Source of the DNA: Pseudooceanicola sp. HF7
GTDB lineage: Bacteria; Pseudomonadota; Alphaproteobacteria; Rhodobacterales; Rhodobacteraceae
Assembly (NCBI RefSeq): GCF_011806405.1
Contig: NZ_JAATOW010000005.1
Location: forward strand, 1 to 64,000
Direction of reading: 5' to 3'
DNA length: 64,000 nucleotides
Of this stretch, positions 1 to 64,000 are shown piece after piece. The stretch's first letter is position 1. Each line of letters begins with the position of its first letter. A model generated the notes under the pieces. The model was given only the letters and a program-made list of their open reading frames with translations, ran no database searches and was not told the origin of the DNA. The translations under genes and the position numbers were made by a program.

Positions 1-126
1 GGATCGGTGGTGCTGGGCTGCGCCGGCATGGCCCCCATTCGCGGGCGGCTGGAGCGCGATATCGGGGTGCCTATCATCGACCCGGTGACCGCAGCGGCGG
101 TGATGGCCCTGGGGGCGGTGAGCTGA
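1..126 (+). CDS. Asp/Glu/hydantoin racemase family protein, C-terminal end (partial)
   Basis: The first 41 codons of the window read as the C-terminus of an Asp/Glu racemase superfamily protein. The visible part has VVLGCAGM, carrying the second catalytic cysteine motif of this superfamily, and VPIIDPVTAAA, the usual tail motif. The family includes hydantoin racemases, allantoin racemases and maleate cis-trans isomerases, and the fragment cannot separate these. The 5' part lies outside the window. It converges on the leftward RidA gene with a 16-bp gap, and probably belongs to the same nitrogen-compound cluster. Family assignment is good; the substrate is unknown. Confidence 0.75.
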   Translation, partial: GSVVLGCAGMAPIRGRLERDIGVPIIDPVTAAAVMALGAVS

Positions 127-142
127 CACACCGCCCGCGGGC

Positions 143-595
143 TCACTTCAGCGCGATGATCGCCTCGACCTCGCAGGAGATGCCGCCGGGCAAGGACGTC
201 ACCCCCATGGAGCTGCGCGCATGGGTCCCGCTCTCATGGCCGAAGGCCTCGACGAAGACCTCCGAACAGCCGTCGATCACAAGGGGATGCTCGGTGAACT
301 CCGGCGTGGCGTTGACGAAGCCCAGCAGCTTCACCACGTGATCCACGCGCCCCAGGTCCCCGACAGCCGCCTGCAGGTTGGAAAGCAAGGCCAGCCCGAC
401 ACGCCGGGCGCGGTGGCGCGCCTCTTGCACGCTCACCTCCTGGCCGACCTTGCCGGTCATCGGCGTGCCGTCATCGTCCAGCGGGGCCAGTCCGGACAGG
501 TAGACCATCTTGCCGCTGATCCGGTAGGGGCGGAACATGGCCACCGGTGCCGGGGGCGGGGGCAGGGCGTCCAGCAGGCTTTGGGGAACGCCCAT
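143..595 (-). CDS. RidA (YjgF/YER057c/UK114) family protein
   Basis: A 150-residue protein of the RidA fold, whose best-known members hydrolyse reactive enamines/imines to ketones and ammonia in the cytosol. The C-terminal block ARSSMGVTSLPGGISCEVEA matches the conserved family region with the Arg that binds the substrate carboxylate and the late Glu. The N-terminal YLSGLAPLD also fits. Its ATG shares one base with the TGA of the upstream NIPSNAP gene (TGATG), so the two are probably translationally coupled. RidA homologues are common in catabolic clusters for N-heterocycles and amino acids, which fits the nearby C-N hydrolases and oxygenase. The exact substrate is unknown. Confidence 0.88.
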   Translation of the reverse strand: MGVPQSLLDALPPPPAPVAMFRPYRISGKMVYLSGLAPLDDDGTPMTGKVGQEVSVQEARHRARRVGLALLSNLQAAVGDLGRVDHVVKLLGFVNATPEFTEHPLVIDGCSEVFVEAFGHESGTHARSSMGVTSLPGGISCEVEAIIALK

Positions 596-1209
596 CAGGC
601 CAGGTCCGAACAGGCAGCGGCCACCGCCAGTTCCGATTGCAGAGAGGTCAGGTGAACCGACCCGCCGGCAGGCGGCCAGACGCCACGCCTGGACCCCTCC
701 GCCCGGGCAGCGGTCCGTTCATCCAGCGTCTTGTAAGGCCAGATGTGCAACATCTTGGTGGGTGCGCCCTCCACCGATTTCATGATCGTCAGCAAGGGAG
801 AGATCTCTTCCCGCGCGGGCAGGCCCTTTTCCCAGGCCGCTTCCGTCTCATCCATGCCATGAGGCGCCACGGTATAGGTGCGGAACTCGTAGAAGGGGCC
901 GTAATTGCCGGGTTTTAGCGGGCGCGCAAAGCCAAGCGCCTTGAAGGCGGTGCGCTCAACCCCGCCCAGGTGTTCGGCCAGCCGATAGGGGTCATAGGCC
1001 TCAAGGCAGCGGGCACGTTCGGCGTTCAGCGCCTCAACGTTCTCGTATTCCGTCAGGAAGTGAAACCGGTTCAACCCCCCGAATTCAATTGAGAAAACCC
1101 CCAGTGGCCTGCCGGTGGAGGAGAAGTTTGCATAGGTCTCTGCCAGCTTCGGCATGACCGCGCCAATGCGGTTGGGAAGCAGTGCGAGCGTTGTCAGATC
1201 GTAAATCAT
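595..1209 (-). CDS. NIPSNAP family protein
   Basis: A 204-residue protein with two ferredoxin-like NIPSNAP repeats: an N-terminal half with MIYDLTTLALLPN and a second half with FYEFRTYTVAPHGMDE and KMLHIWPYKTLDER. NIPSNAP proteins are small dimeric alpha/beta-barrel proteins of mostly unknown role that often sit in catabolic operons. It is the first gene of a two-gene leftward unit with RidA. A TGGTATGCCA-type operator lies about 50 bp upstream of its start, tying it to the regulon that covers the first 20 kb. The ATG is preceded by GGAAAGGGCCCC, a usable ribosome site. A role as a small-molecule handling enzyme in the pathway is inference. Confidence 0.8.
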   Translation of the reverse strand: MIYDLTTLALLPNRIGAVMPKLAETYANFSSTGRPLGVFSIEFGGLNRFHFLTEYENVEALNAERARCLEAYDPYRLAEHLGGVERTAFKALGFARPLKPGNYGPFYEFRTYTVAPHGMDETEAAWEKGLPAREEISPLLTIMKSVEGAPTKMLHIWPYKTLDERTAARAEGSRRGVWPPAGGSVHLTSLQSELAVAAACSDLA

Positions 1210-1258
1210 GGGGCCCTTTCCGGTTGGTTGCGACCTCGGCTTTTATGCTTGTGTGCCG

Positions 1259-1270
1259 ATGGTATGCCAT
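1259..1270. promoter_or_regulatory. Operator copy 1 (ATGGTATGCCAT)
   Basis: Near-perfect palindrome of the recurring WTGGYATRCCA type, centred about 55 bp upstream of the NIPSNAP-RidA start codon. It is one of nine copies between 1.2 and 19.5 kb, assigned by inference to the FCD-type GntR regulators encoded here. Confidence 0.65.
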
Positions 1271-1300
1271 TTAGGTGCCATAGCGGTCACCCCATGGCAA

Positions 1301-1330
1301 GACGCCCCGCGCGAATATCGGCGGGGCGTC
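1301..1330 (-). terminator. Hairpin downstream of the first gntR gene
   Basis: Ten-base perfect stem (GACGCCCCGC / GCGGGGCGTC) with a 10-base loop, 29 bp after the stop of the leftward gntR gene. On that strand it is followed by TTGCC only, so it is a strong hairpin with a weak U-tract. Confidence 0.6.
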
Positions 1331-1358
1331 GGGAAAGGGGGTAAAAAGAAGGCGGTGC

Positions 1359-2036
1359 CTAGCGCGAGATGCCGGTCAGACGGTTGATGATCGCGATCTT
1401 CACGTTGTTGATATGGCCTTCCATGGCGGCGCGGGCCTGTTCGCTGTCCCCGCCTTCGACCGCTTCAAGAAGCTTGGTGTTCTCTGTCAGGTCGAAGGTG
1501 GACTCCGTCGGATTGCGATAGGCGTTCAGCACATGGGTGCGGCGGCGCAGGTCGCGGATCATGCCCGCCAGAAGCTGGTTGCCGGAGGCATCGGCGATCT
1601 CTCCGTGCAGGCTGTCATGCACGTACCAGATATCGGCTAGGGTGGCATCTTCCTTGTCCGCCAGGGCCTGCATGGCCGTACGGATCTCTGCGCAGCGGGC
1701 CTTGGGCAGGCGGCCGGCGGCCAGGCGCGCGGCCTCGGATTCCAGCAGCTGGCGCACGTTCAGGATCTCGATCAGGGCTTCAGTGGAAAAGGGCGAAACG
1801 GTCACGCCCCGGTTGGCCTGCTTGTAGACCAGACGCTCGGCTTCCAGCCGCCCCAAGGCTTCGCGGATCGGCGTGCGCGAGGCATTCAGCCGCTCGGCCA
1901 TCCGCCGTTCCACGATCACGTCACCGGGCCGGAGTTCCCCAGAGATCAGGATCTGGATGAGTTGGTCATAGACCTGTTCGGTCAGATTCGGTTTCGTCTC
2001 TGACTCGGCACCGGTCACGGGGGTCGCAATGCTCAT
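1359..2036 (-). CDS. GntR family transcriptional regulator, FCD (FadR) subfamily
   Basis: A 225-residue regulator. Residues about 20-85 form the GntR winged helix-turn-helix (LTEQVYDQLIQILISG, then ASRTPIREALGRLEAERLV). Residues about 95-215 form the all-helical FCD ligand domain with the expected metal-binding residues in LLESEAARLAA, HDSLHGEIADASGN and EGHINN. The ATG at 2036 is chosen because ACGGAG stands about 9 bases upstream; the open frame could extend 15 codons to a TTG. It is divergent from the nitrilase-Rieske operon and close to operator copies 1 and 2, so it is the leading candidate for the regulon's repressor, with the second FCD gene at 11.8 kb. Confidence 0.92.
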   Translation of the reverse strand: MSIATPVTGAESETKPNLTEQVYDQLIQILISGELRPGDVIVERRMAERLNASRTPIREALGRLEAERLVYKQANRGVTVSPFSTEALIEILNVRQLLESEAARLAAGRLPKARCAEIRTAMQALADKEDATLADIWYVHDSLHGEIADASGNQLLAGMIRDLRRRTHVLNAYRNPTESTFDLTENTKLLEAVEGGDSEQARAAMEGHINNVKIAIINRLTGISR

Positions 2037-2111
2037 CCTCTGGCTCCGTTTTTCTTGAGGTGTGTCGCTATGTAGCGCCAACTGGCCACGCTTGGAAGGC
2101 CCGAGGTATCT

Positions 2112-2133
2112 CAGTTGTATTCCAGTTGTATTT
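2112..2133. repeat. Tandem 11-bp repeat upstream of gntR
   Basis: CAGTTGTATTC is followed directly by CAGTTGTATTT. The two 11-bp units lie between the gntR start and the nitrilase promoter, about one helical turn apart, and may be a regulator or activator site. Confidence 0.5.
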
Positions 2134-2241
2134 TGTCGCGCCCTGTTGCCGAAAATCTGGTCTGGCCCCCAGATAATCCCGCGAAATCGCCGGCCTGATC
2201 AAATCAGGGCTTGAAATCAGTGGATCCTTCTTCAAGTCTAA

Positions 2242-2253
2242 ATGGTATACCAA
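2242..2253. promoter_or_regulatory. Operator copy 2 (ATGGTATACCAA)
   Basis: Contains the perfect 10-bp palindrome TGGTATACCA, about 70 bp upstream of the nitrilase-Rieske-reductase operon and in the shared region with the divergent gntR gene. It is the best match to the consensus in the window. Confidence 0.72.
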
Positions 2254-2323
2254 CGGTGGGCAACTGGTCCGTAGCGATGGCCAGAACCACTGCGGAAGCT
2301 GAAAAGCGAACAGGGAGACGACA

Positions 2324-3391
2324 ATGACATCCTGGAGAGCGACCTGCATCCAGATGAAAAGCGCACGGGCCGCTCAGGCAAAAAGCCGGGCAGAGGCACG
2401 TGCCGTCATCGCGATGAACCGCGACAAGCTGATATCCATGATCAATGCGGCCTGTGCCTCTGGTCAGAAGCCTGACCTGGTGGTCTTCCCGGAATTCGGG
2501 ATGCAGGGGCCGCCGCTGGGCATGGAAGTGGATCAATGGATCGACTGGGCCTGCATGGAGGTGCCGGGGCCGGAGACCGCGCCGCTGCAGGATCTGGCGA
2601 GGCGGCAGGGCATCTACATCGTCGGCAACGCCTTCGAAGCGCCGGGAAAGTTTCCGGGCCGCTACTTCAACACCAGCTTCATCATCGGCCCAACGGGCGA
2701 TGTCATCCTGCTGTATCGCCGGGTCAATACGGCGGCCTTCCCCAGCGTGCATGACTTCCGCACCGATTACCTGAAGGTCACGCCACAGGATCAGGTCATG
2801 CCCGTGGTCGACACGCCCCTGGGCAAGCTCTGCGTCATCGCCTGCGGAGAGATCACGGTGCCCGAAGTGGCGCGCTGTATGATGATGCAGGGGGCAGAGG
2901 TGATCCTGCACCCCACCAACTCGCGCCACAGCGCCGCCCAGGAAGCCGCCAAGCTGTGCCGGGTGACGGAAAACATGTGCGCCATGGTCTCTGGCAACGT
3001 GGCCGGACCGATCGGCTTTTCCCCCGATGGCACCTTTACCGGCGGACGCAGCCATATCCTGGACCACCTGGGCAACACCCTGGCCTTCGAGGAAAGCGCA
3101 GAGGAAAGCATCGGCGTCAGTGCGGTGATCGACATCGACAAGCTGCGCCGTGACCGGCGCGCCGACACGGGCCTGTCCAACCCCCACCTGCGCGCCCGCT
3201 ACGAGATGTACGTGCCCTTTTACGAACAGGCGCGCTTTTACCCGGCGGACGGGTTCCTGGAGCGCCCGATGAAACATGCCTCTGAAACAGAGGCCTTGAT
3301 CGCCCGCGCCCGGGGAAACCTGGAAGCGGCGGGCATTCTCACCCCATTGCCGGCCGATGAAGCGGAACCGGTATCCACAGTTGAACTTTAG
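2324..3391 (+). CDS. Carbon-nitrogen hydrolase (nitrilase superfamily), paralogue 1
   Basis: A 355-residue cytosolic C-N hydrolase likely to cleave an amide, nitrile or carbamoyl bond. The alpha-beta-beta-alpha fold motifs are clear: Glu57 in VVFPEFG and Cys174 in IACGEITVPE, two of the three catalytic residues. The usual Lys after YR is Arg133 here (ILLYRRVN), and the paralogue at 10.5 kb shows the same change. Start ATG follows GGGAGACGAC. It heads an operon with a Rieske oxygenase (10-bp gap) and its reductase, under operator copy 2. The context suggests hydrolysis of an N-containing aromatic or its cleavage product; the substrate cannot be read from the sequence. Confidence 0.9.
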   Translation: MTSWRATCIQMKSARAAQAKSRAEARAVIAMNRDKLISMINAACASGQKPDLVVFPEFGMQGPPLGMEVDQWIDWACMEVPGPETAPLQDLARRQGIYIVGNAFEAPGKFPGRYFNTSFIIGPTGDVILLYRRVNTAAFPSVHDFRTDYLKVTPQDQVMPVVDTPLGKLCVIACGEITVPEVARCMMMQGAEVILHPTNSRHSAAQEAAKLCRVTENMCAMVSGNVAGPIGFSPDGTFTGGRSHILDHLGNTLAFEESAEESIGVSAVIDIDKLRRDRRADTGLSNPHLRARYEMYVPFYEQARFYPADGFLERPMKHASETEALIARARGNLEAAGILTPLPADEAEPVSTVEL

Positions 3392-3400
3392 GAGACGACA

Positions 3401-4735
3401 ATGATTACAGCCGAAGAAAACGTGGACCTCTGCGCCGTCGGTCGCGGCACGCTGATGGGCGAGTTCTTCCGCCAGTTCTGGACCCCGGTCTGCCTCAGCT
3501 CTGAGCTGAAGGCGGACGGCGATCCAGTCCGCCTGATGATCTTGGGCGAGAAGCTGATCGGTTTCCGCGATACCGAAGGGCGCGTGGGGGTCATGGACCA
3601 CCGCTGCCCGCACCGCTGTGCCTCTCTCTTTTTCGGGCGCAACGAACACGGCGGCATCCGCTGCGCCTACCACGGTTGGAAGTTCGACGTGAACGGCAAG
3701 TGCCTGGACCAGCCCAACCTGGAGGACAAGTCGAAGTACCCCGCCGGCACCCCGGCCTATGCCTACAAGACCTGCGAAAGCGGCGGCCTGGTCTTTGCGT
3801 ACTTCGGTGAGCGCCAGGACAATCCCCCGCCGCTGCCTGAGATCGAGGCGATCATGGGCGAGGGCAACGATGCCAACATCGCGCTGACCCACCGGGACTG
3901 CAACTATATGCAGGCGCTGGAAGGGGATATCGACACCTCCCACCTGGGCTTCCTGCACATGGGCGGGATCGACGGCGACAACCTGGATATGTCCGATCCG
4001 GAGACCTACACGATCACGGAGAAATCCCCCAAGATCAACGTCTCCGTCATGCCCTTCGGCACGATGTATTCCGCGCAGCGCGACGCGATGGAGGGTCATG
4101 AGCACCAGCGTTACGCCTCCTACCTCTTCCCCTTCTGGGTGACTTATCCCGGGGGCGGTGAGCTGGGGGATGCCAAGACCGCCAACGCCTGGGTGCCGAT
4201 AGACGACGACAGCTGCATGATCTTCAACATCGACCTGTCCCGCGCCACGGGCGGGGGGCACAAGAAGCTGAAGTACAAGGATGGCACCCCGGTCTCCGGT
4301 CTGGCGCGGCCGCTGGAATACCTGCCCACCACCACGGACTGGAAGGGCCGCTGGCGCCCGGTCAAGGATGCGTCCAACGACTACGGCATCGACCGGGACT
4401 GGCAGCGCTCAGGGGACAGCTACACCGGTATCGTCGGTGTGCCGCTGCAGGACCAGGCGATCCAGGAGAGCATGGGCCATGTGGTCGATCGCACGATGGA
4501 GCACCTGGCCGCCTCGGACCGCATGGTAATCCTGACCCGCCGCGTGATGCTGGATGCGGCTCTGGCCTGGCGCGACAACAAGGAGCTGCCCGATTTCGTG
4601 GATCATCCCGAATACGCCCGCCAGGCCCATGGCGGCGATATCGTGGTGCCCAAGGGCACCGACTGGCTGGATGGCTACGAAGAGCACATGGCCAAGGTAA
4701 AGGGCTACACGCCGCCGCCGGAGGCCGCTGAATGA
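3401..4735 (+). CDS. Rieske [2Fe-2S] aromatic ring-hydroxylating oxygenase, alpha subunit type
   Basis: A 444-residue oxygenase component. The Rieske cluster ligands are Cys69-x-His71 and Cys88-x2-His91 (CPHRCA and CAYHGW). The mononuclear iron site is seen in GDIDTSHLGFLH, with His181 and His186 and the bridging Asp178. Length and motifs resemble the phthalate 4,5-dioxygenase/vanillate O-demethylase group, which work with a one-protein reductase and act as hydroxylases or demethylases. The next gene encodes such a reductase and overlaps it by four bases (ATGA), so the pair should form a two-component oxygenase. The substrate is unknown; the nearby amidases favour a nitrogen heterocycle or N-alkyl compound, by inference. 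Confidence 0.93.
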   Translation: MITAEENVDLCAVGRGTLMGEFFRQFWTPVCLSSELKADGDPVRLMILGEKLIGFRDTEGRVGVMDHRCPHRCASLFFGRNEHGGIRCAYHGWKFDVNGKCLDQPNLEDKSKYPAGTPAYAYKTCESGGLVFAYFGERQDNPPPLPEIEAIMGEGNDANIALTHRDCNYMQALEGDIDTSHLGFLHMGGIDGDNLDMSDPETYTITEKSPKINVSVMPFGTMYSAQRDAMEGHEHQRYASYLFPFWVTYPGGGELGDAKTANAWVPIDDDSCMIFNIDLSRATGGGHKKLKYKDGTPVSGLARPLEYLPTTTDWKGRWRPVKDASNDYGIDRDWQRSGDSYTGIVGVPLQDQAIQESMGHVVDRTMEHLAASDRMVILTRRVMLDAALAWRDNKELPDFVDHPEYARQAHGGDIVVPKGTDWLDGYEEHMAKVKGYTPPPEAAE

Positions 4736-5733
4736 CGGCCCATTTTGCCAATGAGACCGGCGCAGAGGATGCGCCGGTTTCCCAGACCCAGACTCTTGAA
4801 CTGCGGGTTGAGGCCATCCGCTACGCTGCCGAAACGGTGCGCGAGGTGACGCTGGTCGCCCCCGATGGCGCAGAACTGCCGGGCATCGAACCGGGCGGCC
4901 ACGTGGATCTGCATCTGCCCGGCGACAGGATCCGCAGCTATTCCCTGACCAACGGCCCGGGTGAAACCACTGCCTACGTGGTAGCGGTGAACCGGGACGC
5001 GGCAAGCACCGGCGGCTCGGCCCATATCTGCGAGGATCTGCGCGTGGGCACGCGGCTCAGGGTCTCTACCGCGCCCAACAACTTCCCACTGGCCGAGGCC
5101 GCGGAAAGCCTGTTCTTTGCCGGGGGCATCGGGATCACCCCGGTCCTGTCGATGATCCGCCACCTGGAGGCACGAGGCGCCGCCTGGCGCCTGATCTACG
5201 CCGTGCGCAGCCGCGCCCAGGCGGCCTTTCTGAGCGAACTTCAGGCGCTCGATGCCGGCCGGGGCCGCCTTGAATTGCACGAGGATGATCGCAAGGGCGC
5301 CGTGCTCGACCTGGCGCAGCACCTGGCCGAAGCGCCCGAGGGCGCGCATCTGTACTGCTGTGGTCCCACGCCGATGATCGACGCTTTCGAGTCCCTCTGC
5401 GACGGACGCCCCGCCAGCCACGTCCATGTCGAACGCTTCGCCGGTCTCGCGGTCGAAGGTGCGGAAACCGCCTTTACCGTCGTGCTCAAGCGCAAGGGGT
5501 TGGAGTTCGAGGTCCCGCCGGGCAAGACCATCATAGAGGTGCTGCAGGAGAACGGCGTGAAGGTCGCCTATTCCTGCCAGTCCGGTGTCTGCGGCACCTG
5601 CGAGACGCGCGTGATCGAAGGCACCCCGGACCACCGCGACAATCTGCTCAGCGAGCGGGAGCGGGAGCGCGGGCAGGTCATGCTGATCTGCTGCTCGCTC
5701 GCCAAAAGCGACCGTCTGGTGCTGGATATCTAG
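4732..5733 (+). CDS. PDR/VanB-type oxygenase reductase (FMN, NAD(P)H, [2Fe-2S])
   Basis: A 333-residue reductase that passes electrons from NAD(P)H to the Rieske oxygenase. Order of domains: FMN-binding barrel with RSYSLTN (residues 68-74), NAD(P) domain with FFAGGIGITPVLSM and YCCGPTPM, then a C-terminal plant-type ferredoxin with CQSGVCGTCE and the last cysteine in LICCS. This is the phthalate dioxygenase reductase/VanB layout. The ATG overlaps the oxygenase stop (ATGA), indicating coupling. Its TAG stop overlaps the stop of the convergent exonuclease gene within CTAG. A roughly 20-residue unstructured N-terminal tail precedes the barrel. Confidence 0.94.
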   Translation: MTAHFANETGAEDAPVSQTQTLELRVEAIRYAAETVREVTLVAPDGAELPGIEPGGHVDLHLPGDRIRSYSLTNGPGETTAYVVAVNRDAASTGGSAHICEDLRVGTRLRVSTAPNNFPLAEAAESLFFAGGIGITPVLSMIRHLEARGAAWRLIYAVRSRAQAAFLSELQALDAGRGRLELHEDDRKGAVLDLAQHLAEAPEGAHLYCCGPTPMIDAFESLCDGRPASHVHVERFAGLAVEGAETAFTVVLKRKGLEFEVPPGKTIIEVLQENGVKVAYSCQSGVCGTCETRVIEGTPDHRDNLLSERERERGQVMLICCSLAKSDRLVLDI

Positions 5734-6341
5734 CCGAAGGCGGCGGGCGACAGACGCCCGTCGCGCAACAGGTGCTGCAGGGCGAAAGCGACAGAGCGCG
5801 CATCGTCCAGCGCATCATGACCGCGCAGCTCCGGCACCCCGAGCCCGAAATGATCAGCCAGCGTGTTGCTGCGCAGGCCGTGGATTTCGTCCAGCGGCAG
5901 GCCGGCGGCCAGTGTCAGGTCACAGGCATTGCCGAAGCGCGTCACCGGCAGGGGCGGCGCGATTCCGGCCACGTAGCAGCTGATCGCCACCATGTTGAAT
6001 TCGTCCTTGCCCCATGACCAGAGACGGTCATCGCCCGCGAAGTCCCCAAGCACGCTCAGCGCCGCGCCCAGCTCCTGACCTTCGGCCGCGATGGCCTCTT
6101 CCGTGATGCCGGTCAGCCGGGTGAACAGCGGGTCAAGCGGCAGGGGCGCCCCGTCGCGTCCCCGTGGTGTGACAAGGCAGGACAGGGTCTCTTCCAGTTC
6201 GAAATCACCACTCAGGGAAAGCCTCACCGCGCCGATCTGGGCAATCACCGGGTCGGGATCCTTCGGCCCGCACCAGAAGCGCATGGGCGCGCCGGGGGCG
6301 GTCAGGAATTCGCAATCATAGATCACTGCACTCTGGGTCAT
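5730..6341 (-). CDS. 3'-5' exonuclease, DEDDh family
   Basis: A 203-residue DnaQ-like exonuclease. Motif I is VIYDCEFL (Asp and Glu), a middle motif includes LTGITEEAI, and motif III is HDALDDARSVAFAL with the DEDDh His and Asp. It probably acts on nucleic acid ends in the cytosol. It is unrelated in function to the catabolic genes on both sides and looks like a housekeeping gene enclosed by the cluster. Start ATG has AGAGGAACGCC upstream. It converges on the reductase gene with a 4-bp overlap and has no operator copy upstream. Confidence 0.85.
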   Translation of the reverse strand: MTQSAVIYDCEFLTAPGAPMRFWCGPKDPDPVIAQIGAVRLSLSGDFELEETLSCLVTPRGRDGAPLPLDPLFTRLTGITEEAIAAEGQELGAALSVLGDFAGDDRLWSWGKDEFNMVAISCYVAGIAPPLPVTRFGNACDLTLAAGLPLDEIHGLRSNTLADHFGLGVPELRGHDALDDARSVAFALQHLLRDGRLSPAAFG

Positions 6342-6478
6342 GGGCGTTCCTCTGGCGGTCTTGCGCCGGGCCTCGAGCGTTGGATCGGGGCGCAGCGGAA
6401 ACTCCGCGGGTCCGGTGACGCGGGGCCTGCCGGACCTCCTGGTGCCGCCACCCTGCGCCGCAGGCCCCGGAATGACAA

Positions 6479-6507
6479 GACGCCCCAGTCGCGTTGACCG
6501 GGGCGTC
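6479..6507 (-). terminator. Terminator of the first NMT1-type transporter operon
   Basis: GACGCCCC and GGGGCGTC form an 8-bp stem about 27 bp past the permease stop on the leftward strand, followed by TTGTCATT on that strand. Confidence 0.6.
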
Positions 6508-6533
6508 CTTAGGGTTGAGCCGCGCAGGCGCGC

Positions 6534-7352
6534 TCAGCTCTCGCCTGCCAGGCCGCCGCCTTCGCGCCAGGGGATTGCCACCCGCTCCAGCCGCGACAGC
6601 GCGGCAAAGAACAGCATCCCCATGACGGAGATCATGATGATGGAGGCGAACTGCCGCGCGATGTCGAAGTTGGCCCCGGCAATCAGGATCAGGTAGCCCA
6701 GGCCCTTGTCGGCCCCGATGAACTCCGCGACGATGGCACCGATCACGGACAGCACCGTGGCCAGCTTCAGCCCCGCGAAGATCGACGGCAGCGCCTTGGG
6801 CAGGCGGAATTTCCAGAAGACCTCCCAGCCGTTGGCCCCCATGGAACGCGCCAGATAGAGCATTTCCGGCGTCGTCGCCTTCAGTCCCATGACCGAGTTG
6901 ATCACGATCGGGAAGAAGCTGAGCAGGATCACGATGACGATCTTCGGGGTCATGCCGTAGCCGAACCAGGTCAGCAGCAGCGGTGCGATGGCCACCTTGG
7001 GGATGGTCTGGCTCATGACGATCAGGGGGTAGACGCCGCGCTCCATGAAGCGCGAATAGACGATGGCGACGGCCAGCGGCACGCCGATGCAGACCGCGCA
7101 GAGGAACCCGAACAGGATTTCGCTGAGCGTCACCAGCGCATTGGGCCAGAGCCGGTGCCAATAGGTGATGATCTCCATCACGATGACGGAGGGCGCGGGC
7201 AGGATGAACTCCGGGATGTTGCGCAGCTCCACCAGCAGCTCCCAGGTGGCGATCAGCACGATCAGGGTCCAGATCGCCGGGGGTACCGCGTTGAAGGCGC
7301 GCTTGAAGGGGTTTTCGGCGGCGGCAAAGCCGGTATCGGGGACGGAAGCCAT
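6534..7352 (-). CDS. ABC transporter permease, NitT/TauT/SsuC type (importer 1)
   Basis: A 272-residue inner-membrane permease with about six transmembrane segments. It has the BPD_transp_1 EAA-like loop ARSMGANGWEVFWKFRLP, where the ATPase docks. The family imports taurine, alkanesulfonates, nitrate, hydroxymethylpyrimidine, riboflavin and similar small compounds. It is the last gene of a leftward operon: binding protein, SDR enzyme, ATPase, permease, with 3 bp between the ATPase stop and its start. Presence of an NMT1/THI5-like binding protein in the same operon favours a heterocyclic or pyrimidine-like ligand, by inference. Confidence 0.92.
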   Translation of the reverse strand: MASVPDTGFAAAENPFKRAFNAVPPAIWTLIVLIATWELLVELRNIPEFILPAPSVIVMEIITYWHRLWPNALVTLSEILFGFLCAVCIGVPLAVAIVYSRFMERGVYPLIVMSQTIPKVAIAPLLLTWFGYGMTPKIVIVILLSFFPIVINSVMGLKATTPEMLYLARSMGANGWEVFWKFRLPKALPSIFAGLKLATVLSVIGAIVAEFIGADKGLGYLILIAGANFDIARQFASIIMISVMGMLFFAALSRLERVAIPWREGGGLAGES

Positions 7353-7355
7353 GGC

Positions 7356-8216
7356 TCAGTATTCCTCTCTGAAGACGCCGAGGTTCTTGAAGATATCCGT
7401 GATCTCGTGGACGTAGCCCAGGAACTTCGGATCCTCGCGCATGGCAAGGCGACGGGGGCGGGGCAGGTCGATGTCGAACACCTGCTCGATGCGCCCGGGG
7501 CGCGGGGTCATCACCACCACCCGGTCCGACAGGAAGATCGCCTCTGAAATCGAATGGGTGATGAAGAAGACCGTCATGTCGCGCTCCGAACAGAGGCGCA
7601 GCAGGTCGATCTGCAGCTGGTCGCGGGTCATCGCGTCCAGCGCGCCGAAGGGTTCGTCCATCAGCATCAGCGGCGGCTCATGCAGCAGCGCGCGGCAGAT
7701 GGAGACCCGCTGGCGCATGCCGCCTGACAGCTCGCGCGGCAGCGCATCCTCGAAATCCGCAAGAGAGACCATGCGCAGCAGGGCGCGGGCCTTTTCCAGG
7801 GCCTCCTTCTTGTCCATCTTGCGCAGCTCGGCCTGGATCAGCACGTTGTCCAACGCCGTGCGCCATTCCAGCAACACGTCCTGCTGAAAGACGATGCCGA
7901 GGTCCGAATTGGGCTTCAGGATCTCCTTGCCGCCCACGTTGATGTCGCCCGATGTCCGTCCCAGCAGGCCCGACAGCAGCATCAACAGGGTGGATTTCCC
8001 GCAGCCCGACGGCCCCAGGACGGACACGAATTCGCCTCGCTTGATATCAAGATCGACGGCGCGCAGGGCTTCGACCTCTCCCTTGCGGGAGCGGAAGATC
8101 TTGTTCACGCCCTTGATGGACACATGGCCCGGGGCGTCCGGGTCGTGGGGCGGGGTGAGGACGCCGGGCGCTTCCAGGCCGGTCGTCAGGCTGTCATTTG
8201 CTGGCATTGCATTCAT
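7356..8216 (-). CDS. ABC transporter ATP-binding protein, NitT/TauT type (importer 1)
   Basis: A 286-residue ATPase. Walker A is GPSGCGKST, the Q-loop is VFQQDVLLEW, the signature is LSGGMRQR and Walker B is LMLMDEPFGALD, with the switch His in FFITHS. About 30 N-terminal residues precede the nucleotide-binding domain. It should couple with the 6.5-kb permease and the 9.2-kb binding protein. An SDR gene lies between it and the binding-protein gene. Confidence 0.95.
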   Translation of the reverse strand: MNAMPANDSLTTGLEAPGVLTPPHDPDAPGHVSIKGVNKIFRSRKGEVEALRAVDLDIKRGEFVSVLGPSGCGKSTLLMLLSGLLGRTSGDINVGGKEILKPNSDLGIVFQQDVLLEWRTALDNVLIQAELRKMDKKEALEKARALLRMVSLADFEDALPRELSGGMRQRVSICRALLHEPPLMLMDEPFGALDAMTRDQLQIDLLRLCSERDMTVFFITHSISEAIFLSDRVVVMTPRPGRIEQVFDIDLPRPRRLAMREDPKFLGYVHEITDIFKNLGVFREEY

Positions 8217-8272
8217 GCGCGTTCACTCCGGCTCTGCGGCCGGTCCCTGTTGGTTGGAATTGGCAAGGGGGA

Positions 8273-9061
8273 TCAGACGGATCGGATCATGCCCCCGTCG
8301 ATGCGGATCGTGCTTCCGGTGATGTAGCTGGCGGGCTGACCGGCCAGGAAGGCGGCGGTGGCCCCGAATTCGGCCGGCGCGCCGTAGCGCCCGGCAGGGA
8401 TCGTCGCGCGGGAGGCCGCGGCGATCTCTTCCACGGTCTTGCCGGCGCGTTCGGCCGCCCCGGCGTCCAGCGCCTGGGTGCGGGCGGTGCCGATGCGCCC
8501 GGGCGCCAGGACATTGACGGTCACGCCGTCCCGGGCCACCTCGCCAGCCAGCGTCTTCATAAAGGCCAGGACAGAGGCGCGCAGCGCGTTGGACACCGGC
8601 AGATGCGGGATCGGCTGCACCACCCCGGAAGAGGCGACCGTCAGGATGCGGCCCCATTTGGCAGCGCGCATCTGGGGCAGCAGTTTCAGCGTCAGCCGGA
8701 TCACCGGGTCGACCATCGTGCCGTAGTGGGCGGCCATCACATCGGGATCCACCGCGCTGGCGAGGCCGGGGGGCGGGCCGCCGGTATTGTTGACCAGGAT
8801 ATCCACCTGGCCGGTGCGCCGCCGCGCGCCCTCGATCAGCAGATCGACAACGCCGGGATCGGCAAAATCGGCCTCCACGTAATCGCAGAGGGGGCGCAGC
8901 GCGTCGGGAAGCTGCGCGATGGCGGCCTCAAGCCGCGCCGCGGATCGGCCGGAGATCGTGACGCTGGTGCCTTCGGCCATCAGCGCCGTGGCAATGGCCA
9001 GCCCCAGGCCGGAGCTGGCGCCGGTCACAAGGGCATGTTTGCCCGTCAGTCCAAGGTTCAT
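8273..9061 (-). CDS. SDR family NAD(P)-dependent oxidoreductase
   Basis: A 262-residue Rossmann-fold oxidoreductase. The cofactor motif GASSGLGLA is near residue 14, NNTGG occupies the NNAG position and the catalytic Ser is in VASSGVV. The usual YxxxK is not present; the aligned region reads PVSNALRASV, with Ser-Asn and Arg at those places. Such SN..R variants form a recognised SDR subgroup, so this is probably ancestral and not decay. It is embedded in the importer operon between ATPase and binding protein, so it likely acts on the imported compound or its product. Confidence 0.88.
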   Translation of the reverse strand: MNLGLTGKHALVTGASSGLGLAIATALMAEGTSVTISGRSAARLEAAIAQLPDALRPLCDYVEADFADPGVVDLLIEGARRRTGQVDILVNNTGGPPPGLASAVDPDVMAAHYGTMVDPVIRLTLKLLPQMRAAKWGRILTVASSGVVQPIPHLPVSNALRASVLAFMKTLAGEVARDGVTVNVLAPGRIGTARTQALDAGAAERAGKTVEEIAAASRATIPAGRYGAPAEFGATAAFLAGQPASYITGSTIRIDGGMIRSV

Positions 9062-9086
9062 GGGTCTTCTCTTTCTTCAAGCTGCG

Positions 9087-9147
9087 ACCCGGAGGGGGAA
9101 GACCTCCGGGTGCAGGGAAGCGGGGCCGGGAAGGGGGCACCGGCCCC
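9087..9147 (-). promoter_or_regulatory. Two stem-loops after the binding-protein gene
   Basis: GGGGCCGG/CCGGCCCC (9122-9147) and ACCCGGAGG/CCTCCGGGT (9087-9111) form two stable hairpins between the binding-protein stop and the SDR start. No U-tract follows. This position is typical of mRNA-stabilising or attenuating hairpins that raise binding-protein output over downstream genes. Confidence 0.55.
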
Positions 9148-9165
9148 GCGCGTGGCGATCTGGGA

Positions 9166-10179
9166 TCAGTTGGTGCCAAGGCCGGGCTGGTAGGCATTCG
9201 TGTAGATGTCCCCCGGGGTCAGACCCGGCGCCATGTTGCCGTATTGCTCCAGCAGGGAAATCGTCAGCTCGATATCCTCCGGGGCGACCCAGCCATAGGG
9301 TTTGCCCAAGGTGGCCTCGGTGTGCTCGTATTTGGGCATCACATTGATATCGTTCATGATCTGCTCAGGATCACTGTCCGGACGTGCCTCCATCATAATC
9401 TCATGCGCGGTTTCGGGATCCGCTTCGACGTCCGCCTTGGCCTTGACCAGAGCCGTCAGGAAGCCAGAGACGACATCCTCGTTCTCAGCCAGGTAGTCCT
9501 TGCGCACGATGACGGAGGACCCAAGGATGTTGACCCCGTGATCGGCAAACAGCATCGGCTCTTCGATCGGCCTGATCGCGGCCACCTTGTCCCCGTCGGG
9601 ATTGGCCCAGCCATTGATGAAATCCACGTCCCCCTTCAGCAGCGCGACCCGGTCCCCGCCGCCATTGATGACGATCACCTCGATCTTGTCGAAATCCACG
9701 TCATTGGCCTCTGCAAAGGCGCGGATCATCCCGTCCTCAAGGTTGCCCGCATCGGTGCCCATGCGCTTGCCCTCGATATCCTTTGGCGTGACGATCCCGG
9801 ACCCCTCCAGCGAGATGATGGAGGTCGGGTCCTTCTGCAGCAGCCCGGCCACGGCGATGATATTGTCCGCGCCCGCCGCCTGCTGGGCCTGGGCCAGCGC
9901 GCCCAGCCCCGCGATGCCGATATCGAAATCACCGTTGCCGATGGCCTGGATTGTCCCGGTGGAGCCATTGCCGTCCACGATCTCCACGTCCAGGCCCTCG
10001 GCCTCGAAGAAGCCCTTTTCATCGGCCACGAAGAAGGGCGCATCCACGCCGCCCGCGATCCAGGCCAGGCGCAGCTTCACCTCCTGAAGGTCGTCGGCAA
10101 GGGCGGGGGCCAGGCTGGCAGAGCAGAACACCGCGGTGGCGACAAGCGCCGTTGTCTTTCTTAGGAAATGTCTCGTCAT
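9166..10179 (-). CDS. ABC transporter substrate-binding protein, NMT1/THI5-like (importer 1)
   Basis: A 337-residue periplasmic protein with a Sec signal peptide (MTRHFLRKTTALVATAVF, cleavage after ALA around residue 28). The mature part starts LQEVKLRLAWIAGGVDAPFF and continues VADEKGFFEAEGLDVEI, the typical NMT1/SsuA start. It delivers a small ligand to the importer 1 permease. It is the first gene of its operon, with operator copies 3 and 4 at 52 and 120 bp upstream. The family covers pyrimidine precursors, sulfonates and other compounds, so the ligand stays open. Confidence 0.92.
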   Translation of the reverse strand: MTRHFLRKTTALVATAVFCSASLAPALADDLQEVKLRLAWIAGGVDAPFFVADEKGFFEAEGLDVEIVDGNGSTGTIQAIGNGDFDIGIAGLGALAQAQQAAGADNIIAVAGLLQKDPTSIISLEGSGIVTPKDIEGKRMGTDAGNLEDGMIRAFAEANDVDFDKIEVIVINGGGDRVALLKGDVDFINGWANPDGDKVAAIRPIEEPMLFADHGVNILGSSVIVRKDYLAENEDVVSGFLTALVKAKADVEADPETAHEIMMEARPDSDPEQIMNDINVMPKYEHTEATLGKPYGWVAPEDIELTISLLEQYGNMAPGLTPGDIYTNAYQPGLGTN

Positions 10180-10230
10180 TTTCTGGGTCCCTGTTGGCTG
10201 GTATGACCGTTGTTGTTATTTGGCATTCAG

Positions 10231-10242
10231 ATGGTATGCCGC
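10231..10242. promoter_or_regulatory. Operator copy 3 (ATGGTATGCCGC)
   Basis: Left half is the full ATGGTATGCC consensus; the right end is degenerate. It lies about 52 bp upstream of the importer 1 binding-protein start. Confidence 0.5.
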
Positions 10243-10298
10243 GCGCTTTCGCTGCGTCAAACGCCGCCAAGCGGTTTTGGTCGGTCAATGGCGTTTAG

Positions 10299-10310
10299 TT
10301 GGTATACCAC
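10299..10310. promoter_or_regulatory. Operator copy 4 (TTGGTATACCAC)
   Basis: Contains the perfect palindrome TGGTATACCA, 68 bp from copy 3 in the same promoter region; two sites could allow looping or cooperative binding. The 352-bp gap at 10180-10531 otherwise holds only copy 3 and the terminator of the next gene. Confidence 0.68.
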
Positions 10311-10465
10311 TCTCTGCCTGCATGGATTTAGGGCAGCCGAATGACCGGGCGCGTTAAGAAAGCAGCCCTGAAAGCCCCATTTTTCCTGACCATCTGGACG
10401 GAAAGCGAGGCAGGCGGGGCGAATCTGTCCGTGGTCCGGTGGCCTGCCGGACGGGACACCCGGGC

Positions 10466-10493
10466 ATAAAAAAGGCCGCCCCGAAGGGCGGCC
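10466..10493 (-). terminator. Rho-independent terminator of the second nitrilase gene
   Basis: GGCCGCCC-CGAA-GGGCGGCC hairpin (10474-10493) followed on the leftward strand by a run of seven T. This is a textbook intrinsic terminator 38 bp past the stop. Confidence 0.88.
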
Positions 10494-10531
10494 AGTTCCC
10501 TCTTGCAAGGGCGGGGTCATCTCACGGGTCG

Positions 10532-11554
10532 TCAGGCAGACCGCAGCACACCGGACTTCGCCAGGTTCTCCAGCGCCACCTCATGGACCGGGGCGAAATC
10601 CTCGTTGGTCTCCACCGCCTTGGCCGCCAGGCCATTGGCCGGGTAGAACTCCGCCGCGTTGTAATAATCCCGGTACATCTGGAAACGCGAGCGCAGCAGC
10701 CCATTGCCCATGCCCCGGTCAGCCCGCGCGCGGCGCAGCTCTTCCACGTCGATCATGGCCGAGATCGTGACCTCCTCCGCGCTCTCTTCCAGCGCCATAT
10801 GCGCGCCGCGGTAATCCACGATCATCGAATGGCCGCCCGTCAGCGTATCGGAAAAACCCGCAAGGCCGGCAATATTGGTCGAAACCAGGAAGCACATGTT
10901 CTCTGCCGCGCGGCACTGCTTGGCGCAATCCGCGATCGGGGTCAGCGGCTCGTTGTTGGGATGCAGCAGCACCTCTGCGCCCTTCATCATGAAGACGCGG
11001 GAGACTTCGGGCACGTTGACCTCTCCACAGGGGAAGATCGCCAGACGGCCCAGCTCCGTATCGGCCACGGGGAACAGCGCGTCTTCGCCGTAGGCCTCCA
11101 CGTAGTCATCCAGGATGTCATGCGGAGAGGTGAAGGTCGCCGTGTTGATCCGGCGATAGCGCAGGATGACCTCTCCCTTCGGATCCAGCAGGAAGGAGGA
11201 GTTGAAATAGCGGTCCGGCCATTTCGCATCCACTTCAAAGTGGTTGCCGGCGATGTAGATGCCGAATTCCCGGGCCAGGGCCTCGAAGGGGGCGGTGATC
11301 GGGCCGGGCATGGGCGCGCAGGCCTTCTCGATCCAGGCAGAGGCCGAATTGGCGCGCGGCGGCCCCTGGAAGCCGAATTCCGGCAGCACCACGAGCCTGG
11401 GCGGGGTGGGGCCTTCGCAGGCGGCACGTATCCTGGCAACGGCGTTGGCGATATTGCCGTTGATGATTTCCCAGGCCTCTTCGCGGGTCTCTGCATTGGC
11501 CGCGATCCTGCTTTCCATCTGGATGCAGGTCGCGCGCCAGGGTTCGATGGGCAT
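10532..11554 (-). CDS. Carbon-nitrogen hydrolase (nitrilase superfamily), paralogue 2
   Basis: A 340-residue paralogue of the 2.3-kb hydrolase; both begin with WRATCIQM and share LPEFGFQGPP-type and CGEVNVPEVSR-type motifs. Glu59 and the Cys in PCGEVN are present, and again Arg replaces the usual Lys (LRYRRINTA). It is a single-gene leftward unit with operator copy 5 about 57 bp upstream and a strong terminator downstream. Two paralogues under one operator type may act on successive or related C-N bonds, by inference. Confidence 0.9.
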   Translation of the reverse strand: MPIEPWRATCIQMESRIAANAETREEAWEIINGNIANAVARIRAACEGPTPPRLVVLPEFGFQGPPRANSASAWIEKACAPMPGPITAPFEALAREFGIYIAGNHFEVDAKWPDRYFNSSFLLDPKGEVILRYRRINTATFTSPHDILDDYVEAYGEDALFPVADTELGRLAIFPCGEVNVPEVSRVFMMKGAEVLLHPNNEPLTPIADCAKQCRAAENMCFLVSTNIAGLAGFSDTLTGGHSMIVDYRGAHMALEESAEEVTISAMIDVEELRRARADRGMGNGLLRSRFQMYRDYYNAAEFYPANGLAAKAVETNEDFAPVHEVALENLAKSGVLRSA

Positions 11555-11610
11555 AGGTGTCTCCCTGATAGTCTGTTGGGATGAAGGGTGTTGTCACTTA
11601 CTGTGTGCAA

Positions 11611-11622
11611 TTGGTATACCGA
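11611..11622. promoter_or_regulatory. Operator copy 5 (TTGGTATACCGA)
   Basis: GGTATACC core palindrome upstream of the paralogue 2 hydrolase start, in the region shared with the divergent second gntR gene. Confidence 0.62.
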
Positions 11623-11757
11623 TGCGAAACAATGCCTGTCAACGCGGCCCGCCACCCTTGTCCGCTCCCGGGGCAGGAAAGGGACAGGACTGCCCGATTG
11701 CGCATCACCACTCAATTTTCAAAGGCTTCACATGTTTGCCTACATTCGGTATTGAAA

Positions 11758-11767
11758 TGGTGGACCA
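11758..11767. promoter_or_regulatory. Operator-like site 6 (TGGTGGACCA)
   Basis: Keeps the TGGT and ACCA half-sites but has GG at the centre. It lies about 75 bp upstream of the second gntR start and may serve autoregulation. It is the weakest copy. Confidence 0.4.
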
Positions 11768-11842
11768 ATGATATGCAAACAGGCGATAGCCAGGTCTGCG
11801 CGGGTCCGCCCGAGCAGCGACAACAGGAATGAAAGGGACCGC

Positions 11843-12541
11843 GTGGACCGTATCGCCATGACGAAAGACCTGCTGGCAGAGCCTGGCTCGACCGCGGAGG
11901 CGCCGGATCAGAGCCTGGCGAATGTCGCCTACGGGCGGATCATGGACATGCTGCTCTCCGGCCAGGTCAAGCCGGGCGAGGCCCTGCATGAACGCCGCCT
12001 GGCCCAGATGATGCAGATCTCGCGCACCCCGGTGCGCGAAGCGCTCTTCCGCCTGGAAGCAGAGGCGCTGCTGATCCGCGGGGCAGGGCGCAACCTGGTC
12101 GTGGCCGATATCAGCGTTGAAAGCTACGTCCGCCTTCTGGACCTGCGCCGCATCCAGGAGGTAGAGGCCGCAGCCCGCGCCACCGGGCGCATCACGCCAG
12201 AGGTCCTGGTCCGGGTTGAAGCCGCGCTCGATCACCTGTTGCAATTGAACGAGGTCACCTCGGCCCAGCACTGGGCCGTCGATGACCTGGTGCATCACTC
12301 CATCGCCGAGGCCGCGGGCAACCCGATGCTGACACAGTCGATCCGCGACCTGCGGCGGCGCACCCATATCTTCAACACGCACCGGATCTCTCACCGGCTG
12401 CGCCCAGGGGCAGAGGAACACCGCGCCCTGATCCGGGCGGCGGCGGGCGATGATCCGGACCACACCCGGCAGCTCATGGGCGATCATATTGATCACGTGC
12501 GGGATGCAATCGTGGATTACATCCTCGGCATCAGGCGTTAG
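11843..12541 (+). CDS. GntR family transcriptional regulator, FCD subfamily (second copy)
   Basis: A 232-residue regulator from a GTG at 11843, chosen because GAAAGGGA stands 5-10 bases upstream; an ATG five codons later is equally possible. The winged helix (LANVAYGRIMDMLLSGQ, then ISRTPVREALFRLEAEALL) is followed by an FCD domain with DDLVHHSIAEAAGNPML and a C-terminal MGDHIDH. It is clearly related to the 1.4-kb regulator (shared IRDLRRRTH block). It is divergent from nitrilase paralogue 2 and directly upstream of an MFS gene. It and the other GntR could share the ATGGTATACCAA operators. Confidence 0.9.
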   Translation: MDRIAMTKDLLAEPGSTAEAPDQSLANVAYGRIMDMLLSGQVKPGEALHERRLAQMMQISRTPVREALFRLEAEALLIRGAGRNLVVADISVESYVRLLDLRRIQEVEAAARATGRITPEVLVRVEAALDHLLQLNEVTSAQHWAVDDLVHHSIAEAAGNPMLTQSIRDLRRRTHIFNTHRISHRLRPGAEEHRALIRAAAGDDPDHTRQLMGDHIDHVRDAIVDYILGIRR

Positions 12542-12570
12542 ACCCGGTTTGCACGACGTCAGGAAATCCC

Positions 12571-14025
12571 ATGTCAGAAACGACAGAGACCGCCCGTCCG
12601 GCGGTCAGATCCCGTTTTCCCTTTCTTGATCGCGGAACGCCGCGCCTGCTGGCGGCCTCGATGCTGGCGCTCTTCATGGCCGCGCTCGACCAGACCATCG
12701 TCGGGCCGGTGCTCGCCGATATCCTGGCGGAATTCGGCGGCGGCGCGCTGCTGGCCTGGGTACCCACGGGCTTCCTGCTGGTCGCCATGGTGGCCGCGCC
12801 GCTCTATGGCGCGGTGGCCGATATCCAGGGGCGGCGCTTTGCGCTGCTGCTGGCCAACGTGCTCTTCCTGGGTGGCTCCATCGCCTGCGCGCTGGCCCCC
12901 TCGCTCTGGCTTCTGGTGCTGGCGCGCCTCTTGCAGGGCGCGGGCGCGGGGGGCCTTGTCTCCATCCCCTTCATCATCGTCGCGGACCGCGTGCCAATGA
13001 GCCGCCGACCGCTTTTCAGCGCCTTCATCTCCACCATCTACGCGGTGGCGGGGCTGGCCGGGCCGCTCGCGGGTGGCGCGCTGGCGGAATACATGAGCTG
13101 GCGGTGGGTCTTCTGGATCAACCTGCCGGCCTGCCTGCTGGTGTGGTACGGGGTGCAGACGGCGCTGGCCCCGCGCGCGGCCTCACGCGGGCGTCAGATC
13201 GACTGGACCGGGGCCTTCCTGCTGCTCTGCGCCTCCGTGCCGCTTTTGCTGATCTTCACCGGCGGCGAAGCCGGGGCAGAGGCCGCTGGCCCGCTGCTGC
13301 CCGTGCCCGTCCTGGGCGCGCTCAGCGCGCTGTTCTGGGGTCTCTTCGCCTGGCGGATGCTGCGTGCAAAGGATCCGCTGATCCCGGTCAAGGTGCTGAC
13401 CAACCGCTCCATCCTTCTGGCCTCCCTCGGGCTGGCCTGCTGCGGCGGGGCCAACATCGGGCTGGCGGTTTACCTGCCGCTCTATTTCCAGAAGTTCCAC
13501 GGGCTGAGCGCAAGCGAGGCCGGCATGACCCTGCTGGCGATGATCTCCGGCGGGTTGGTTGGGGCCTATATCCCGCCGCAGATCCTGCGCTTCTACCCTT
13601 CCTACAAGCCGCTCATGGTCGGGTCCGCCCTTGGCGCGGCGATCAGCGGGCTGGCCCTGACCTGGATCATGGCCGGGCAACCCACGCTGGGCGCGCTTCT
13701 GCTGCCGATGTGGATCATGGGGCTTTGCATCGGGCTGCTCTTTCCGATCTTCCCTCTGGTGGTGCAGAACGCCGCAGAACCCGTGCAGATGGGGTCGGCC
13801 ATCGGCGTGCTGTCCTTCCTGCGTTCCATGGGGGGCACGGTGGGCGTGTCCATCATCGGGATGATGGCCGTGGGATCGGGGCTGGCCGTGGACATCCTGC
13901 CCGATGACCCCCTCCCGATCTGGAGCCTGGGGGCCGCGGCTGCCGGGATCATGATGGTGGCCTTCCTCGGCCTGTCCTGCCTGCCCAACCGCAAGCTTGA
14001 AGGCTTCGGGCGGGCTCGCCGCTAA
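12571..14025 (+). CDS. MFS transporter, DHA2-like drug:H+ antiporter type
   Basis: A 484-residue inner-membrane protein with many hydrophobic segments, consistent with 14 helices. The N-terminal MAALDQTIVGPVLADI is the DHA2 motif D1-type sequence, and PLYGAVADIQGRRFAL holds the loop 2-3 motif. Members export drugs and toxic organic compounds by proton antiport. It follows the FCD regulator by 29 bp and is probably co-transcribed, suggesting export of an intermediate or of the inducer. A transcription terminator follows. Confidence 0.9.
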   Translation: MSETTETARPAVRSRFPFLDRGTPRLLAASMLALFMAALDQTIVGPVLADILAEFGGGALLAWVPTGFLLVAMVAAPLYGAVADIQGRRFALLLANVLFLGGSIACALAPSLWLLVLARLLQGAGAGGLVSIPFIIVADRVPMSRRPLFSAFISTIYAVAGLAGPLAGGALAEYMSWRWVFWINLPACLLVWYGVQTALAPRAASRGRQIDWTGAFLLLCASVPLLLIFTGGEAGAEAAGPLLPVPVLGALSALFWGLFAWRMLRAKDPLIPVKVLTNRSILLASLGLACCGGANIGLAVYLPLYFQKFHGLSASEAGMTLLAMISGGLVGAYIPPQILRFYPSYKPLMVGSALGAAISGLALTWIMAGQPTLGALLLPMWIMGLCIGLLFPIFPLVVQNAAEPVQMGSAIGVLSFLRSMGGTVGVSIIGMMAVGSGLAVDILPDDPLPIWSLGAAAAGIMMVAFLGLSCLPNRKLEGFGRARR

Positions 14026-14044
14026 GATGCGGGATCTAAACGAC

Positions 14045-14071
14045 AAAGGCCGGGCAGAGCGCCCGGCCTTT
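14045..14071. terminator. Bidirectional terminator between convergent genes
   Basis: AAAGGCCGGGC and GCCCGGCCTTT form an 11-bp stem with A and T tracts on both sides, serving the MFS gene and the convergent DapA-family gene. Confidence 0.85.
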
Positions 14072-14099
14072 CGCATTATCAGACACTACCAGCGGCGCC

Positions 14100-15026
14100 T
14101 CAGCCCAGTTCGGCCAGGCGCTTCTCCAGCCGTCCCATCAGGAAATCGACCTCTGCCATGGCCTCCGGGGACAGGCTGGCCCCCGGCTTGCGCATCGCCG
14201 GGCTGGCAATCGCCCCGCGTTTGGCCAGCACGTACTTGCGCACCGCCAGCCCAAGACCCGGCTGCGCCTCGTAGCGCACCAGCGGCAGGTAGGCATCGAA
14301 CAGGTCCTGCGCGCGGTCATAGTCGCCCGCCTCGGACAGCTTGACCACCTGCGCCAGCATCTCGGGATAAGCAAAACCCGTCATCGACCCATCGGCGCCG
14401 CGCCGCATTTCCTCGGCCAGGAACAGCCCGGCGTTGGCCACGAAGATCGACCGCCGCACCTGGCCCGCCGCCTCTGCCTTGCGGATGGCGGTGATCTTTT
14501 CCAGCCCCGGCCAGTCCTCGTGCTTCAGCATCACGATGGAGGGGTGGTCATTGAAGATCTGGTTCATCGTCGGGACAGAGATGTTCACCCCCGTGGCCAG
14601 CGGGAAATCCTGCAGGCAGACGGGCACGTCGGTGCCGATCGTGTCGATGACATTGCCGTAATAGGCGCGGATCGTCTCGTTCGTGGTCAGCGATCCCGGC
14701 GGGGCCACCAGCACCCCGGAGGCGCCTTCATCCATGACCGCGGCGGTCAGATCGCGGATCGCCGCCAGCCCGGGGGCCGAAACACCCACGATCACGGGGC
14801 GCCCCGCCATCCGCTTCAGCGTCGCGCGGGTGATCTCCAGCGCCTCTGTTGGGGTCAGCTTGGGCGCTTCCCCCATCATGCCAAGGATGGTCAGACCGTC
14901 TGCCCCGGCCTCCATGTAGAAATCGATCACGCGGTCCAGGCTGGGCCAGTCGATATCGCCATCCGGGGTAAAGGGCGTGACGGCGATGACGAAGACGCCT
15001 TTGGTGCTTGAAGAAATCAGGGGCAT
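14100..15026 (-). CDS. Dihydrodipicolinate synthase (DapA) family aldolase/lyase
   Basis: A 308-residue (beta/alpha)8 barrel of the DapA/N-acetylneuraminate lyase family. The Schiff-base lysine is in IVMLKHEDWPG and the substrate carboxylate region is GMMGEAPKLTPTEALEI, with Glu where the usual GTTGE reads MMGE. Members perform retro-aldol or dehydration reactions on 2-oxo acids. The start at 15026 is chosen for MPLISSSTKG, with AGGAAAG upstream. It follows the importer 2 binding-protein gene on the same strand by 146 bp. It may cleave a keto-acid product of the pathway; the exact reaction is not known. Confidence 0.87.
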   Translation of the reverse strand: MPLISSSTKGVFVIAVTPFTPDGDIDWPSLDRVIDFYMEAGADGLTILGMMGEAPKLTPTEALEITRATLKRMAGRPVIVGVSAPGLAAIRDLTAAVMDEGASGVLVAPPGSLTTNETIRAYYGNVIDTIGTDVPVCLQDFPLATGVNISVPTMNQIFNDHPSIVMLKHEDWPGLEKITAIRKAEAAGQVRRSIFVANAGLFLAEEMRRGADGSMTGFAYPEMLAQVVKLSEAGDYDRAQDLFDAYLPLVRYEAQPGLGLAVRKYVLAKRGAIASPAMRKPGASLSPEAMAEVDFLMGRLEKRLAELG

Positions 15027-15172
15027 GGCTGCGAAGTCTTTCCTGTGCGTTGAGGCGCCGCCGGGACGGGCGACGCCGGTCTTTGATATCTCCGGTCCGG
15101 CCGTCACCGGCCCGGCAGGCCCGATCCGTCGACGCGGTGGGCCAGAGTAAACCGAACCCAGGTCAGTCGACC

Positions 15173-16165
15173 TCAGTCCGCGGGAACGTAGACCACGTCC
15201 GCCGGCTCCAGATCCTTGGACAGCGGCGTGACCTTGTTCACCACCGCGATGTTATGCGCCACGCGCTCCATGTCGAAGACATATCCGTTGCTGGCGAAGA
15301 CATCGTTGTCAAAGGCAAAGGAAAGCGAGTTCGGCACCATCTGCGCCTGCGCCGGGCGCTGCATCCCGTCCACATGGGCCACGATGGCATCCACGGCGGC
15401 CTCGGGATCGGCCTGGGCGGCGTCATAGGTGCATTGCACCGCCGCGGCAAAGCGGGCGACCAGGTCGGGATTGGTCGCGATCATCTTGTCAGAGGTGAAG
15501 ATGGAGGCGTTGTAGATGTCCAGCGTGTCGCCGTAATAGACCGCGCGCACCGATTTCCCGACCCCTTCTGCCACCGCGTTCAGCCCCACGACGGACGTCA
15601 CGTAAGAGGCCAGCGCATCGATCTTGCCCTGCAACAGCAGCCCGTTCAGCGCCGAATAATCCGCCGTGGTCTTCTCGATCTTGTCGTAATCGGCTCCGGC
15701 CATCTCCACACCCAGCGGCAGGAAGGTCATGGCCGAATTGCCCACCGAAGAGCCCACGGTATGCCCCTCCAGGTCGGTCAGGGACTGGATCGGGCTGTCC
15801 GACAGCACCGCCACGGAAGAGGGGTTCTGCGACACGATCGGCATGATCGCCTTGACCGGGGCATCGGTCTCGGAAACGGAGCTGATCAGCGTGCCAAGAT
15901 CGGTGACAGAGAAATCCGCAACCCCGGTGGCGACCTTTGTCACCGCATCCGCCGCGCCATACCCGCGAGAGATCGTGATATCGATGTCCTGATCGGCAAA
16001 GCAGCCCTCATCGAGCCCCAGGTAATAGGCGGCAGAGATCCCGCCCGGGGTCCAGTCCAGCTGGAAGGCAACGGGATCCGCGGCCATGGCCGGCCCGGCA
16101 AGCGATAGGCCAAGGGCAAGAGCAGGGGCAGCGCCTGTGCCAACTTTGGGCAGGGGGAAAGTCAT
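15173..16165 (-). CDS. ABC transporter substrate-binding protein, NMT1/THI5-like (importer 2)
   Basis: A 330-residue periplasmic binding protein. The signal peptide runs to about residue 28 (ALGLSLAGPAMAA). The mature start is DPVAFQLDWTPGGISAAYYL, with GLDEGCFADQDIDITI after it, matching NMT1/THI5 proteins. A cysteine pair (CFADQD, VQCTYDAA) may form a disulfide. Its permease and ATPase are most likely those at 17.6-19.2 kb, transcribed in the same direction beyond the divergent M20 gene. Operator copy 7 lies 35 bp upstream. Confidence 0.9.
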   Translation of the reverse strand: MTFPLPKVGTGAAPALALGLSLAGPAMAADPVAFQLDWTPGGISAAYYLGLDEGCFADQDIDITISRGYGAADAVTKVATGVADFSVTDLGTLISSVSETDAPVKAIMPIVSQNPSSVAVLSDSPIQSLTDLEGHTVGSSVGNSAMTFLPLGVEMAGADYDKIEKTTADYSALNGLLLQGKIDALASYVTSVVGLNAVAEGVGKSVRAVYYGDTLDIYNASIFTSDKMIATNPDLVARFAAAVQCTYDAAQADPEAAVDAIVAHVDGMQRPAQAQMVPNSLSFAFDNDVFASNGYVFDMERVAHNIAVVNKVTPLSKDLEPADVVYVPAD

Positions 16166-16199
16166 GGTCGGATTCTCCTGTCGGTCTTGTGGTTTGTTG

Positions 16200-16211
16200 T
16201 TGGCATACCAC
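16200..16211. promoter_or_regulatory. Operator copy 7 (TTGGCATACCAC)
   Basis: TGGCATACCA palindrome-like core between two divergent genes, the importer 2 binding protein and the M20 amidohydrolase, so one site could control both. Confidence 0.62.
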
Positions 16212-16306
16212 TAGAATACCCATAGCCTCCGGTCCACAGATTATCGCCGTCCGACCTTCCAAAGGGCCTGTTTGGGAACGGCGAAGCACAGCAGAGAGGA
16301 AAAAAC

Positions 16307-17497
16307 ATGCAGATGGAAAAGGTGTTTGCGGCAGTCTCGGCGCATCAGGATGAAATGGTCGCCCTGCGTCGGGACATCCACATGCATCCCGAGACCAGCT
16401 ATGAGGAACACCGCACCTCTGCCATCGTGATGCAGAAGCTAAAAGAGTGGGGGATCGAAGCCCACCAGGGCCTGGCCGGCACCGGCGTTGTCGCGGTGAT
16501 CAGGGGCAATCGTCCGGGCAATCGCTCCGTCGGGCTGCGTGCCGACATGGATGCGCTCAACATGACAGAGACCAATGACTTTGCCCATAAATCGACCATT
16601 CCGGGCAAGTTCCACGGCTGCGGGCATGACGGGCATACCACCATGCTGCTGAATGCGGCGCGCTACCTGAAAGAGAACCCCGATTTCGGCGGCACGGTGC
16701 ATTGCATCTTCCAGCCCGCGGAAGAGGGCGGCGCGGGCGGTCAGAGGATGATCGAGGAGGGGCTCTTTGACCAGTTCCCCTGCGACGCGGTCTATTCGCT
16801 GCACAACAAGCCGGGCCTGCCGGTGGGCAGCTTCATCACCCGGGTCGGCGGCCAGCTGGCCTGCGCGGACCAGTGGCAGGTGACCTTCAACGGCACCGGC
16901 GGCCATGCCGGCGCGCCGGAAAAGTCGGTCGACCTGATGACGGCGCTGGCGCATTTCATCCTGGGCATCCAGGGGATCGTCGCACGCAACATCGTGGCCC
17001 AGGAAAGCGCCGTGCTGACCATCGGCATCATCGAGGCGGGGACAAGCCACAACGTCATGCCCGCCCGGATCGTGGTCACCGGGACGGCCCGCTGCCACAA
17101 CTTCGACATCCGCGCCCTGCTTCAGAAACGCCTCAGGGAGGTGGCCGATAGCGCGGCCGCCATGTGCTTGGCTAGCGCCGAGCTGGTCTATGACGAAGGC
17201 TACCCGCCGCTGGTCAATGCCGCCGATCAGACCGCCATCGCGGTCGCTGCCGCCACCGCACTTGCCGGGGCAGAGAACGTGGATGGCAACAGCCCGCCCA
17301 TCAATGCCGCCGATGATTTCGCCTACATGGCAATCGCGCGCCCGAGCTGCAACGTGATGATGGGCAATGGCGACGGCCCGGAGTGGAAGAACAACCACAG
17401 GCCCGATTACGACTTCAATGACGAGATCATCCCCTGGGGCACCGCCTACTGGGTCTCCGTCGTGAACCAGGAGCTTGGGGATGGGGCGGCGGCCTGA
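16307..17497 (+). CDS. M20 family metallo-amidohydrolase (M20D-like), copy 1
   Basis: A 396-residue zinc/manganese amidohydrolase of the hippurate hydrolase/N-acyl-amino acid deacylase type. Metal-binding motifs are HGCGHDGHTTMLL and FQPAEEGGAGGQRM, with RADMDALNM before them. The dimerisation domain spans roughly residues 185-295 (NGTGGHAGAPEKS). ATG follows AGAGAGGA. It is cytosolic (no signal) and removes acyl or carbamoyl-like groups from an amide nitrogen. The operator between it and the importer 2 binding protein places it in the regulon. A second M20 protein is at 21.6 kb. Confidence 0.92.
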   Translation: MQMEKVFAAVSAHQDEMVALRRDIHMHPETSYEEHRTSAIVMQKLKEWGIEAHQGLAGTGVVAVIRGNRPGNRSVGLRADMDALNMTETNDFAHKSTIPGKFHGCGHDGHTTMLLNAARYLKENPDFGGTVHCIFQPAEEGGAGGQRMIEEGLFDQFPCDAVYSLHNKPGLPVGSFITRVGGQLACADQWQVTFNGTGGHAGAPEKSVDLMTALAHFILGIQGIVARNIVAQESAVLTIGIIEAGTSHNVMPARIVVTGTARCHNFDIRALLQKRLREVADSAAAMCLASAELVYDEGYPPLVNAADQTAIAVAAATALAGAENVDGNSPPINAADDFAYMAIARPSCNVMMGNGDGPEWKNNHRPDYDFNDEIIPWGTAYWVSVVNQELGDGAAA

Positions 17498-17547
17498 CCT
17501 GCCGCGCCTTCCGGAGCGTCCCAATCGGGGGCGCCAGCACCAAACGA

Positions 17548-17573
17548 AAGGGCCGGCGGAGACACCGGCCCTT
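17548..17573. terminator. Hairpin between convergent M20 and permease genes
   Basis: AAGGGCCGG and CCGGCCCTT form a 9-bp stem with an 8-base loop between the two stop codons; usable from both sides. Confidence 0.72.
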
Positions 17574-17597
17574 GGTCGTTCCGCGCTTCGTCTGCGC

Positions 17598-18365
17598 TCA
17601 ATCGCCCGCGTCGGTCTTGATCGACCAGGCGAAAAAGCCGCGATGAATCCAGTTCACCGCCTGGTACAAAAGCACCGAGATCAGCGCCAGCATCACCACG
17701 CAGGCGGTGGCCGTGGGGATCGCGAACTGCGCCGTGGAAGAGGTCACAAGATAGCCCAGCCCCTTGTTGGCGTTGACGAATTCCGCCACCACCGCGCCGA
17801 TGACCGCCACCGTCACGCCGATGCGCAGACCGGAGAAGATGAAGGACACCGCATGGGGCAGGCGCACGGTCAGGATCTCCACCATGGTCGAGGCCCCGGC
17901 AACCCGCGCCAGGTCCAGCATCTCTGACGGCGTGTCCATCATGCCCGATGCGGTGGCGACCATGATCGGGAAGAAGCAGGTCAGGGTGACGATGATCAGC
18001 CGCGTGGTCTCATCCGTGCCGAAGATCACCACCAGGATCGGCGCGATGGCGATGATCGGGATGGCATTGAAGAAGACGATCAGTGGATAGAACATCTCTG
18101 AAATGGTGCGGTTGACCGATACCAGCACGCCCAGCGGAATGCCCACGCAGCAGGCGCAGAAGAAGCCCAGCACGATGGTATTCAGCGTCTGCAGGGCATG
18201 GTCGAACAGCACAAGCCCCAGCCCCTGGCCGCCGCCCCAGATGTCAGAGGGCGCGGGCATCAGGTAGACCGGGATCTCGAAGGTGACAGAGGCCAGCTGC
18301 CAGAGCGCGATGAAGGTGACGAAGGTGGCGACGGGCAGGACGACCTTGCGGACAGCGGGGCTCAT
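17598..18365 (-). CDS. ABC transporter permease, NitT/TauT type (importer 2)
   Basis: A 255-residue inner-membrane permease with about six helices and the ATPase-docking loop ARVAGASTMVEILTVRLPHA. Start ATG overlaps the stop of the upstream ATPase gene by four bases (ATGA). It pairs with the ATPase at 18.4 kb and probably with the NMT1 protein at 15.2 kb. It resembles the 6.5-kb permease in length and family but is clearly divergent in sequence, so the two systems are not a recent duplication. Confidence 0.92.
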   Translation of the reverse strand: MSPAVRKVVLPVATFVTFIALWQLASVTFEIPVYLMPAPSDIWGGGQGLGLVLFDHALQTLNTIVLGFFCACCVGIPLGVLVSVNRTISEMFYPLIVFFNAIPIIAIAPILVVIFGTDETTRLIIVTLTCFFPIMVATASGMMDTPSEMLDLARVAGASTMVEILTVRLPHAVSFIFSGLRIGVTVAVIGAVVAEFVNANKGLGYLVTSSTAQFAIPTATACVVMLALISVLLYQAVNWIHRGFFAWSIKTDAGD

Positions 18366-19234
18366 GCCTGGACCTCCCGGCGCTTGCGCGGCCCGAAGAT
18401 GTCATCGCGGATCCGCCGGGAATACTCGTGGAAGGCGGGCAGGGCGCCGCTTTCGGGCCCCCGCGGCTTCGGGATGTCGACCTCGATCAGGTCCTGCAGC
18501 CGCCCGGGGCGCGCGGACATCACCGCCACCCGGTCAGACAGCAGCACCGCTTCGGAAATCGAATGCGTGACCAGCAGGATGGTCTTCTTGGTGCGCGCGT
18601 GGATCTCCAGCAGGTCCAGTTGCAGATCCTCCCGCGTCAGCGCATCCAGCGCGCCGAAGGGTTCATCCATCAGCAGGATCTTGGGATCCAGGATCAGGCT
18701 ACGCGCGATGGAGGCCCGCTGCTGCATGCCCCCCGACAGCTCATGCGGCATCCGCTTGGCCATCTCCGCCAGCCCGACAAGCTCCAGCAGCTCAAGGGCG
18801 CGCGCCTTGTCCTCTTTCGTCGCGCGGCCACGCAGCACGCGGGCGGGATAAAGCACGTTGTCCAGCACGTTGCGCCAGGGCAGCAGCGTGGGGCGCTGGA
18901 ACACGATCGCCACCTCCGAAAAGCCCTGCCGCGTCTTGCCGCCACCGATCCAGAAATCCCCCGAGCTCAGCGGTTGAAGCCCGGCCAGGATACGCAGCGC
19001 CGTGGATTTCCCGCAGCCCGACGGCCCGACGAGAGAGACGATCTCCTCGCGGTAGATCGTCAGGTTCAGATCCTCCAGCGCGGTCAGCGCCTCGCCTTTG
19101 CGGGTCTCGAAGGTGACACCGGCATGGGACAGCTCGATGATCGGTTCCTTGCGCTCCGCAGAGGGCTTTGGCGCGGGCGGCGTGGCGCGCGCGACCAGGG
19201 TCAGCGCCGGGTCGCGCAGGGGGGCTTGGGTCAT
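18362..19234 (-). CDS. ABC transporter ATP-binding protein, NitT/TauT type (importer 2)
   Basis: A 290-residue ATPase with Walker A GPSGCGKST, Q-loop VFQRPTLLPWRN, signature LSGGMQQR, Walker B ILLMDEPFGALD and switch LLVTHS. The start at MTQAPLRDP (19234) is preferred over upstream codons because it leaves room for the operator at 19287 and gives normal length; its ribosome site is weak (GTGAG). It is the first gene of a two-gene leftward unit with the permease. Confidence 0.93.
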   Translation of the reverse strand: MTQAPLRDPALTLVARATPPAPKPSAERKEPIIELSHAGVTFETRKGEALTALEDLNLTIYREEIVSLVGPSGCGKSTALRILAGLQPLSSGDFWIGGGKTRQGFSEVAIVFQRPTLLPWRNVLDNVLYPARVLRGRATKEDKARALELLELVGLAEMAKRMPHELSGGMQQRASIARSLILDPKILLMDEPFGALDALTREDLQLDLLEIHARTKKTILLVTHSISEAVLLSDRVAVMSARPGRLQDLIEVDIPKPRGPESGALPAFHEYSRRIRDDIFGPRKRREVQA

Positions 19235-19286
19235 GTCGTGGCTCACTTTGGTCTTGTCCTGCGGGGTGCGGGCACCCCTCGACAAC

Positions 19287-19298
19287 ATGGCATACCGT
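19287..19298. promoter_or_regulatory. Operator copy 8 (ATGGCATACCGT)
   Basis: About 53 bp upstream of the importer 2 ATPase start. The core TGGCATACC matches the consensus; the right arm is degenerate. Confidence 0.5.
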
Positions 19299-19445
19299 AG
19301 GAGTACCAATTGCCAGCGCAAAGCCGCGCGTCCCCGGAAAGAAGCCTCTCGCTGCCGAAATAGTGAGCGCAAATGCCAATAATTGAGCGCCGCTTTCGCC
19401 CCGATCTCCCCAAATTCACCCGCGAAATTGCCGCGGGGCATTTCG

Positions 19446-19457
19446 ATGGTGTACCAA
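19446..19457. promoter_or_regulatory. Operator copy 9 (ATGGTGTACCAA)
   Basis: Palindrome-like TGGTGTACCA about 33 bp upstream of the SDR pair at 19.5 kb. This is the last copy found moving rightward. Confidence 0.6.
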
Positions 19458-19489
19458 ATGCACACCATAATCACAGGGAAGGGGATCCC

Positions 19490-20161
19490 ATGCCATCAAT
19501 GCTGATAACCGGGGCCAACCGGGGAATCGGGCTGGAGCTGGCGCGCCAGTTCGCCGCCGCCGGATGGGAGGTGATCGGAACCGCCCGCAATCCCGACAGC
19601 GCGACAGAGCTGGCCAAGGTCGCGCAGGTCGTGCCGCTTGAGGTCACCGATCCACAGGCCATCGACGTGCTGGTAAAGGCGCTCGACGGGCGGCCAATCG
19701 ACGTGCTGATCGCCAATGCCGGCATCGCCCTCAACCTGCAAGCCAGCGCCGCAGATGTCACGCGGGCGGAATTCCTCAAGGTGATCCGCACCAATACCTT
19801 CGCCCCCCTGGCCCTGGCCCGCGCGCTCAAGCCGAACCTGCTGGCCGGGCAGCTGCGGCTTTGCTGTGCCATGTCCAGCCTCATGTCCTCGGTCTCTGCC
19901 AATGACTGGGGCACGCAATACAGCTACCGCGCCTCGAAAACCGCGCTGAATGCCACCTGGTCCGCGCTGGCCGCCGAATGGGCACCAGAGGGGATCACCT
20001 GCACGCTGCTGCGCCCCGGCATGGTGGCGACGGACATGACCAATGGCGTCGGCCTGCAGGTGCAGGACTCCGTGGCCGGCATGAAGGCCGTGGTCGAAGG
20101 GCTCAGCCTGTCCGATGCGGGCCGGATCATCGGCTATGACGGCCTGGACGTGCCCTGGTGA
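19490..20161 (+). CDS. SDR family oxidoreductase, tandem copy A
   Basis: A 223-residue NAD(P)-dependent dehydrogenase/reductase. GANRGIGLELARQF is the cofactor loop, IANAG the structural motif and YRASKTALN the catalytic Tyr and Lys. Start ATG at 19490 follows AGGGAAGGGG. It resembles the carbonyl reductase/CsgA-like SDR group. The next gene is a close relative 26 bp downstream, so they arose by tandem duplication or form a heteromeric enzyme. Operator copy 9 precedes the pair. Confidence 0.9.
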   Translation: MPSMLITGANRGIGLELARQFAAAGWEVIGTARNPDSATELAKVAQVVPLEVTDPQAIDVLVKALDGRPIDVLIANAGIALNLQASAADVTRAEFLKVIRTNTFAPLALARALKPNLLAGQLRLCCAMSSLMSSVSANDWGTQYSYRASKTALNATWSALAAEWAPEGITCTLLRPGMVATDMTNGVGLQVQDSVAGMKAVVEGLSLSDAGRIIGYDGLDVPW

Positions 20162-20187
20162 CCCCCGGTGAAAAAGGAGACCAGATA

Positions 20188-20865
20188 ATGCCGACAGTAC
20201 TTGTCACCGGCGCCAACAGCGGCATCGGGCTGGAATTTGCCCGCCAGTATGGCGCGCGCGGCTGGGCCGTGATCGCGGCCAACCGCACCCCCTTCAATCC
20301 GGGCGATTTCGCCGCGCTTGGGCCTGACGTGACAGAGCTGCGCTATGACGCGCTTCAGGACAGGACCGCTGCCGATCTCGCCCAGCGGCTCAGGGGCCGG
20401 CCCATTGACGTGGCAATCCTGAACGCCGGGATCAGCGAGGAAACGACCAGCGCCCCGGAAAAGGTGACCGCCGACAGCTTCGAGCGGACGATGCTGGTGA
20501 ACACCTGGGCGCCGCTGCACCTGGCCGCCCTGCTGGAAGAGAACCTGAAGGCGGGCAGGGCAAAGACCCTTGTCGGCATCTCCAGCCTTGCCAGCCAGAC
20601 CGGTCGCTACGACGTGCCGCGCCAGTTCGCCTATCGCGCCTCAAAGGCGGCGCTGAACCAGATGTGGCGCAACTTGGCCGTGGAGTGGAAGGATTGGGGC
20701 GCGACCTGTCTGACCCTGCGCCCCGGTCGGGTGAAGACCCGCATGACCGATTGGCAGGGCGATCTTGACGTTGACCAGGCCGTGCGCGGCATGATCGGGC
20801 TGATCGACGCCGCAGAGCCCGCGCAATCGGGCCAGTTCCTCTGGCACATGGACCAACCGGCCTGA
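20188..20865 (+). CDS. SDR family oxidoreductase, tandem copy B
   Basis: A 225-residue relative of the preceding SDR: GANSGIGLEFARQY at the N-terminus, LNAG, then YRASKAALNQMWRNL. Start ATG at 20188 follows AAAAAGGAGA with good spacing. The same length and shared blocks show it is a paralogue of copy A, and both are complete with intact catalytic residues, so they may have different substrates or stereochemistry. A hairpin terminator follows. Confidence 0.9.
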   Translation: MPTVLVTGANSGIGLEFARQYGARGWAVIAANRTPFNPGDFAALGPDVTELRYDALQDRTAADLAQRLRGRPIDVAILNAGISEETTSAPEKVTADSFERTMLVNTWAPLHLAALLEENLKAGRAKTLVGISSLASQTGRYDVPRQFAYRASKAALNQMWRNLAVEWKDWGATCLTLRPGRVKTRMTDWQGDLDVDQAVRGMIGLIDAAEPAQSGQFLWHMDQPA

Positions 20866-20899
20866 GGCCGATCACAGGCCGGCGTACCGGCGCATGACT

Positions 20900-20917
20900 G
20901 CCCGCCTTCGGGCGGGC
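20900..20917. terminator. Short GC hairpin between convergent genes
   Basis: GCCCGCC-TTCG-GGCGGGC, a very stable tetraloop hairpin between the SDR pair and the phosphoribosyltransferase gene. There is no long T-tract on either side. Confidence 0.6.
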
Positions 20918-20918
20918 C

Positions 20919-21566
20919 TCAGCTTTCCTGCCAGCCGCTCTCCGTCTTGATCAGGATCGGCGTGCGGAAGGCGCCTTCGACGGGGCAGCCGGTGATGCGC
21001 TCCTGCCAGGCCGTTCCCTGCAGCATCGCCGCGCCGATCGCCACCGGGGTGACATCGACCAGCGCCAGCAGCTCCAGCACCGCCGCCATGGAGGATCCCG
21101 TCGACAGCACGTCGTCGATCACCGCCACCCGGCCTTTCAGCAGCGGCAGCATCCGGGGATCCAGGTACAGCCGCTTGCCCAGGCCCGGCGTGGTGATGGA
21201 GGACAGCGGCACGGACAGCGCCTCGTCGTACCAGAACTTGCGACTGGTCCCCAGCGGCACCTTGCGGCTGTGGTCCAGCCGGCGGGCCACGGCCTCGGCC
21301 AGGGGCATGCCCAGGGTGGGCACGGAAACGATCACATCCGGCGCATGGGCACGCAGCTTCTCCGCCACCACGTCCGACAGCGCATCCAGAACGCCAAAGC
21401 TTGCCTGGTTCAGGATCATGGAGGCCACGCCGCGCTTGCCATCGGGCAGGGTGCGGATCGGCAGCAGCAGCGTCTGCCCGCCCAGCGGGGCGGCATAGCT
21501 TTCCTGGTCAGGCTGGACCCCGGGGGTCAGATCGTCGTGCAGCTGCTGCCAGACATCGGTTCTCAT
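20919..21566 (-). CDS. Phosphoribosyltransferase family protein (type I)
   Basis: A 215-residue PRTase. The PRPP-binding motif is VAVIDDVLSTGSSMAA, and VIVSVPTLGMPLAEAVA precedes it, as in adenine/xanthine-type enzymes. The ATG at 21566 follows GAGAGGAACG. The family links a base to PRPP or, in some members, only binds PRPP for regulation. With the adjacent purine-salvage operon on the right it is tempting to see a base-salvage enzyme, but the hood region does not reveal the base. It is divergent from the second M20 gene. Confidence 0.82.
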   Translation of the reverse strand: MRTDVWQQLHDDLTPGVQPDQESYAAPLGGQTLLLPIRTLPDGKRGVASMILNQASFGVLDALSDVVAEKLRAHAPDVIVSVPTLGMPLAEAVARRLDHSRKVPLGTSRKFWYDEALSVPLSSITTPGLGKRLYLDPRMLPLLKGRVAVIDDVLSTGSSMAAVLELLALVDVTPVAIGAAMLQGTAWQERITGCPVEGAFRTPILIKTESGWQES

Positions 21567-21634
21567 GGCGTTCCTCTCTTGCGTCCCGCGCCCGGCGGCG
21601 TAGGTTCGCACAAAATACGCAGGAGCCGCCGAAC

Positions 21635-22807
21635 ATGAAAGACGATAGCCTCATCGCGCCCGGAAAACTCGCCGATCTCACGCAGATGCGGCGCGATCTT
21701 CACGCGCATCCAGAGCTTGGCTTCGAAGAGCACCGCACCGCGGATATCGTCGCCGCGCGGCTTGAAGCGGCCGGGATCGAGGTGACGCGCGGTCTGGGCG
21801 GCACCGGCGTTGTCGGCACCCTGCGCAAGGGCGATGGCAACCGCGCGATCCTGCTGCGTGCGGACATGGATGCGCTGGCCATGACAGAGGCGACGGGGCT
21901 GGAGTATGCCTCAACTTCGCCGGGGCGGATGCATGCCTGCGGCCATGACGGCCATACCACCATGTTGCTTGGTGCCGCCGAAGAGCTGGCGGGGCGCGAT
22001 TTCTCCGGCACGGTGCATTTCGTCTTCCAGCCCGCCGAAGAGGGGCGCGGGGGTGGCAAGGCCATGGTCGCGGACGGCTTCTTCGATCAGTTCCCGGTGG
22101 ATGCGGCCTATGGGCTGCACAACATGCCAGGGCTTGAGCTGGGCGTGGTGGCCGCCGTCGAAGGCCCGCAGCTGGCTAGTTCGGACAGCTGGCAGGTCAC
22201 CTTCCGCGGCGTGGGCTCTCACGGGGCGAAACCGCACCAGGGCCGGGACGCGGTGACGGCGGCGGGGGTCTTCCTGGCCCAAGTCCATGGCATCGTCGCG
22301 CGTGAGGTCGATCCGCTGGAACCAGCCGTGATCTCTGCCTGCGCGCTTGAGGCCGGGGATTTCAACGCCCTCAACGTGATCCCGGACGCGGTGCGCATCG
22401 GCGGCACCGCGCGGGCCTATTCGCTTTCCGTGCGCGACCAGCTGGAAGAGGCGATCGGCCGCCATGCGCGCGGCGTCGCCGCCGGCTACGGGATCGAGGT
22501 CGATTATGTCTTCACCCGCCGCATCGCCCCGGTGGTGAACGATCCTGTCCCCACCGCCCTGGCGCAGCGGGCCGCCACCCGCGCCCTTGGGACAGAGCAC
22601 ATGCGCTCGGCTTTCCCGCCCTCCACGGCGGGGGATGATTTCTCCGAATTCGGCACGCGGGTGCCCGGCGCCTATGTCTGGCTCGGCATGGGCGAGATGC
22701 GCGAGAACGGCCAGCATCACAACGTGAACTACGATTTCAACGATGCCTGCATCCCCCACGGCGTCGCCTGGTGGTGCGCCGTGGTGGAAGAGGAACTGGG
22801 CCGCTAG
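21635..22807 (+). CDS. M20 family metallo-amidohydrolase, copy 2
   Basis: A 390-residue M20D-type amidohydrolase related to the 16.3-kb protein (HACGHDGHTTMLLGAAEEL, FQPAEEGRGGGKAM, FRGVGSHGAKPHQG). ATG at 21635 is preceded by AGGAG. Typical substrates are N-acyl amino acids or related amides. It lies between the phosphoribosyltransferase and the convergent purine-salvage operon, and no copy of the recurring operator was found upstream, so it may be controlled separately. Confidence 0.92.
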   Translation: MKDDSLIAPGKLADLTQMRRDLHAHPELGFEEHRTADIVAARLEAAGIEVTRGLGGTGVVGTLRKGDGNRAILLRADMDALAMTEATGLEYASTSPGRMHACGHDGHTTMLLGAAEELAGRDFSGTVHFVFQPAEEGRGGGKAMVADGFFDQFPVDAAYGLHNMPGLELGVVAAVEGPQLASSDSWQVTFRGVGSHGAKPHQGRDAVTAAGVFLAQVHGIVAREVDPLEPAVISACALEAGDFNALNVIPDAVRIGGTARAYSLSVRDQLEEAIGRHARGVAAGYGIEVDYVFTRRIAPVVNDPVPTALAQRAATRALGTEHMRSAFPPSTAGDDFSEFGTRVPGAYVWLGMGEMRENGQHHNVNYDFNDACIPHGVAWWCAVVEEELGR

Positions 22808-22840
22808 GCCCCTGGCTGGCTGACCCTCAAAGGCTGGCCC

Positions 22841-23737
22841 TCACAAGGCCAGCCCCCGGCGCAGCTCTGCGCGCAGGGCGGGGGCATCCAGCCCCATGAC
22901 GACCCGGATCTCGCGCGGGCCGGGGTGCAGGCAGCCGCTGTGCGGACAGGCCTCGACAGAGCGCATGGTGACCCGGAACAGCTCCGGCCGGATGGCAAAG
23001 AGCGGCACGCAGGGATCATGCAGCGGGCGGCTTTCGCGCGCCGGCGCGTCAGGGGCGCCACTGGTGAAATAGGCCGCGATCAGATCCGCGCAGGTCACCG
23101 CGGCGGGCGTGCCCATGGCGCGCAGATCGGCCAGGTAATCGGGCCCCGCGCGCAACTGGCGCGTGGCATCCAGCGGGATGAAGGTCAGCGCCAGATCGGA
23201 GTCCAGCACCCGAACAAGCGCCTCCGGGTCATGGCCAAAGTTGAACTCCGCACCAGAGGCCATGTTGCCCGGCTCCTCCAGCGCGCCGCCCATGGCGATA
23301 ACCCTGCGCAGGCGCATGGCGCTTTGCGGGAAGCGTTCCAGCAGCAGCGCCAGGTTTGTCAGCGGGCCCAGGCAAAACAGGTCGATGCTGCCCGGCTCCG
23401 CCCCGTCCAGGATCGCCGCCATGGCCGCGCAGGCATCGCGCGAGTCCACCTCGCGGGCAGGATCGGGCAGGACCACGCCGCCCAGCCCGTCGTCGCCATG
23501 AATGGCAAGCTCGGGCTGGTTCTCGCGGTCCAGCGGGGCGGCGGCGCCGGCATGCACCGGGGTCTCCACCCCGGCCAGCGTGGCGATGGAGCCGGCGTTG
23601 CGGGTGGTCACCTCCAGCCCGATATTGCCCGCCACGGTGGTCATGGCCGCGATCTGCAGATCCGGGTGGCGCAGGGCGTAAAGGATGGCGATGGCGTCGT
23701 CGATGCCGGGATCGGTGTCGATGATGGCGTGGATCAT
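22841..23737 (-). CDS. Nucleoside hydrolase (IU-NH type)
   Basis: A 298-residue nucleoside N-ribohydrolase. The calcium-binding DTDPGIDDA signature is near residue 8, followed by TVAGNIGLEVTTRNA and the conserved FNFGHDPEAL that contributes the base-binding/metal Asp. It splits ribonucleosides to base and ribose in the cytosol. Its ATG overlaps the stop of the upstream amidohydrolase by four bases, and it ends a leftward purine-salvage set. Whether inosine/uridine or other nucleosides are preferred cannot be told. Confidence 0.92.
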   Translation of the reverse strand: MIHAIIDTDPGIDDAIAILYALRHPDLQIAAMTTVAGNIGLEVTTRNAGSIATLAGVETPVHAGAAAPLDRENQPELAIHGDDGLGGVVLPDPAREVDSRDACAAMAAILDGAEPGSIDLFCLGPLTNLALLLERFPQSAMRLRRVIAMGGALEEPGNMASGAEFNFGHDPEALVRVLDSDLALTFIPLDATRQLRAGPDYLADLRAMGTPAAVTCADLIAAYFTSGAPDAPARESRPLHDPCVPLFAIRPELFRVTMRSVEACPHSGCLHPGPREIRVVMGLDAPALRAELRRGLAL

Positions 23738-25068
23738 TCGGAAAGTGCCTTGCGGTCGATCTCCACGATCTTCGCCTTGAAACGGGACGCGACCTGCAGC
23801 GCATCCGCCAGCGCCTTCTCGGCATCCAGCCGCAGGCAGGTTCGGTCCGTCATCAGCCACTCTCCGGCGACCATGGTGGCCGTGACATCGGAAGGCAGCG
23901 TGGCGAAGGTAAGCATGGAGTAGATGTCGTAAATGGGATGCAGCCGGGGATCGGACAGCGAAATGCGGATCAGGTCCGCCTCCTTGCCCGGTTCCAGCGA
24001 CCCGGTGCGATGGGACAGGCCCAGGGTGGCCGCGCCCTCGATGGTGGCCATGCGGATCACGTCCACGCAGGGCAGGGCCTTGCGCGTGCCAGAGGCGATC
24101 TTCTGGAACATGGTGGCCGGGGCGAACTGGCTGAACAGGTCCAGCGTATTGCCGGACATCGGCCCATCCGTGGCCAGCCCAACCGGGATGCCGCGAGCCC
24201 GCAGCGCGGTCACCGGCGCGATGCCGCGCCCCGCCTTGCCGTTGGAGCGCGCGTTGTGGCTGACCTTCACGCCGCGCTCGGCCATCAGGTCCATGTCGCT
24301 TTCGCTGGGGTACATGACATGGGCCGCGACCAGCTCCGGGCGCAGCAACCCGGCGCGATCGGTCAGCTCCACGGTAGAGGACCCCTGAGCCGCGGCCCAG
24401 TCCAGCTCTGCCGTGGTCTCTGCCAGGTGCATCTGGATCGGCACGCCCATATGCGCCTCTGACCACTCCGCCACGCGACCCATCAGGGCAACGCCGGTGG
24501 AATAGGGCGCATGGGGCGCGGGGGCGGCCATGATGCGGGGGTGATCGGCGTAGCGCTCGGCCAGGGCCTCGACCAGGGCAAAGCCCTCGTCCCAGCTGCC
24601 GTGATCGGGGGCGTCGAAATCCGCCAGCGTCTGGCCGATGACACCGCGCATCCCGGCCTGGTCCAGCACGGCGCCGATGCGATCCTCGAAATAATACATG
24701 TCCGCGACGCAGGTAACCCCGCCGCGGATCATCTCAAGGGCGGCCAGCCGTGCACCCACCTCTGTCACATCCGCTGTCACCAGCGCACGTTCCATCGGCA
24801 GGATGTAGCGGTAAAGACGGTCGTCTACGTCCTCGCCCAGGCCCCGGAACAGGGTCATGGGCATGTGGCAATGGGGGTTGACCATGCCCGGCATGATCAG
24901 GTCCCCGCCCATGTCCTCGACCGTCTCGGCCCGGGCCAGGTAGGCCTCGGGCACCGGATCCGCGCCAAGCGCGACGATCCCGGTGCCCTCCAGCGCAAGC
25001 CAGCCGCTCTCGATCTCCTGCAGCGCGTGATCCATGGTCAGGATCCGCGCATTGGTCAGAAGCTTCAT
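23734..25068 (-). CDS. Amidohydrolase family deaminase (SAH/MTA deaminase-like)
   Basis: A 444-residue metallo-dependent amidohydrolase. The metal ligands are in NPHCHMPMTLFRGLGED (HxH), QMHLAET, AHVMYP and VGLATDG, the order of the MtaD/SsnA/TrzN group. Such enzymes deaminate adenosine derivatives (S-adenosylhomocysteine, methylthioadenosine, adenosine) or chlorinated triazines. ATG at 25068 overlaps the ATPase stop (ATGA). Neighbours are a nucleoside hydrolase and adenine deaminase, so an aminopurine nucleoside is the likely substrate, by inference. Confidence 0.9.
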   Translation of the reverse strand: MKLLTNARILTMDHALQEIESGWLALEGTGIVALGADPVPEAYLARAETVEDMGGDLIMPGMVNPHCHMPMTLFRGLGEDVDDRLYRYILPMERALVTADVTEVGARLAALEMIRGGVTCVADMYYFEDRIGAVLDQAGMRGVIGQTLADFDAPDHGSWDEGFALVEALAERYADHPRIMAAPAPHAPYSTGVALMGRVAEWSEAHMGVPIQMHLAETTAELDWAAAQGSSTVELTDRAGLLRPELVAAHVMYPSESDMDLMAERGVKVSHNARSNGKAGRGIAPVTALRARGIPVGLATDGPMSGNTLDLFSQFAPATMFQKIASGTRKALPCVDVIRMATIEGAATLGLSHRTGSLEPGKEADLIRISLSDPRLHPIYDIYSMLTFATLPSDVTATMVAGEWLMTDRTCLRLDAEKALADALQVASRFKAKIVEIDRKALSE

Positions 25069-26126
25069 GCGGTTTCCGCAGGCAGCAGGCAGCATTGCTC
25101 GGGCTGCGGCACCAGGTTCACGTGCAGCCCCGGTTCCAGCGGGTTGGTGAGCGGGCCATTGGCCTTGAGCTCGCCCGCGGGGGTCATGCATTGGTACTGG
25201 TAGGCACGGCCCAGGTAGGTGCGCAGGCCCAGGGTGGCCGGGATGCCCCAGTCGGTGGTCGAAACTTCAAGCCCCTCGGGCCGCGTGGCCAGGACGAAAT
25301 CCTGTGCCGGCACGGTGAACTTGTCCTTGGGGAAGTCCAGCGTGGCGCCGCCCTCCATCTCCGCACGCACGGCATCGCCCGCTTCGGAAATGACACGCAT
25401 GGGGATCATGTTCTCGAAGCCAACGAAATCGGCGACAAAGGCGTTCGCGGGGCGCGAATACAGCACCTCCGGCGTGTCCAGCTGCATGATGCGGCCCGCG
25501 TTCATGATTGCCACGCGGTCAGAGATCGAAAACGCCTCTTCCTGGTCGTGGGTGACGTAAAGCGCGGTGGTGCCATTGGCCTGCTGCAGGCGGCGGATCT
25601 CCACCCGCATGTCGACGCGCAGCTTGGCATCCAGGTTGGACAGCGGTTCATCGAACATCAGCAGCGGCGGCTCAATCACCAGCGCACGGGCCAGGGCGAC
25701 CCGCTGGCGCTGACCGCCCGACAGGTTGGCCGGGTAGCGATCCGCCAGGTGGCCCAGGCCGACGCGCTCGATCATGTCATCGGCGCGCTTGTGGCGCTCT
25801 GCCGTGCCCATGCCGCGCTGCTTCAGCCCGAAGGCCACGTTGTCGCGCACGCTCAGGTGCGGGAACAGCGCATAGGTCTGGAACACCAGCCCGATGTCGC
25901 GCGAATGGGCGGGCAGGCGGGTCAGGTCCCGGTCGCCCAGCATGATGGTGCCCGCGGTGGGCTCCAGGAAGCCGGCGACAAGGCGCAGGGTGGTGGTCTT
26001 GCCACAGCCCGACGCGCCTAGAAGCGAGACAAGCTCGCCTTCGCCGACATGCAGGGAAAGGTCCTCAAGCACCTTGGTGGTGCCGTAGTGGGCCGTGATG
26101 GCATCGAGGGAAAGGGAAACTGTCAT
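25065..26126 (-). CDS. ABC transporter ATP-binding protein, PotA/FbpC type
   Basis: A 353-residue ATPase with Walker A GASGCGKTT, Q-loop VFQTYALFPH, signature LSGGQRQR and Walker B LLMFDEPLSNLD, plus the C-terminal TOBE regulatory domain from about residue 270. This is the spermidine/putrescine-iron-thiamine import class. It is co-transcribed with two permeases and a binding protein, and overlaps the deaminase gene downstream. The gene neighbours suggest that its cargo is a purine compound. Confidence 0.94.
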   Translation of the reverse strand: MTVSLSLDAITAHYGTTKVLEDLSLHVGEGELVSLLGASGCGKTTTLRLVAGFLEPTAGTIMLGDRDLTRLPAHSRDIGLVFQTYALFPHLSVRDNVAFGLKQRGMGTAERHKRADDMIERVGLGHLADRYPANLSGGQRQRVALARALVIEPPLLMFDEPLSNLDAKLRVDMRVEIRRLQQANGTTALYVTHDQEEAFSISDRVAIMNAGRIMQLDTPEVLYSRPANAFVADFVGFENMIPMRVISEAGDAVRAEMEGGATLDFPKDKFTVPAQDFVLATRPEGLEVSTTDWGIPATLGLRTYLGRAYQYQCMTPAGELKANGPLTNPLEPGLHVNLVPQPEQCCLLPAETA

Positions 26127-26131
26127 GGGCT

Positions 26132-26920
26132 CTATTTCGTCAGGAAGGTCAGGCCAAGGGTCCGTTCCACGATCGCCATGACCCCGACGGTCACGAACAT
26201 CAGCAGGACGGAAACAGAGGCGATTGTGGGATCGAAGAACTGCTCCATGTGGGCAAGCAGCTGGATCGGCAGGGTCGAGACGCCCGGACCGGTCAGGAAG
26301 ATCGACACCGAGACATCGTTGAGAGAGGTGATGAAGGCCAGGATGAAACCGGCGATGATGCCCGCTTTGACGTTGGGCAGCACGATGGTGAAGAAGGCCT
26401 TCCAGCGCGGGCAGCCAAGGGAAACGGCGGCGTCCTCGATGGAGAAGTCGAAGGCATTGAGGGAGGCCCCGACAACCCGCACGCAATAGGGCAGCACCAG
26501 CAGCGCGTGGCCCAGCAGCAGGGAGGTCATGATCGGAAGCCCGGCGCCGATGGCGACGGATTTCATCAGCGAGAAGCCCAGCACGATCTCAGGGATCAGG
26601 ATGGGCAGCACGTAGACATTGCCCAGGAACTTGGGCAGCTCGACCCGGTAGCGGGCCAGCGCATAGGCCGCCGGAACCCCGATCATCATGGAGATCGCGG
26701 TGCCGCCGACCGCCAGCGCGAAGGAGGTCATGATCGTGCGGCGGAAGGCCGAGATCTCGAAGATGTTCTGGTACCAGTGCAGCGTCAGCCCTTCCGGCGG
26801 GAAGGTCAGGAAGGCCGTGTCCGACAGCGAGGTGCCGATGATGATCACCAGCGGACCGACCAGGAACAGGAAGGTCAGGACCGCGAAGGCGACAAGAAGG
26901 GGATGGGTACGGGTGTTCAT
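26132..26920 (-). CDS. ABC transporter permease, PotC type
   Basis: A 262-residue inner-membrane permease with six hydrophobic segments and the docking loop EDAAVSLGCPRWKAFFTIVLP. It is the second permease of a PotBC-like pair: its ATG overlaps the stop of the first permease (TGATG), and it lies 5 bp before the ATPase. It imports the ligand of the 27.9-kb binding protein. Confidence 0.93.
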   Translation of the reverse strand: MNTRTHPLLVAFAVLTFLFLVGPLVIIIGTSLSDTAFLTFPPEGLTLHWYQNIFEISAFRRTIMTSFALAVGGTAISMMIGVPAAYALARYRVELPKFLGNVYVLPILIPEIVLGFSLMKSVAIGAGLPIMTSLLLGHALLVLPYCVRVVGASLNAFDFSIEDAAVSLGCPRWKAFFTIVLPNVKAGIIAGFILAFITSLNDVSVSIFLTGPGVSTLPIQLLAHMEQFFDPTIASVSVLLMFVTVGVMAIVERTLGLTFLTK

Positions 26921-27762
26921 CAGCCAGCCACCGGGTTCAGTTTACGTGCCACGCGGGACATCAGGAGGACGGTGGTCAGCGTCACGACCACCATGATCGC
27001 CGCCACGGTAGAGGCCGCGACCCAGTCGAAGCGCACCATGGCGTTCTGGTAAAGGAAGGTGCCCATCATCATCTGGCGCTCACCGCCCAGCAGCTGCGGC
27101 GTGGCATAGGATGTGAAGGAGCCGGTGAAGACCAGCACGGAGCCCACGATCAGCCCCGGCACCGCCATCGGCAGCACCACCTCGCGGAAGGCCGCCGCGG
27201 GCTTGGCGCCCAGCGATGCGGCCGCGTCGGTCATATCCTGCGGGATGCCTTCCAGCACGCCCACCAGGGTCAGGATCATCAGCGGCACGAAGAGGTAGAC
27301 CATGGCCACGATCACCGACCCTTCGGTGTAAAGCATCGACAGCGGCTCCGTGATCACGCCGATCCAGAGCAGGAAATCGTTCAGGATGCCGTTCTTGCCC
27401 AGGATGATGAGCCAGGCAAAGCTGCGCACCACCACGCCGGTCAGCAGCGGGAAGACCGCGGCGATGATCAGCAGGCTCTTCAGCCGGCCGGGCGTCTTGG
27501 CGACCACCCAGGCGGTCAGGAACCCGATGATGACGGAAATCACGGTGGTGATCACCGCCACTTCCATGGTGCGCCAAAGCACGCGCATCCGCAGCCGGGA
27601 ATCAAAGTAGGCAGCATAGGTGGCAAAGGGGCCTTCCGGATCGCCGAAGGTCGTGGCGAGGGTGGAAAACACCGGTAACAGCAGGAAGCAGGTCACCAGC
27701 AAAATGGCCGGGGCGGATAAGGCCCAGGCGCGCAGGCGGGGGGAGGATCTGAAAGGCACCAC
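26920..27762 (-). CDS. ABC transporter permease, PotB type
   Basis: A 280-residue inner-membrane permease with about six transmembrane helices and the loop TDAAASLGAKPAAAFREVVLP. The start is a GTG (27762 or the adjacent GTG at 27759), as no ATG is available at the hydrophobic N-terminus (RLRAWALSAPAILLVTCFLL). The ribosome site is weak. Two strong hairpins separate it from the binding-protein gene upstream. Confidence 0.9.
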   Translation of the reverse strand: MVPFRSSPRLRAWALSAPAILLVTCFLLLPVFSTLATTFGDPEGPFATYAAYFDSRLRMRVLWRTMEVAVITTVISVIIGFLTAWVVAKTPGRLKSLLIIAAVFPLLTGVVVRSFAWLIILGKNGILNDFLLWIGVITEPLSMLYTEGSVIVAMVYLFVPLMILTLVGVLEGIPQDMTDAAASLGAKPAAAFREVVLPMAVPGLIVGSVLVFTGSFTSYATPQLLGGERQMMMGTFLYQNAMVRFDWVAASTVAAIMVVVTLTTVLLMSRVARKLNPVAG

Positions 27763-27796
27763 GATGTTCCGGTGTTTAGGTCAGTTAAAGCAGGCG

Positions 27797-27906
27797 CTGC
27801 GCCGAATGGCTTTCGGCGCAGGCTGAGGCGCAGGGACCTGCGCAGGACGGTCGCGGAAAACTCCGCGTCTCTGCGGGCCGGTGCGGGGCGATCCCGCGCG
27901 GCCCGC
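27797..27906 (-). promoter_or_regulatory. Intercistronic stem-loops after the binding-protein gene
   Basis: Two hairpins: GCGGGCCG/CGGCCCGC enclosing GCGGG/CCCGC (27873-27906), and CTGCGCCGAA/TTCGGCGCAG with a 5-base loop (27797-27821). They sit between the binding-protein stop and the permease start without a T-tract, so they probably protect or attenuate the mRNA to favour the binding protein. Confidence 0.6.
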
Positions 27907-27915
27907 AAAGGGCAC

Positions 27916-28932
27916 TCACATGCCGAAGATCTCGTTCCACATGTCGATCCAGTCGGACTTGTGGGCGTTCATCTTGGCGTAATCCATGGTGTTCAGCTCA
28001 TCGATCGCCTCTTCGCCATAGGTCCACATGGCGGCCTGTTCCGGCGTCAGGTCGACGTTCATGTTGATCGGCGCGTCCACACCCTGTTCCGCGTTCTTCT
28101 GCTGCACTTCGTCGGAGAGGACGAAGTTGATGAACTCGTAGGCCAGGTCGACGTTCTCTGCACCCTTGGGGATGTTGAGCGTGTTGAGCACGGCGATGTC
28201 GCCGTCTTCAAGATCGGCCCAGGTCATGGTCGGCACGGCTTCACGCAGCGAGCGCAGGGTGAAATCCTGCGTCATCGTGATCTGGGCTTCGCCGGTCGAC
28301 ACAAGGTTCACCATTTCGGAGCCGGTGTTGTAGTTCTTGACCACGTGGGGCTTCAGGGCTTCGATCAGCTCGAAGGCGGGGGCATCATCCTCGTAGGCGT
28401 CCGTGCCTGCGACCATGCCGGCCTGCACGACAACCATCGGGCCCGCCGTGGTGGTGATGCCGGGAAGAGAGATCTTGCCGTCGGTCTCGCCGCCCAGGAA
28501 ATCCGCCCAGGAGGTGATCGGCTCCACCGTAGCGCTGTCGTAGACCACGCCGATGCGGCCCACGGTATAGGCCGGGCCGAAGCCGCCCTGCGGGTCACGG
28601 GCAACCGGGTAGATGTTCTCGATGTTCGGCGCCTTGGAGGCATCGAATTCCTGGAACACGCCCTTTTCGATGCCGATCTGGCTGTAGGCATCGGTCAGGA
28701 AGATGACGTCGACGCCCTTGCCACCGCGGGCCTGCAGCTTGCCCAGGCGGTCGGCGTTGTTGCCGGTCTCGAAGACCACGTCGCAGCCGCACATTTCCTT
28801 GAAGGGTTCGATGATATTGGCGTCCAGCTTGTCGCCGTTATAGCCCCACCAGGAGACGGTCAGCGTTTCGGACTGGGCCGCGGCCGCAGAAGCCACAAGC
28901 GCAAGGACGGAAAGAGTACCAAGTTTTTTCAT
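27916..28932 (-). CDS. ABC transporter substrate-binding protein, PotD/spermidine-putrescine type
   Basis: A 338-residue periplasmic protein with a signal peptide (MKKLGTLSVLALVASAAAAQ) and a mature start ETLTVSWWGYNGDK. The fold is that of PotD-type proteins (VDVIFLTDAYSQIGIEKGVF). Two cysteines in KEMCGCDVV are next to each other, which is unusual in this class. The ligand is probably a purine derivative given the co-located deaminases and nucleoside hydrolase, although polyamine transport cannot be excluded. Confidence 0.9.
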   Translation of the reverse strand: MKKLGTLSVLALVASAAAAQSETLTVSWWGYNGDKLDANIIEPFKEMCGCDVVFETGNNADRLGKLQARGGKGVDVIFLTDAYSQIGIEKGVFQEFDASKAPNIENIYPVARDPQGGFGPAYTVGRIGVVYDSATVEPITSWADFLGGETDGKISLPGITTTAGPMVVVQAGMVAGTDAYEDDAPAFELIEALKPHVVKNYNTGSEMVNLVSTGEAQITMTQDFTLRSLREAVPTMTWADLEDGDIAVLNTLNIPKGAENVDLAYEFINFVLSDEVQQKNAEQGVDAPINMNVDLTPEQAAMWTYGEEAIDELNTMDYAKMNAHKSDWIDMWNEIFGM

Positions 28933-29171
28933 GGGGTATTCCCTGTTGTCTACGGGCAGGCGGATAGGCTCCGCCCGCGATTTATGTGACGCGTGAACTA
29001 TTCCGTCGGGGCACCGGAAGGCAAATAGCCACGGGCCTGGTGACGGACTTTTCCAGCTTCATTCCTGCAAGAGCGCCTTTTCAACCGGCAGGAAGCGGCG
29101 CGGGTCGTGGTCATTTGTGTGCATATGACTCTAACCCGCGTCGGATTTTCTGGCTGCGTCCGGCCGCCAGC

Positions 29172-31055
29172 TTACCAGACAACCGGGTGAGTCGCGCCAT
29201 TCGTGACATTCACCAGCCCCTGGGGTGCGTGCTCGGAGGGGGCCACCAGGACCCATTGCCAGGGCGAACAGGTCAGCGTGGCCCAGGCCAGGCGCTCCGG
29301 GAAGCCGGGCTGCCAGCGCGGGTTGAAGCTGGGCTCGTAGAGCCATTCGATCCCTTCGGCGGCACGGTAAAGCGCCTGCATCTCCGCATCCACGGCCTCG
29401 GCGGGGCGGGCGGTCATCAGGCCGGCGATTTCCCAGCCGACGGTGGCCAGCACCTTGCCCTGGGACACCAGCGCCCAGCCGCCTTGCATCTCGGCCACGG
29501 TATTGGCCGCCAGCGCCATGGCGGCATCAGAGGATCCGCAGGCCCAGAGGTTATGCTTGTCATGCGCCATCGAGCAGGCCAGCGCCGTGTCGGGCGTGGC
29601 CGGGCCACAGCCCAGCCAGAACATCTTCGACACGGCCCCCTCGCCAGAGAAGCGGTCGATGATGGCGAACTTGGTGATGTTGCGCGCGCTGTCGCGCTGC
29701 ACCGCGCCATCCACCACGGGCAGATCGGCGGTCAGGAACTCCGGCGCCCAGTGGAAGGGGCGCAACAGGGCGGCGGTCATCGCCGCGCGCCCCGGTTCGG
29801 CGGCAATGCGGAAGTCCTCGGCCTTTAGCTGGCGTCCCACGTTCACCGTCTTGCGCGCCCAGTCGGGCCAGTCGATACGCGGCACCTCCGCCAGGTAGCG
29901 CGTGCCCTCGGACACCTTCTGCCCATCCGCCCAGACCTCCGCGATGGAGAAGGCCTCCACATCATCCAGCAGCACGATATCGGCGTAGCGGCCCGGGGCG
30001 ATCAGCCCCTGCCAGGCCTCCAGCCGCATGTGGCGGGCGGGGTTGATGGTGGCGCATTGCACGGCGATTTCCGGGGCCAGCCCGGCCTCGATTGCCATGC
30101 GGACGTTGTGATCCGTCGCGCCGGTCTTGAAGGTATCGGTGGCAGAGCGGTCATCGGTGGCAAAGGCCACCCGCGACCAGTCCCGCAGGCCCAGTTGCAG
30201 CAGGCCCTGCACCATTTCTTTCAAGGAATGGATGCGCAGCTCGATGAACAGCCCGGCAGAGAGCTTGTTCATGGCTTCCTTTGCGGTCCACATCTCGTGA
30301 TCAGAGCTGATGCCGGCGGCCGCAAAGGCATTGATCGTGGGCAGGTCGGTCAGCCCGGCGGCATGGCCCTCCACCACGGCGCGGGCCTCCAGCGTGGCGG
30401 TGATCATGCCCCAGAGACGGGCGTGGGACGGGTTCTCGGGATCGGAGACTCCGGGCCAGTCCATGACCTCGTCCAGGCCCGCGACCATGCGGCTTTCCTT
30501 CAGGAAGTCGCGCTGCGCCTCGTAACCCAGCCAGCCGCCGCCATGCTCATAGGCGGTGGGTGGTACGGCAGAGCCGGGCAGGGGGTAGATCTTCAGCGGC
30601 GACCCGGCGCGGCGGGCGGCCAGCCAGAAATCCAGCGTCCGGTCGGCATCCACGTTGGAAAACTCGTGGCTGGCCTCGCAGGTCCAGGTATTGCCGCGCG
30701 GCAGGACCAGCGCGGCCTCGTATTCCGGTGTCAGGTGAGAGCTTTCGATATGCTTGTGCACTTCGCCCAGGCCCGGAACCGCGTGCAGGTCGGGCAGGTC
30801 GATCACCTCTGCGGCCGTGCCGGGCCAGCTGCCCACGGGGCCGACATAGGCGATGCGCGCCCCCGAGATCACCACTTCCTGGCCCTCGCGCCAAAGCCCC
30901 GTGCCCGCATCCAGCAGGCGTCCGGGGCGCAGGATCCGATCCGCCGGCGCCTTGCCAAGGGAGACCTGCAGCAGCGCCTGGCGAATGGCGGCTTCGGCTT
31001 TCGGGTCAAGATCGGTATCGGGGGGAAGCGGGGTCATCTGGGGGTCCGGCGTCAT
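29172..31055 (-). CDS. Adenine deaminase family protein
   Basis: A 627-residue amidohydrolase in the adenine deaminase (AdeC) family: metal-binding GEVHKHIESSHLTP, ASHEFSNV, SSDHEMW and the late FATDDRSATDT are all in order, and the C-terminal half (from about residue 420) is the extra adenine deaminase domain with AMAHDKHNL-like SMAHDKHNLWACG. It converts adenine to hypoxanthine plus ammonia. It is first in the leftward purine-salvage set, 239 bp before the binding-protein gene, so it may have its own promoter. ATG at 31055; an ATG six codons in is an alternative. Confidence 0.9.
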   Translation of the reverse strand: MTPDPQMTPLPPDTDLDPKAEAAIRQALLQVSLGKAPADRILRPGRLLDAGTGLWREGQEVVISGARIAYVGPVGSWPGTAAEVIDLPDLHAVPGLGEVHKHIESSHLTPEYEAALVLPRGNTWTCEASHEFSNVDADRTLDFWLAARRAGSPLKIYPLPGSAVPPTAYEHGGGWLGYEAQRDFLKESRMVAGLDEVMDWPGVSDPENPSHARLWGMITATLEARAVVEGHAAGLTDLPTINAFAAAGISSDHEMWTAKEAMNKLSAGLFIELRIHSLKEMVQGLLQLGLRDWSRVAFATDDRSATDTFKTGATDHNVRMAIEAGLAPEIAVQCATINPARHMRLEAWQGLIAPGRYADIVLLDDVEAFSIAEVWADGQKVSEGTRYLAEVPRIDWPDWARKTVNVGRQLKAEDFRIAAEPGRAAMTAALLRPFHWAPEFLTADLPVVDGAVQRDSARNITKFAIIDRFSGEGAVSKMFWLGCGPATPDTALACSMAHDKHNLWACGSSDAAMALAANTVAEMQGGWALVSQGKVLATVGWEIAGLMTARPAEAVDAEMQALYRAAEGIEWLYEPSFNPRWQPGFPERLAWATLTCSPWQWVLVAPSEHAPQGLVNVTNGATHPVVW

Positions 31056-31165
31056 GGAAGGTGCCCCCGCCTAGCCCAGTGACGGACGGGCGGCAAGGGA
31101 TCCGCCCCGCCGCCCGTTCTTGCGTTTTTGCGCGCTCAACCGGTGGTGGCGCGGCCCGGTCGGGC

Positions 31166-31705
31166 CTAGGCCTCGTGCGGGGCGTTCTTCAGCAGCATCC
31201 CCAGGGCCACCAGCGACGCCCCGGTCGAGATCAGCTCGACCGACAGCAGGATGCCCAGGGTGACGGCGGCAGAGGCCGGGAAGTTGGTGAAGATCATCAC
31301 CGCCAGCACGATGGAGATCACGCCACTGATCAGCATCATGAAGCGGAACTGCTGGTTGCGGGCGGTCAGCGCATAGATGATCTTGGAAATGCCGCTGGCC
31401 GTGAACATGATCGCCGCGACGAAGGTCAGGGTGATGATCCCTTCCAGCGGGTTATAAAGCAGCGAGCCCCCCAGCCAGAGGTACAGCACCGTCAGCACCA
31501 CGGCCCAGAGGCGCTCCCGCCAGCCCTCGGCGCGGAAGATGGTGATCAGCTTCAGCACGCCCAGCAGCAGGAAGATCCAGGCCACCATCTGCTGCGCGGT
31601 CACCGTGGCCGCGAAGGGATTGAGCAGGGCGACGATGCCCCCGATGATGCCGATCACCCCCAGGATGACCCACCATGTCCAGTTCACGCCAGTCGTCTCG
31701 GCCAT
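31166..31705 (-). CDS. HdeD/DUF308 family membrane protein
   Basis: A 179-residue inner-membrane protein with six hydrophobic helices in three hairpins, e.g. WWVILGVIGIIGGIVALLNP and ISGVISIVLAVMIF, and the GI..L..P pattern of DUF308/HdeD repeats. HdeD is linked to acid resistance in enterobacteria; its molecular role is unclear. It stands alone between the purine operon and the AI-2E transporter gene. A GC-rich hairpin (CGGGCGGC/GCCGCCCG, 31087-31116) lies downstream. Confidence 0.85.
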   Translation of the reverse strand: MAETTGVNWTWWVILGVIGIIGGIVALLNPFAATVTAQQMVAWIFLLLGVLKLITIFRAEGWRERLWAVVLTVLYLWLGGSLLYNPLEGIITLTFVAAIMFTASGISKIIYALTARNQQFRFMMLISGVISIVLAVMIFTNFPASAAVTLGILLSVELISTGASLVALGMLLKNAPHEA

Positions 31706-31865
31706 GCCGCACCCCCGATGCTTGCGGGAATGACGATATGAAATTCCCTATCTCCCTGAGGTTGCGCCTGAATTCTAACCAAGTCAATCTGGGCGGGCAG
31801 GGGCGTGGGAAATATCTCCCTCCTGTTACATTCACCCCGGCAGACCCCATGCAGACCGCCCCGGC

Positions 31866-32966
31866 TCAGCCCCGGGCCACGGGCTCGGCGGGCACTGGCT
31901 CGGCCGGCACGGGCAGCTCGTCATCCACGCGTTCGGCCAGCAGCAGCGCCAGCCAGCGCGTGGAGTCAAAGCTCGACAGGATGATCGTCAGGATGGAGGT
32001 CAGCGGCACCGCGAGGATCGCCCCCGGGATCCCCCAAAGCGCTGTCCAGCTGGCCAGCGCCAGCAGCACCACGAAGGGCGACAGGTTCAGCTGCCGCCCG
32101 ATAAGGCGCGGCTCGATGATATTGCCCAGCACGAACTGGGCCGAACTCAGCGATACCGCCAGCCCCAGGGTCACGGGGAGCGAGCCGAACTGCGCCAGCG
32201 ACAGCGCCACCGGGAAGAAGACCCCCAGGTAGGAGCCGACATAGGGGATGTAGTTCAGCATTCCGATCACCACCGCCCAGAACAGCGCGAAATCGACCCC
32301 GAACAGCACCAGGATCACGTAAGAGGTCGTGCCCAGGATCAGGTTGATCAGCGTCTTGAAGGCCAGGTAGCGGCTGATCTTGACGTTGATGTCCGCCAGC
32401 ACACGCGACACCCGCTGGTGCTGGGCACGGTCCTTCAGGGCCGCGGCCAGGCGGCGCTGGAAAGACGCGCGCTCGGCCATCAGGAAAGCGGCATAGATCG
32501 AGATCAGCAGGATGATCGCGCCCAGGTTGGTAAAGCCCCCCAGGATCGCCAGGAAGAGCGCGCGCAGATCGATCCGGCCCACGGTCTGCTCTCGGATCTC
32601 GTCCCAAAGCTCCTGTTCGTCGAAATGGTAATGGACCGCCGCCTCGTCGGCCATGGCGCGCAGGTTCTCCTGGTAGCGCGGCGCGACGGCGATGATCTCC
32701 TGCACGGTGGCAGAGACGATGATGCCCAGGGCCACGATGATCAGGATCAGCCCCACCAGCAGGAACAGCCGCACGATCTGCTCTGGCACCCAGGACACCA
32801 GCGGCAAGCGGCGCAATTGCGCGGCGGTGGATTCCAGCAGGTAGATCAGGATGATCGCCGTCACGATGGGCAGCAGCAGGGCCTGCCCGATATACAGCAT
32901 CGTTCCGATCCCCAGAACCAGCAGCAGGGACAGCACCAGCGTCTGCAGGGAGTTTTCCTTTGTCAC
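31866..32966 (-). CDS. AI-2E family transporter
   Basis: A 366-residue inner-membrane protein of the TqsA/PerM (DUF20) family with about eight helices. The N-terminal pair is LVLSLLLVLGIGTMLYIG and IVTAIILIYLLE; the conserved C-terminal blocks are IPYVGSYLGVFFPVAL and QFVLGNIIEPRLIGRQLNL. Members export AI-2 or other small solutes or work as Na+/H+ antiporters. The start is a GTG at 32966, overlapping the TGA of a 12-codon leader ORF (GTGA), so translation is probably coupled. No known operon partner besides the leader. Confidence 0.9.
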   Translation of the reverse strand: MTKENSLQTLVLSLLLVLGIGTMLYIGQALLLPIVTAIILIYLLESTAAQLRRLPLVSWVPEQIVRLFLLVGLILIIVALGIIVSATVQEIIAVAPRYQENLRAMADEAAVHYHFDEQELWDEIREQTVGRIDLRALFLAILGGFTNLGAIILLISIYAAFLMAERASFQRRLAAALKDRAQHQRVSRVLADINVKISRYLAFKTLINLILGTTSYVILVLFGVDFALFWAVVIGMLNYIPYVGSYLGVFFPVALSLAQFGSLPVTLGLAVSLSSAQFVLGNIIEPRLIGRQLNLSPFVVLLALASWTALWGIPGAILAVPLTSILTIILSSFDSTRWLALLLAERVDDELPVPAEPVPAEPVARG

Positions 32967-33001
32967 GCGGTCTTGCTCCGTCTCATCTTGCTCCGTCTCA
33001 T
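32963..33001 (-). CDS. Possible 12-codon leader peptide (two MRRSK repeats)
   Basis: An ATG at 33001 follows AGGAGG (33010-33015, minus strand) with 8-base spacing and opens a frame reading MRRSKMRRSKTA before TGA. The TGA overlaps the GTG start of the AI-2E transporter in GTGA. The transporter's own GTG has only a weak site inside the repeat, so the strong Shine-Dalgarno seems to belong to the leader. Its two basic MRRSK units come from a 15-bp tandem duplication. Coding is not proven; a coupling or attenuation role is inferred. Confidence 0.45.
   Translation of the reverse strand: MRRSKMRRSKTA
32971..33000. repeat. Tandem 15-bp duplication in the AI-2E leader
   Basis: TCTTGCTCCGTCTCA occurs twice head to tail. 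It duplicates five codons of the leader ORF and the ACGGAG sequence upstream of the transporter GTG; slippage could vary the leader length. Confidence 0.8.
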
Positions 33002-33110
33002 GTCATGATCCTCCTGGCCGGCCCGCAGCGCTCAGGCCGCGCGCTTCACTTATGGCGGCTGGCCCGGGCCGGGCACAGTGGGCAACCGGCTCACTTTTGG
33101 GTGAACGGGG

Positions 33111-34673
33111 CTACAATTGCCCGCCGATCGGCACCAGCCCCAGGAACCAGGTCGACATGGCGCGCCAGAGGCTGTCATGCGGCTCGTTGCGGTAAAGATA
33201 CCAGGTGTTCGGATCGGACCGGTCCAGCCATTCGATCTGCCCATCCTCGTCCAGCGCCAGTTCGAAGGCCGCGCCGGGCAGGTAGGCCTCGAACCCGTCG
33301 GCCAGGCGCGTCGCCAGCAGGGGGGATTCGATCATTACCCCCATCTCGGAATTGATCACGGCAGAGCGCGGATCCCAGTTGAACGACCCGATGAAGACGC
33401 GCTCGCGGTCGATCACATAGGCCTTGGCATGCAGGCTGGATTGCGACAGCCCCAGCCCGAAGCGTTCGCGCGCCGCCTGGTGGCCCTTCTTCGGCTTCAG
33501 CTCCCAAAGATCGACGCCCGCTTCCAGAAGCTCATCGCGCGAATGGGCGTAATGCCCGTGGACAGAGGGCACATCGGTGGCCTCCATCGAATTGGTCAGG
33601 ATGGTCACGTCCACGCCGCGCGCTTCCATATCGGTGAACAGCTGGGTGCCCGCCTTGCGCGGCACGAAATAGGCAGAGGCCAGGTGCAGCGATGTCTCTG
33701 CCGCCCGCAGGTAGGGCAGCATGGCCCCCGACAGCGTGTCGTCGAAATCCAGCGCGCCGGCGGCCTTCTCGGGCGGATCGGCATAGACCGTGCCCGGGGC
33801 CCAGACCAGCTTGACCTGGCCCTTCTGCAGGGCGCTGGCCAGGCTGGTTTCCAGCGCCGCGCCATAGGGGGTGTCGCGGGCCTCTTCGACCAGGGCGGCC
33901 AGCCGGCTGCGGGCCTCTGCCACGCCAAAGGCCGCCGGGTCCTCACCCACAAGCACGGTGGCCGGGATCGCATGGGGACTGTTCCAGTAGCCGTCGAAAC
34001 TGGTCGACACCTGTTGCGCCACCGGCCCGGCGGCCAGCACGTCCAGGTCGTCATAGTTGGAATCGTCCCGGGCCGAGAAATACTCATCCCCGATGTTGCG
34101 CCCGCCAAGGATGGTCACCTGGTTGTCGAAGGTCGTCGACTTGTTGTGCATCCGCCGGTTGATGCGCTTGAACTCCAGCAGCGCGCCCACCGCCTTGGAC
34201 CGGTCCCGGCGGAAGGGGTTGAACAGGCGGATCTCGATATTGGGATGGGCGTCCAGCGCGCGCATCATGTCATCATATTGCCGGGTATCCATGTCATCCA
34301 GTAGCAGACGCACGCGCACCCCGCGATCCGCCGCCTTCAGCAGCGCCTGGGCGAACAGGTGGCCAGAGATATCGTCATGCAGCAGGTAGTATTGCGCATC
34401 GATGGTTTCGGTTGCCATGCTCGACAGGGCCAGCCGGAAGGCCAGCGCCTCCACCCCGTCCGGCAGGATGCGGAATCCCGAGCGCCCGTCGCCGGGATTG
34501 CCCAGCGCGCGGCTGGCGCGGCCCAGCCGGGTTGACCCGGTATCGACCGCCGCGAAGGACACGCTTTTCTCGATCGTCTCGGGCAGGGGGCTGCAGGCAG
34601 TGAGTGCCCCCAGGGTCAGGGTGCCCAACAGGGCTATCCGGCGCAGCGCCTTGGACGGGATCGGGAAGGGCAT
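33111..34673 (-). CDS. Phospholipase D family lipoprotein (cardiolipin synthase-like)
   Basis: A 520-residue protein with a lipoprotein signal: LTLGALTACS gives a lipobox (LTAC) near residue 27, so it is anchored in the envelope. Two HKD domains follow: the first HNKSTTFDNQVTILGGRNIG, the second SSLHAKAYVIDRERVFIGSF. This pairing is typical of bacterial PLD/cardiolipin synthase enzymes. Start ATG at 34673 is chosen for GAGG upstream and the signal peptide. It may act in phospholipid remodelling; the substrate is not known. The 550-bp region upstream is shared with a divergent LysR gene. Confidence 0.9.
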   Translation of the reverse strand: MPFPIPSKALRRIALLGTLTLGALTACSPLPETIEKSVSFAAVDTGSTRLGRASRALGNPGDGRSGFRILPDGVEALAFRLALSSMATETIDAQYYLLHDDISGHLFAQALLKAADRGVRVRLLLDDMDTRQYDDMMRALDAHPNIEIRLFNPFRRDRSKAVGALLEFKRINRRMHNKSTTFDNQVTILGGRNIGDEYFSARDDSNYDDLDVLAAGPVAQQVSTSFDGYWNSPHAIPATVLVGEDPAAFGVAEARSRLAALVEEARDTPYGAALETSLASALQKGQVKLVWAPGTVYADPPEKAAGALDFDDTLSGAMLPYLRAAETSLHLASAYFVPRKAGTQLFTDMEARGVDVTILTNSMEATDVPSVHGHYAHSRDELLEAGVDLWELKPKKGHQAARERFGLGLSQSSLHAKAYVIDRERVFIGSFNWDPRSAVINSEMGVMIESPLLATRLADGFEAYLPGAAFELALDEDGQIEWLDRSDPNTWYLYRNEPHDSLWRAMSTWFLGLVPIGGQL

Positions 34674-35223
34674 TGGAACACCTCGGCCTGTTGCATGGGG
34701 CGCGCCCCTGTGCGGGGCTGTTGCTGTCAGGACCTCGGGACGCCGCGCGGGCGGGCGGCGACAGGGCCCTTTGTCGCCATATTGACCTGACCCGCGCCGG
34801 ATCGCCAGAGCGGAGTACAACCGCCGCGTTGTCCCTTGCTGTCCCTGTTCACCCCTTGGGCGTGCGGGGCGGGGCTTTTCCCTGCCGCGCTGTGCATCTG
34901 CGCAGGTTAGCATACCCTTGGCCCACCGCGCGCTGCGCACCGACGTTATACCGACGTGATACCGACACGAAACAGACGTGCCACCGACGCGGTTTTCGCC
35001 CCGATTTCCCCCGTGCAAATTTGCACATCGACGGCTGCGGAACGTCGAACTCCGGAACGGGTTCAGCCGCCATCCGAGGGCGCGATCCAAGCTGCTACAC
35101 CCGTCTTGCGTGCAGAGCACCTGACGGCGCCGCGGGCCGACGCGGTTGCCCGAAGCCCCCGGACGGCCTATTCCCGGAAGGGCCGGCCAGGCTGGCATAA
35201 GCATTTCAACCCAGCAGGTTACC
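34674..35223. other. 550-bp gap between PLD and LysR genes
   Basis: No supported gene. It contains the five tandem 11-bp repeats (34939-34993), then about 230 bp of sequence before the LysR GTG start. It should hold both divergent promoters. Nothing else stood out. Confidence 0.6.
34939..34993. repeat. Five tandem 11-bp degenerate repeats
   Basis: Units are ACCGACGTTAT, ACCGACGTGAT, ACCGACACGAA, ACAGACGTGCC and ACCGACGCGGT. All are 11 bp and contiguous, so the ACCGAC head recurs on one face of the helix. This looks like an array of protein-binding sites in a divergent promoter region. Confidence 0.7.
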
Positions 35224-36153
35224 GTGGATCTTTATCTTCGTTCTCTCAGGCCGGTTCAGTTGCGCCTGCTCACGGCCATCGCCCGGCATGGCAAGCTGCG
35301 CCTGGCCGCGGATGCCTGTGGCATGACCACGCCCGCGGCCTCCCGCATGCTGGCCGACATGGAAGCCCAGCTTGAAACCGAGCTTTTCGAGCGCAAACCA
35401 AAGGGCATGGTGCCTACCCCCGCCGGAGAGGTCCTCGCCCGGCACGCCCGAAAACTGGTCCACGACGTCGACAAGATGGCCGAAGAGTTCGCGGCCCAGC
35501 TGGACGGGCAGGGTGGCTCGGTCCGGGTCGGGGCCGTGACGGGCGGCGCGCTGGCCATCCTGATCCCCGCGCTTCTGGACCTCAAGCGGGTCGCGCCCAA
35601 GGTCGATGTCTCGCTCGATGTGTCTTCGTCCTCTCAGCTCATGCTCGGTCTTGAGCGGGGCCAATACGACTTCACGCTCAGCCGCGTGGGCTCGCACGAT
35701 TATTCCCGTGATTTCGACATCTTGCCGGCCAAGACCGAATCCATCCTGCTCATGGTGCGCCGCAGCCATCCGCTGGCAGACGCCGGTCCGGTGTCCCTGG
35801 CCGATCTGCAAGACGCCCTGTGGACCATGCAGGACCGCGGCGCGCCGATCCGCCATGCCCTGGAAATCGCCTTCCACGAAGAAGGGATCGATCTGCCGCA
35901 GAGCATGATCAAGACCGCCTCCGTGGTGGCGATCATGGCGCTGCTGCGGGATTCGGATGTCATCGCGGTCATCACGCAGGAGGTCGCTGACCTGCTGCTG
36001 TCGCCGCCCTATTGCGCCGATCTGACCCTGCTTGAAACCGTCCGCCCCATCGCGATCGAGCCCTATTACGTACTCTGCCCAAGGGACCGCCTGATCTCTC
36101 CGGCTGCCGCACGGCTGCTGGATCTGGTGAAGGGACGCATCTCCGGGGCCTAA
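35224..36153 (+). CDS. LysR family transcriptional regulator
   Basis: A 309-residue regulator: N-terminal winged helix (residues about 9-65; HGKLRLAADACGMTTPAASR and FERKPKGMVPTPAGE), then the ligand-binding periplasmic-type domain from about 95. Start GTG at 35224 is preferred because AGCAGG stands 6 bases upstream and it gives the normal N-terminal length. It lies 111 bp upstream of the GH51-sugar transporter operon on the same strand and is the likely regulator of it. The GbpR-like HTH is typical of sugar operon regulators; this link is inference. Confidence 0.9.
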   Translation: MDLYLRSLRPVQLRLLTAIARHGKLRLAADACGMTTPAASRMLADMEAQLETELFERKPKGMVPTPAGEVLARHARKLVHDVDKMAEEFAAQLDGQGGSVRVGAVTGGALAILIPALLDLKRVAPKVDVSLDVSSSSQLMLGLERGQYDFTLSRVGSHDYSRDFDILPAKTESILLMVRRSHPLADAGPVSLADLQDALWTMQDRGAPIRHALEIAFHEEGIDLPQSMIKTASVVAIMALLRDSDVIAVITQEVADLLLSPPYCADLTLLETVRPIAIEPYYVLCPRDRLISPAAARLLDLVKGRISGA

Positions 36154-36264
36154 CTCCCGACGGCGTTACCAATTCTGTCAACGCGAGAGGAGAAGAAGTA
36201 AATTTCTGTTAACTCATCCGCTGCGTAGGGTCTGTGCAATCAGGATTTGTATCGGGGAGGGGCT

Positions 36265-37785
36265 ATGAAGAGCCGCGCAACAATTCATCGGGACTACAAG
36301 ATCGCCAGGATTGATGATCGTCTCTATTCCGCCTTCATCGAACACATGGGGCGCGCGATCTACGGCGGGATCTATGAACCTGACCACCCGACGGCGAATG
36401 AACTCGGCTTCCGCAAGGACGTGCTGGAGCTGGTCCGCGGCCTGAAGATCCCCGCGATCCGCTACCCGGGGGGCAATTTCGTCTCGGCCTATAAGTGGGA
36501 AGACGGCATCGGTCCGCAAGAGGATCGTCCCGTGCGCCTCGACCTTGCCTGGCGCTCGAAGGAGACCAACCAGGTCGGCATCAATGAATTCGCCAAGTGG
36601 GCCAAGGACGCGGATATCGAGATGATGCTGGCCGTAAACCTGGGCACCCGTGGCATCGAAGAGGCGCGCAACTTCGTCGAGTATTGCAACCACCCCTCCG
36701 GCACCTACTGGAGCGACCTGCGCCGCACCCATGGCGTTGCCGACCCCTACGGCGTGAAAATGTGGTGCCTTGGCAACGAGATGGACGGCCCCTGGCAGAT
36801 CGGCCACATGGAGGCCAAGGAATACGGCCGCCTTGCGGACGAGACCTCCAAGGCCGTGAAGGCCTTCGGCGGCGGGATCGAGACGGTGGTCTGCGGGTCC
36901 TCCAACGACCAGATGCCGACCTACCCGGACTGGGAACGCCAGGTGCTGGAAGAGTGCTACGAGAACGTCGACTACATCTCGCTGCACAAGTACTTCGGCA
37001 ATTCCAGCCACAACACGTTGAACTACTTTGCGAAAATCGAGGAGACGGGCCGCTACATCCAGTCCATTGCCGGTGTCATCGACTACGTGAAAGCCAAGAA
37101 GCGCGCCAGGAACGATGTCTTCATCTGTTTCGATGAATGGAACGTCTGGTATCACAACCGCGAGCAGGACAGCAAAAACTGGCATTCCTGGGACTGGCCA
37201 GAGGCGCCCGCGCTGCTGGAAGAGGATTACAACCTCGAGGATGCGATCTTCGTCGGTGGGCTGCTGAACGAATTCATCCGCCGCTCCGACCGGGTCAAGA
37301 TCGCCTGCATCGCGCAGCTGGTAAACGTCATCGCGCCGATCCGCACCAGGACGGGGGGTCCGGCCTGGGCGACGACGATCTACTACCCCTACCAGTTCGC
37401 CAGCCTCTATGGCCGGGGCACGGCCCTGAACGTGGCCGTGGACGGGCCGCGCTACGACGCCGAGGCGGCTCAGGATGTGAACTACCTCGACGTGGCCGCG
37501 GTGCTTGCGCCCGACGGCGGCTCCGTTACCGTCTTCGCGATCAACCGGGCGCTGGATGAGGCCATGGACCTTGATATGGCGCTGCACGGCTTCACGAACC
37601 TGAAGCTGATCGACCACCAGGTGATGGGCGGCGACAGCAAGGATGCGCGCGTGGCCAACACCTGTGAGGATCCGGACCGGATCAAGCCGCGACAGGGAGA
37701 GGCACTGGGCGTGGTGGACGGGGCGCTGAAGGGCACCCTGCCGGCCTTCTCCTACAGTGTCATCCGCCTGTCGGTCGGCGCGTGA
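36265..37785 (+). CDS. Alpha-L-arabinofuranosidase, glycoside hydrolase family 51
   Basis: A 506-residue GH51 enzyme, cytosolic (no signal peptide). The acid/base Glu is in CLGNEMDGPWQIG and the nucleophile Glu in FICFDEWNVWYH, both in the (beta/alpha)8 barrel; RYPGGNFVSAYKWEDGIGP is the family signature at the substrate pocket. It releases arabinofuranose from imported oligosaccharides. Start ATG at 36265 follows GGGGAGG. The next four genes are a sugar ABC importer transcribed in the same direction, so uptake and cleavage are coupled. Confidence 0.94.
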   Translation: MKSRATIHRDYKIARIDDRLYSAFIEHMGRAIYGGIYEPDHPTANELGFRKDVLELVRGLKIPAIRYPGGNFVSAYKWEDGIGPQEDRPVRLDLAWRSKETNQVGINEFAKWAKDADIEMMLAVNLGTRGIEEARNFVEYCNHPSGTYWSDLRRTHGVADPYGVKMWCLGNEMDGPWQIGHMEAKEYGRLADETSKAVKAFGGGIETVVCGSSNDQMPTYPDWERQVLEECYENVDYISLHKYFGNSSHNTLNYFAKIEETGRYIQSIAGVIDYVKAKKRARNDVFICFDEWNVWYHNREQDSKNWHSWDWPEAPALLEEDYNLEDAIFVGGLLNEFIRRSDRVKIACIAQLVNVIAPIRTRTGGPAWATTIYYPYQFASLYGRGTALNVAVDGPRYDAEAAQDVNYLDVAAVLAPDGGSVTVFAINRALDEAMDLDMALHGFTNLKLIDHQVMGGDSKDARVANTCEDPDRIKPRQGEALGVVDGALKGTLPAFSYSVIRLSVGA

Positions 37786-37815
37786 GACGGGCGTGAGGAC
37801 ACAAGAGGAAGACCA

Positions 37816-38901
<1,086 letters not shown>

Positions 38902-38931
38902 GCTGACTGACACCTTGGAGGAGGAAAGAAG

Positions 38932-40209
38932 ATGAAGAAATCACTGGGCAAACTGGCGATGACAACGGCGCTGGTCATGGGGCTCGGCAGCCCGGCATGG
39001 GCGGACGTCGAAATCGAATGGTGGGATTTCCTGGCCGGCGGTGACGGCGTCCGGATGAAGGCGCTGATCGACCAGTTCAACGAGGAACACCCCGACATCA
39101 CCATCGAGGGCACCACCCTGGAATGGGGTCTGCCCTTCTACACCAAGGTCCGCACCGCGGTCGCCGTGGGCCAGGGCCCCGACATCATGACCTATCACCT
39201 GTCGCGCCTGCCGCTGGCGCTGGAAGAAGGCGTGCTGTCGCCGATCACGGCCGCGGATCTGGAAACGGCCGGGATCTCCACCGACGACTTCTTCCCGGCC
39301 ACCATCACCGCCGCCTCGACCGACGACGGCGAGCTGATGGCCGTGCCCTTCGATATCCATGCCATCGTCGCCTATTACAACCGCAGCGCGCTGGAAGGCA
39401 CCGACTGGCTGGACGCGGATGGCAATCTGACCGGCCTTACCTCGGTTGAGGACATGACCGCGCTGCTGACCTGGGCCAAGGAAGAGGGCTTCTCGGATCC
39501 GCTCAGCTTCCAGTCCGAAGGCGGCGGCGGCACCTGGCGGATGTTCTACACACTGCTGCGCCAACAGGGCGGCGAGATGCTAACCGATGGCGAGGTGCTG
39601 GCAGGCGACAACATGGACAAGGCCGTGACCGCTATCCAGACGCTGGCCGACTGGCGTTCTGCCGGGCTGATCCCCGAGCAGGCCTCCTACGAGGCTTCGG
39701 TCGCGCTGTTCTCCGGCAAGAAGTCCGTCATGCACATCAACGGCGTCTGGGAGGTCCCGACCTTCAAGGATGCCGCCGAGAACGAGGCCCTGGGCTTTGA
39801 CTGGTTCGCCAATGAAGTGCCCCAGCTGATGGACCAGCCCGCAACCTGGGCCGACAGCCACGCCTTCGCCATTCCCAACGATCCGGAGATGAGCCAGGAA
39901 AAACGCGACGCGGTCCTGACCGTTATCGGCTGGATGGAGAAACACTCCCTTGCATGGGCCGGCGCGGGCCATATCCCGGCCTACAAGCCGACCGTGGAAA
40001 GCGCCGACTACGCAGCGCTGGAACCGAACGCGACCTATGCCTCTCTGGCGGATAACGCCGCCTTTGATCCGCGCTCCAAGATCGCCGGCGTCGCCTCGCC
40101 GATCTATGACGCGGTGGACAACCTGATCGCCCCGGCGATGCATGGTTTCCTGAGCCCGGAGGATGCAGCCGAACAGATGAAGGAACAGCTGCAGGCACTG
40201 CTGGACTGA
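38932..40209 (+). CDS. ABC transporter sugar-binding protein (CUT1 type)
   Basis: A 425-residue periplasmic protein with a signal peptide (MKKSLGKLAMTTALVMGL, cleavage after AWA). The mature part starts DVEIEWWDFLAGGDGVRM and has the usual SBP_bac_1 features, e.g. WGLPFYTKVRTAVAVGQGPD. The GH51 neighbour suggests arabino-oligosaccharide. Start ATG has GGAGGAGGAAAG upstream, the strongest ribosome site of the operon, consistent with high expression. A hairpin with T-tract follows it. Confidence 0.93.
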   Translation: MKKSLGKLAMTTALVMGLGSPAWADVEIEWWDFLAGGDGVRMKALIDQFNEEHPDITIEGTTLEWGLPFYTKVRTAVAVGQGPDIMTYHLSRLPLALEEGVLSPITAADLETAGISTDDFFPATITAASTDDGELMAVPFDIHAIVAYYNRSALEGTDWLDADGNLTGLTSVEDMTALLTWAKEEGFSDPLSFQSEGGGGTWRMFYTLLRQQGGEMLTDGEVLAGDNMDKAVTAIQTLADWRSAGLIPEQASYEASVALFSGKKSVMHINGVWEVPTFKDAAENEALGFDWFANEVPQLMDQPATWADSHAFAIPNDPEMSQEKRDAVLTVIGWMEKHSLAWAGAGHIPAYKPTVESADYAALEPNATYASLADNAAFDPRSKIAGVASPIYDAVDNLIAPAMHGFLSPEDAAEQMKEQLQALLD

Positions 40210-40224
40210 TCTGGCCGGTGTTAT

Positions 40225-40255
40225 GCCGGGGGCGCCCACCGTGCCCCCGGCTTTT
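40225..40255 (+). terminator. Internal attenuating terminator after the binding-protein gene
   Basis: GCCGGGGGC and GCCCCCGGC form a 9-bp stem followed by TTTT, between the binding-protein stop and the permease start. Partial read-through would give excess binding protein over permease. Confidence 0.75.
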
Positions 40256-40280
40256 CTGACGAATGCGAAGGGAGGTCGCC

Positions 40281-41168
40281 ATGTCCACTGCCAAACGCCG
40301 CCGTCGAGAGTTACGGAATGCGGCCCTCATGGTCGGCCCCTTCGTTCTCATCTTGCTCATTTTCTTCCTCTACCCGACCTACAAGGTCATCGCGCTCAGC
40401 TTCACCGACGCGCCGCTGATCGGAGAGGGCGAATGGATCGGCCTGGCGAACTACGCCAAGCTGTTGAACGACAAGCTGTTCTACACCTCGATCTGGAACA
40501 ACTTCTACTTCGTGCTGCTGACGGTGATCCCGACCACGGTGATCGCGCTTTTGATCGCCCTTGCGGTCAGCAAGCTGAAGGGCCGGATGCAGGCGCTGAT
40601 CCTGACGCTGTTCTTCCTGCCCTACGTCCTGCCGGTGTCGGTGGTCACGTTGATCTGGGCCTGGATGCTGGATTTCCAGTTCGGGATCCTGCAACCCCTG
40701 ATCGAAGCCGTCACCGGCAAGTCGGTGCCCGTGTTCAAGAACCCCCATTGGGTCATGCCGATGATCGCGGTGGTGACGATCTGGTGGACCAACGGGTTCA
40801 ACGTGCTGCTGATGATCGCCGGGTTGCGCAACATCCCCACGGACCTTTACGAGGCCGCCGCCCTTGATGGCGCAACCGCCTGGCAGCGCTTCTGGCGCGT
40901 GACCTGGCCCTTGCTATGGCCAGTCACGGCGCTGGTGTTGACGCTGCAGCTGATCCTGCAACTGAAGCTGTTCGACCAGGTCTACCTGCTGTCGAAAGGC
41001 GGGCCCTTCAACTCTTCCTACGTGGTGCTGATGCAGATGTACCGAGAGGCCTTCCAGTTGAACAACGGCGGCTATGCCTCGGCCATCGCGATGGTGCTGT
41101 TCCTCATCATCGTCATCGTCTCGGTCCTGCAATTCCAGCTTCTGCGCATCGGAGGGCGCCGCAAATGA
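40281..41168 (+). CDS. ABC transporter permease, UgpA/MalF type
   Basis: A 295-residue inner-membrane permease with six helices. The docking loop is YEAAALDGATAWQRFWRVTWPLL. ATG at 40281 is chosen for GGGAGG eight bases upstream; an upstream ATG (40263) would add six residues. It is the first permease of the arabinoside importer and overlaps the second by four bases. Confidence 0.93.
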   Translation: MSTAKRRRRELRNAALMVGPFVLILLIFFLYPTYKVIALSFTDAPLIGEGEWIGLANYAKLLNDKLFYTSIWNNFYFVLLTVIPTTVIALLIALAVSKLKGRMQALILTLFFLPYVLPVSVVTLIWAWMLDFQFGILQPLIEAVTGKSVPVFKNPHWVMPMIAVVTIWWTNGFNVLLMIAGLRNIPTDLYEAAALDGATAWQRFWRVTWPLLWPVTALVLTLQLILQLKLFDQVYLLSKGGPFNSSYVVLMQMYREAFQLNNGGYASAIAMVLFLIIVIVSVLQFQLLRIGGRRK

Positions 41169-41992
41169 CCGCGAAACAGGCCCGCAACATCGCCTTCTCC
41201 GCCCTCGTGCTGATCGCCGCCGCGATCTGGATCTTCCCGCTCTACTGGGCGCTGACGACATCGCTGCGCAGCGAGAACCGCGTGGTGTCCGAAGGTGCCG
41301 GCGTGCTGATGGACGAGTTGAACGTCTCGGCCTACATCGACGTGCTGTCCAATTCCAAGCTGCCGATGTGGTACCTGAACTCGGTCGGCACCTCGCTGAT
41401 CATCACGGTGATCGTGCTGATCACGGGCATGATGTGCGCCTACGCGCTGTCGCAGCTGCGCTTTCCGGGGCGCAAGGCGCTGTACCTGATCGTGGTCGGC
41501 AGCTTCATGGTACCGGTGCCGGCGCTTTACGTGGCGCAATTCGTGCTGATGAGCGACCTTGGCCTGATCAACACATGGTGGGGTATCATCCTGCCGCAGC
41601 TGATCGTTCCGGTCGTGGTCATCGTCTACAAGCAGTTCTTCGACGCCATCCCGAAAGAGATGCGCGAGGCCGTGCTGCTGGACGGGGGTGGGGAATTCAC
41701 GCTGCTGTTCAAGCTTTACCTGCCGCTGAACTGGGGCATCACCGCCGCACTGGCGATCATCACCTTCATTTCTGCCTGGAACAACTTCTTCTGGCCCTTC
41801 CTGGTGGTGACGAGCGAAAGCATGATGACCATTCCGGTGGGGATCACGCAGGTGAACGACAGCTTCGGCGTCTTCTATGCCCGCATGATGGCCCTGGCGC
41901 TGCTGGCTGCCGCCCCTGTGATCATCGGCTACCTGATCTTCCAGAAGCGCGTGACGGAGGCTGTGATGATCTCTGCCGGTGTGAAGGGGTAA
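41165..41992 (+). CDS. ABC transporter permease, UgpE/MalG type
   Basis: A 275-residue inner-membrane permease; six helices and the docking loop EAVLLDGGGEFTLLFKLYLPL. Its ATG at 41165 overlaps the stop of the first permease (ATGA). It completes the GH51-linked sugar importer. A small hairpin (TGCGCTCT/AGAGCGCA, 42065-42085) lies downstream but has no T-tract. Confidence 0.93.
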   Translation: MTAKQARNIAFSALVLIAAAIWIFPLYWALTTSLRSENRVVSEGAGVLMDELNVSAYIDVLSNSKLPMWYLNSVGTSLIITVIVLITGMMCAYALSQLRFPGRKALYLIVVGSFMVPVPALYVAQFVLMSDLGLINTWWGIILPQLIVPVVVIVYKQFFDAIPKEMREAVLLDGGGEFTLLFKLYLPLNWGITAALAIITFISAWNNFFWPFLVVTSESMMTIPVGITQVNDSFGVFYARMMALALLAAAPVIIGYLIFQKRVTEAVMISAGVKG

Positions 41993-42321
41993 GGTGGCGC
42001 AAACCCTGCGCTGCCATCTCTGGCCAGGGTTGGCCAAAACCTAAGCGGGAGAAACCGCGCCTATTGCGCTCTGAACAAGAGCGCAGAAGCGAGTCGCGAC
42101 AGATCCGAGCTTGTCGCCTAATTCTCCATCAGTGACCGAACTGTTGCGCCATGACTCCCTCGTCACTCGTACGCAGAGTGGCGTGTGTCTGATCCGCGAG
42201 CAGCCACGCGGAGAATGCGAGGGGTTGGGCCGAGGGGGAGGACCGATCACAGACTTTCCCAAAAGAGAAACGGAGGGCCATTTCTGGCCCTCCGCGTCAG
42301 GATCGAGATGCTTGCCTCAGC
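41993..42321. other. Convergent intergenic region
   Basis: A 329-bp gap between the sugar permease (rightward) and the peptide-type binding protein (leftward). It contains the 42065-42085 hairpin and the 42271-42294 terminator. No gene or other signal is apparent. Confidence 0.6.
42262..42294 (-). terminator. Terminator of the dipeptide-type binding-protein gene
   Basis: CGGAGGGCCA-TTTC-TGGCCCTCCG (42271-42294), a perfect 10-bp stem, followed on the leftward strand by TTTCTCTTTT. Strong intrinsic terminator 27 bp past the stop. Confidence 0.88.
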
Positions 42322-43824
42322 TCATTGCTGCGGGCGGTAGTCCCAGAGCCAAGGCACGACGTTCAGCGACGGCATGGTCACCTCGACGTCGCCGTTGGTC
42401 ATGTAGACACTGTCGTAGGAATACCAGGGCGCGAACCAGGCGTTGTCGACCAGGTATTCGGTGATGGCGTGGAAGGGCGCATCGTCATCCAGGGGCGCGT
42501 ATTGCGCGGCCTCGATCAGCGCAGTCAGCTCCTCGGTCTCGCTTTTGCGGGTGTTCCAGGCGGCGTCAGGCGCGATGAACTTCTGCACGTCGCCCCAGGC
42601 CGTCTCAGAGCCAAGCCGGAAGAGGAACATCGGATACTTGCCGGACAGCAGGTCGGAGATGGTCGTCGCGGGCGATACTTTCTGCCACTCGACGGTGATG
42701 CCAATCTCTTGCAGCTGCTGTGCGAGGATCGGGTTGTACGAGGTCATCGAGGCCAGTTCGGGCATCTGGATGGTGATGCCGTCGCCATAGCCGGCCTCTT
42801 CGATCAGGGCGCGGGCCGCATCCGGATCGTAGGGATAGCGGTCCTTCAGGTCATCCACGTGCAGGCGGTTCGGGGCGACATTCGGCTGATCGGACAGCGT
42901 GCCGAAACCCTTGTCAACGAATTCCAGGATCGAGGGTGCGTCGACGGCCATGTTGATGGCCTGGCGCACGCGCACATCCCCAAGAGCCGGCACCATCTCG
43001 CCCGCGCGGTCGGCGATGAAGATGGAGAACATGTCGATGGAGCGGTTGGACACATCCAAACGCGAGGCCTCGGCCTCTGCCGCGGCGCGCGGATCGCCCG
43101 GTGCCGCGTCGATCTGGCCGGAGCGCAGGGCGTTCAGTCGCGCGCTGAGGTCAGCCATCGGCGTGATCGAGACGTTCTCGAACGGGAAGGCCTCGGGGTT
43201 CCAGTAATCGGGGTTGCGGCGGTAAACATATTGCCGGCCCTGAACCGAGGCGTCCTGGTCATAGATGTAGGGCCCGGAGCCGACGGGGATCGCCTTGGCC
43301 TCTTCGGTGCCCAGGGTCGCGGGCGCGGCAAGCACGCCGCCAACGGTGCCCAGCGAATAGAGGATCGCCGGGTTCGGCTCAGACAGGTGGATCACCAGCT
43401 CTGTGGCCGAGGGCGTGTCGATCGAGGAAATGCCTTCGATGCCCCAGCGGTTCTGGCCGTTGCTGTTGAGCAGGAATTCGATGTTTGCCTTGGCGGCCTC
43501 GGCATCCACCGGGCTTCCATCGGTGAAGGTCAGTCCTTCGCGCAGGGTCAGCGTCAGGGTCTGGCCATCCTCGGCCAGCTCGTAGCTTTCGGCGACATTC
43601 GGGTGAATTTCCCCTTCGCTGTCGACACGCAAAAGGGTGTCGAAGACAGGCTGCCAATACGTCGCCCAGTGCGAGGTGCGCAGCATGGAGCGGTCAAAGG
43701 TCTGGTTGTCGCGGAACGCGCCGATGGCGAGGGTCTCGGGGCTATTGGAGATTTCCGCTGCGGCGGGCAGAGCAAGCGCCGCCGAAACGCAGAGGGCCGC
43801 CGAAGCGACAGTGGTCTTGAGCAT
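42322..43824 (-). CDS. ABC transporter substrate-binding protein, family 5 (DppA/OppA type)
   Basis: A 500-residue periplasmic protein with signal MLKTTVASAALCVSAALALP. The mature part has the SBP_bac_5 pattern: TSHWATYWQPVFDTLLR, YELAEDGQTLTLTLREGLTF, VGSGPYIYDQ. ATG follows GGGAGGATCC. It is the last gene in the leftward set, after the glycosidase, and has its own upstream 36-bp element shared with lysR, so it can be regulated alone. The ligand may be a glycan or amino sugar oligomer in view of the GH3 and sulfatase neighbours, by inference. Confidence 0.92.
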   Translation of the reverse strand: MLKTTVASAALCVSAALALPAAAEISNSPETLAIGAFRDNQTFDRSMLRTSHWATYWQPVFDTLLRVDSEGEIHPNVAESYELAEDGQTLTLTLREGLTFTDGSPVDAEAAKANIEFLLNSNGQNRWGIEGISSIDTPSATELVIHLSEPNPAILYSLGTVGGVLAAPATLGTEEAKAIPVGSGPYIYDQDASVQGRQYVYRRNPDYWNPEAFPFENVSITPMADLSARLNALRSGQIDAAPGDPRAAAEAEASRLDVSNRSIDMFSIFIADRAGEMVPALGDVRVRQAINMAVDAPSILEFVDKGFGTLSDQPNVAPNRLHVDDLKDRYPYDPDAARALIEEAGYGDGITIQMPELASMTSYNPILAQQLQEIGITVEWQKVSPATTISDLLSGKYPMFLFRLGSETAWGDVQKFIAPDAAWNTRKSETEELTALIEAAQYAPLDDDAPFHAITEYLVDNAWFAPWYSYDSVYMTNGDVEVTMPSLNVVPWLWDYRPQQ

Positions 43825-43906
43825 AGGATCCTCCCTTTGCCCGGCACACTATCCGTGCCGGATGGTCATGTATTTGGTAGATCGGCGAGGTATCTATCAG
43901 AAGTGC

Positions 43907-43942
43907 AAATATACCTTGCGGTGATACGCCGTCGTTATACCT
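43907..43942. promoter_or_regulatory. 36-bp conserved element, copy 1 (before the binding-protein gene)
   Basis: The 36-bp stretch matches 26 of 36 positions with 49401-49436, same length and no gaps. The conserved blocks are AAATAT, CCT, TGATACGC and GTTATACCT. It lies 83 bp upstream of the binding-protein start. Likely LysR-binding site. Confidence 0.65.
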
Positions 43943-43952
43943 GCGCGCCCCT

Positions 43953-45602
43953 TTACAGGCGCGCCTCCGGTCTGCCCTCGAAGGGGTCCACCGGGCTGCT
44001 CCCGGCGAAGGCGGCGCGACCCATCAGCGCTTCAAGCACGGCGCGCTGCATCTGATCGTGGGTCGAATAAGCGTTGATGTAGGCGGGCACCCTGGGGGCA
44101 TCGTAAAGGTAGTAGGGATAGCCGAAGGAGATCATCACCGTCGGCATCCGCTGCCAGGGGCGCGACATGGCGGTCTTGAAGTGACCGTGCAGGGCGCGCC
44201 AGTCCAGGAAAATCCGCCCCCGGGTCAACAGCGTTTCCTCTCCGAAGAGATAAAGGACGAGATCCTGGCCCTCGGTCTGCAAGGGCGTGCCGTAGGGGGC
44301 CGTGGTCACGTCGAAGCCTTCGGCTTTCAGCATGTTGGGGAGCAGGAAGGGAATGGTGGCATTGTTCATCGGCTCGACGATGCCCGGGGTGACGACCAGG
44401 ATGCGGCGGTGCCGCGCAGGGTCCAGCGGCAGGGTGCCGGGGTTATCCTTGACCAGCGTCGGCGCGGCGGCAAAGGCGCGGGCCGCGAGCTCGGTGCTGG
44501 GGTCCGGCATCGCCGGGGTGGGCTGCTTGCGGTGCAGGCCAATAGAGGCCTTCAGCCCCAGGACCCGCGTCACCGCATCCTCGAACCGCGAGGTCGGAAT
44601 AGTGCCGTCCGCTGCGGCGCGGGCCACGGCCGCGATTTCTGCCGCCGGATCCGACGAGAACAGCACCATGTCGCAGCCCCCGGCGATGATCTGCACCTTG
44701 GCGTCCGGTCCCTCGATGACAGAGGACAGTCCGGCCATCTCGGAAGCATCGGAAACGATCAGCCCATTGAAGCCCAAGTGCTCGCGCAACAGGCCGATGT
44801 TCAGCGCATGAGAAATCGTCGCGGGCTTGTAGAGTTCTTCGGGGTCGGACTCCCCCTGGGCGGCGACCCAGGCCGGGAAGGCGATATGAGCGGACATCAC
44901 CGCACGGGCTCCGGAGGCGATGGCGGCACGGTAAAGTGCGCCGTGAGTGGCGTCCCATTCATCCATCGTCAGCGGGTTCACGGTGGTTACCAGGTGTTGG
45001 TCACGGTCGTCGTGTCCCTCGCCGGGCCAGTGCTTGACGGTGGCGGCAAGGCCAGCGGTTTCGAAGGCCTCGAGCTGAGCCAGTGCATGGCGCTGGATCC
45101 GCGCGGGGTCCGATCCGTAGCCGCGTGTGGCCACGATGGCGCTGCGCGGGGCGGCGTTGATGTCGAGGACGGGCGTGAAGGACCAGTTGACGCCGATCGA
45201 GAGGGCCTCCTTGGCCATGGTGGCGCTGATGTCGCGGGTCAACGCCTCGTCGTCGGCCGCCGCAAGCGCCAGCGGGTTCGGCACGGGCGTGCCGAAAGGC
45301 AGGCTCATGCGCGACCCTTCCAGATCGGCAGATACCAGAAGAGGCACCTCGGCACCGTTCTGAAACCCGGCCAGGGCTGCGCGCTCGGCTCCGCCATCGG
45401 AGGTGAAGAAGCGGGTCAGGCCGCCTGGCTGCAACGCGGCGATCTCCGCCAGGGCGGCTGCATCTATGGGCCCGCGCGAGTTCAGGTTGAACAATTGTGC
45501 CGCGCGCTGGTCGTGGCTGAGGCGGGCAAAGGTCGACGCCACCCAGTCAAGCGCCTGGGCGTCCAGGTTGAAGGGCGGGCGGGCAAGGTGGGACAGGTCC
45601 AT
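43953..45602 (-). CDS. Glycoside hydrolase family 3 (beta-N-acetylhexosaminidase-like)
   Basis: A 549-residue GH3 protein. The conserved catalytic-domain block is KHWPGEGHDDRDQH, corresponding to the KH(F/S)PG(H)G..DSH of NagZ-type enzymes, with Glu at the residue following PG. The nucleophile Asp is in LIVSDASEMAGL. The C-terminal domain (about residues 390-549) is probably the second GH3 fold. No signal peptide, so it acts in the cytosol on imported oligosaccharides. Specificity could be N-acetylhexosamine or another beta-sugar. Confidence 0.85.
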   Translation of the reverse strand: MDLSHLARPPFNLDAQALDWVASTFARLSHDQRAAQLFNLNSRGPIDAAALAEIAALQPGGLTRFFTSDGGAERAALAGFQNGAEVPLLVSADLEGSRMSLPFGTPVPNPLALAAADDEALTRDISATMAKEALSIGVNWSFTPVLDINAAPRSAIVATRGYGSDPARIQRHALAQLEAFETAGLAATVKHWPGEGHDDRDQHLVTTVNPLTMDEWDATHGALYRAAIASGARAVMSAHIAFPAWVAAQGESDPEELYKPATISHALNIGLLREHLGFNGLIVSDASEMAGLSSVIEGPDAKVQIIAGGCDMVLFSSDPAAEIAAVARAAADGTIPTSRFEDAVTRVLGLKASIGLHRKQPTPAMPDPSTELAARAFAAAPTLVKDNPGTLPLDPARHRRILVVTPGIVEPMNNATIPFLLPNMLKAEGFDVTTAPYGTPLQTEGQDLVLYLFGEETLLTRGRIFLDWRALHGHFKTAMSRPWQRMPTVMISFGYPYYLYDAPRVPAYINAYSTHDQMQRAVLEALMGRAAFAGSSPVDPFEGRPEARL

Positions 45603-45681
45603 GGGGCGGTCACGGTCTTTGGACAGAGGGAAAGAAAGACGCCACCGGCGCAGGGCGGGTGGCGTCGGATAGGTCAGGTGG

Positions 45682-46494
45682 TCAGGCGTCGTCGCGCAGG
45701 GCGAGGAATTCTTCCCGGCGCTTGGCCTGGCGCACCGGATCAGGGACCGGAGCGGCCAGCAGCAGGCGCTTGGTATAGGGGTGTTCGGGCCGCGCCGTCA
45801 CCTGGTCGCAATCGCCGAATTCGACGATCTCGCCACTGCGCATCACCGCGACACGGTGCGAGATGTGGCGCACCACGGCCAGGTCATGGCTGACGAAAAG
45901 ATAGGCGACCCCGGTGCGTTCCTGGATCTCGATAAAGAGATCCAGCACCTTGGCCTGGGTCGACAGGTCCAGCGCCGAAACAGGCTCGTCGCAGACAATC
46001 AGCCGGGGAGACAAGGCCAGGGCCCGGGCGATCGCCACCCGCTGTCGTTGCCCGCCCGAGAACTCGCGCGGGTAGCGGTGCGCGGCGTCTGCGGGAAGGT
46101 TCACCTGATCCAGAAGCTCCCGCACGCGGGCGCGGGCCTCCTCGCGCGTGGCGATCTTGCGGGCGATCATCGGCTCCGTCAGGATGTCCTCGATGGTCAT
46201 CGACGGGTTGAGCGAGGTGTAGGGATCCTGGAACACGGCCTGGATCCGGGCCGCGTCGCCGGTGCGGTTCCGGGGTGCGACATTGCCGATCTCCTGGCCC
46301 TCGAAGTGGATCTCACCACTGGTCACCGGGCCGATGCCCAGGATCGACCGCCCGATGGTGGTCTTGCCAGAGCCGCTTTCCCCCACCAGGCCCACGGTTT
46401 CGCCGGGACGGATATCGAAGCTGACATCCTTCAGCACATGGAACGGGCCGAATTTGACGTTCACATTGCGGACGTCGACAAGTTTCTCGCTCAT
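45682..46494 (-). CDS. ABC transporter ATP-binding protein, DppF/OppF type
   Basis: A 270-residue ATPase with Walker A GESGSGKTT, the peptide-importer Q-loop AVFQDPYTSLNP, signature FSGGQRQR and Walker B LIVCDEPVSALD. The C-terminus (YTKRLLLAAPVPDP) has the OppF tail. It partners with the ATPase halves at 46.5-48.2 kb and overlaps the preceding gene by four bases. It is intact, unlike its partner. Confidence 0.94.
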   Translation of the reverse strand: MSEKLVDVRNVNVKFGPFHVLKDVSFDIRPGETVGLVGESGSGKTTIGRSILGIGPVTSGEIHFEGQEIGNVAPRNRTGDAARIQAVFQDPYTSLNPSMTIEDILTEPMIARKIATREEARARVRELLDQVNLPADAAHRYPREFSGGQRQRVAIARALALSPRLIVCDEPVSALDLSTQAKVLDLFIEIQERTGVAYLFVSHDLAVVRHISHRVAVMRSGEIVEFGDCDQVTARPEHPYTKRLLLAAPVPDPVRQAKRREEFLALRDDA

Positions 46495-47042
46495 GCCTTG
46501 GCTCCTTTGGCTGCGGGGGCCACGTAGGTGCGGGTCTTGGGGTCTTCCAGGACCGAGCCCAGCAGCATCTGCGTGTAGCTCTGCTGCGGGTTGGCGAAGA
46601 GCTGTGTCGCCTCGTTCTCTTCGACGATCTGGCCCTGGTGCATCACGGCGACCCTGTCGCAGATGTCGGCGACCACGCCGAAGTTGTGGGTGACCATGAC
46701 GATAGTCATGTCGAACTCCTCGCGCAGTTCACGCAGAAGCTCCAGCACCTCGGCCTGCACGGTCACGTCCAGAGCGGTGGTCGGTTCATCCGCGATCAGC
46801 AGGGTCGGGCCGGACGCTACGGCGCCCGCGATCAGCACCCGTTGTGCCATGCCGCCCGAGATCTGGTGCGGATAGGCCCGGAAGGTGCGTTCGGGATCTG
46901 GCAGGCCGACGCGCGCCAGCATCTTCAGCGCCCGCTCCGTCGCCTCTGCCTTGCTGAGGCCCAGGGTATCCATCAGCGGTTCGATCAGCTGCTGACCGAT
47001 GCGGAACATCGGGTCGAGGTTACTCATCGGCTCCTGCGGCAT
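46491..47042 (-). CDS. C-terminal half of a DppD-type ATPase (separated by an in-frame stop)
   Basis: A 183-residue open frame beginning MPQEPMSNLDPMF, in the same frame as the preceding gene. It has the signature SGGMAQR, Walker B LLIADEPTTALD, the switch His (MVTHNF) and the OppD tail, but no Walker A. The upstream half is in 47043-48248, separated by TAA then ATG. The intact family reads LAMIFQEPM here; this copy has stop, Met, Pro in place of Met, Ile, Phe, so the length is exactly kept. It may be re-initiated, or the locus may be a recent pseudogene or a base error. Confidence 0.75.
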   Translation of the reverse strand: MPQEPMSNLDPMFRIGQQLIEPLMDTLGLSKAEATERALKMLARVGLPDPERTFRAYPHQISGGMAQRVLIAGAVASGPTLLIADEPTTALDVTVQAEVLELLRELREEFDMTIVMVTHNFGVVADICDRVAVMHQGQIVEENEATQLFANPQQSYTQMLLGSVLEDPKTRTYVAPAAKGAKA

Positions 47043-48248
47043 TTAGGCCAGCTTGCGGCCGCGGATCTCGCGCATCTGTTTTTCCGTGGCGCGGGTCAGG
47101 TCCTGGCCGTCGAAGACGATGGACCCCGACAGCACGCGCCCGCCGGTGGAAAGCAGGTCGAGGATGGCAAAGGCCGTCTGGCTCTTGCCGGAGCCGCTTT
47201 CGCCAACAAGGCCCAGCACCTCACCGCGCTTGACCTGAAGGGTCACGCCGCGCACGACCTCACGCCATTTGCCGCCGTCGGGGTAGCCCACGACCAGGTC
47301 GCGCACATCCAGCAGCACGTCCGTGGCAGGTACAGGGCTCTTGGCTTCGGCCTTGGCGGGCAGGGCGGGGGCGCGGGTCGAGCCTGTCTGGCGCAGGCTG
47401 TCGCGGATCGCGTTAGCCAGCAGCACCATGGCACCCACGGTCAACGAGATCGCAAGGCCCGGCCACAGGATACCCATAGGGGATACATACATGTTCTCGA
47501 AAGCGCCCTGCAGAATGCCGCCCCATGTGGGCGTGCCGGGATCGCCAAGGCCGAGGAATTCCAGACCCGCCTGGATCACGATGGCGATGCCGCCGACGAT
47601 CGACGTCTGGATGACGATGGGTTCTCTTACCGCGAGCAGGATGTGGCGCCGGATGATGCGCAGATCGCCCAGACCCGAGACGCGTGCGGCGTCGATGTAG
47701 AGCTCACCCCGCACGGCCTTCACGAGCGTCCGCGTCAGCCGGTAGAAACCGGGAGAGAGCATGACGCCGAAGACGGCCATGGACAGGTAGATCGAGGCGC
47801 CCAGGGACTGGTAGAGCGCCAGCAGCACGATCAGCGCGGGAAGGGCCATCAGCCCGTCCGAAATCCAGCTGCTGATCATCTCGAACCGGCGGCCAAAATA
47901 GCCGGCGAAAAGGCCCGTGGTCACGCCGATCGTGGCGGCCACGCCGATGGCGACCAGCGCCCCCAGCAGAGTGTTGCGCGCGCCGAAGACGATACGGCTG
48001 AAGATGTCCCGGCCCGAGCCGTCGCCGCCCAGAAGGTAGCCGTCGCCCGGTGGGGTGTTGACCTTGAAGATCTGCACGGCCGTCGGATCGTTGGGCGCGA
48101 TGACCGGCGCGAAGATCGCCGTCAGCACGACGACGGTGATGATCGCCGTGGCCAGCAGGCCCAGCGGATCCTTGAGCACCGAGCGGATCAGGTTGGGGCG
48201 CTGCGGCGCGGCGGCGGGCTGGGAAGAAGTCATGCTGCTGTCCGTCAT
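47043..48248 (-). CDS. Fused DppC-type permease and N-terminal half of DppD-type ATPase
   Basis: A 401-residue fusion. Residues about 20-290 are a dipeptide-type permease with six helices and the loop DAARVSGLGDLRIIRRHIL. From about residue 305 an ATPase domain starts (LLDVRDLVVGYPDG, Walker A GLVGESGSGKS) and ends at a TAA just before the Q-loop. Permease-ATPase fusions of about 590 residues are known in this transporter class, and the two halves here would sum to 585. It overlaps the upstream permease by four bases. The truncation needs checking before assuming function. Confidence 0.8.
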   Translation of the reverse strand: MTDSSMTSSQPAAAPQRPNLIRSVLKDPLGLLATAIITVVVLTAIFAPVIAPNDPTAVQIFKVNTPPGDGYLLGGDGSGRDIFSRIVFGARNTLLGALVAIGVAATIGVTTGLFAGYFGRRFEMISSWISDGLMALPALIVLLALYQSLGASIYLSMAVFGVMLSPGFYRLTRTLVKAVRGELYIDAARVSGLGDLRIIRRHILLAVREPIVIQTSIVGGIAIVIQAGLEFLGLGDPGTPTWGGILQGAFENMYVSPMGILWPGLAISLTVGAMVLLANAIRDSLRQTGSTRAPALPAKAEAKSPVPATDVLLDVRDLVVGYPDGGKWREVVRGVTLQVKRGEVLGLVGESGSGKSQTAFAILDLLSTGGRVLSGSIVFDGQDLTRATEKQMREIRGRKLA

Positions 48249-49186
48249 TGCAAGCGCACCTTGGGATTGATCCAGGCGTTCAGGATGTCGATGAGAAGGT
48301 TCACGCAGATCACCACCACGATCAGGGTCACGACCACGCCCATCAGGACGGGGATGTCCCCTTGCAGGGCCGCGTCGACGGTCAACTGGCCAAGGCCGGG
48401 GATGGCGAAGACACGCTCGATGATTGCGGCGCCGCCCAGCAGGGCGATAAACTGCACCGACAACACCGTCAGCGCCGCGGGCAGGGCGTTGCGCAGGGCG
48501 TGTTTGTAAAGGATCGACCGCCAGCGCACGCCGCGTGCGCGCAGGGTACGGACGTAGTCCTGGCGCAGGGCGTCGATCACCGCGCCGCGCACCTGTTGCG
48601 AGGCCGAGGCGATGCCGGAGAAGACCAGTGCGGCCACCGGCAGCACCAGCGACATCACCCAGCCCGAGGGCGAAGTTCCGAAGGAAATGTAGCCCGTCGG
48701 CGGGAACCAGCCAAGGTTGACGCCGAAGACGACGACCAGGATCAGGCCCAGCCAGAAGTTCGGCATGGCAAAGCCCGCGACAGAGATGACCTGGATCACC
48801 CGATCCGCCAGTCCGCGCCGCACGGCCGCGGTCATGCCCAGGATCGAGGAGACCACCATCATGATCAGGATCGCCACGCCGACGATCGACAGGGTGACCG
48901 GCAGGCGGCTGGACAGGGCATCAGAAACACGCTGGTTCATGATCCAGCTGTCGCCGAAATCGCCTTGGACCGCGCCACTGACCCAGCGGCCATATTGCAC
49001 GGGCAGGGGCTGATCGAGGCCCAGCTCGGTTTCGAAGGCGGCGATGTCGGCTGCGGTGGCCTGTTCGCCCAGCACGTTGCGCGCCACGTTGTCGGTGCCG
49101 CCGAAGATCAGCGCGAAGGTGCAGGTACAGACCAGCACCAGAAGGACCAGGCCCGAGGCCAGGCGTTTGAGAAGATAATTCAGCAT
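48245..49186 (-). CDS. ABC transporter permease, DppB/OppB type
   Basis: A 313-residue inner-membrane permease. N-terminus MLNYLLKRLASGLVLLVLV is the typical first helix, DQPLPVQYGRWVSGAVQGDFG is the family's periplasmic signature, and RTLRARGVRWRSILYKHALR is the docking loop. ATG at 49186 follows AGAGGGCC; it is preferred over an ATG-like start 12 codons upstream. It is the first gene of the leftward importer operon and is divergent from lysR. Confidence 0.93.
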   Translation of the reverse strand: MLNYLLKRLASGLVLLVLVCTCTFALIFGGTDNVARNVLGEQATAADIAAFETELGLDQPLPVQYGRWVSGAVQGDFGDSWIMNQRVSDALSSRLPVTLSIVGVAILIMMVVSSILGMTAAVRRGLADRVIQVISVAGFAMPNFWLGLILVVVFGVNLGWFPPTGYISFGTSPSGWVMSLVLPVAALVFSGIASASQQVRGAVIDALRQDYVRTLRARGVRWRSILYKHALRNALPAALTVLSVQFIALLGGAAIIERVFAIPGLGQLTVDAALQGDIPVLMGVVVTLIVVVICVNLLIDILNAWINPKVRLQ

Positions 49187-49400
49187 GGCTGGCCCTCTGC
49201 CGGACAAACGAGGCAGCGGCAAGCCCTGCTTGCGGGCGCCGTCAGACGCGCCACGGACTGGCGCGCGGTGTGCGGTCGATACACGGTCGGTCTCCTCCCG
49301 AAGTTTTCGTCTGCGGGGGCGAAGGCTTCCAGTTGCCCGAAGTCATGGCTGGCCCGCAATTCGGGGTCAGGTAGCAGTTGCAGGCATGAGCCGATAATGA

Positions 49401-49436
49401 AAATATCCCTCCGAATGATACGCGAGGGTTATACCT
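49401..49436. promoter_or_regulatory. 36-bp conserved element, copy 2 (at the lysR start)
   Basis: Ends 3 bp before the lysR ATG and about 215 bp from the divergent permease start. It contains the dyad CCCTC/GAGGG flanked by AT sequence and shares 26 of 36 positions with 43907-43942. Likely site for autoregulation by the adjacent LysR protein. Confidence 0.68.
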
Positions 49437-49439
49437 AAG

Positions 49440-50345
49440 ATGCTCGACCAGATTACGCACCTCTTCCGCCTGCAGGCGATCTTCGAAGAGGGGAGCCTGC
49501 GCAAGGCTGCCGAGCGTCTGAACCTGACCCAGCCGGCGCTGTCCCGTTCACTGGCCCAGTTGGAGCAGTATTTCGGCCGCCCGCTTCTGGAACGCCACGC
49601 CCGCGGTGTCACGCCCACGCCCTTCGGTGAACGGGTCCTGTCGGAATCCCTTCGGATGCAACGGCAATGGGCGATCTCCGAGGCTGCGCTGCGGTCAGGC
49701 GAGGTGGAGGGGACCCGGGTCATGCGCATTGGTGCCGGGCCGGTCTGGCGAGCCGTCATGGTGCCCGAACTGCTCCTGCATTTGCAGAAGGCCTTCCCCA
49801 AGATGGATTTCGTGGTGAAGAACACCCGGTATTCGCAGGCCGTCACGGATCTGCGTGAGGGTCGCCTCGACGTTCTCTTCACCGGGGCGCCGCTGGAAGA
49901 AGGCGCGGCACAGCGTCTACGGGCGCATGCCTTTGCAGAAATCGCGGATCACGTGGTGGCCCGGGAATGCCACCCGATCTTCGAAACCCGCGGCCCGGAT
50001 GGTCTGGTGCCGCTGGAGCGGCTACTTGATTACCCTTGGGTGATCTACGATGAGATCCCGGCCTACGCGGCCACGGCCGGCAACGCCCTGTTCGAACAGA
50101 TCGGACGCGACCCCCGGATCAGCGTGCGCTGCGAAAGCCTGCTGTCGACAATGACGGTCCTGCAACGGGGAGACTTCCTGTCCATACTGCCCGATGCTGC
50201 GGCGCGTGCCGTGCAATCGCCGGCCCTGCGGGAAGTGCCGGTGTCCTTGCGCCCGCGTCGAACCACCGCCCAGATCATCTACCGCGACGAACTGGAAGAC
50301 TGGCCACCGCTTCAGGCCCTGTTGGACAGCGCGGCCTCCATCTGA
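49440..50345 (+). CDS. LysR family transcriptional regulator
   Basis: A 301-residue LysR protein. Residues 1-60 form the winged helix (EEGSLRKAAERLNLTQPALSRS), and the effector domain follows from about 90. It is divergent from the dipeptide-type importer operon, and a 36-bp dyad-containing element touches its start codon and is repeated in front of the binding-protein gene. It thus likely senses a product of the glycan/sulfatase pathway and controls the importer, by inference. Confidence 0.92.
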   Translation: MLDQITHLFRLQAIFEEGSLRKAAERLNLTQPALSRSLAQLEQYFGRPLLERHARGVTPTPFGERVLSESLRMQRQWAISEAALRSGEVEGTRVMRIGAGPVWRAVMVPELLLHLQKAFPKMDFVVKNTRYSQAVTDLREGRLDVLFTGAPLEEGAAQRLRAHAFAEIADHVVARECHPIFETRGPDGLVPLERLLDYPWVIYDEIPAYAATAGNALFEQIGRDPRISVRCESLLSTMTVLQRGDFLSILPDAAARAVQSPALREVPVSLRPRRTTAQIIYRDELEDWPPLQALLDSAASI

Positions 50346-50497
50346 TCAGGTCGATCCGGGCGATAGCGCGGACGTATCACTGGGCTGGATTATTGCATTA
50401 TCGCTGCATCCCTCTGATCGCTAGCTTGCCTCCTGACCCGATCCGGATGCCATGGGCGTCCGGTCCAAGGCGGCCTGCCGCGAGAAGGAGGATACCC

Positions 50498-52075
<1,578 letters not shown>

Positions 52076-52107
52076 CCGCCTAGCGCCCGCTTCGTCCCTG
52101 CGAGGTG

Positions 52108-52126
52108 GCCGCGCCCTTGGCGCGGC
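52108..52126 (+). terminator. Hairpin downstream of the sulfatase gene
   Basis: GCCGCGC-CCTTG-GCGCGGC, 7-bp stem, then a T-rich tail (CTCTGCTTTGCTTTTG). Possible terminator before the TauE/SafE gene. Confidence 0.5.
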
Positions 52127-52168
52127 GCCTCTGCTTTGCTTTTGTCACCACGCCGCCTGGATCTGCCC

Positions 52169-53074
52169 ATGATCTATCTTCCAGTCGCCGAGGTGTCGGC
52201 CAATGCCTGGCTTCTGATCGGCTTGGGCGCGCTCGTCGGCTTCATGTCCGGCATGTTCGGGGTCGGCGGAGGCTTCCTGCTGACACCGCTGCTGTTCTTC
52301 GTCGGCATTCCACCGGCGGTGGCCGTGGCAACGCAATCCAACCAGATCGTCGCCTCGTCCTTTTCGGGCGCGCTGGCCCATTTCAAGCGTCGCACCCTGG
52401 ACCTGAAGATGGGCGCCGTGCTGACTGTGGGCGGGCTGGCGGGATCCTTGCTCGGAGTTCAGGTTTTCGCATGGCTCAGCAGCCTCGGGCAGATCGACCT
52501 GGCGGTGCAGCTTTTCTACGTCGTCTTCCTGGGCGGTATCGGCGCAATGATGTTCGTGGAAAGCGCTCGCTCGCTGATGCGCCGGGCACCGGCGTCGCCG
52601 CGTCGCAGACGCAGTCTGGCGCAGCGGATGCCCTTGCGGATGCGCTTCCGTACCTCGGGGCTTTATATCTCGGTGCTGCCCCCCTTGGCGGTCGGCATGC
52701 TCTGCGGGGTGCTGGCGGCGATCATGGGGGTCGGCGGTGGTTTCCTGATGCTGCCCGCGATGATCTACCTGCTCCAGATGCCGACCAAGGTGGTCATCGG
52801 CACCTCGCTGTTGCAGATCACCGTGGTCGCCGGTTTCACCACCATCCTGCAGGCCCGCACCAACGGCAGCGTCGACATCGTTCTTGCGTTGCTGCTGCTG
52901 CTTGGCGGCGTACTGGGCGCGCAACTTGGCGCGGTCGTCGGGGCGAAGCTGCGGGGAGAGCAGTTGCGGATCCTATTGTCGATCATCGTGCTGGTCGTCG
53001 CCGCCAAGGTGGCACTTGATCTGGTAACGCCGCCCGGCGATCCCTTCAGCCTGGAAATCGACCTTACAAGATGA
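52169..53074 (+). CDS. TauE/SafE family sulfite exporter-like permease
   Basis: A 301-residue inner-membrane protein with the two-fold repeat of the family: GMFGVGGGFLLTPLL near residue 27 and AIMGVGGGFLMLPAM near residue 190, about eight helices. Members move sulfite, sulfoacetate or other organic anions. ATG at 52169 (MIYLPVAEV) is chosen for length; its ribosome site is weak. It lies 93 bp after the sulfatase and overlaps the next gene. Export of sulfate or sulfite from desulfation is a plausible role, not shown. Confidence 0.9.
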   Translation: MIYLPVAEVSANAWLLIGLGALVGFMSGMFGVGGGFLLTPLLFFVGIPPAVAVATQSNQIVASSFSGALAHFKRRTLDLKMGAVLTVGGLAGSLLGVQVFAWLSSLGQIDLAVQLFYVVFLGGIGAMMFVESARSLMRRAPASPRRRRSLAQRMPLRMRFRTSGLYISVLPPLAVGMLCGVLAAIMGVGGGFLMLPAMIYLLQMPTKVVIGTSLLQITVVAGFTTILQARTNGSVDIVLALLLLLGGVLGAQLGAVVGAKLRGEQLRILLSIIVLVVAAKVALDLVTPPGDPFSLEIDLTR

Positions 53075-53841
53075 GAGTCTTGGCACTTCTCCTTCTCGCG
53101 TTCAGCACTTTGGCGGGACCGGCCAGCGCGGAGCGCACGGTGATGGCTCTCAGCCAGGAAGAGGTTGGGATCTCGGCGACCTTCGATGGCACCGACATCC
53201 TCGTCTATGGCGGCATCACGCTTGAAACAGGAGAGACGCGGCCTGCCGGTCCGCTCGGTGTGATCGTGACGGTCGACGGTCCGCCCGCGATTGCCACGGT
53301 ACGCCGCAAGACCTCGGTCGGGGGCATCTGGATCAACTCGGACGCCGGGCGGTACGTGCCGGTGCCCAGTTTCTACTCCGTCGCTTCAACCGCACCTCTG
53401 GACAGGTTGGTGACCCCAGAAGAGGATCGCCTTTACGCGATTGGAATTGCCGCGCGGGTCCGATCTGTCACCGTGAGACGCCCGACCGGGGAGGCTGAAC
53501 AGTTTGACGAGGCCTTGCAGCGGATCGGGCTGCGGGACGGTCGCTTCCGGCTGCGCCCGGACGGGGTCGAACTGCGGTCTGGCACACTCTTCCAGGCCAG
53601 CTTCAGCCTGCCCGCGACGATTTCCAACGGAGACTACGTGGTACGGGTCTTCCTGACGCGGGACGGGCAGGTCATCGACGCTTCGCGCCGGGTCTTCGCG
53701 GTAAAGAAGGCCCCGGTGGAGCGCTTCGTCTTTCAGCTGGCGAAGGAGAACGGCACGCTTTACGGCGTGCTCTGCGTTGTGCTGGCCGTGGCAGCGGGTT
53801 GGCTGGCTTCTGTGGTCGTTGGGCTGATCCGTAAGCGGTAG
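53071..53841 (+). CDS. TIGR02186 family membrane-anchored protein
   Basis: A 256-residue protein with signal peptide (MRVLALLLLAFSTLAGPASA), a periplasmic beta-rich region, and one C-terminal transmembrane helix (VVLAVAAGWLASVVVGLI). It matches the alphaproteobacterial TIGR02186 family, which is commonly found directly after TauE/SafE genes, as here with a 4-bp overlap (ATGA). Function unknown; probably an accessory of the exporter. Confidence 0.85.
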   Translation: MRVLALLLLAFSTLAGPASAERTVMALSQEEVGISATFDGTDILVYGGITLETGETRPAGPLGVIVTVDGPPAIATVRRKTSVGGIWINSDAGRYVPVPSFYSVASTAPLDRLVTPEEDRLYAIGIAARVRSVTVRRPTGEAEQFDEALQRIGLRDGRFRLRPDGVELRSGTLFQASFSLPATISNGDYVVRVFLTRDGQVIDASRRVFAVKKAPVERFVFQLAKENGTLYGVLCVVLAVAAGWLASVVVGLIRKR

Positions 53842-53909
53842 GCGAAGGGCAGACCTCTAGGAAAGTCCAGTAGCGCAGAGCGCCGTGGCCTTCCGGGAGT
53901 GTTTCGGGC

Positions 53910-54026
53910 TTAGGCAGCCAAGTGCTCCAAATCCCCGTCAGAAAGCCCTCGTCGGAGGCGAACGATCTTCTTGCTCTTGATGTTGAACACCAACAGTCCC
54001 TCAGGCCTTGGAAAACTCTGCGTCAT
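53910..54026 (-). CDS. Possible 38-residue protein at the end of the osmoprotectant operon
   Basis: Its ATG overlaps the TGA of the preceding permease gene (ATGA), as is normal within this operon. It would read MTQSFPRPEGLLVFNIKSKK and then a basic stretch and an acidic tail (DGDLEHLAA). No family recognised. The coupling to the permease stop supports translation, but the small size leaves it uncertain; it could be a regulatory small protein or a chance frame. Confidence 0.45.
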   Translation of the reverse strand: MTQSFPRPEGLLVFNIKSKKIVRLRRGLSDGDLEHLAA

Positions 54027-54760
54027 CCCGCGCCGGTTCGCTTGGCAAGGAATGCCTCCAGCTGAATGAGGGCGTCGTAGATCAGCACCGCGAACAGGCC
54101 AACGATCAGGCCGCCTTGCAACACGAAGGCGGTGTTGTTGGTCAGAAGCCCCGCGATAATCACCTCGCCGAGTGTCCGCGCCGCGACAGTGGAGCCGATG
54201 GTCGCGGTGCCAAGGGCGATCACCACCGACAGCCGGATGCCCGTAAGCATCACCGGAAACGCCAGCGGCAGTTCCACCTTTAGAAGCCGCCGCCAGCGGT
54301 TCAGCCCTATTCCGCGGGCTGCATCCATCGTTGTCGGTGGCAAAGTGGTCAGGGCGGTGACGGAATTCTCGAAGATCGGCAACAGGCCGTAGAGGAACAG
54401 GGCCACCAGCGTCGGCCCGGCACCGAAACCAAGTGTAGGTACGGCAAGGGCCAGCACGGCTACGGGCGGAAACGTCTGCCCCATATTGGCGATGGTGCGC
54501 GAAAGCGGGCGGAAGGCTTCGCCTGCCGGGCGCGTGACGAAGATGGCGAGCGCCACGGCCACGATTGTCGCCGCGAGGGTTGCAGCGGCGACGAGGCCGA
54601 GGTGGCTGAGCGAAAGGGACAGCAGCGAGCTTCGGGCATAGATCACCGGCGCACCCTGTGGCGCCAGCGGTGCGAAGATCGGCGTGAACCATTCGGGCCG
54701 CAGCACAAGCGCCAGCAGCAACAGCACCAGGAGGGGGCGCAGGACCCGTCCGATCTTCAC
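54023..54760 (-). CDS. Osmoprotectant ABC transporter permease (OpuCB/YehW type)
   Basis: A 245-residue inner-membrane permease with the docking loop MDAARGIGLNRWRRLLKVELPLA, typical of glycine betaine/choline importers. GTG start at 54760 overlaps the ATPase stop (GTGA). It is the second permease of the operon, smaller than the first (403 residues). Confidence 0.9.
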   Translation of the reverse strand: MKIGRVLRPLLVLLLLALVLRPEWFTPIFAPLAPQGAPVIYARSSLLSLSLSHLGLVAAATLAATIVAVALAIFVTRPAGEAFRPLSRTIANMGQTFPPVAVLALAVPTLGFGAGPTLVALFLYGLLPIFENSVTALTTLPPTTMDAARGIGLNRWRRLLKVELPLAFPVMLTGIRLSVVIALGTATIGSTVAARTLGEVIIAGLLTNNTAFVLQGGLIVGLFAVLIYDALIQLEAFLAKRTGAG

Positions 54761-55692
54761 GAGCCCAGTTCCGCGCGATTGCGGATCGCGTCGAAGGTGA
54801 CGCGGCCGACGAGGACGCCCTCGCGCGTGACGGGCACGGCGGAGCGCCCGGTCGAGAGGCAGGCGGCCAGCGCCTCACGCAGGCTGGCATCCGCTGGCAT
54901 GGCCTCGCCTTCGGCCGGGCCGCTCTCAATGAGCTCTGACAAGGGGACAAGCGACAGAAGGCGCAGCGGGCGTTCGACATCGCCCACCATGTCGCGGACG
55001 AAATTCGTGGCCGGCTTGGCGATGATCTCGGCCGGCGTGGCGTACTGCACCAGCCGACCACCGTCCATCACCGCGACCTTGTCACCAAGATGGATCGCCT
55101 CTTCCATGTCGTGGGTGACGAGCATGATGGTCGATCCCAGCCGCCGCTGAATGCGGCGCAGATCGTCCTGCGCGCGGGCCCGGATGATCGGATCAAGCGC
55201 GCCGAAGGGTTCGTCCATCAGCAGAAGTTCGGGACGCGAGGCCAGCGCCCGCGCCACGCCCACGCGTTGCTGCTGGCCACCGGAAAGCTCTGCCGGGTAG
55301 CGATCGCGGAAGGCGGCGGGCTCCATTGAAAAGAGGGTCAGCAGTTCGTCGACGCGCGCACGGATCTTGTCTTTCTTCCAGCCCAAAAGCAGCGGCACGG
55401 CCGCGATGTTGCGCGCCACGGTATGGTGCGGGAACAGCCCGTGCCCCTGGATGGCATAGCCGATCCGCCGTCGCAGCAGGTGAGGCTTCTCGGCATGTGT
55501 CGGCTTACCGTTGATCCGCACCTCGCCGGACGTGGGTTCTTCAAGCCGGTTGATCATGCGCAAAAGCGTCGTCTTTCCCGATCCCGAGGTACCGACGATG
55601 ACGGTGATCGTGCCCGTTTCGGCCGTCATGGTCACGCCATCGACGGCATCCGTGTCGCCGTAGGTCTTGGTCAGGGTATCAATCTCGATCAT
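54757..55692 (-). CDS. Osmoprotectant ABC transporter ATP-binding protein (OpuCA type)
   Basis: A 311-residue ATPase with Walker A GTSGSGKTT, Q-loop AIQGHGLFPH, signature LSGGQQQR and Walker B LLLMDEPFGALD. The C-terminal ~70 residues (LREALAACLSTGRSAVPVT) look like a partial CBS domain, which in OpuA senses ionic strength. ATG at 55692 overlaps the upstream permease stop. Confidence 0.93.
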   Translation of the reverse strand: MIEIDTLTKTYGDTDAVDGVTMTAETGTITVIVGTSGSGKTTLLRMINRLEEPTSGEVRINGKPTHAEKPHLLRRRIGYAIQGHGLFPHHTVARNIAAVPLLLGWKKDKIRARVDELLTLFSMEPAAFRDRYPAELSGGQQQRVGVARALASRPELLLMDEPFGALDPIIRARAQDDLRRIQRRLGSTIMLVTHDMEEAIHLGDKVAVMDGGRLVQYATPAEIIAKPATNFVRDMVGDVERPLRLLSLVPLSELIESGPAEGEAMPADASLREALAACLSTGRSAVPVTREGVLVGRVTFDAIRNRAELGS

Positions 55693-56900
55693 GGGGTGTC
55701 CTTCGGGATCGGTCGGGCCAGTTCGACGAGGATGTCCATGACAATGGCCGAGGTCAGCGCCAGCGCGACCGTCGGCAGCGCGCCCAGCAGGATCAGGTCG
55801 GTGGCTGTCTGGTTGAGCCCCTGGAAGACGAATGTACCCAGGCCGCCGCCACCGATCAGGCCTGCAATCACCGCAAGGCCGATGTTCTGCACCAGGACGA
55901 TGCGCAGACCGGTGAGAATGACGGGAAGGCCAAGAGGCAACTCGATCTTCAGAAGGCGCTGCGTCGGCGTCATGCCCATCCCGCGCGCGGCGTCGCGGGC
56001 GGCGGCCGGAGCCGAGGCCAGGCCAGCGACCGTGTTCCCGACGACCGGCAGAAGCGAATAGAGGACCAGCGCCAGGAAGGCGGGGGCGAAGCCGATCCCG
56101 GCGATGCCGATCGCCTGCGCCCCGGGCAGGCTGTCGCCGACCCAGCCGAGGATGGGGATCATCAGGCCGAACATGGCGAGCGACGGAATGGTCTGCAGCA
56201 GGCTGAGCACCGGCAGCACGCTGCCGCGCAGCCGCGCGCGGCGGTGACACAGGATGCCGATGGGGAAGCCGATGACGGCGGCCGTGGCGAGCGAGCCGAA
56301 AGCCAAAGCCAGATGGCGCAGCATCGCGTCGGCGAATTGCGCGCGGCGGCTGGCGTATTCCTGGAAGATCGACAGCGGCGCAAGCGCGCCCGACCAGAGG
56401 ATCAGCGCCAAAGAGCACAGCACCGCGGCCAGCAGTCCGGCGCGGGCCAGCGGCCCCGGTGCCAGTTGTGTCAGCGCGTCAGCCATCATCAGCGTCAGGA
56501 TCAAAAGGAGGCACCAGAAGCCCATGGCGGGGGAGACGCGGGCATAGGTGCTGTCGGCACTGTCCAGCAACGCCGGGCCGCCCTGCATCAACAGCCACAG
56601 AATGCCTGCCAGGCCAAGAAGCGCGCCACTGAGCCGCAGGTAGTGCCGCCCGGCCGGGATGCCGAGCACGAGGCCCAGTGCGACCGCAGCAACGCCAGGC
56701 AGGGTCTCGGCAGGGCTAGCGATGCGCCAGGCCATCACGCTTTCGCCCGCCACGATGCGGTTCGCGGCGATGGTCATGAACGGGATCAGCAACGCGGCCA
56801 TCCCGAGGACAGCAAAGAAGACGCCTGGCGGGTAGAACCCCCGCCAGGCCTTCGATGTGGATTGTCCTGCGGCGATCAAGCGATCAATCCAGCACGCCAC
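55689..56900 (-). CDS. Osmoprotectant ABC transporter permease (YehY-like, long form)
   Basis: A 403-residue inner-membrane permease with an N-terminal extension of about 150 residues holding about four or five extra helices before the permease domain (FADAMLRHLALAFGSLATAA, docking loop ARDAARGMGMTPTQRLLKIELP). The start is a GTG at 56900, which overlaps the binding-protein gene by 17 bp; a TTG at 56879 is an alternative. Long-form permeases are usual in the Yeh-type osmoprotectant systems. Confidence 0.85.
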   Translation of the reverse strand: MACWIDRLIAAGQSTSKAWRGFYPPGVFFAVLGMAALLIPFMTIAANRIVAGESVMAWRIASPAETLPGVAAVALGLVLGIPAGRHYLRLSGALLGLAGILWLLMQGGPALLDSADSTYARVSPAMGFWCLLLILTLMMADALTQLAPGPLARAGLLAAVLCSLALILWSGALAPLSIFQEYASRRAQFADAMLRHLALAFGSLATAAVIGFPIGILCHRRARLRGSVLPVLSLLQTIPSLAMFGLMIPILGWVGDSLPGAQAIGIAGIGFAPAFLALVLYSLLPVVGNTVAGLASAPAAARDAARGMGMTPTQRLLKIELPLGLPVILTGLRIVLVQNIGLAVIAGLIGGGGLGTFVFQGLNQTATDLILLGALPTVALALTSAIVMDILVELARPIPKDTP

Positions 56901-57795
56901 TTTGCGTCAGGTAATCGCGCGCCACGGCCTCGGCCGGCTCACCGCCGACCTGGATGCGGCCGTTGAGCTCCTGCAAGGTCTTCATGTCGAGGGCGCCGAA
57001 GATCGGGTTCAGCACCTCCGGGATTCCCGGATATTCTTCCAGCACCTCGGCGCGGACGATGGGTGTCGGCTCGTAGACTGGCTGCACGCCCTTGTCGTCC
57101 TCCATGACGACAAGGCCCGTCGCTCCGATGCCGCCATCGGTGCCGTAAACCATCGCGGCGTTGACGCCCGACGTGCCGCGCGCGGCGGCCTGGATCGTCG
57201 CCGCCGTGTCACCGCCCGACAGGATCACGGTCTGGTCTTCCGACAGATCGAAGCCGTAGGTTTCCTGCATGGCGGGCAGAACAGCCGGGGAGGAGACGAA
57301 CTCGGTCGAGGCGGCCAGCTTCACATCGCCGCCGTTCGAAATCCAGGCGCCGAAATCGGACATGGTGGACAGGTCGTTCTCTTCCGCCAGCGGGCCCGTG
57401 ACGGCGATCGCCCACGTGTTGTTGGCCGGCGCGCTGTCCAGCCAGGTGACGTCGTTGGCTTCGGCGTCAAGCTCCGCGGCGCGGTCGTGCGCTTCCTGCG
57501 GGTTCTTCCAGACATCGCTGTCGGCTTCATTGAAGAAGAAGGCCGCGTTGCCGGTGTATTCCGGGTAGATGTCGATTTGCCCGGCCAGAAGAGCTTCGCG
57601 GACAACCTGCGTGCCGCCCAGCTGGAGCCGCCGCTCGACGGGCATTCCGGCATCTTCCAGCGCGAGGGCTATGATGTTTCCAAGGAGGCCACCCTCTGTG
57701 TCGATCTTGGAAGAGACGGTGATATCGGTCTGAGCCTGAGCGGTGGCAGCAAAGGCTGCGAACAGTCCTGCGGCGGGGATGAGGAGTTTCTTCAC
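56884..57795 (-). CDS. Osmoprotectant ABC transporter substrate-binding protein (OpuCC/YehZ type)
   Basis: A 303-residue periplasmic protein. The signal peptide is VKKLLIPAAGLFAAFAATAQ with cleavage before TDITV. Start GTG at 57795 follows AAGGAAC with normal spacing; earlier starts would add 33 residues before the signal. The OpuAC fold shows SSKIDTEGGLLGNIIALALE and DIYPEYTGNAAFFF, the usual substrate region. It is the first gene of the leftward importer operon. Ligand probably glycine betaine or a similar compound. Confidence 0.9.
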   Translation of the reverse strand: MKKLLIPAAGLFAAFAATAQAQTDITVSSKIDTEGGLLGNIIALALEDAGMPVERRLQLGGTQVVREALLAGQIDIYPEYTGNAAFFFNEADSDVWKNPQEAHDRAAELDAEANDVTWLDSAPANNTWAIAVTGPLAEENDLSTMSDFGAWISNGGDVKLAASTEFVSSPAVLPAMQETYGFDLSEDQTVILSGGDTAATIQAAARGTSGVNAAMVYGTDGGIGATGLVVMEDDKGVQPVYEPTPIVRAEVLEEYPGIPEVLNPIFGALDMKTLQELNGRIQVGGEPAEAVARDYLTQSGVLD

Positions 57796-58290
57796 GGATA
57801 AGTTCCTTCCGGTGGGATAAGGGCATGATGCCATTCGGCGGGAGTTCTTAAGGGATGATAGCTTACGTAAGCCGCCTGCCAACCTCTTAGGCATCAGTTC
57901 AATGGCTTGGACTGCTCTTCAGGGTGTTCCGGCAGTGTGGGAAACAGAATGCGTAAGGCCAAGAGCTTCAGTGGGCGGTTCAATCGAGAGCGATAGGGGG
58001 ATCGAGAGCGATAGGGGGAGGCTCTGGGCGCCCAATGATCTCGGTGCATGCGCCGTCGAGGGCTTTCGCTGCACGGGCCCGCGCATGCTCAAGGCTTGAA
58101 GCTAAAGGACACATCGACGCGAGCTTCAGGCGTGCCGCGCTGTAGGAGACAAGGAGTGGTCAACAAGATCCGGCCTCCAAGACTGGAGACGAGCGGCCCG
58201 CATTTCAGAAAAGTGTGTTACAGTGCCGTGTGACAATGCACTTGCTAAATTCAGCAAATACCATGGTTCGCATTGATATAATTGGTGAAA
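57796..58290. other. Intergenic region left of the integrated element
   Basis: About 495 bp between the osmoprotectant binding-protein gene and the tRNA-Asn fragment. It must hold the promoter of the leftward operon. One tandem 18-bp repeat is present (57983-58018). No convincing gene was found. Confidence 0.6.
57983..58018. repeat. Tandem 18-bp direct repeat
   Basis: ATCGAGAGCGATAGGGGG occurs twice back to back, about 190 bp upstream of the osmoprotectant operon. Could be a slippage product or a binding site. Confidence 0.75.
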
Positions 58291-58337
58291 TGGCTCCGGC
58301 GGTAGGGATCGAACCTACGACCAATTGATTAACAGTT
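58291..58337 (-). other. tRNA-Asn 3' half, probable att site of the integrated element
   Basis: On the minus strand this reads as the 3' half of tRNA-Asn: loop CTGTTAA with the GTT anticodon, TCAATTGG, then TCGTAGG and GGTTCGATCC of the T arm and the acceptor end CCGCCGGAGCCA. The expected 5' half is absent: the bases upstream (GAA before CTGTTAA) do not pair with TCAA. Such a fragment arises when an element integrates at the 3' end of a tRNA gene. The integrase gene starts about 150 bp to the right. An intact tRNA-Asn should be at the far end. Confidence 0.8.
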
Positions 58338-58455
58338 CTTAGGGCTAGACGACTGTTGGGCGGCTTAGGTAGTCTATATGCAAGCAAAACAAGAACTTGA
58401 GACGTTCACCCACTAGCATAGACGGGCGCGAAAAGATACTCGGTGGCGCGCCGAG

Positions 58456-58477
58456 CCTTACGTCAGCCTTACGTCAG
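58456..58477. repeat. Tandem 11-bp repeat before the integrase gene
   Basis: CCTTACGTCAG twice in tandem, 13-34 bp upstream of the integrase ATG. Position and size fit arm-type integrase or excisionase sites. Confidence 0.55.
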
Positions 58478-58489
58478 ACCGGAGAGCCC

Positions 58490-59791
58490 ATGTCAATTTA
58501 CCCCTCCAAGGTGCGCCTGACCGACCTCATGGCCGCCCGTTTCCCCTTCCTGCCGTCTGGGCAGAAGTTCATCGCAGACACCGACCAGCCGGGCCTCTAC
58601 CTGAAGGTTGGCAAGACGGCCAAGAGCTGGGTTGTCCAGACTGAGGTGCGGGTTCTGGACGAAAAGCTCAAGAAGAAGCGCAAGACGGTGCGCCGCGCCT
58701 TCGGGGGCTTTCCCGAAATCGGCGTGAAGGAGGCCCGGGGGCTGGCGAAGGGCGAGCTGGCAGCGATCCTTGAAGGCGAGGGGCTGACCAAGCCGGATGC
58801 GGGCGTGACCCTCGGCAGGGCATGGGACCTCTACCGCGCGCACCTTGAGAAGACCGGCAAGAGCCCGGCGACGGTCTACAGCTACCGCAACGCGATCGAG
58901 GCTGAGCACCTTCTGGGCATCTGGCAAGATACCCCTTTGGGCGAGCTTGCCACGGCAGAGGGTGCGGCCCGGGTCGCGGCGCGGCATGACGCAATCAGCC
59001 GCCGAGAGACTGACCCGAAACATGGAGGCACCTACGCGGCAAACGGGGCGATGCGGACCCTGCGTGTGATCTACAACTGGGCACTGGAACGGGGATATGT
59101 GAAGCCAGACCCGGACGGCTGGACCCCGACGCGGCAGGTCACGTTCAACCGTGAGGAAGCCCGCGAGAGCGCGATGAGCCGCCGGGATTTGCCGGACTGG
59201 TGGAAGGCCTACCTCGGGCTGGACAACCGTGTGCGCGCCGAGTTCCAGCTTTTCCTGCTGCTCTCCGGCAGCCGGGCGGGTGCCATCGCGACGGCTCGCT
59301 GGGAACACGTCGATGTAGCGGGCCGGAAACTCCACATCCCGACGCCCAAGGGCGGCAAGGCGAAGGCATACGACATTCCGCTGACCCGGCCTATGATGGC
59401 CTGCCTCGCCCGTGCGCGCCGCGCTGCCCGCATCTTCCAGCCCATCCACGCCCGTGAGTGGATCTTCCCCGGCGACCCGTCAAAGGTGAAGCGCGGTGGC
59501 GGGGCCTTCGCCGGGCACATGTCGCTCTATGCCACGACCGAGAAGAAGTTGCCTTGCAGCGGGCACGGCCTGCGGCACACCTACCGCAACGCATGTATCT
59601 GGGCTGGGGTGGAGGAGGCGCTTTCCAAGAAGCTGATGAACCACAGCCAGCGGGGCGATATTCACTCTGGCACCTATGGCAGCCGAGAGGGCGTCTGGCC
59701 GGACCTCCTTGATGCCCAGGAACGGATCAGCGCGACCGTGATGGAGTTGCTTCGGCAACAAGAAACTGCAACTAGACGCAAAGCCGCTTAG
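58490..59791 (+). CDS. Tyrosine-type site-specific integrase (P4-like)
   Basis: A 433-residue integrase. N-terminal part (residues about 20-100) is the arm-binding domain of P4-type integrases (LYLKVGKTAKSWVVQT, FGGFPEIGVKEARGLAKGEL). The core-binding part follows and then the catalytic domain with Arg (LLLSGSRAGAIATARW), HGLRHTYR (His-x-x-Arg) and Tyr (LMNHSQRGDIHSGTYGSR). ATG at 58490 follows CGGAGAG. It acts at the att site 150 bp to the left. The 5' end is GC-rich and does not differ much from its neighbours. Confidence 0.95.
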   Translation: MSIYPSKVRLTDLMAARFPFLPSGQKFIADTDQPGLYLKVGKTAKSWVVQTEVRVLDEKLKKKRKTVRRAFGGFPEIGVKEARGLAKGELAAILEGEGLTKPDAGVTLGRAWDLYRAHLEKTGKSPATVYSYRNAIEAEHLLGIWQDTPLGELATAEGAARVAARHDAISRRETDPKHGGTYAANGAMRTLRVIYNWALERGYVKPDPDGWTPTRQVTFNREEARESAMSRRDLPDWWKAYLGLDNRVRAEFQLFLLLSGSRAGAIATARWEHVDVAGRKLHIPTPKGGKAKAYDIPLTRPMMACLARARRAARIFQPIHAREWIFPGDPSKVKRGGGAFAGHMSLYATTEKKLPCSGHGLRHTYRNACIWAGVEEALSKKLMNHSQRGDIHSGTYGSREGVWPDLLDAQERISATVMELLRQQETATRRKAA

Positions 59792-59963
59792 ACGGCTATA
59801 ACCTACCTATCAAACGCCGACGCTCACACAGATGAAGGCGCTGTGTGCGTGTCGAGGATGAAGGGCAACTCAGCCCCTACAGCGTGACCCCCGTGGTTTG
59901 GCCGCCTAAGGCAGAGGGGAGCGTTGATTGGGGTAGAAGCGGCGCCAAGCCTTTCTCCAAACG

Positions 59964-59990
59964 GCGACAACCCCGAAGCGGGGCTGTCGC
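59964..59990 (+). terminator. Hairpin between integrase and AlpA-like genes
   Basis: GCGACA-A-CCCC-GAAGC-GGGG-C-TGTCGC, near-perfect stem with one A-C mismatch, followed by ATCTTGTCT. Weak terminator or processing site. Confidence 0.45.
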
Positions 59991-60030
59991 ATCTTGTCTG
60001 CGCAGCTCCGTGCCGCTGGAGAAGTCGCAG

Positions 60031-60309
60031 ATGGAAAACCCTTCTGAATTCGCTAAGCTGATTGCGCGCGAGGTGGCCGCCGAATTGGCGGACGGCTACG
60101 CAACCGGGCGCTATGCACCGCCCTCTGAATACCTCAACACATCGCAGGCCGCCGCCTTCCTCGGGCTCACCGAGGCGGGAATGGAGACCATGCGCAAGGA
60201 GGGGCGTGGCCCGAGCTTCGTGCGCGCATCGCAGAAGCTCGTGCGCTACCGGGTTCAAGACCTCCGCCACTGGATGGAGCAGCACCTCATCGAGCATGGG
60301 GGGCAGTGA
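60031..60309 (+). CDS. AlpA-like helix-turn-helix protein (putative excisionase/regulator)
   Basis: A 92-residue protein from ATG 60031 with GGAG upstream. Residues about 30-80 form a MerR-like HTH: YLNTSQAAAFLGLTEAGMET, then GPSFVRASQKLVRYRVQDLR. This is the AlpA/excisionase pattern (HTH_17) found next to P4-type integrases. It may regulate excision and the genes downstream. Its TGA shares the A with the ATG of the next gene (TGATG). Confidence 0.82.
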   Translation: MENPSEFAKLIAREVAAELADGYATGRYAPPSEYLNTSQAAAFLGLTEAGMETMRKEGRGPSFVRASQKLVRYRVQDLRHWMEQHLIEHGGQ

Positions 60310-62993
60310 TGAAAGATCAGAAAATGGAAACCCCCGGTGCAGGGCAGCACACCGGGGGCAAAGGTCAGGACAGGTCCGTCAACCACACCATCAACGGGGA
60401 TAGTATAGCCCCGAATGTACCCGGAGCCGACCCCGAAGGTTTGTTGCCTAACCGGGACAAGGTGCTTGAGGCTCTGCGCTTCCTGCACCGTGGCGAAGCA
60501 GTCATGCTCAACGCGAAGACGGCGCAGGGAATGTCAGGCCGCCTCCATGCCGACCTTGCCGAGGCTGCTGACTGGGCCGTTGAACGGAATGGTGCCGGCG
60601 GGCTGAATGTCTATGTGAGCGCGGCCCGCATCCGCGACGGCTTCTCTGGCCGGAAGGCAGGGGACGCGGATGTGGTGGGCTCGCGGTGGCTCTGGGCTGA
60701 CCTTGACCCGGACAAGAAGGACCCGAGGCCCATTGAGGTGAAGCGGGCGGAGCTGCTGGACAGGCTGACGGTGAAGCGCCCGGCGGGGGTGCCCGCGCCC
60801 ACGGCAGTCATCGACAGCGGGGGCGGGTTCTGGGGCCTGTGGCTTCTGGACGAGGAGCTGCCGCCGGATGCCATCCGCGCACGCCTGCACTGGCTGGCGA
60901 AGAAACTGGGCGGAGACCATACCACCGACCCGTCGCGGATCATGCGCCTGCCCGGAACGGTCAACTGGCCCGACGATGCCAAGCGAGCCGCCGGTCAAGT
61001 TCCGGCTCTGGCTGCGTTCAAGTCGAGGTCTGGTGCCGCGCACCCGGCCAGCGCCTTCGGAACGGTAGAGGAAGGCGACATGCCCCCTTGGGATGCCGAG
61101 ATGCCTGATGTGGACTGGGACCGCCTTCCGCGCTTCGACAGCCCGGCGGACATTCCGGGCGTGTCCGACAACATCCGCGCCCTGATCGCGCGGGGCGAGG
61201 ACCCCGACGAACCCGGCAAGCACCCCTCCCGGTCTGAGGTCCTCTTTGCAGCCCTCTGTGCGATGGTCCGTGCTGGCCTGTCCGACGATGTGATTGCCGG
61301 GGTGGCAACGGACCCGTCCTTTGAGGTCTGTGCCCACCTCTATGACCCGAAGGGGCGGCAGCTTTCGCCCGACCAGAGACGGCTCACGGCGAAGGTCAAG
61401 AAGGACGTTCTGCGTCAGATCGCCAACGCCCGGGCGAAGGTCGGGGCGGGCGACGCAGGGCTGGTTCGGCCTGACGTGCTGGTGGACTACAACCGGCTGC
61501 ACGAGATGCTCGACAATGCGGAGGCCGCGCTCCTTGCCTCTGGCCTGCCGCTCTACCAGAGCGCGGGCGGTGTTGTGACCCCCGTGCGCCACAACGGCGG
61601 AGCCCTGCGCCTCCGTGCGGTCGAGGCGACGGCCATGCGCGAGTACATGACGCGGGCGGCCAATTTCTATGAACCCAGAAAGGGGCCGGACGGCGAGCCC
61701 CGCAAGAAGCCCGCCGCGCCGAACGCTGGCTTCACGCAGGCCTATGTCGCGCGGGCCGGGCTCGGCACCTGCCGCCTGCCTGTCTGTCGTGGGCTTGTTG
61801 GTCACCCGACCATCCGCGCGGACGGTTCGCTGCTCTGGGATGAAGGCTGGGACCCGGCCACCGGCTTGATCGTGGACCACGGCGGGGTGTCGTTCCCGGC
61901 GGTGCCGGACGCGCCGACGCGTGAACAGGCCGCGCAGGCGCTCGAAACCTTGAAGGAAGTCATCAAGGGCTTCCCGTTCGTTGACGCGCCGTCCCGGTCT
62001 GTTGCCCTCGCGGCGATGCTGACAGCTGTCTGCCGCCGATCCCTGGACTTCGCGCCGGTCCATGCCTTCAATGCGCCGTCGCCCGAAACCGGCAAGAGCT
62101 TGCTCAGTGACATCCCGTCCATGATGGCAACCGGCGAACCAGCCGCGAAGCACACGCAGGACCGGAACCCAGAGGAGGACAAGAAGACCCTCCTTGGGGT
62201 CCTTCAGCAGGGCGACCCGGTTCTGGTGATGGACAACGTCGAACGCGCGGTGGAGGGCTCCACTTGGTGCCTGATCCTGACTTCGCCGGAATGGGAGGCG
62301 CGCTGGCTTGGCGCGAACGAACAGCGCCGCGTCCTGACGAACGTGCTGTTCATCTTCAACGGCAACAACATCGAGTTCCGGGGCGACATGGCGACCCGCG
62401 CTGTGATGGCGACCATCGACGCCGGGGTGGAGGAACCCGCCGCGCGGACCTTCGACGTGGACCTGCGCAAGGACGTGCCGCGCCGCCGGGGCGAATTGGT
62501 TTCGGCGGCCCTGACGGTCCTGCGTGGCCATGCCGCCGCAGGGATGCCGGGGGCGAGGTCGGACACCCGCTTCTTAGGGTGGTCGCGCCTTGTGCGCGGC
62601 GCGCTCCTCTGGCTGGGCGAGGCTGACCCTTGGGAGACCCGCCACGCCGTTCGCGGCGGTGACTCCGCGCGTGACGAGGCGGTGCGCCTGATGGATGCCC
62701 TTGAAGCCAACTTCGGGCGTGAGCCGTTCTCCGCGCGTGACGTGTGCAGAGAGGGCGGGCGCTGGTCCGACGAGGCGACCGACATTCAAGCCGCCCTCGG
62801 GGCCGCGTTGGAGGAGCGGCAGCCGTCTGTCATGGATGCGCGGGGTGCGCCTAGTTCGCTGAAGGTCGGCAAGGCCCTCGTGAAGATGTGCGGGCGGATC
62901 GTCCGGGGGCGGACCATCGCGGCGGTCGGCCGCGACCGGCTGCGTGGGAACCTGTTCATGGTAACGAATGGGGGGCCTGAGGCCGGGCGCTGA
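60309..62993 (+). CDS. Primase-helicase-like replication protein of the element
   Basis: An 894-residue protein. The N-terminal part (about 90-220) looks like an AEP-type primase domain: SRWLWADLDPDKKD and DSGGGFWGLWLL with the later DPSRIMRLPGTVNWP, as in RepB/Pri-like proteins. Around residue 590 there is a degenerate Walker A (NAPSPETGKSLL, first Gly lost) and near 635 a Walker B (GDPVLVMDN), with SF3/DUF927-type surrounding blocks (LILTSPEW, LFIFNGNNIEFRGDM). It probably primes and unwinds at the iteron region directly downstream. ATG at 60309 is chosen for the overlap with the preceding gene. Confidence 0.8.
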   Translation: MKDQKMETPGAGQHTGGKGQDRSVNHTINGDSIAPNVPGADPEGLLPNRDKVLEALRFLHRGEAVMLNAKTAQGMSGRLHADLAEAADWAVERNGAGGLNVYVSAARIRDGFSGRKAGDADVVGSRWLWADLDPDKKDPRPIEVKRAELLDRLTVKRPAGVPAPTAVIDSGGGFWGLWLLDEELPPDAIRARLHWLAKKLGGDHTTDPSRIMRLPGTVNWPDDAKRAAGQVPALAAFKSRSGAAHPASAFGTVEEGDMPPWDAEMPDVDWDRLPRFDSPADIPGVSDNIRALIARGEDPDEPGKHPSRSEVLFAALCAMVRAGLSDDVIAGVATDPSFEVCAHLYDPKGRQLSPDQRRLTAKVKKDVLRQIANARAKVGAGDAGLVRPDVLVDYNRLHEMLDNAEAALLASGLPLYQSAGGVVTPVRHNGGALRLRAVEATAMREYMTRAANFYEPRKGPDGEPRKKPAAPNAGFTQAYVARAGLGTCRLPVCRGLVGHPTIRADGSLLWDEGWDPATGLIVDHGGVSFPAVPDAPTREQAAQALETLKEVIKGFPFVDAPSRSVALAAMLTAVCRRSLDFAPVHAFNAPSPETGKSLLSDIPSMMATGEPAAKHTQDRNPEEDKKTLLGVLQQGDPVLVMDNVERAVEGSTWCLILTSPEWEARWLGANEQRRVLTNVLFIFNGNNIEFRGDMATRAVMATIDAGVEEPAARTFDVDLRKDVPRRRGELVSAALTVLRGHAAAGMPGARSDTRFLGWSRLVRGALLWLGEADPWETRHAVRGGDSARDEAVRLMDALEANFGREPFSARDVCREGGRWSDEATDIQAALGAALEERQPSVMDARGAPSSLKVGKALVKMCGRIVRGRTIAAVGRDRLRGNLFMVTNGGPEAGR

Positions 62994-63022
62994 ACGTGTA
63001 GCTCGGGCGTGCGAGCAAAGCG

Positions 63023-63318
63023 CGAGATGATCGGAGAAGATAGCGAGATGATTTGGAGGTGAATCATCTCGCCATTTCCGCCCAGAAGATCAGGGGCTTA
63101 TCAGCCCGCGAGATGATCGAGATGATTCAGGCCATATCGCCTATACGCGGGCGTGCGCGTTCCCCTCCCGGAGCCCTAGTTTCTGCATTTCCCCCGCGCG
63201 CTAAGATTTAAGAAAATCATCTCTATCATCTCGGGACAGGCTAACCCTCTGAAACGGTGGCGGGAAAGTGGGAGATGATTTCGCGGTAAATCATCTCGGA
63301 TCATCTCGGATCATCTCG
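63023..63318. repeat. Iteron array, 11 copies of CGAGATGAT
   Basis: See the origin entry for positions. Both orientations, spacing 9-10 bp in the tight clusters, eleven copies within 296 bp. Such inverted and direct iterons are typical for Pri-Rep-type origins of satellites and for plasmid origins. Confidence 0.85.
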
Positions 63319-63404
63319 CGGTGTGCCGGGGGCGTTGCCCCTCTGGGTTAGAATGAAGCACCTCCACGTCTTGTGCTTCTGGAAAAAGGGACCAACACCC
63401 GCCC

Positions 63405-63432
63405 GCTGCCGCCGATCTGGGTCGGCGGCAGC
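63405..63432. promoter_or_regulatory. Perfect hairpin downstream of the iterons
   Basis: GCTGCCGCCGA and TCGGCGGCAGC make an 11-bp stem with loop TCTGGG; a second hairpin (GGCCAT/ATGGCC) follows at 63444-63461. They may act as a terminator or as a single-strand initiation structure. Confidence 0.5.
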
Positions 63433-63547
63433 CACCCCGAAAAGGCCATCCCGGAATGGCCCGGCGGAAGCCAGCGCCGATGGGCTCGCAGGACCCGGCC
63501 CGAGGCAACCCCCTAGCCGAACGTTTACGGGGTAGACCGCCCAACAG

Positions 63548-63560
63548 CGTACACGGTACG
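63548..63560. promoter_or_regulatory. Palindrome CGTAC-ACG-GTACG upstream of the serine recombinase
   Basis: Perfect 5-bp arms around a 3-bp centre, 38 bp before the recombinase start. Candidate recombination or operator site. Confidence 0.4.
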
Positions 63561-63597
63561 TTCTACATGTGGGCAGAATGAACGGGGGAACCACAAC

Positions 63598-64000
63598 ATG
63601 AAGCGCCGCGCCGCGATCTACGCCCGGGTGAGCACCGGAGGCCAGACGCCTGACAACCAGCTTCTAAGGCTCCGGGATGTGGCGGAAAGGGCCGGTTTCC
63701 AGATCGTGGAAGAGTATGTGGACACCGCGTCCGGGGCCAGCCCCTCGCGCAGCGGGATGGACCGGATGATGAAGGATGCCGCCCGCCGCCGGTTCGACAT
63801 CCTGCTTGCTTGGGACGTGTCGCGCCTTGGGCGGTCCCTGACGCAGCTCGTCGCACTGTTCGACACCCTACGCGCCCTCGGGGTGGACCTGATCCTTGAA
63901 CAGCAGGGCGTGGACACATCGACCCCGGCGGGCCGGGCGCTGATGCAGATGAGCGCCGTGTTCGCTGAGTTCGAGCGGGCCATGATCGTAGAGCGCACCA
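63598..64000 (+). CDS. Serine recombinase (resolvase/invertase), N-terminal part, cut by the window end
   Basis: The first 134 codons give a resolvase catalytic domain: AAIYARVSTGGQTPDNQLLR with the catalytic Ser near residue 12, and LLAWDVSRLGRSL with the two Arg-containing motif residues (SRLGRS), then EFERAMIVERT of the E helix. ATG at 63598 follows GGGGGAA. It continues past the window. It could resolve dimers of the replicating element or be a second integrase; the C-terminal DNA-binding part would decide. Confidence 0.93.
   Translation, partial: MKRRAAIYARVSTGGQTPDNQLLRLRDVAERAGFQIVEEYVDTASGASPSRSGMDRMMKDAARRRFDILLAWDVSRLGRSLTQLVALFDTLRALGVDLILEQQGVDTSTPAGRALMQMSAVFAEFERAMIVERT

Follow-up and report, generated by a model that had tools for sequence, protein, structure and literature searches.

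A promoter palindrome as the probable centre of tandem operators for two FCD-type GntR regulators in a putative cyclic-amide or ureide gene cluster

Both regulators of this cluster belong to one FCD-GntR subfamily, and our results suggest with good confidence that the palindromes in the cluster promoters are the central units of tandem operators for that subfamily and mark a single cyclic-amide or ureide regulon. About eleven predicted promoters would be tied together, ten in the window (the whole stretch of 64,000 nucleotides analysed here) and one on an abutting contig. The genes of the regulon would take up a hydantoin-type compound, a cyclic amide or ureide, and break it down by hydrolysis and oxidation. 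In each operator, a strong TGGYATRCCA unit would have a weaker tGGnATrCCA unit on one side or on both, at a distance of exactly 11 bp, and this spacing would allow several dimers to line up on the same face of the DNA. The regulators GntR1 and GntR2 most likely both bind and autoregulate; they most likely repress when the substrate is missing and would be released by pathway intermediates (features in Table 1).

Table 1. Genes and predicted operator cores of the cluster (positions in the window)
Feature	Position	Strand	Remarks
Asp/Glu/hydantoin-racemase-like gene, C-terminal end	1..126	+	other part ends contig C53
RidA/YjgF-like protein	143..595	-	
NIPSNAP-domain protein	595..1209	-	
Operator core TGGTATGCCA (predicted)	1260..1269	.	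5' of NIPSNAP-RidA; right outer box in phase
GntR1, GntR HTH + FCD domain	1359..2033	-	ATG at 2033; longer TTG frame to 2081
Perfect core	2243..2252	.	between GntR1 (-) and Nit1 (+)
Nit1, nitrilase-superfamily amidase	2324..3391	+	
Rieske oxygenase, phthalate 4,5-dioxygenase-like	3401..4735	+	
Oxygenase reductase, C-terminal 2Fe-2S domain	4732..5733	+	
ABC transporter 1 operon	6534..10179	-	SBP1 (9166-10179), SDR1 (8273-9061), ATPase (7356-8216), permease (6534-7352); permease and ATPase named by eye from translations, synteny agrees
Core TGGTATGCCG	10232..10241	.	5' of SBP1 operon; left outer box in phase
Second, perfect core	10300..10309	.	5' of SBP1 operon; left outer box in phase
Nit2, nitrilase-superfamily amidase	10532..11554	-	49% identical to Nit1
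Core TGGTATACCG	11612..11621	.	between Nit2 (-) and GntR2 (+)
Weak core TGGTGGACCA	11758..11767	.	5' of GntR2; in-phase left GG
GntR2, GntR HTH + FCD domain	11858..12541	+	start chosen here; longest frame from 11768
DHA2-like MFS transporter	12571..14025	+	
SBP2 (15173-16165) + dihydrodipicolinate-synthase-like protein (14100-15107)	14100..16165	-	synteny
Core TGGCATACCA	16201..16210	.	between SBP2 (-) and M20 (+); both outer boxes in phase
M20 amidohydrolase	16307..17497	+	
ABC transporter 2	17598..19246	-	permease (17598-18365), ATPase (18362 to ~19246, start chosen here); synteny
Core TGGCATACCG	19288..19297	.	5' of ATP2-Perm2; right outer box in phase
Core TGGTGTACCA	19447..19456	.	5' of SDR2-SDR3; both outer boxes in phase
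Two short-chain dehydrogenases, SDR2 + SDR3	19490..20865	+	SDR2 from ~19490, start chosen here; synteny

That one palindrome is shared by the promoters of the cluster is confirmed, and the follow-up has strengthened the observation. All nine copies of the original prediction lie where it had placed them, and their assignment to promoter regions agrees with the distance of every centre from a likely start codon (38.5–125.5 bp, with some starts chosen here). Eight copies are clear, but the one at 11758 is weak, and an identical 10-mer occurs at background position 40782. The claim that there are no copies between 20 and 64 kb is right for up to one mismatch and wrong for two, where nine are found. 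The set was also incomplete, as a tenth, perfect copy lies on contig C53 at 13692. Between 1 and 20 kb, the part checked for motifs outside intergenic regions, nine of 12 matches constrained to GG..CC are intergenic (gene starts chosen here) and three lie in genes (498, 4314 and 16631).

With up to two mismatches, the window holds 23 matches to TGGTATACCA, against a mean of 6.9 and a maximum of 12 in 100 dinucleotide shuffles. From 1001 to 20000 there are 11 GG..CC-constrained matches (shuffle mean 1.4, largest 7), eight of them with a flank in phase (mean 0.3, largest 3). From 20001 to 64000 the corresponding counts are seven (mean 3.1, largest 7) and three (mean 0.6, largest 3); these exceed the shuffle means, so the background there is somewhat raised as well. 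In the 4.27-Mb genome, a search with up to one mismatch gave 27 sites, compared with 32 for the reversed control pattern at the same mismatch grade. Six of the 27 fall within 1260–19456 and one on C53, so that the cluster has 7/27 sites, and it has 3/4 of the perfect ones. A perfect palindrome on another contig, C72, was set aside because of its position inside an MFS gene.

The regulon very probably extends past the contig end, which the original prediction had overlooked. Contig C53 almost certainly abuts the window because both contig ends hold parts of one racemase gene; in relatives the two parts are 45 nt apart. We take the gene to be racemase-like by eye, from a VLGCAG stretch at the window start, taken as a signature, and the piece on C53 had no NCBIfam match at 1e-3. 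The perfect copy on C53 lies about 95 bp 5' of the hydantoinase gene of a hydantoinase-racemase pair, and this hydantoinase scores above the cut-offs of TIGR02033 (487.5 vs 393.25) and NF009941 (720.2 vs 647). Just upstream of the hydantoinase gene of the relative L037 there is no site with up to two mismatches, and in 9/11 relatives the possible place of the hydantoinase gene is taken by another amidohydrolase.

Eleven further alphaproteobacterial genomes have the cluster in synteny, with sites in the same promoters, which supports the earlier proposal of one regulon around one pathway. Sites 5' of NIPSNAP, in the Nit1/GntR1 gap and 5' of SBP1 are present in 11/11 relatives (L037 has a second, one-mismatch site 5' of SBP1), and the site in the Nit2/GntR2 gap is present in all ten read that far. 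In the four relatives covered for these regions, a site is always found in the SBP2/M20 gap (in a fifth relative it is near SBP2) and in the ATP2/SDR2 gap, the latter with a second site in 3/4. Even the weak copy at 11758 has weak counterparts 5' of GntR2 in four relatives (L037, L039, L047 and L068). Genome-wide searches covered 9/11 relatives; L037 and L045, a near copy of L044, were excluded, and L045 was searched for GntR2 alone. By hand count, 10 of the 14 perfect palindromes in these nine genomes lie in the cluster, and 4/9 lack a relative of SBP2. The analysis offers a predicted operator, its regulators and a gene list for an N-compound pathway in alphaproteobacteria of several families.

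Very probably, the palindrome is where the two GntR-type regulators encoded in the cluster dock. Both proteins match PF00392 and PF07729 above cut-off, as expected for the two related FCD-type genes described earlier, and they are 37% identical to each other. An Arg at the place resembling FadR Arg35 is found in 28/28 subfamily rows vs 1/8 others. Distant members of the subfamily carry the motif too: six sites with up to one mismatch lie in 5/8 of their loci, compared with no such site in eight loci of FCD regulators from outside the subfamily in the genome studied here. One distant member adjoins a hydantoinase/carbamoylase-family amidase (TIGR01879, 242.8 vs a cut-off of 204), and another stands beside allantoinase- and ureidoglycolate-lyase-like genes that score below cut-off. 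The motif therefore goes with the GntR subfamily to other, partly ureide-hydrolase-like genes. This argues against the alternative, in our view highly improbable, that some other, unlinked regulator controls the cluster through the palindrome. So does the form of the palindrome. FadR-subfamily operators are described in the main text of PMC4494728 as TKGT/ACMA palindromes with 2–3 nt between GT and AC, the 2-nt spacing being listed for several groups; the cluster cores are of the TGGT-AT-ACCA type and match this rule, as had been proposed.

Whether one or both regulators use the sites is a finer question. A single regulator, most likely GntR1, which lies beside the Rieske and Nit1 genes, could bind all of them while GntR2 acts elsewhere or by another route. 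One binder would explain equally well that the sites show no evident split into two classes by eye, and the site directly 5' of GntR2, at 11758, is the weakest. Against this stands the kinship of the two proteins. The subfamily forms one clade (95/98) in which GntR1 (98/94) and GntR2 (99/99) are separate clades, and its distant members share the motif. At the four presumed contact positions, 11/11 GntR1 and 9/9 GntR2 rows have R, R, T and R; the GntR1 of L047, whose match is split over two frames, was excluded from the tree and the residue counts. Furthermore, both genes are kept in 11/11 relatives (in L045 on one contig), with GntR1 orthologs 64–83% identical. A single binder hence seems rather doubtful to us, and shared sites likely; the two might then compete for them, as had been suggested.

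If the sites are shared, the cluster would be a ready test system for the use of one operator by two FCD-GntR paralogs. The only hint that the two may respond to different ligands is a position that we presume to be an FCD metal ligand: it is Asn in 11/11 GntR1 and His in 9/9 GntR2 sequences. Tentatively, and with less confidence than for sharing itself, one could imagine GntR1 and GntR2 on the same multi-unit operators, as mixed neighbouring dimers or heterodimers, forming a two-input switch. GntR2 would then sense through its FCD metal site, and GntR1, with its Asn, would sense another intermediate without it. GntR1 is matched in 7/394 sampled genomes at E <= 1e-35 and below 1e-41 only in its own, and GntR2 in 1/390 at E <= 1e-45, again its own. 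The family and order genome samples contained no further close ortholog of either, and all 2236 plasmid records with a match to GntR1 fall below 60% identity.

A second point that the original prediction had overlooked is that the operator appears to be longer than the palindrome, with a strong central unit and weaker copies one helical turn away. The clearest trace is position +18; counted from the first C in the CC of the core, it lies 11 bp farther out. It is C in 18/20 flanks of our own sites (P ~1e-8 at 28% C, a single-column figure with 21 columns looked at), in 82/106 flanks of relatives (one site with two flanks, too close to the locus end, was omitted), in 16/22 right-module flanks, and in 9/12 distant-subfamily flanks; among background flanks the count is 18/46. 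In relatives the weaker tGGnATrCCA units can be seen 11 bp to either side of the core. When the 11-bp step was built into a composite pattern, written from our own sites, 8/44 genome rows fell in the cluster, corresponding to 7/10 sites; with a control that is one base longer (12-bp step), 0/47 did.

Alternatively, a single dimer could bind just the core, and the outer boxes could belong to the promoter or remain from an expansion of repeats. The boxes are indeed degenerate and sometimes one-sided, and the outer part of the own-site logo is strong at +18 only. The site at 2243 has no outer GG/CC in phase (on the right it has C at +18 and, farther in, a GG that is in phase), and the flanks of 11612 have a single in-phase base each and no GG/CC. 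Two of the three sites beside a related GntR gene in L069 have no in-phase box whatsoever. What makes binding of the core alone distinctly unlikely is that the exact 11-bp phase of GG/CC recurs in 8/10 own sites from different promoters, in 45/54 sites of relatives and in 6/6 distant subfamily sites, compared with 7/21 background sites. The perfect C72 palindrome is among those seven, but two perfect palindromes elsewhere in relatives (L070 and L071), with no GntR1 relative nearby, have no outer boxes. The dinucleotide test by itself is noisy, since GG/CC also occurs in up to 5/10 own sites at some step farther out (14 bp beyond).

Each of these features is of a known kind: additional half-sites, operators built of repeats, and FCD regulators in pairs. 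The main text of Suvorova et al. 2015 (PMC4494728) reports, for 13 groups of the FadR subfamily, weaker extra boxes at 7–12 nt from the centre; here the step is fixed at 11 bp, the boxes often occur on both sides, and in relatives they come near a full second palindrome. That main text has no nitrilase, hydantoin or dihydropyrimidinase, and the present group may be among its supplementary groups. With the tandem layout, the published finding of additional half-sites close to GntR sites would become a model open to sharp tests. E. coli NanR (PMC8012715) is likewise an FCD-type GntR, with three dimers side by side on a (GGTATA)3 operator, and resembles our case in having several closely spaced GGTAT-like units, predicted here from sequence. 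Scores against the NanR profile NF003011 are far from its cut-off (52.7 and 38.1 vs 260 bits), and in the 224-aa form of GntR1 the HTH starts near residue 17 (Pfam), with no long N-terminal extension evident. The NanR repeats are direct and 8–9 bp apart, unlike the palindromic units with their 11-bp step. Two paralogous FCD-GntR regulators in one pathway are also known from E. coli UxuR/ExuR, for which PMC9369180 gives mutual targets and reported heterodimers. That pathway is a different one, and the scores here are far below the cut-offs (GntR1: NF008571 ExuR 41.3 vs 396 and NF007588 Uxu 34.6 vs 442; GntR2: NF007588 Uxu 31.5 vs 442).

None of Nit1, Nit2, the Rieske oxygenase and the M20 protein scores above a substrate-specific cut-off. 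Nit1 matches N-carbamoyl-D-amino-acid hydrolase chains at ~1e-11, where other amidases score equally well or better and no cut-off is reached. Use of ergothioneine was considered because a Rhizobium-type amidohydrolase resembles ErtD, but this protein scores below the cut-off (498.6 vs 600). A promoter scan gave 3 matches against 2.9 in shuffles, which is no excess; one candidate would therefore have to carry the idea of repression by overlap with a promoter. Among the papers listed in open-literature searches there was no description of this gene cluster, and of those listed for the string TGGTATACCA none was on GntR by title. Hydantoin utilisation clusters of the hyu type bring together a hydantoinase, a racemase-like protein, and nitrilase-superfamily and M20 hydrolases. 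The present cluster appears to have the same combination, with a candidate racemase and putative carbamoylase roles for the hydrolases, and beyond it a Rieske oxygenase with its reductase, two SsuA/NMT1-like ABC systems, NIPSNAP and RidA.

Allowing up to two mismatches, our search for the TGGTATACCA palindrome found 23 matches in the window, against a mean of 6.9 in shuffled sequences. All nine copies of the original prediction were among them. Across the genome (4.27 Mb, 74 contigs, at most one mismatch) there are 27 sites, as compared with 32 for the reversed control pattern. Six of the 27 lie within 1260–19456, an 18-kb stretch in which about 0.1 site is expected at even density, and a seventh, which is perfect, lies on contig C53. 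The other 20 sites fall outside the cluster and include a perfect copy inside an MFS gene on contig C72; the remaining two of the four perfect palindromes in the genome are in the window.

The distance from site centre to nearest start codon is given for each transcription unit in the table. Six of the nine window sites fall in four divergent gaps. We chose the starts of GntR1, GntR2, ATPase2 and SDR2 among alternatives; the longest frames would engulf some of the sites.

Transcription units, distances from the site centre, and side observations in the window and in other genomes
Feature	Position	Strand	Distance from site or observation
RidA/NIPSNAP			38.5–125.5 bp
Nit1-Rieske-reductase			38.5–125.5 bp
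SBP1 operon			38.5–125.5 bp
Nit2			38.5–125.5 bp
GntR2-MFS			38.5–125.5 bp
SBP2-DHDPS-like			38.5–125.5 bp
ATPase2-permease2			38.5–125.5 bp
SDR2-SDR3			38.5–125.5 bp
GntR1	opposite side of 2243 gap		214.5 bp
M20	opposite side of 16201 gap		101.5 bp
3'-5' exonuclease-like gene (by eye)	5730–6341	-	overlaps reductase end on opposite strand
DHA2-type MFS transporter	12571–14025	+	3' of GntR2
Second M20-type amidohydrolase (by eye)	21620–22807	+	directly outside the regulon
GntR gene, L069	Tropicimonas genome G653, C39, ~401.6–402.7 kb		37% to GntR1 over 107 residues
Split matches, L047	Devosia aurantiaca, 6242–10634		two pieces each
Split matches, L072	same genome, 8024–9204, 10051–10826		two pieces each

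For the exonuclease-like gene, a Pfam scan at 1e-3 gave no match and no operator was found upstream. Near the second M20-type gene the window search, at up to two mismatches, found no core match. The 25 NCBIfam matches listed for the MFS transporter are chiefly efflux pumps, all below the cut-off.

GntR1, run once as query against a species-level genome collection, matched 11 loci (64–83% identity), from Pseudooceanicola, Celeribacter, Rhizobium-type genomes (4), Devosia (2), Maritimibacter (2) and Tropicimonas. Over their extent, these loci preserve the order of the genes running from GntR2 to RidA, with two exceptions: an additional amidohydrolase in nine relatives, and additional DNA next to permease 1 in both Maritimibacter loci. 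The Nit1/GntR1, SBP1 and NIPSNAP gaps each carry a site in 11/11 relatives, as does the Nit2/GntR2 gap in all 10 whose sequence was read to that point; some of these sites have two mismatches. Tracing via SBP2 located the right module (SBP2, M20, transporter 2, SDR2/3) in five of nine genomes, and the corresponding gaps carry sites in all four fetched. By our own count, 10 of the 14 perfect palindromes in the nine genomes are within the cluster. For two of the other four (L070, L071) no GntR1 relative was found within 3 kb, and one is at a contig start. The last (L069) adjoins another GntR gene, which has three TGGTATACCA-type sites upstream, two of them without in-phase boxes, and lies beside thiamine-diphosphate-enzyme-like and CoA-transferase-like genes (both by eye). 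Perhaps these sites form another regulon, under a related regulator. In Devosia aurantiaca, the split matches (Rieske, reductase, GntR1, M20, ATP2) would be due to decay or sequence errors.

Both cluster regulators had been described as FCD-type, and GntR and FCD domains were indeed confirmed in each; they are 37% identical. The genome holds 12 further GntR1 matches at E ≤ 1e-10 (23–35% identity). Among eight distant relatives (37–42%) from six other genomes of the family, five loci carry a core site with at most one mismatch (six sites in total), all six with outer in-phase GG/CC; the remaining three have no such site. Eight loci of the genome's other FCD-type regulators yield one two-mismatch match altogether. 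A 36-row tree groups the subfamily into a single clade (95/98), with GntR1 (98/94) and GntR2 (99/99) forming separate clades. An arginine, at a column that we equate with Arg35 of FadR, is present in 28/28 subfamily rows versus 1/8 others. We conclude that the TGGTATACCA-type motif goes with the GntR1/GntR2 subfamily and that both regulators probably recognise it. Neighbouring genes, scanned in three distant loci, include a hydantoinase/carbamoylase-family amidase above the cut-off (L030) and, below it, allantoinase-like and ureidoglycolate-lyase-like genes (L029) and an M24 hydrolase-like gene (L032).

Both regulator genes are present in all 11 relatives: in eight initial loci, in two on extended reading, and in the L045 genome, where GntR2 is on GntR1's contig. 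Their FCD domains differ at one residue, presumably a metal ligand, which is Asn in 11/11 GntR1, His in 9/9 GntR2 and His in 8/8 distant rows. At another position that we take for a metal ligand, the window's own GntR1 has His in place of Asp. The Asn/His difference would be compatible with separate ligands.

The predicted operator is longer than the palindrome. When sites are aligned on the core and GG or CC is tallied at each step outward, 8 of the 10 own sites have GG/CC at the 11-bp step, as against 0–2 where the step differs by up to 6 bp and at most 5 further out. In the relatives 45 of 54 sites have the in-phase pair, and 29 have it at the second step (22 bp); other steps give 0–10. When these sites are summed, their outer columns give tGGnATrCCA, which repeats the core in weaker form, displaced by 11 bp. 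C at +18, with both flanks pooled and orientation not selected, occurs in 18/20 own flanks, 82/106 flanks of relatives, 16/22 at right-module sites and 9/12 at distant subfamily loci, and in 18/46 at background core-like sites. When a pattern built on the 11-bp step, drawn from the own sites and hence descriptive for those, is run over the genome, 8 of its 44 rows fall in the cluster, as against 0 of 47 for a control lengthened by one base. Counting against the longer operator, sites 2243 and 11612 lack the outer in-phase GG/CC, which is found at 7/21 background sites, including the perfect C72 site.

Published work describes extra half-sites 7–12 nt from the centre of GntR-family sites and 2-nt spacing in several FadR-subfamily groups (PMC4494728), three NanR repeats bound as three dimers (PMC8012715), and UxuR and ExuR as cross-acting partners for which heterodimers are reported (PMC9369180). 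Given the half-site, NanR and UxuR/ExuR precedents, the parts are therefore of known kinds. Within the literature searched, what is new is the particular instance: this cluster, its regulators and the strict 11-bp layout.

Base 1 of the window is also base 1 of its contig, C48. On C53, the site is about 95 bp upstream of a dihydropyrimidinase/hydantoinase gene (above the cut-off), followed by a racemase-like gene truncated by the contig end; the window's first 123 bases code for the other end of such a protein. Because both pieces match a single gene in L037, L044 and L046, with 45 nt between them, C53 and C48 are almost certainly neighbouring contigs, so the tenth site would be part of the same cluster and the predicted regulon continues beyond the window. 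In Celeribacter a 79% relative of the hydantoinase is directly 3' of SDR3, and in the Pseudooceanicola relative an 85% relative adjoins the racemase. In the other nine, the amidohydrolase (25–28% identity) occupies the gap from GntR1 to NIPSNAP; the L040 copy, which was the one scanned, is ErtD-like, under the cut-off. The rest of the enzyme set comprises two nitrilase-type amidases, an M20 hydrolase and a Rieske oxygenase, and we infer that the substrate is a cyclic amide or ureide.
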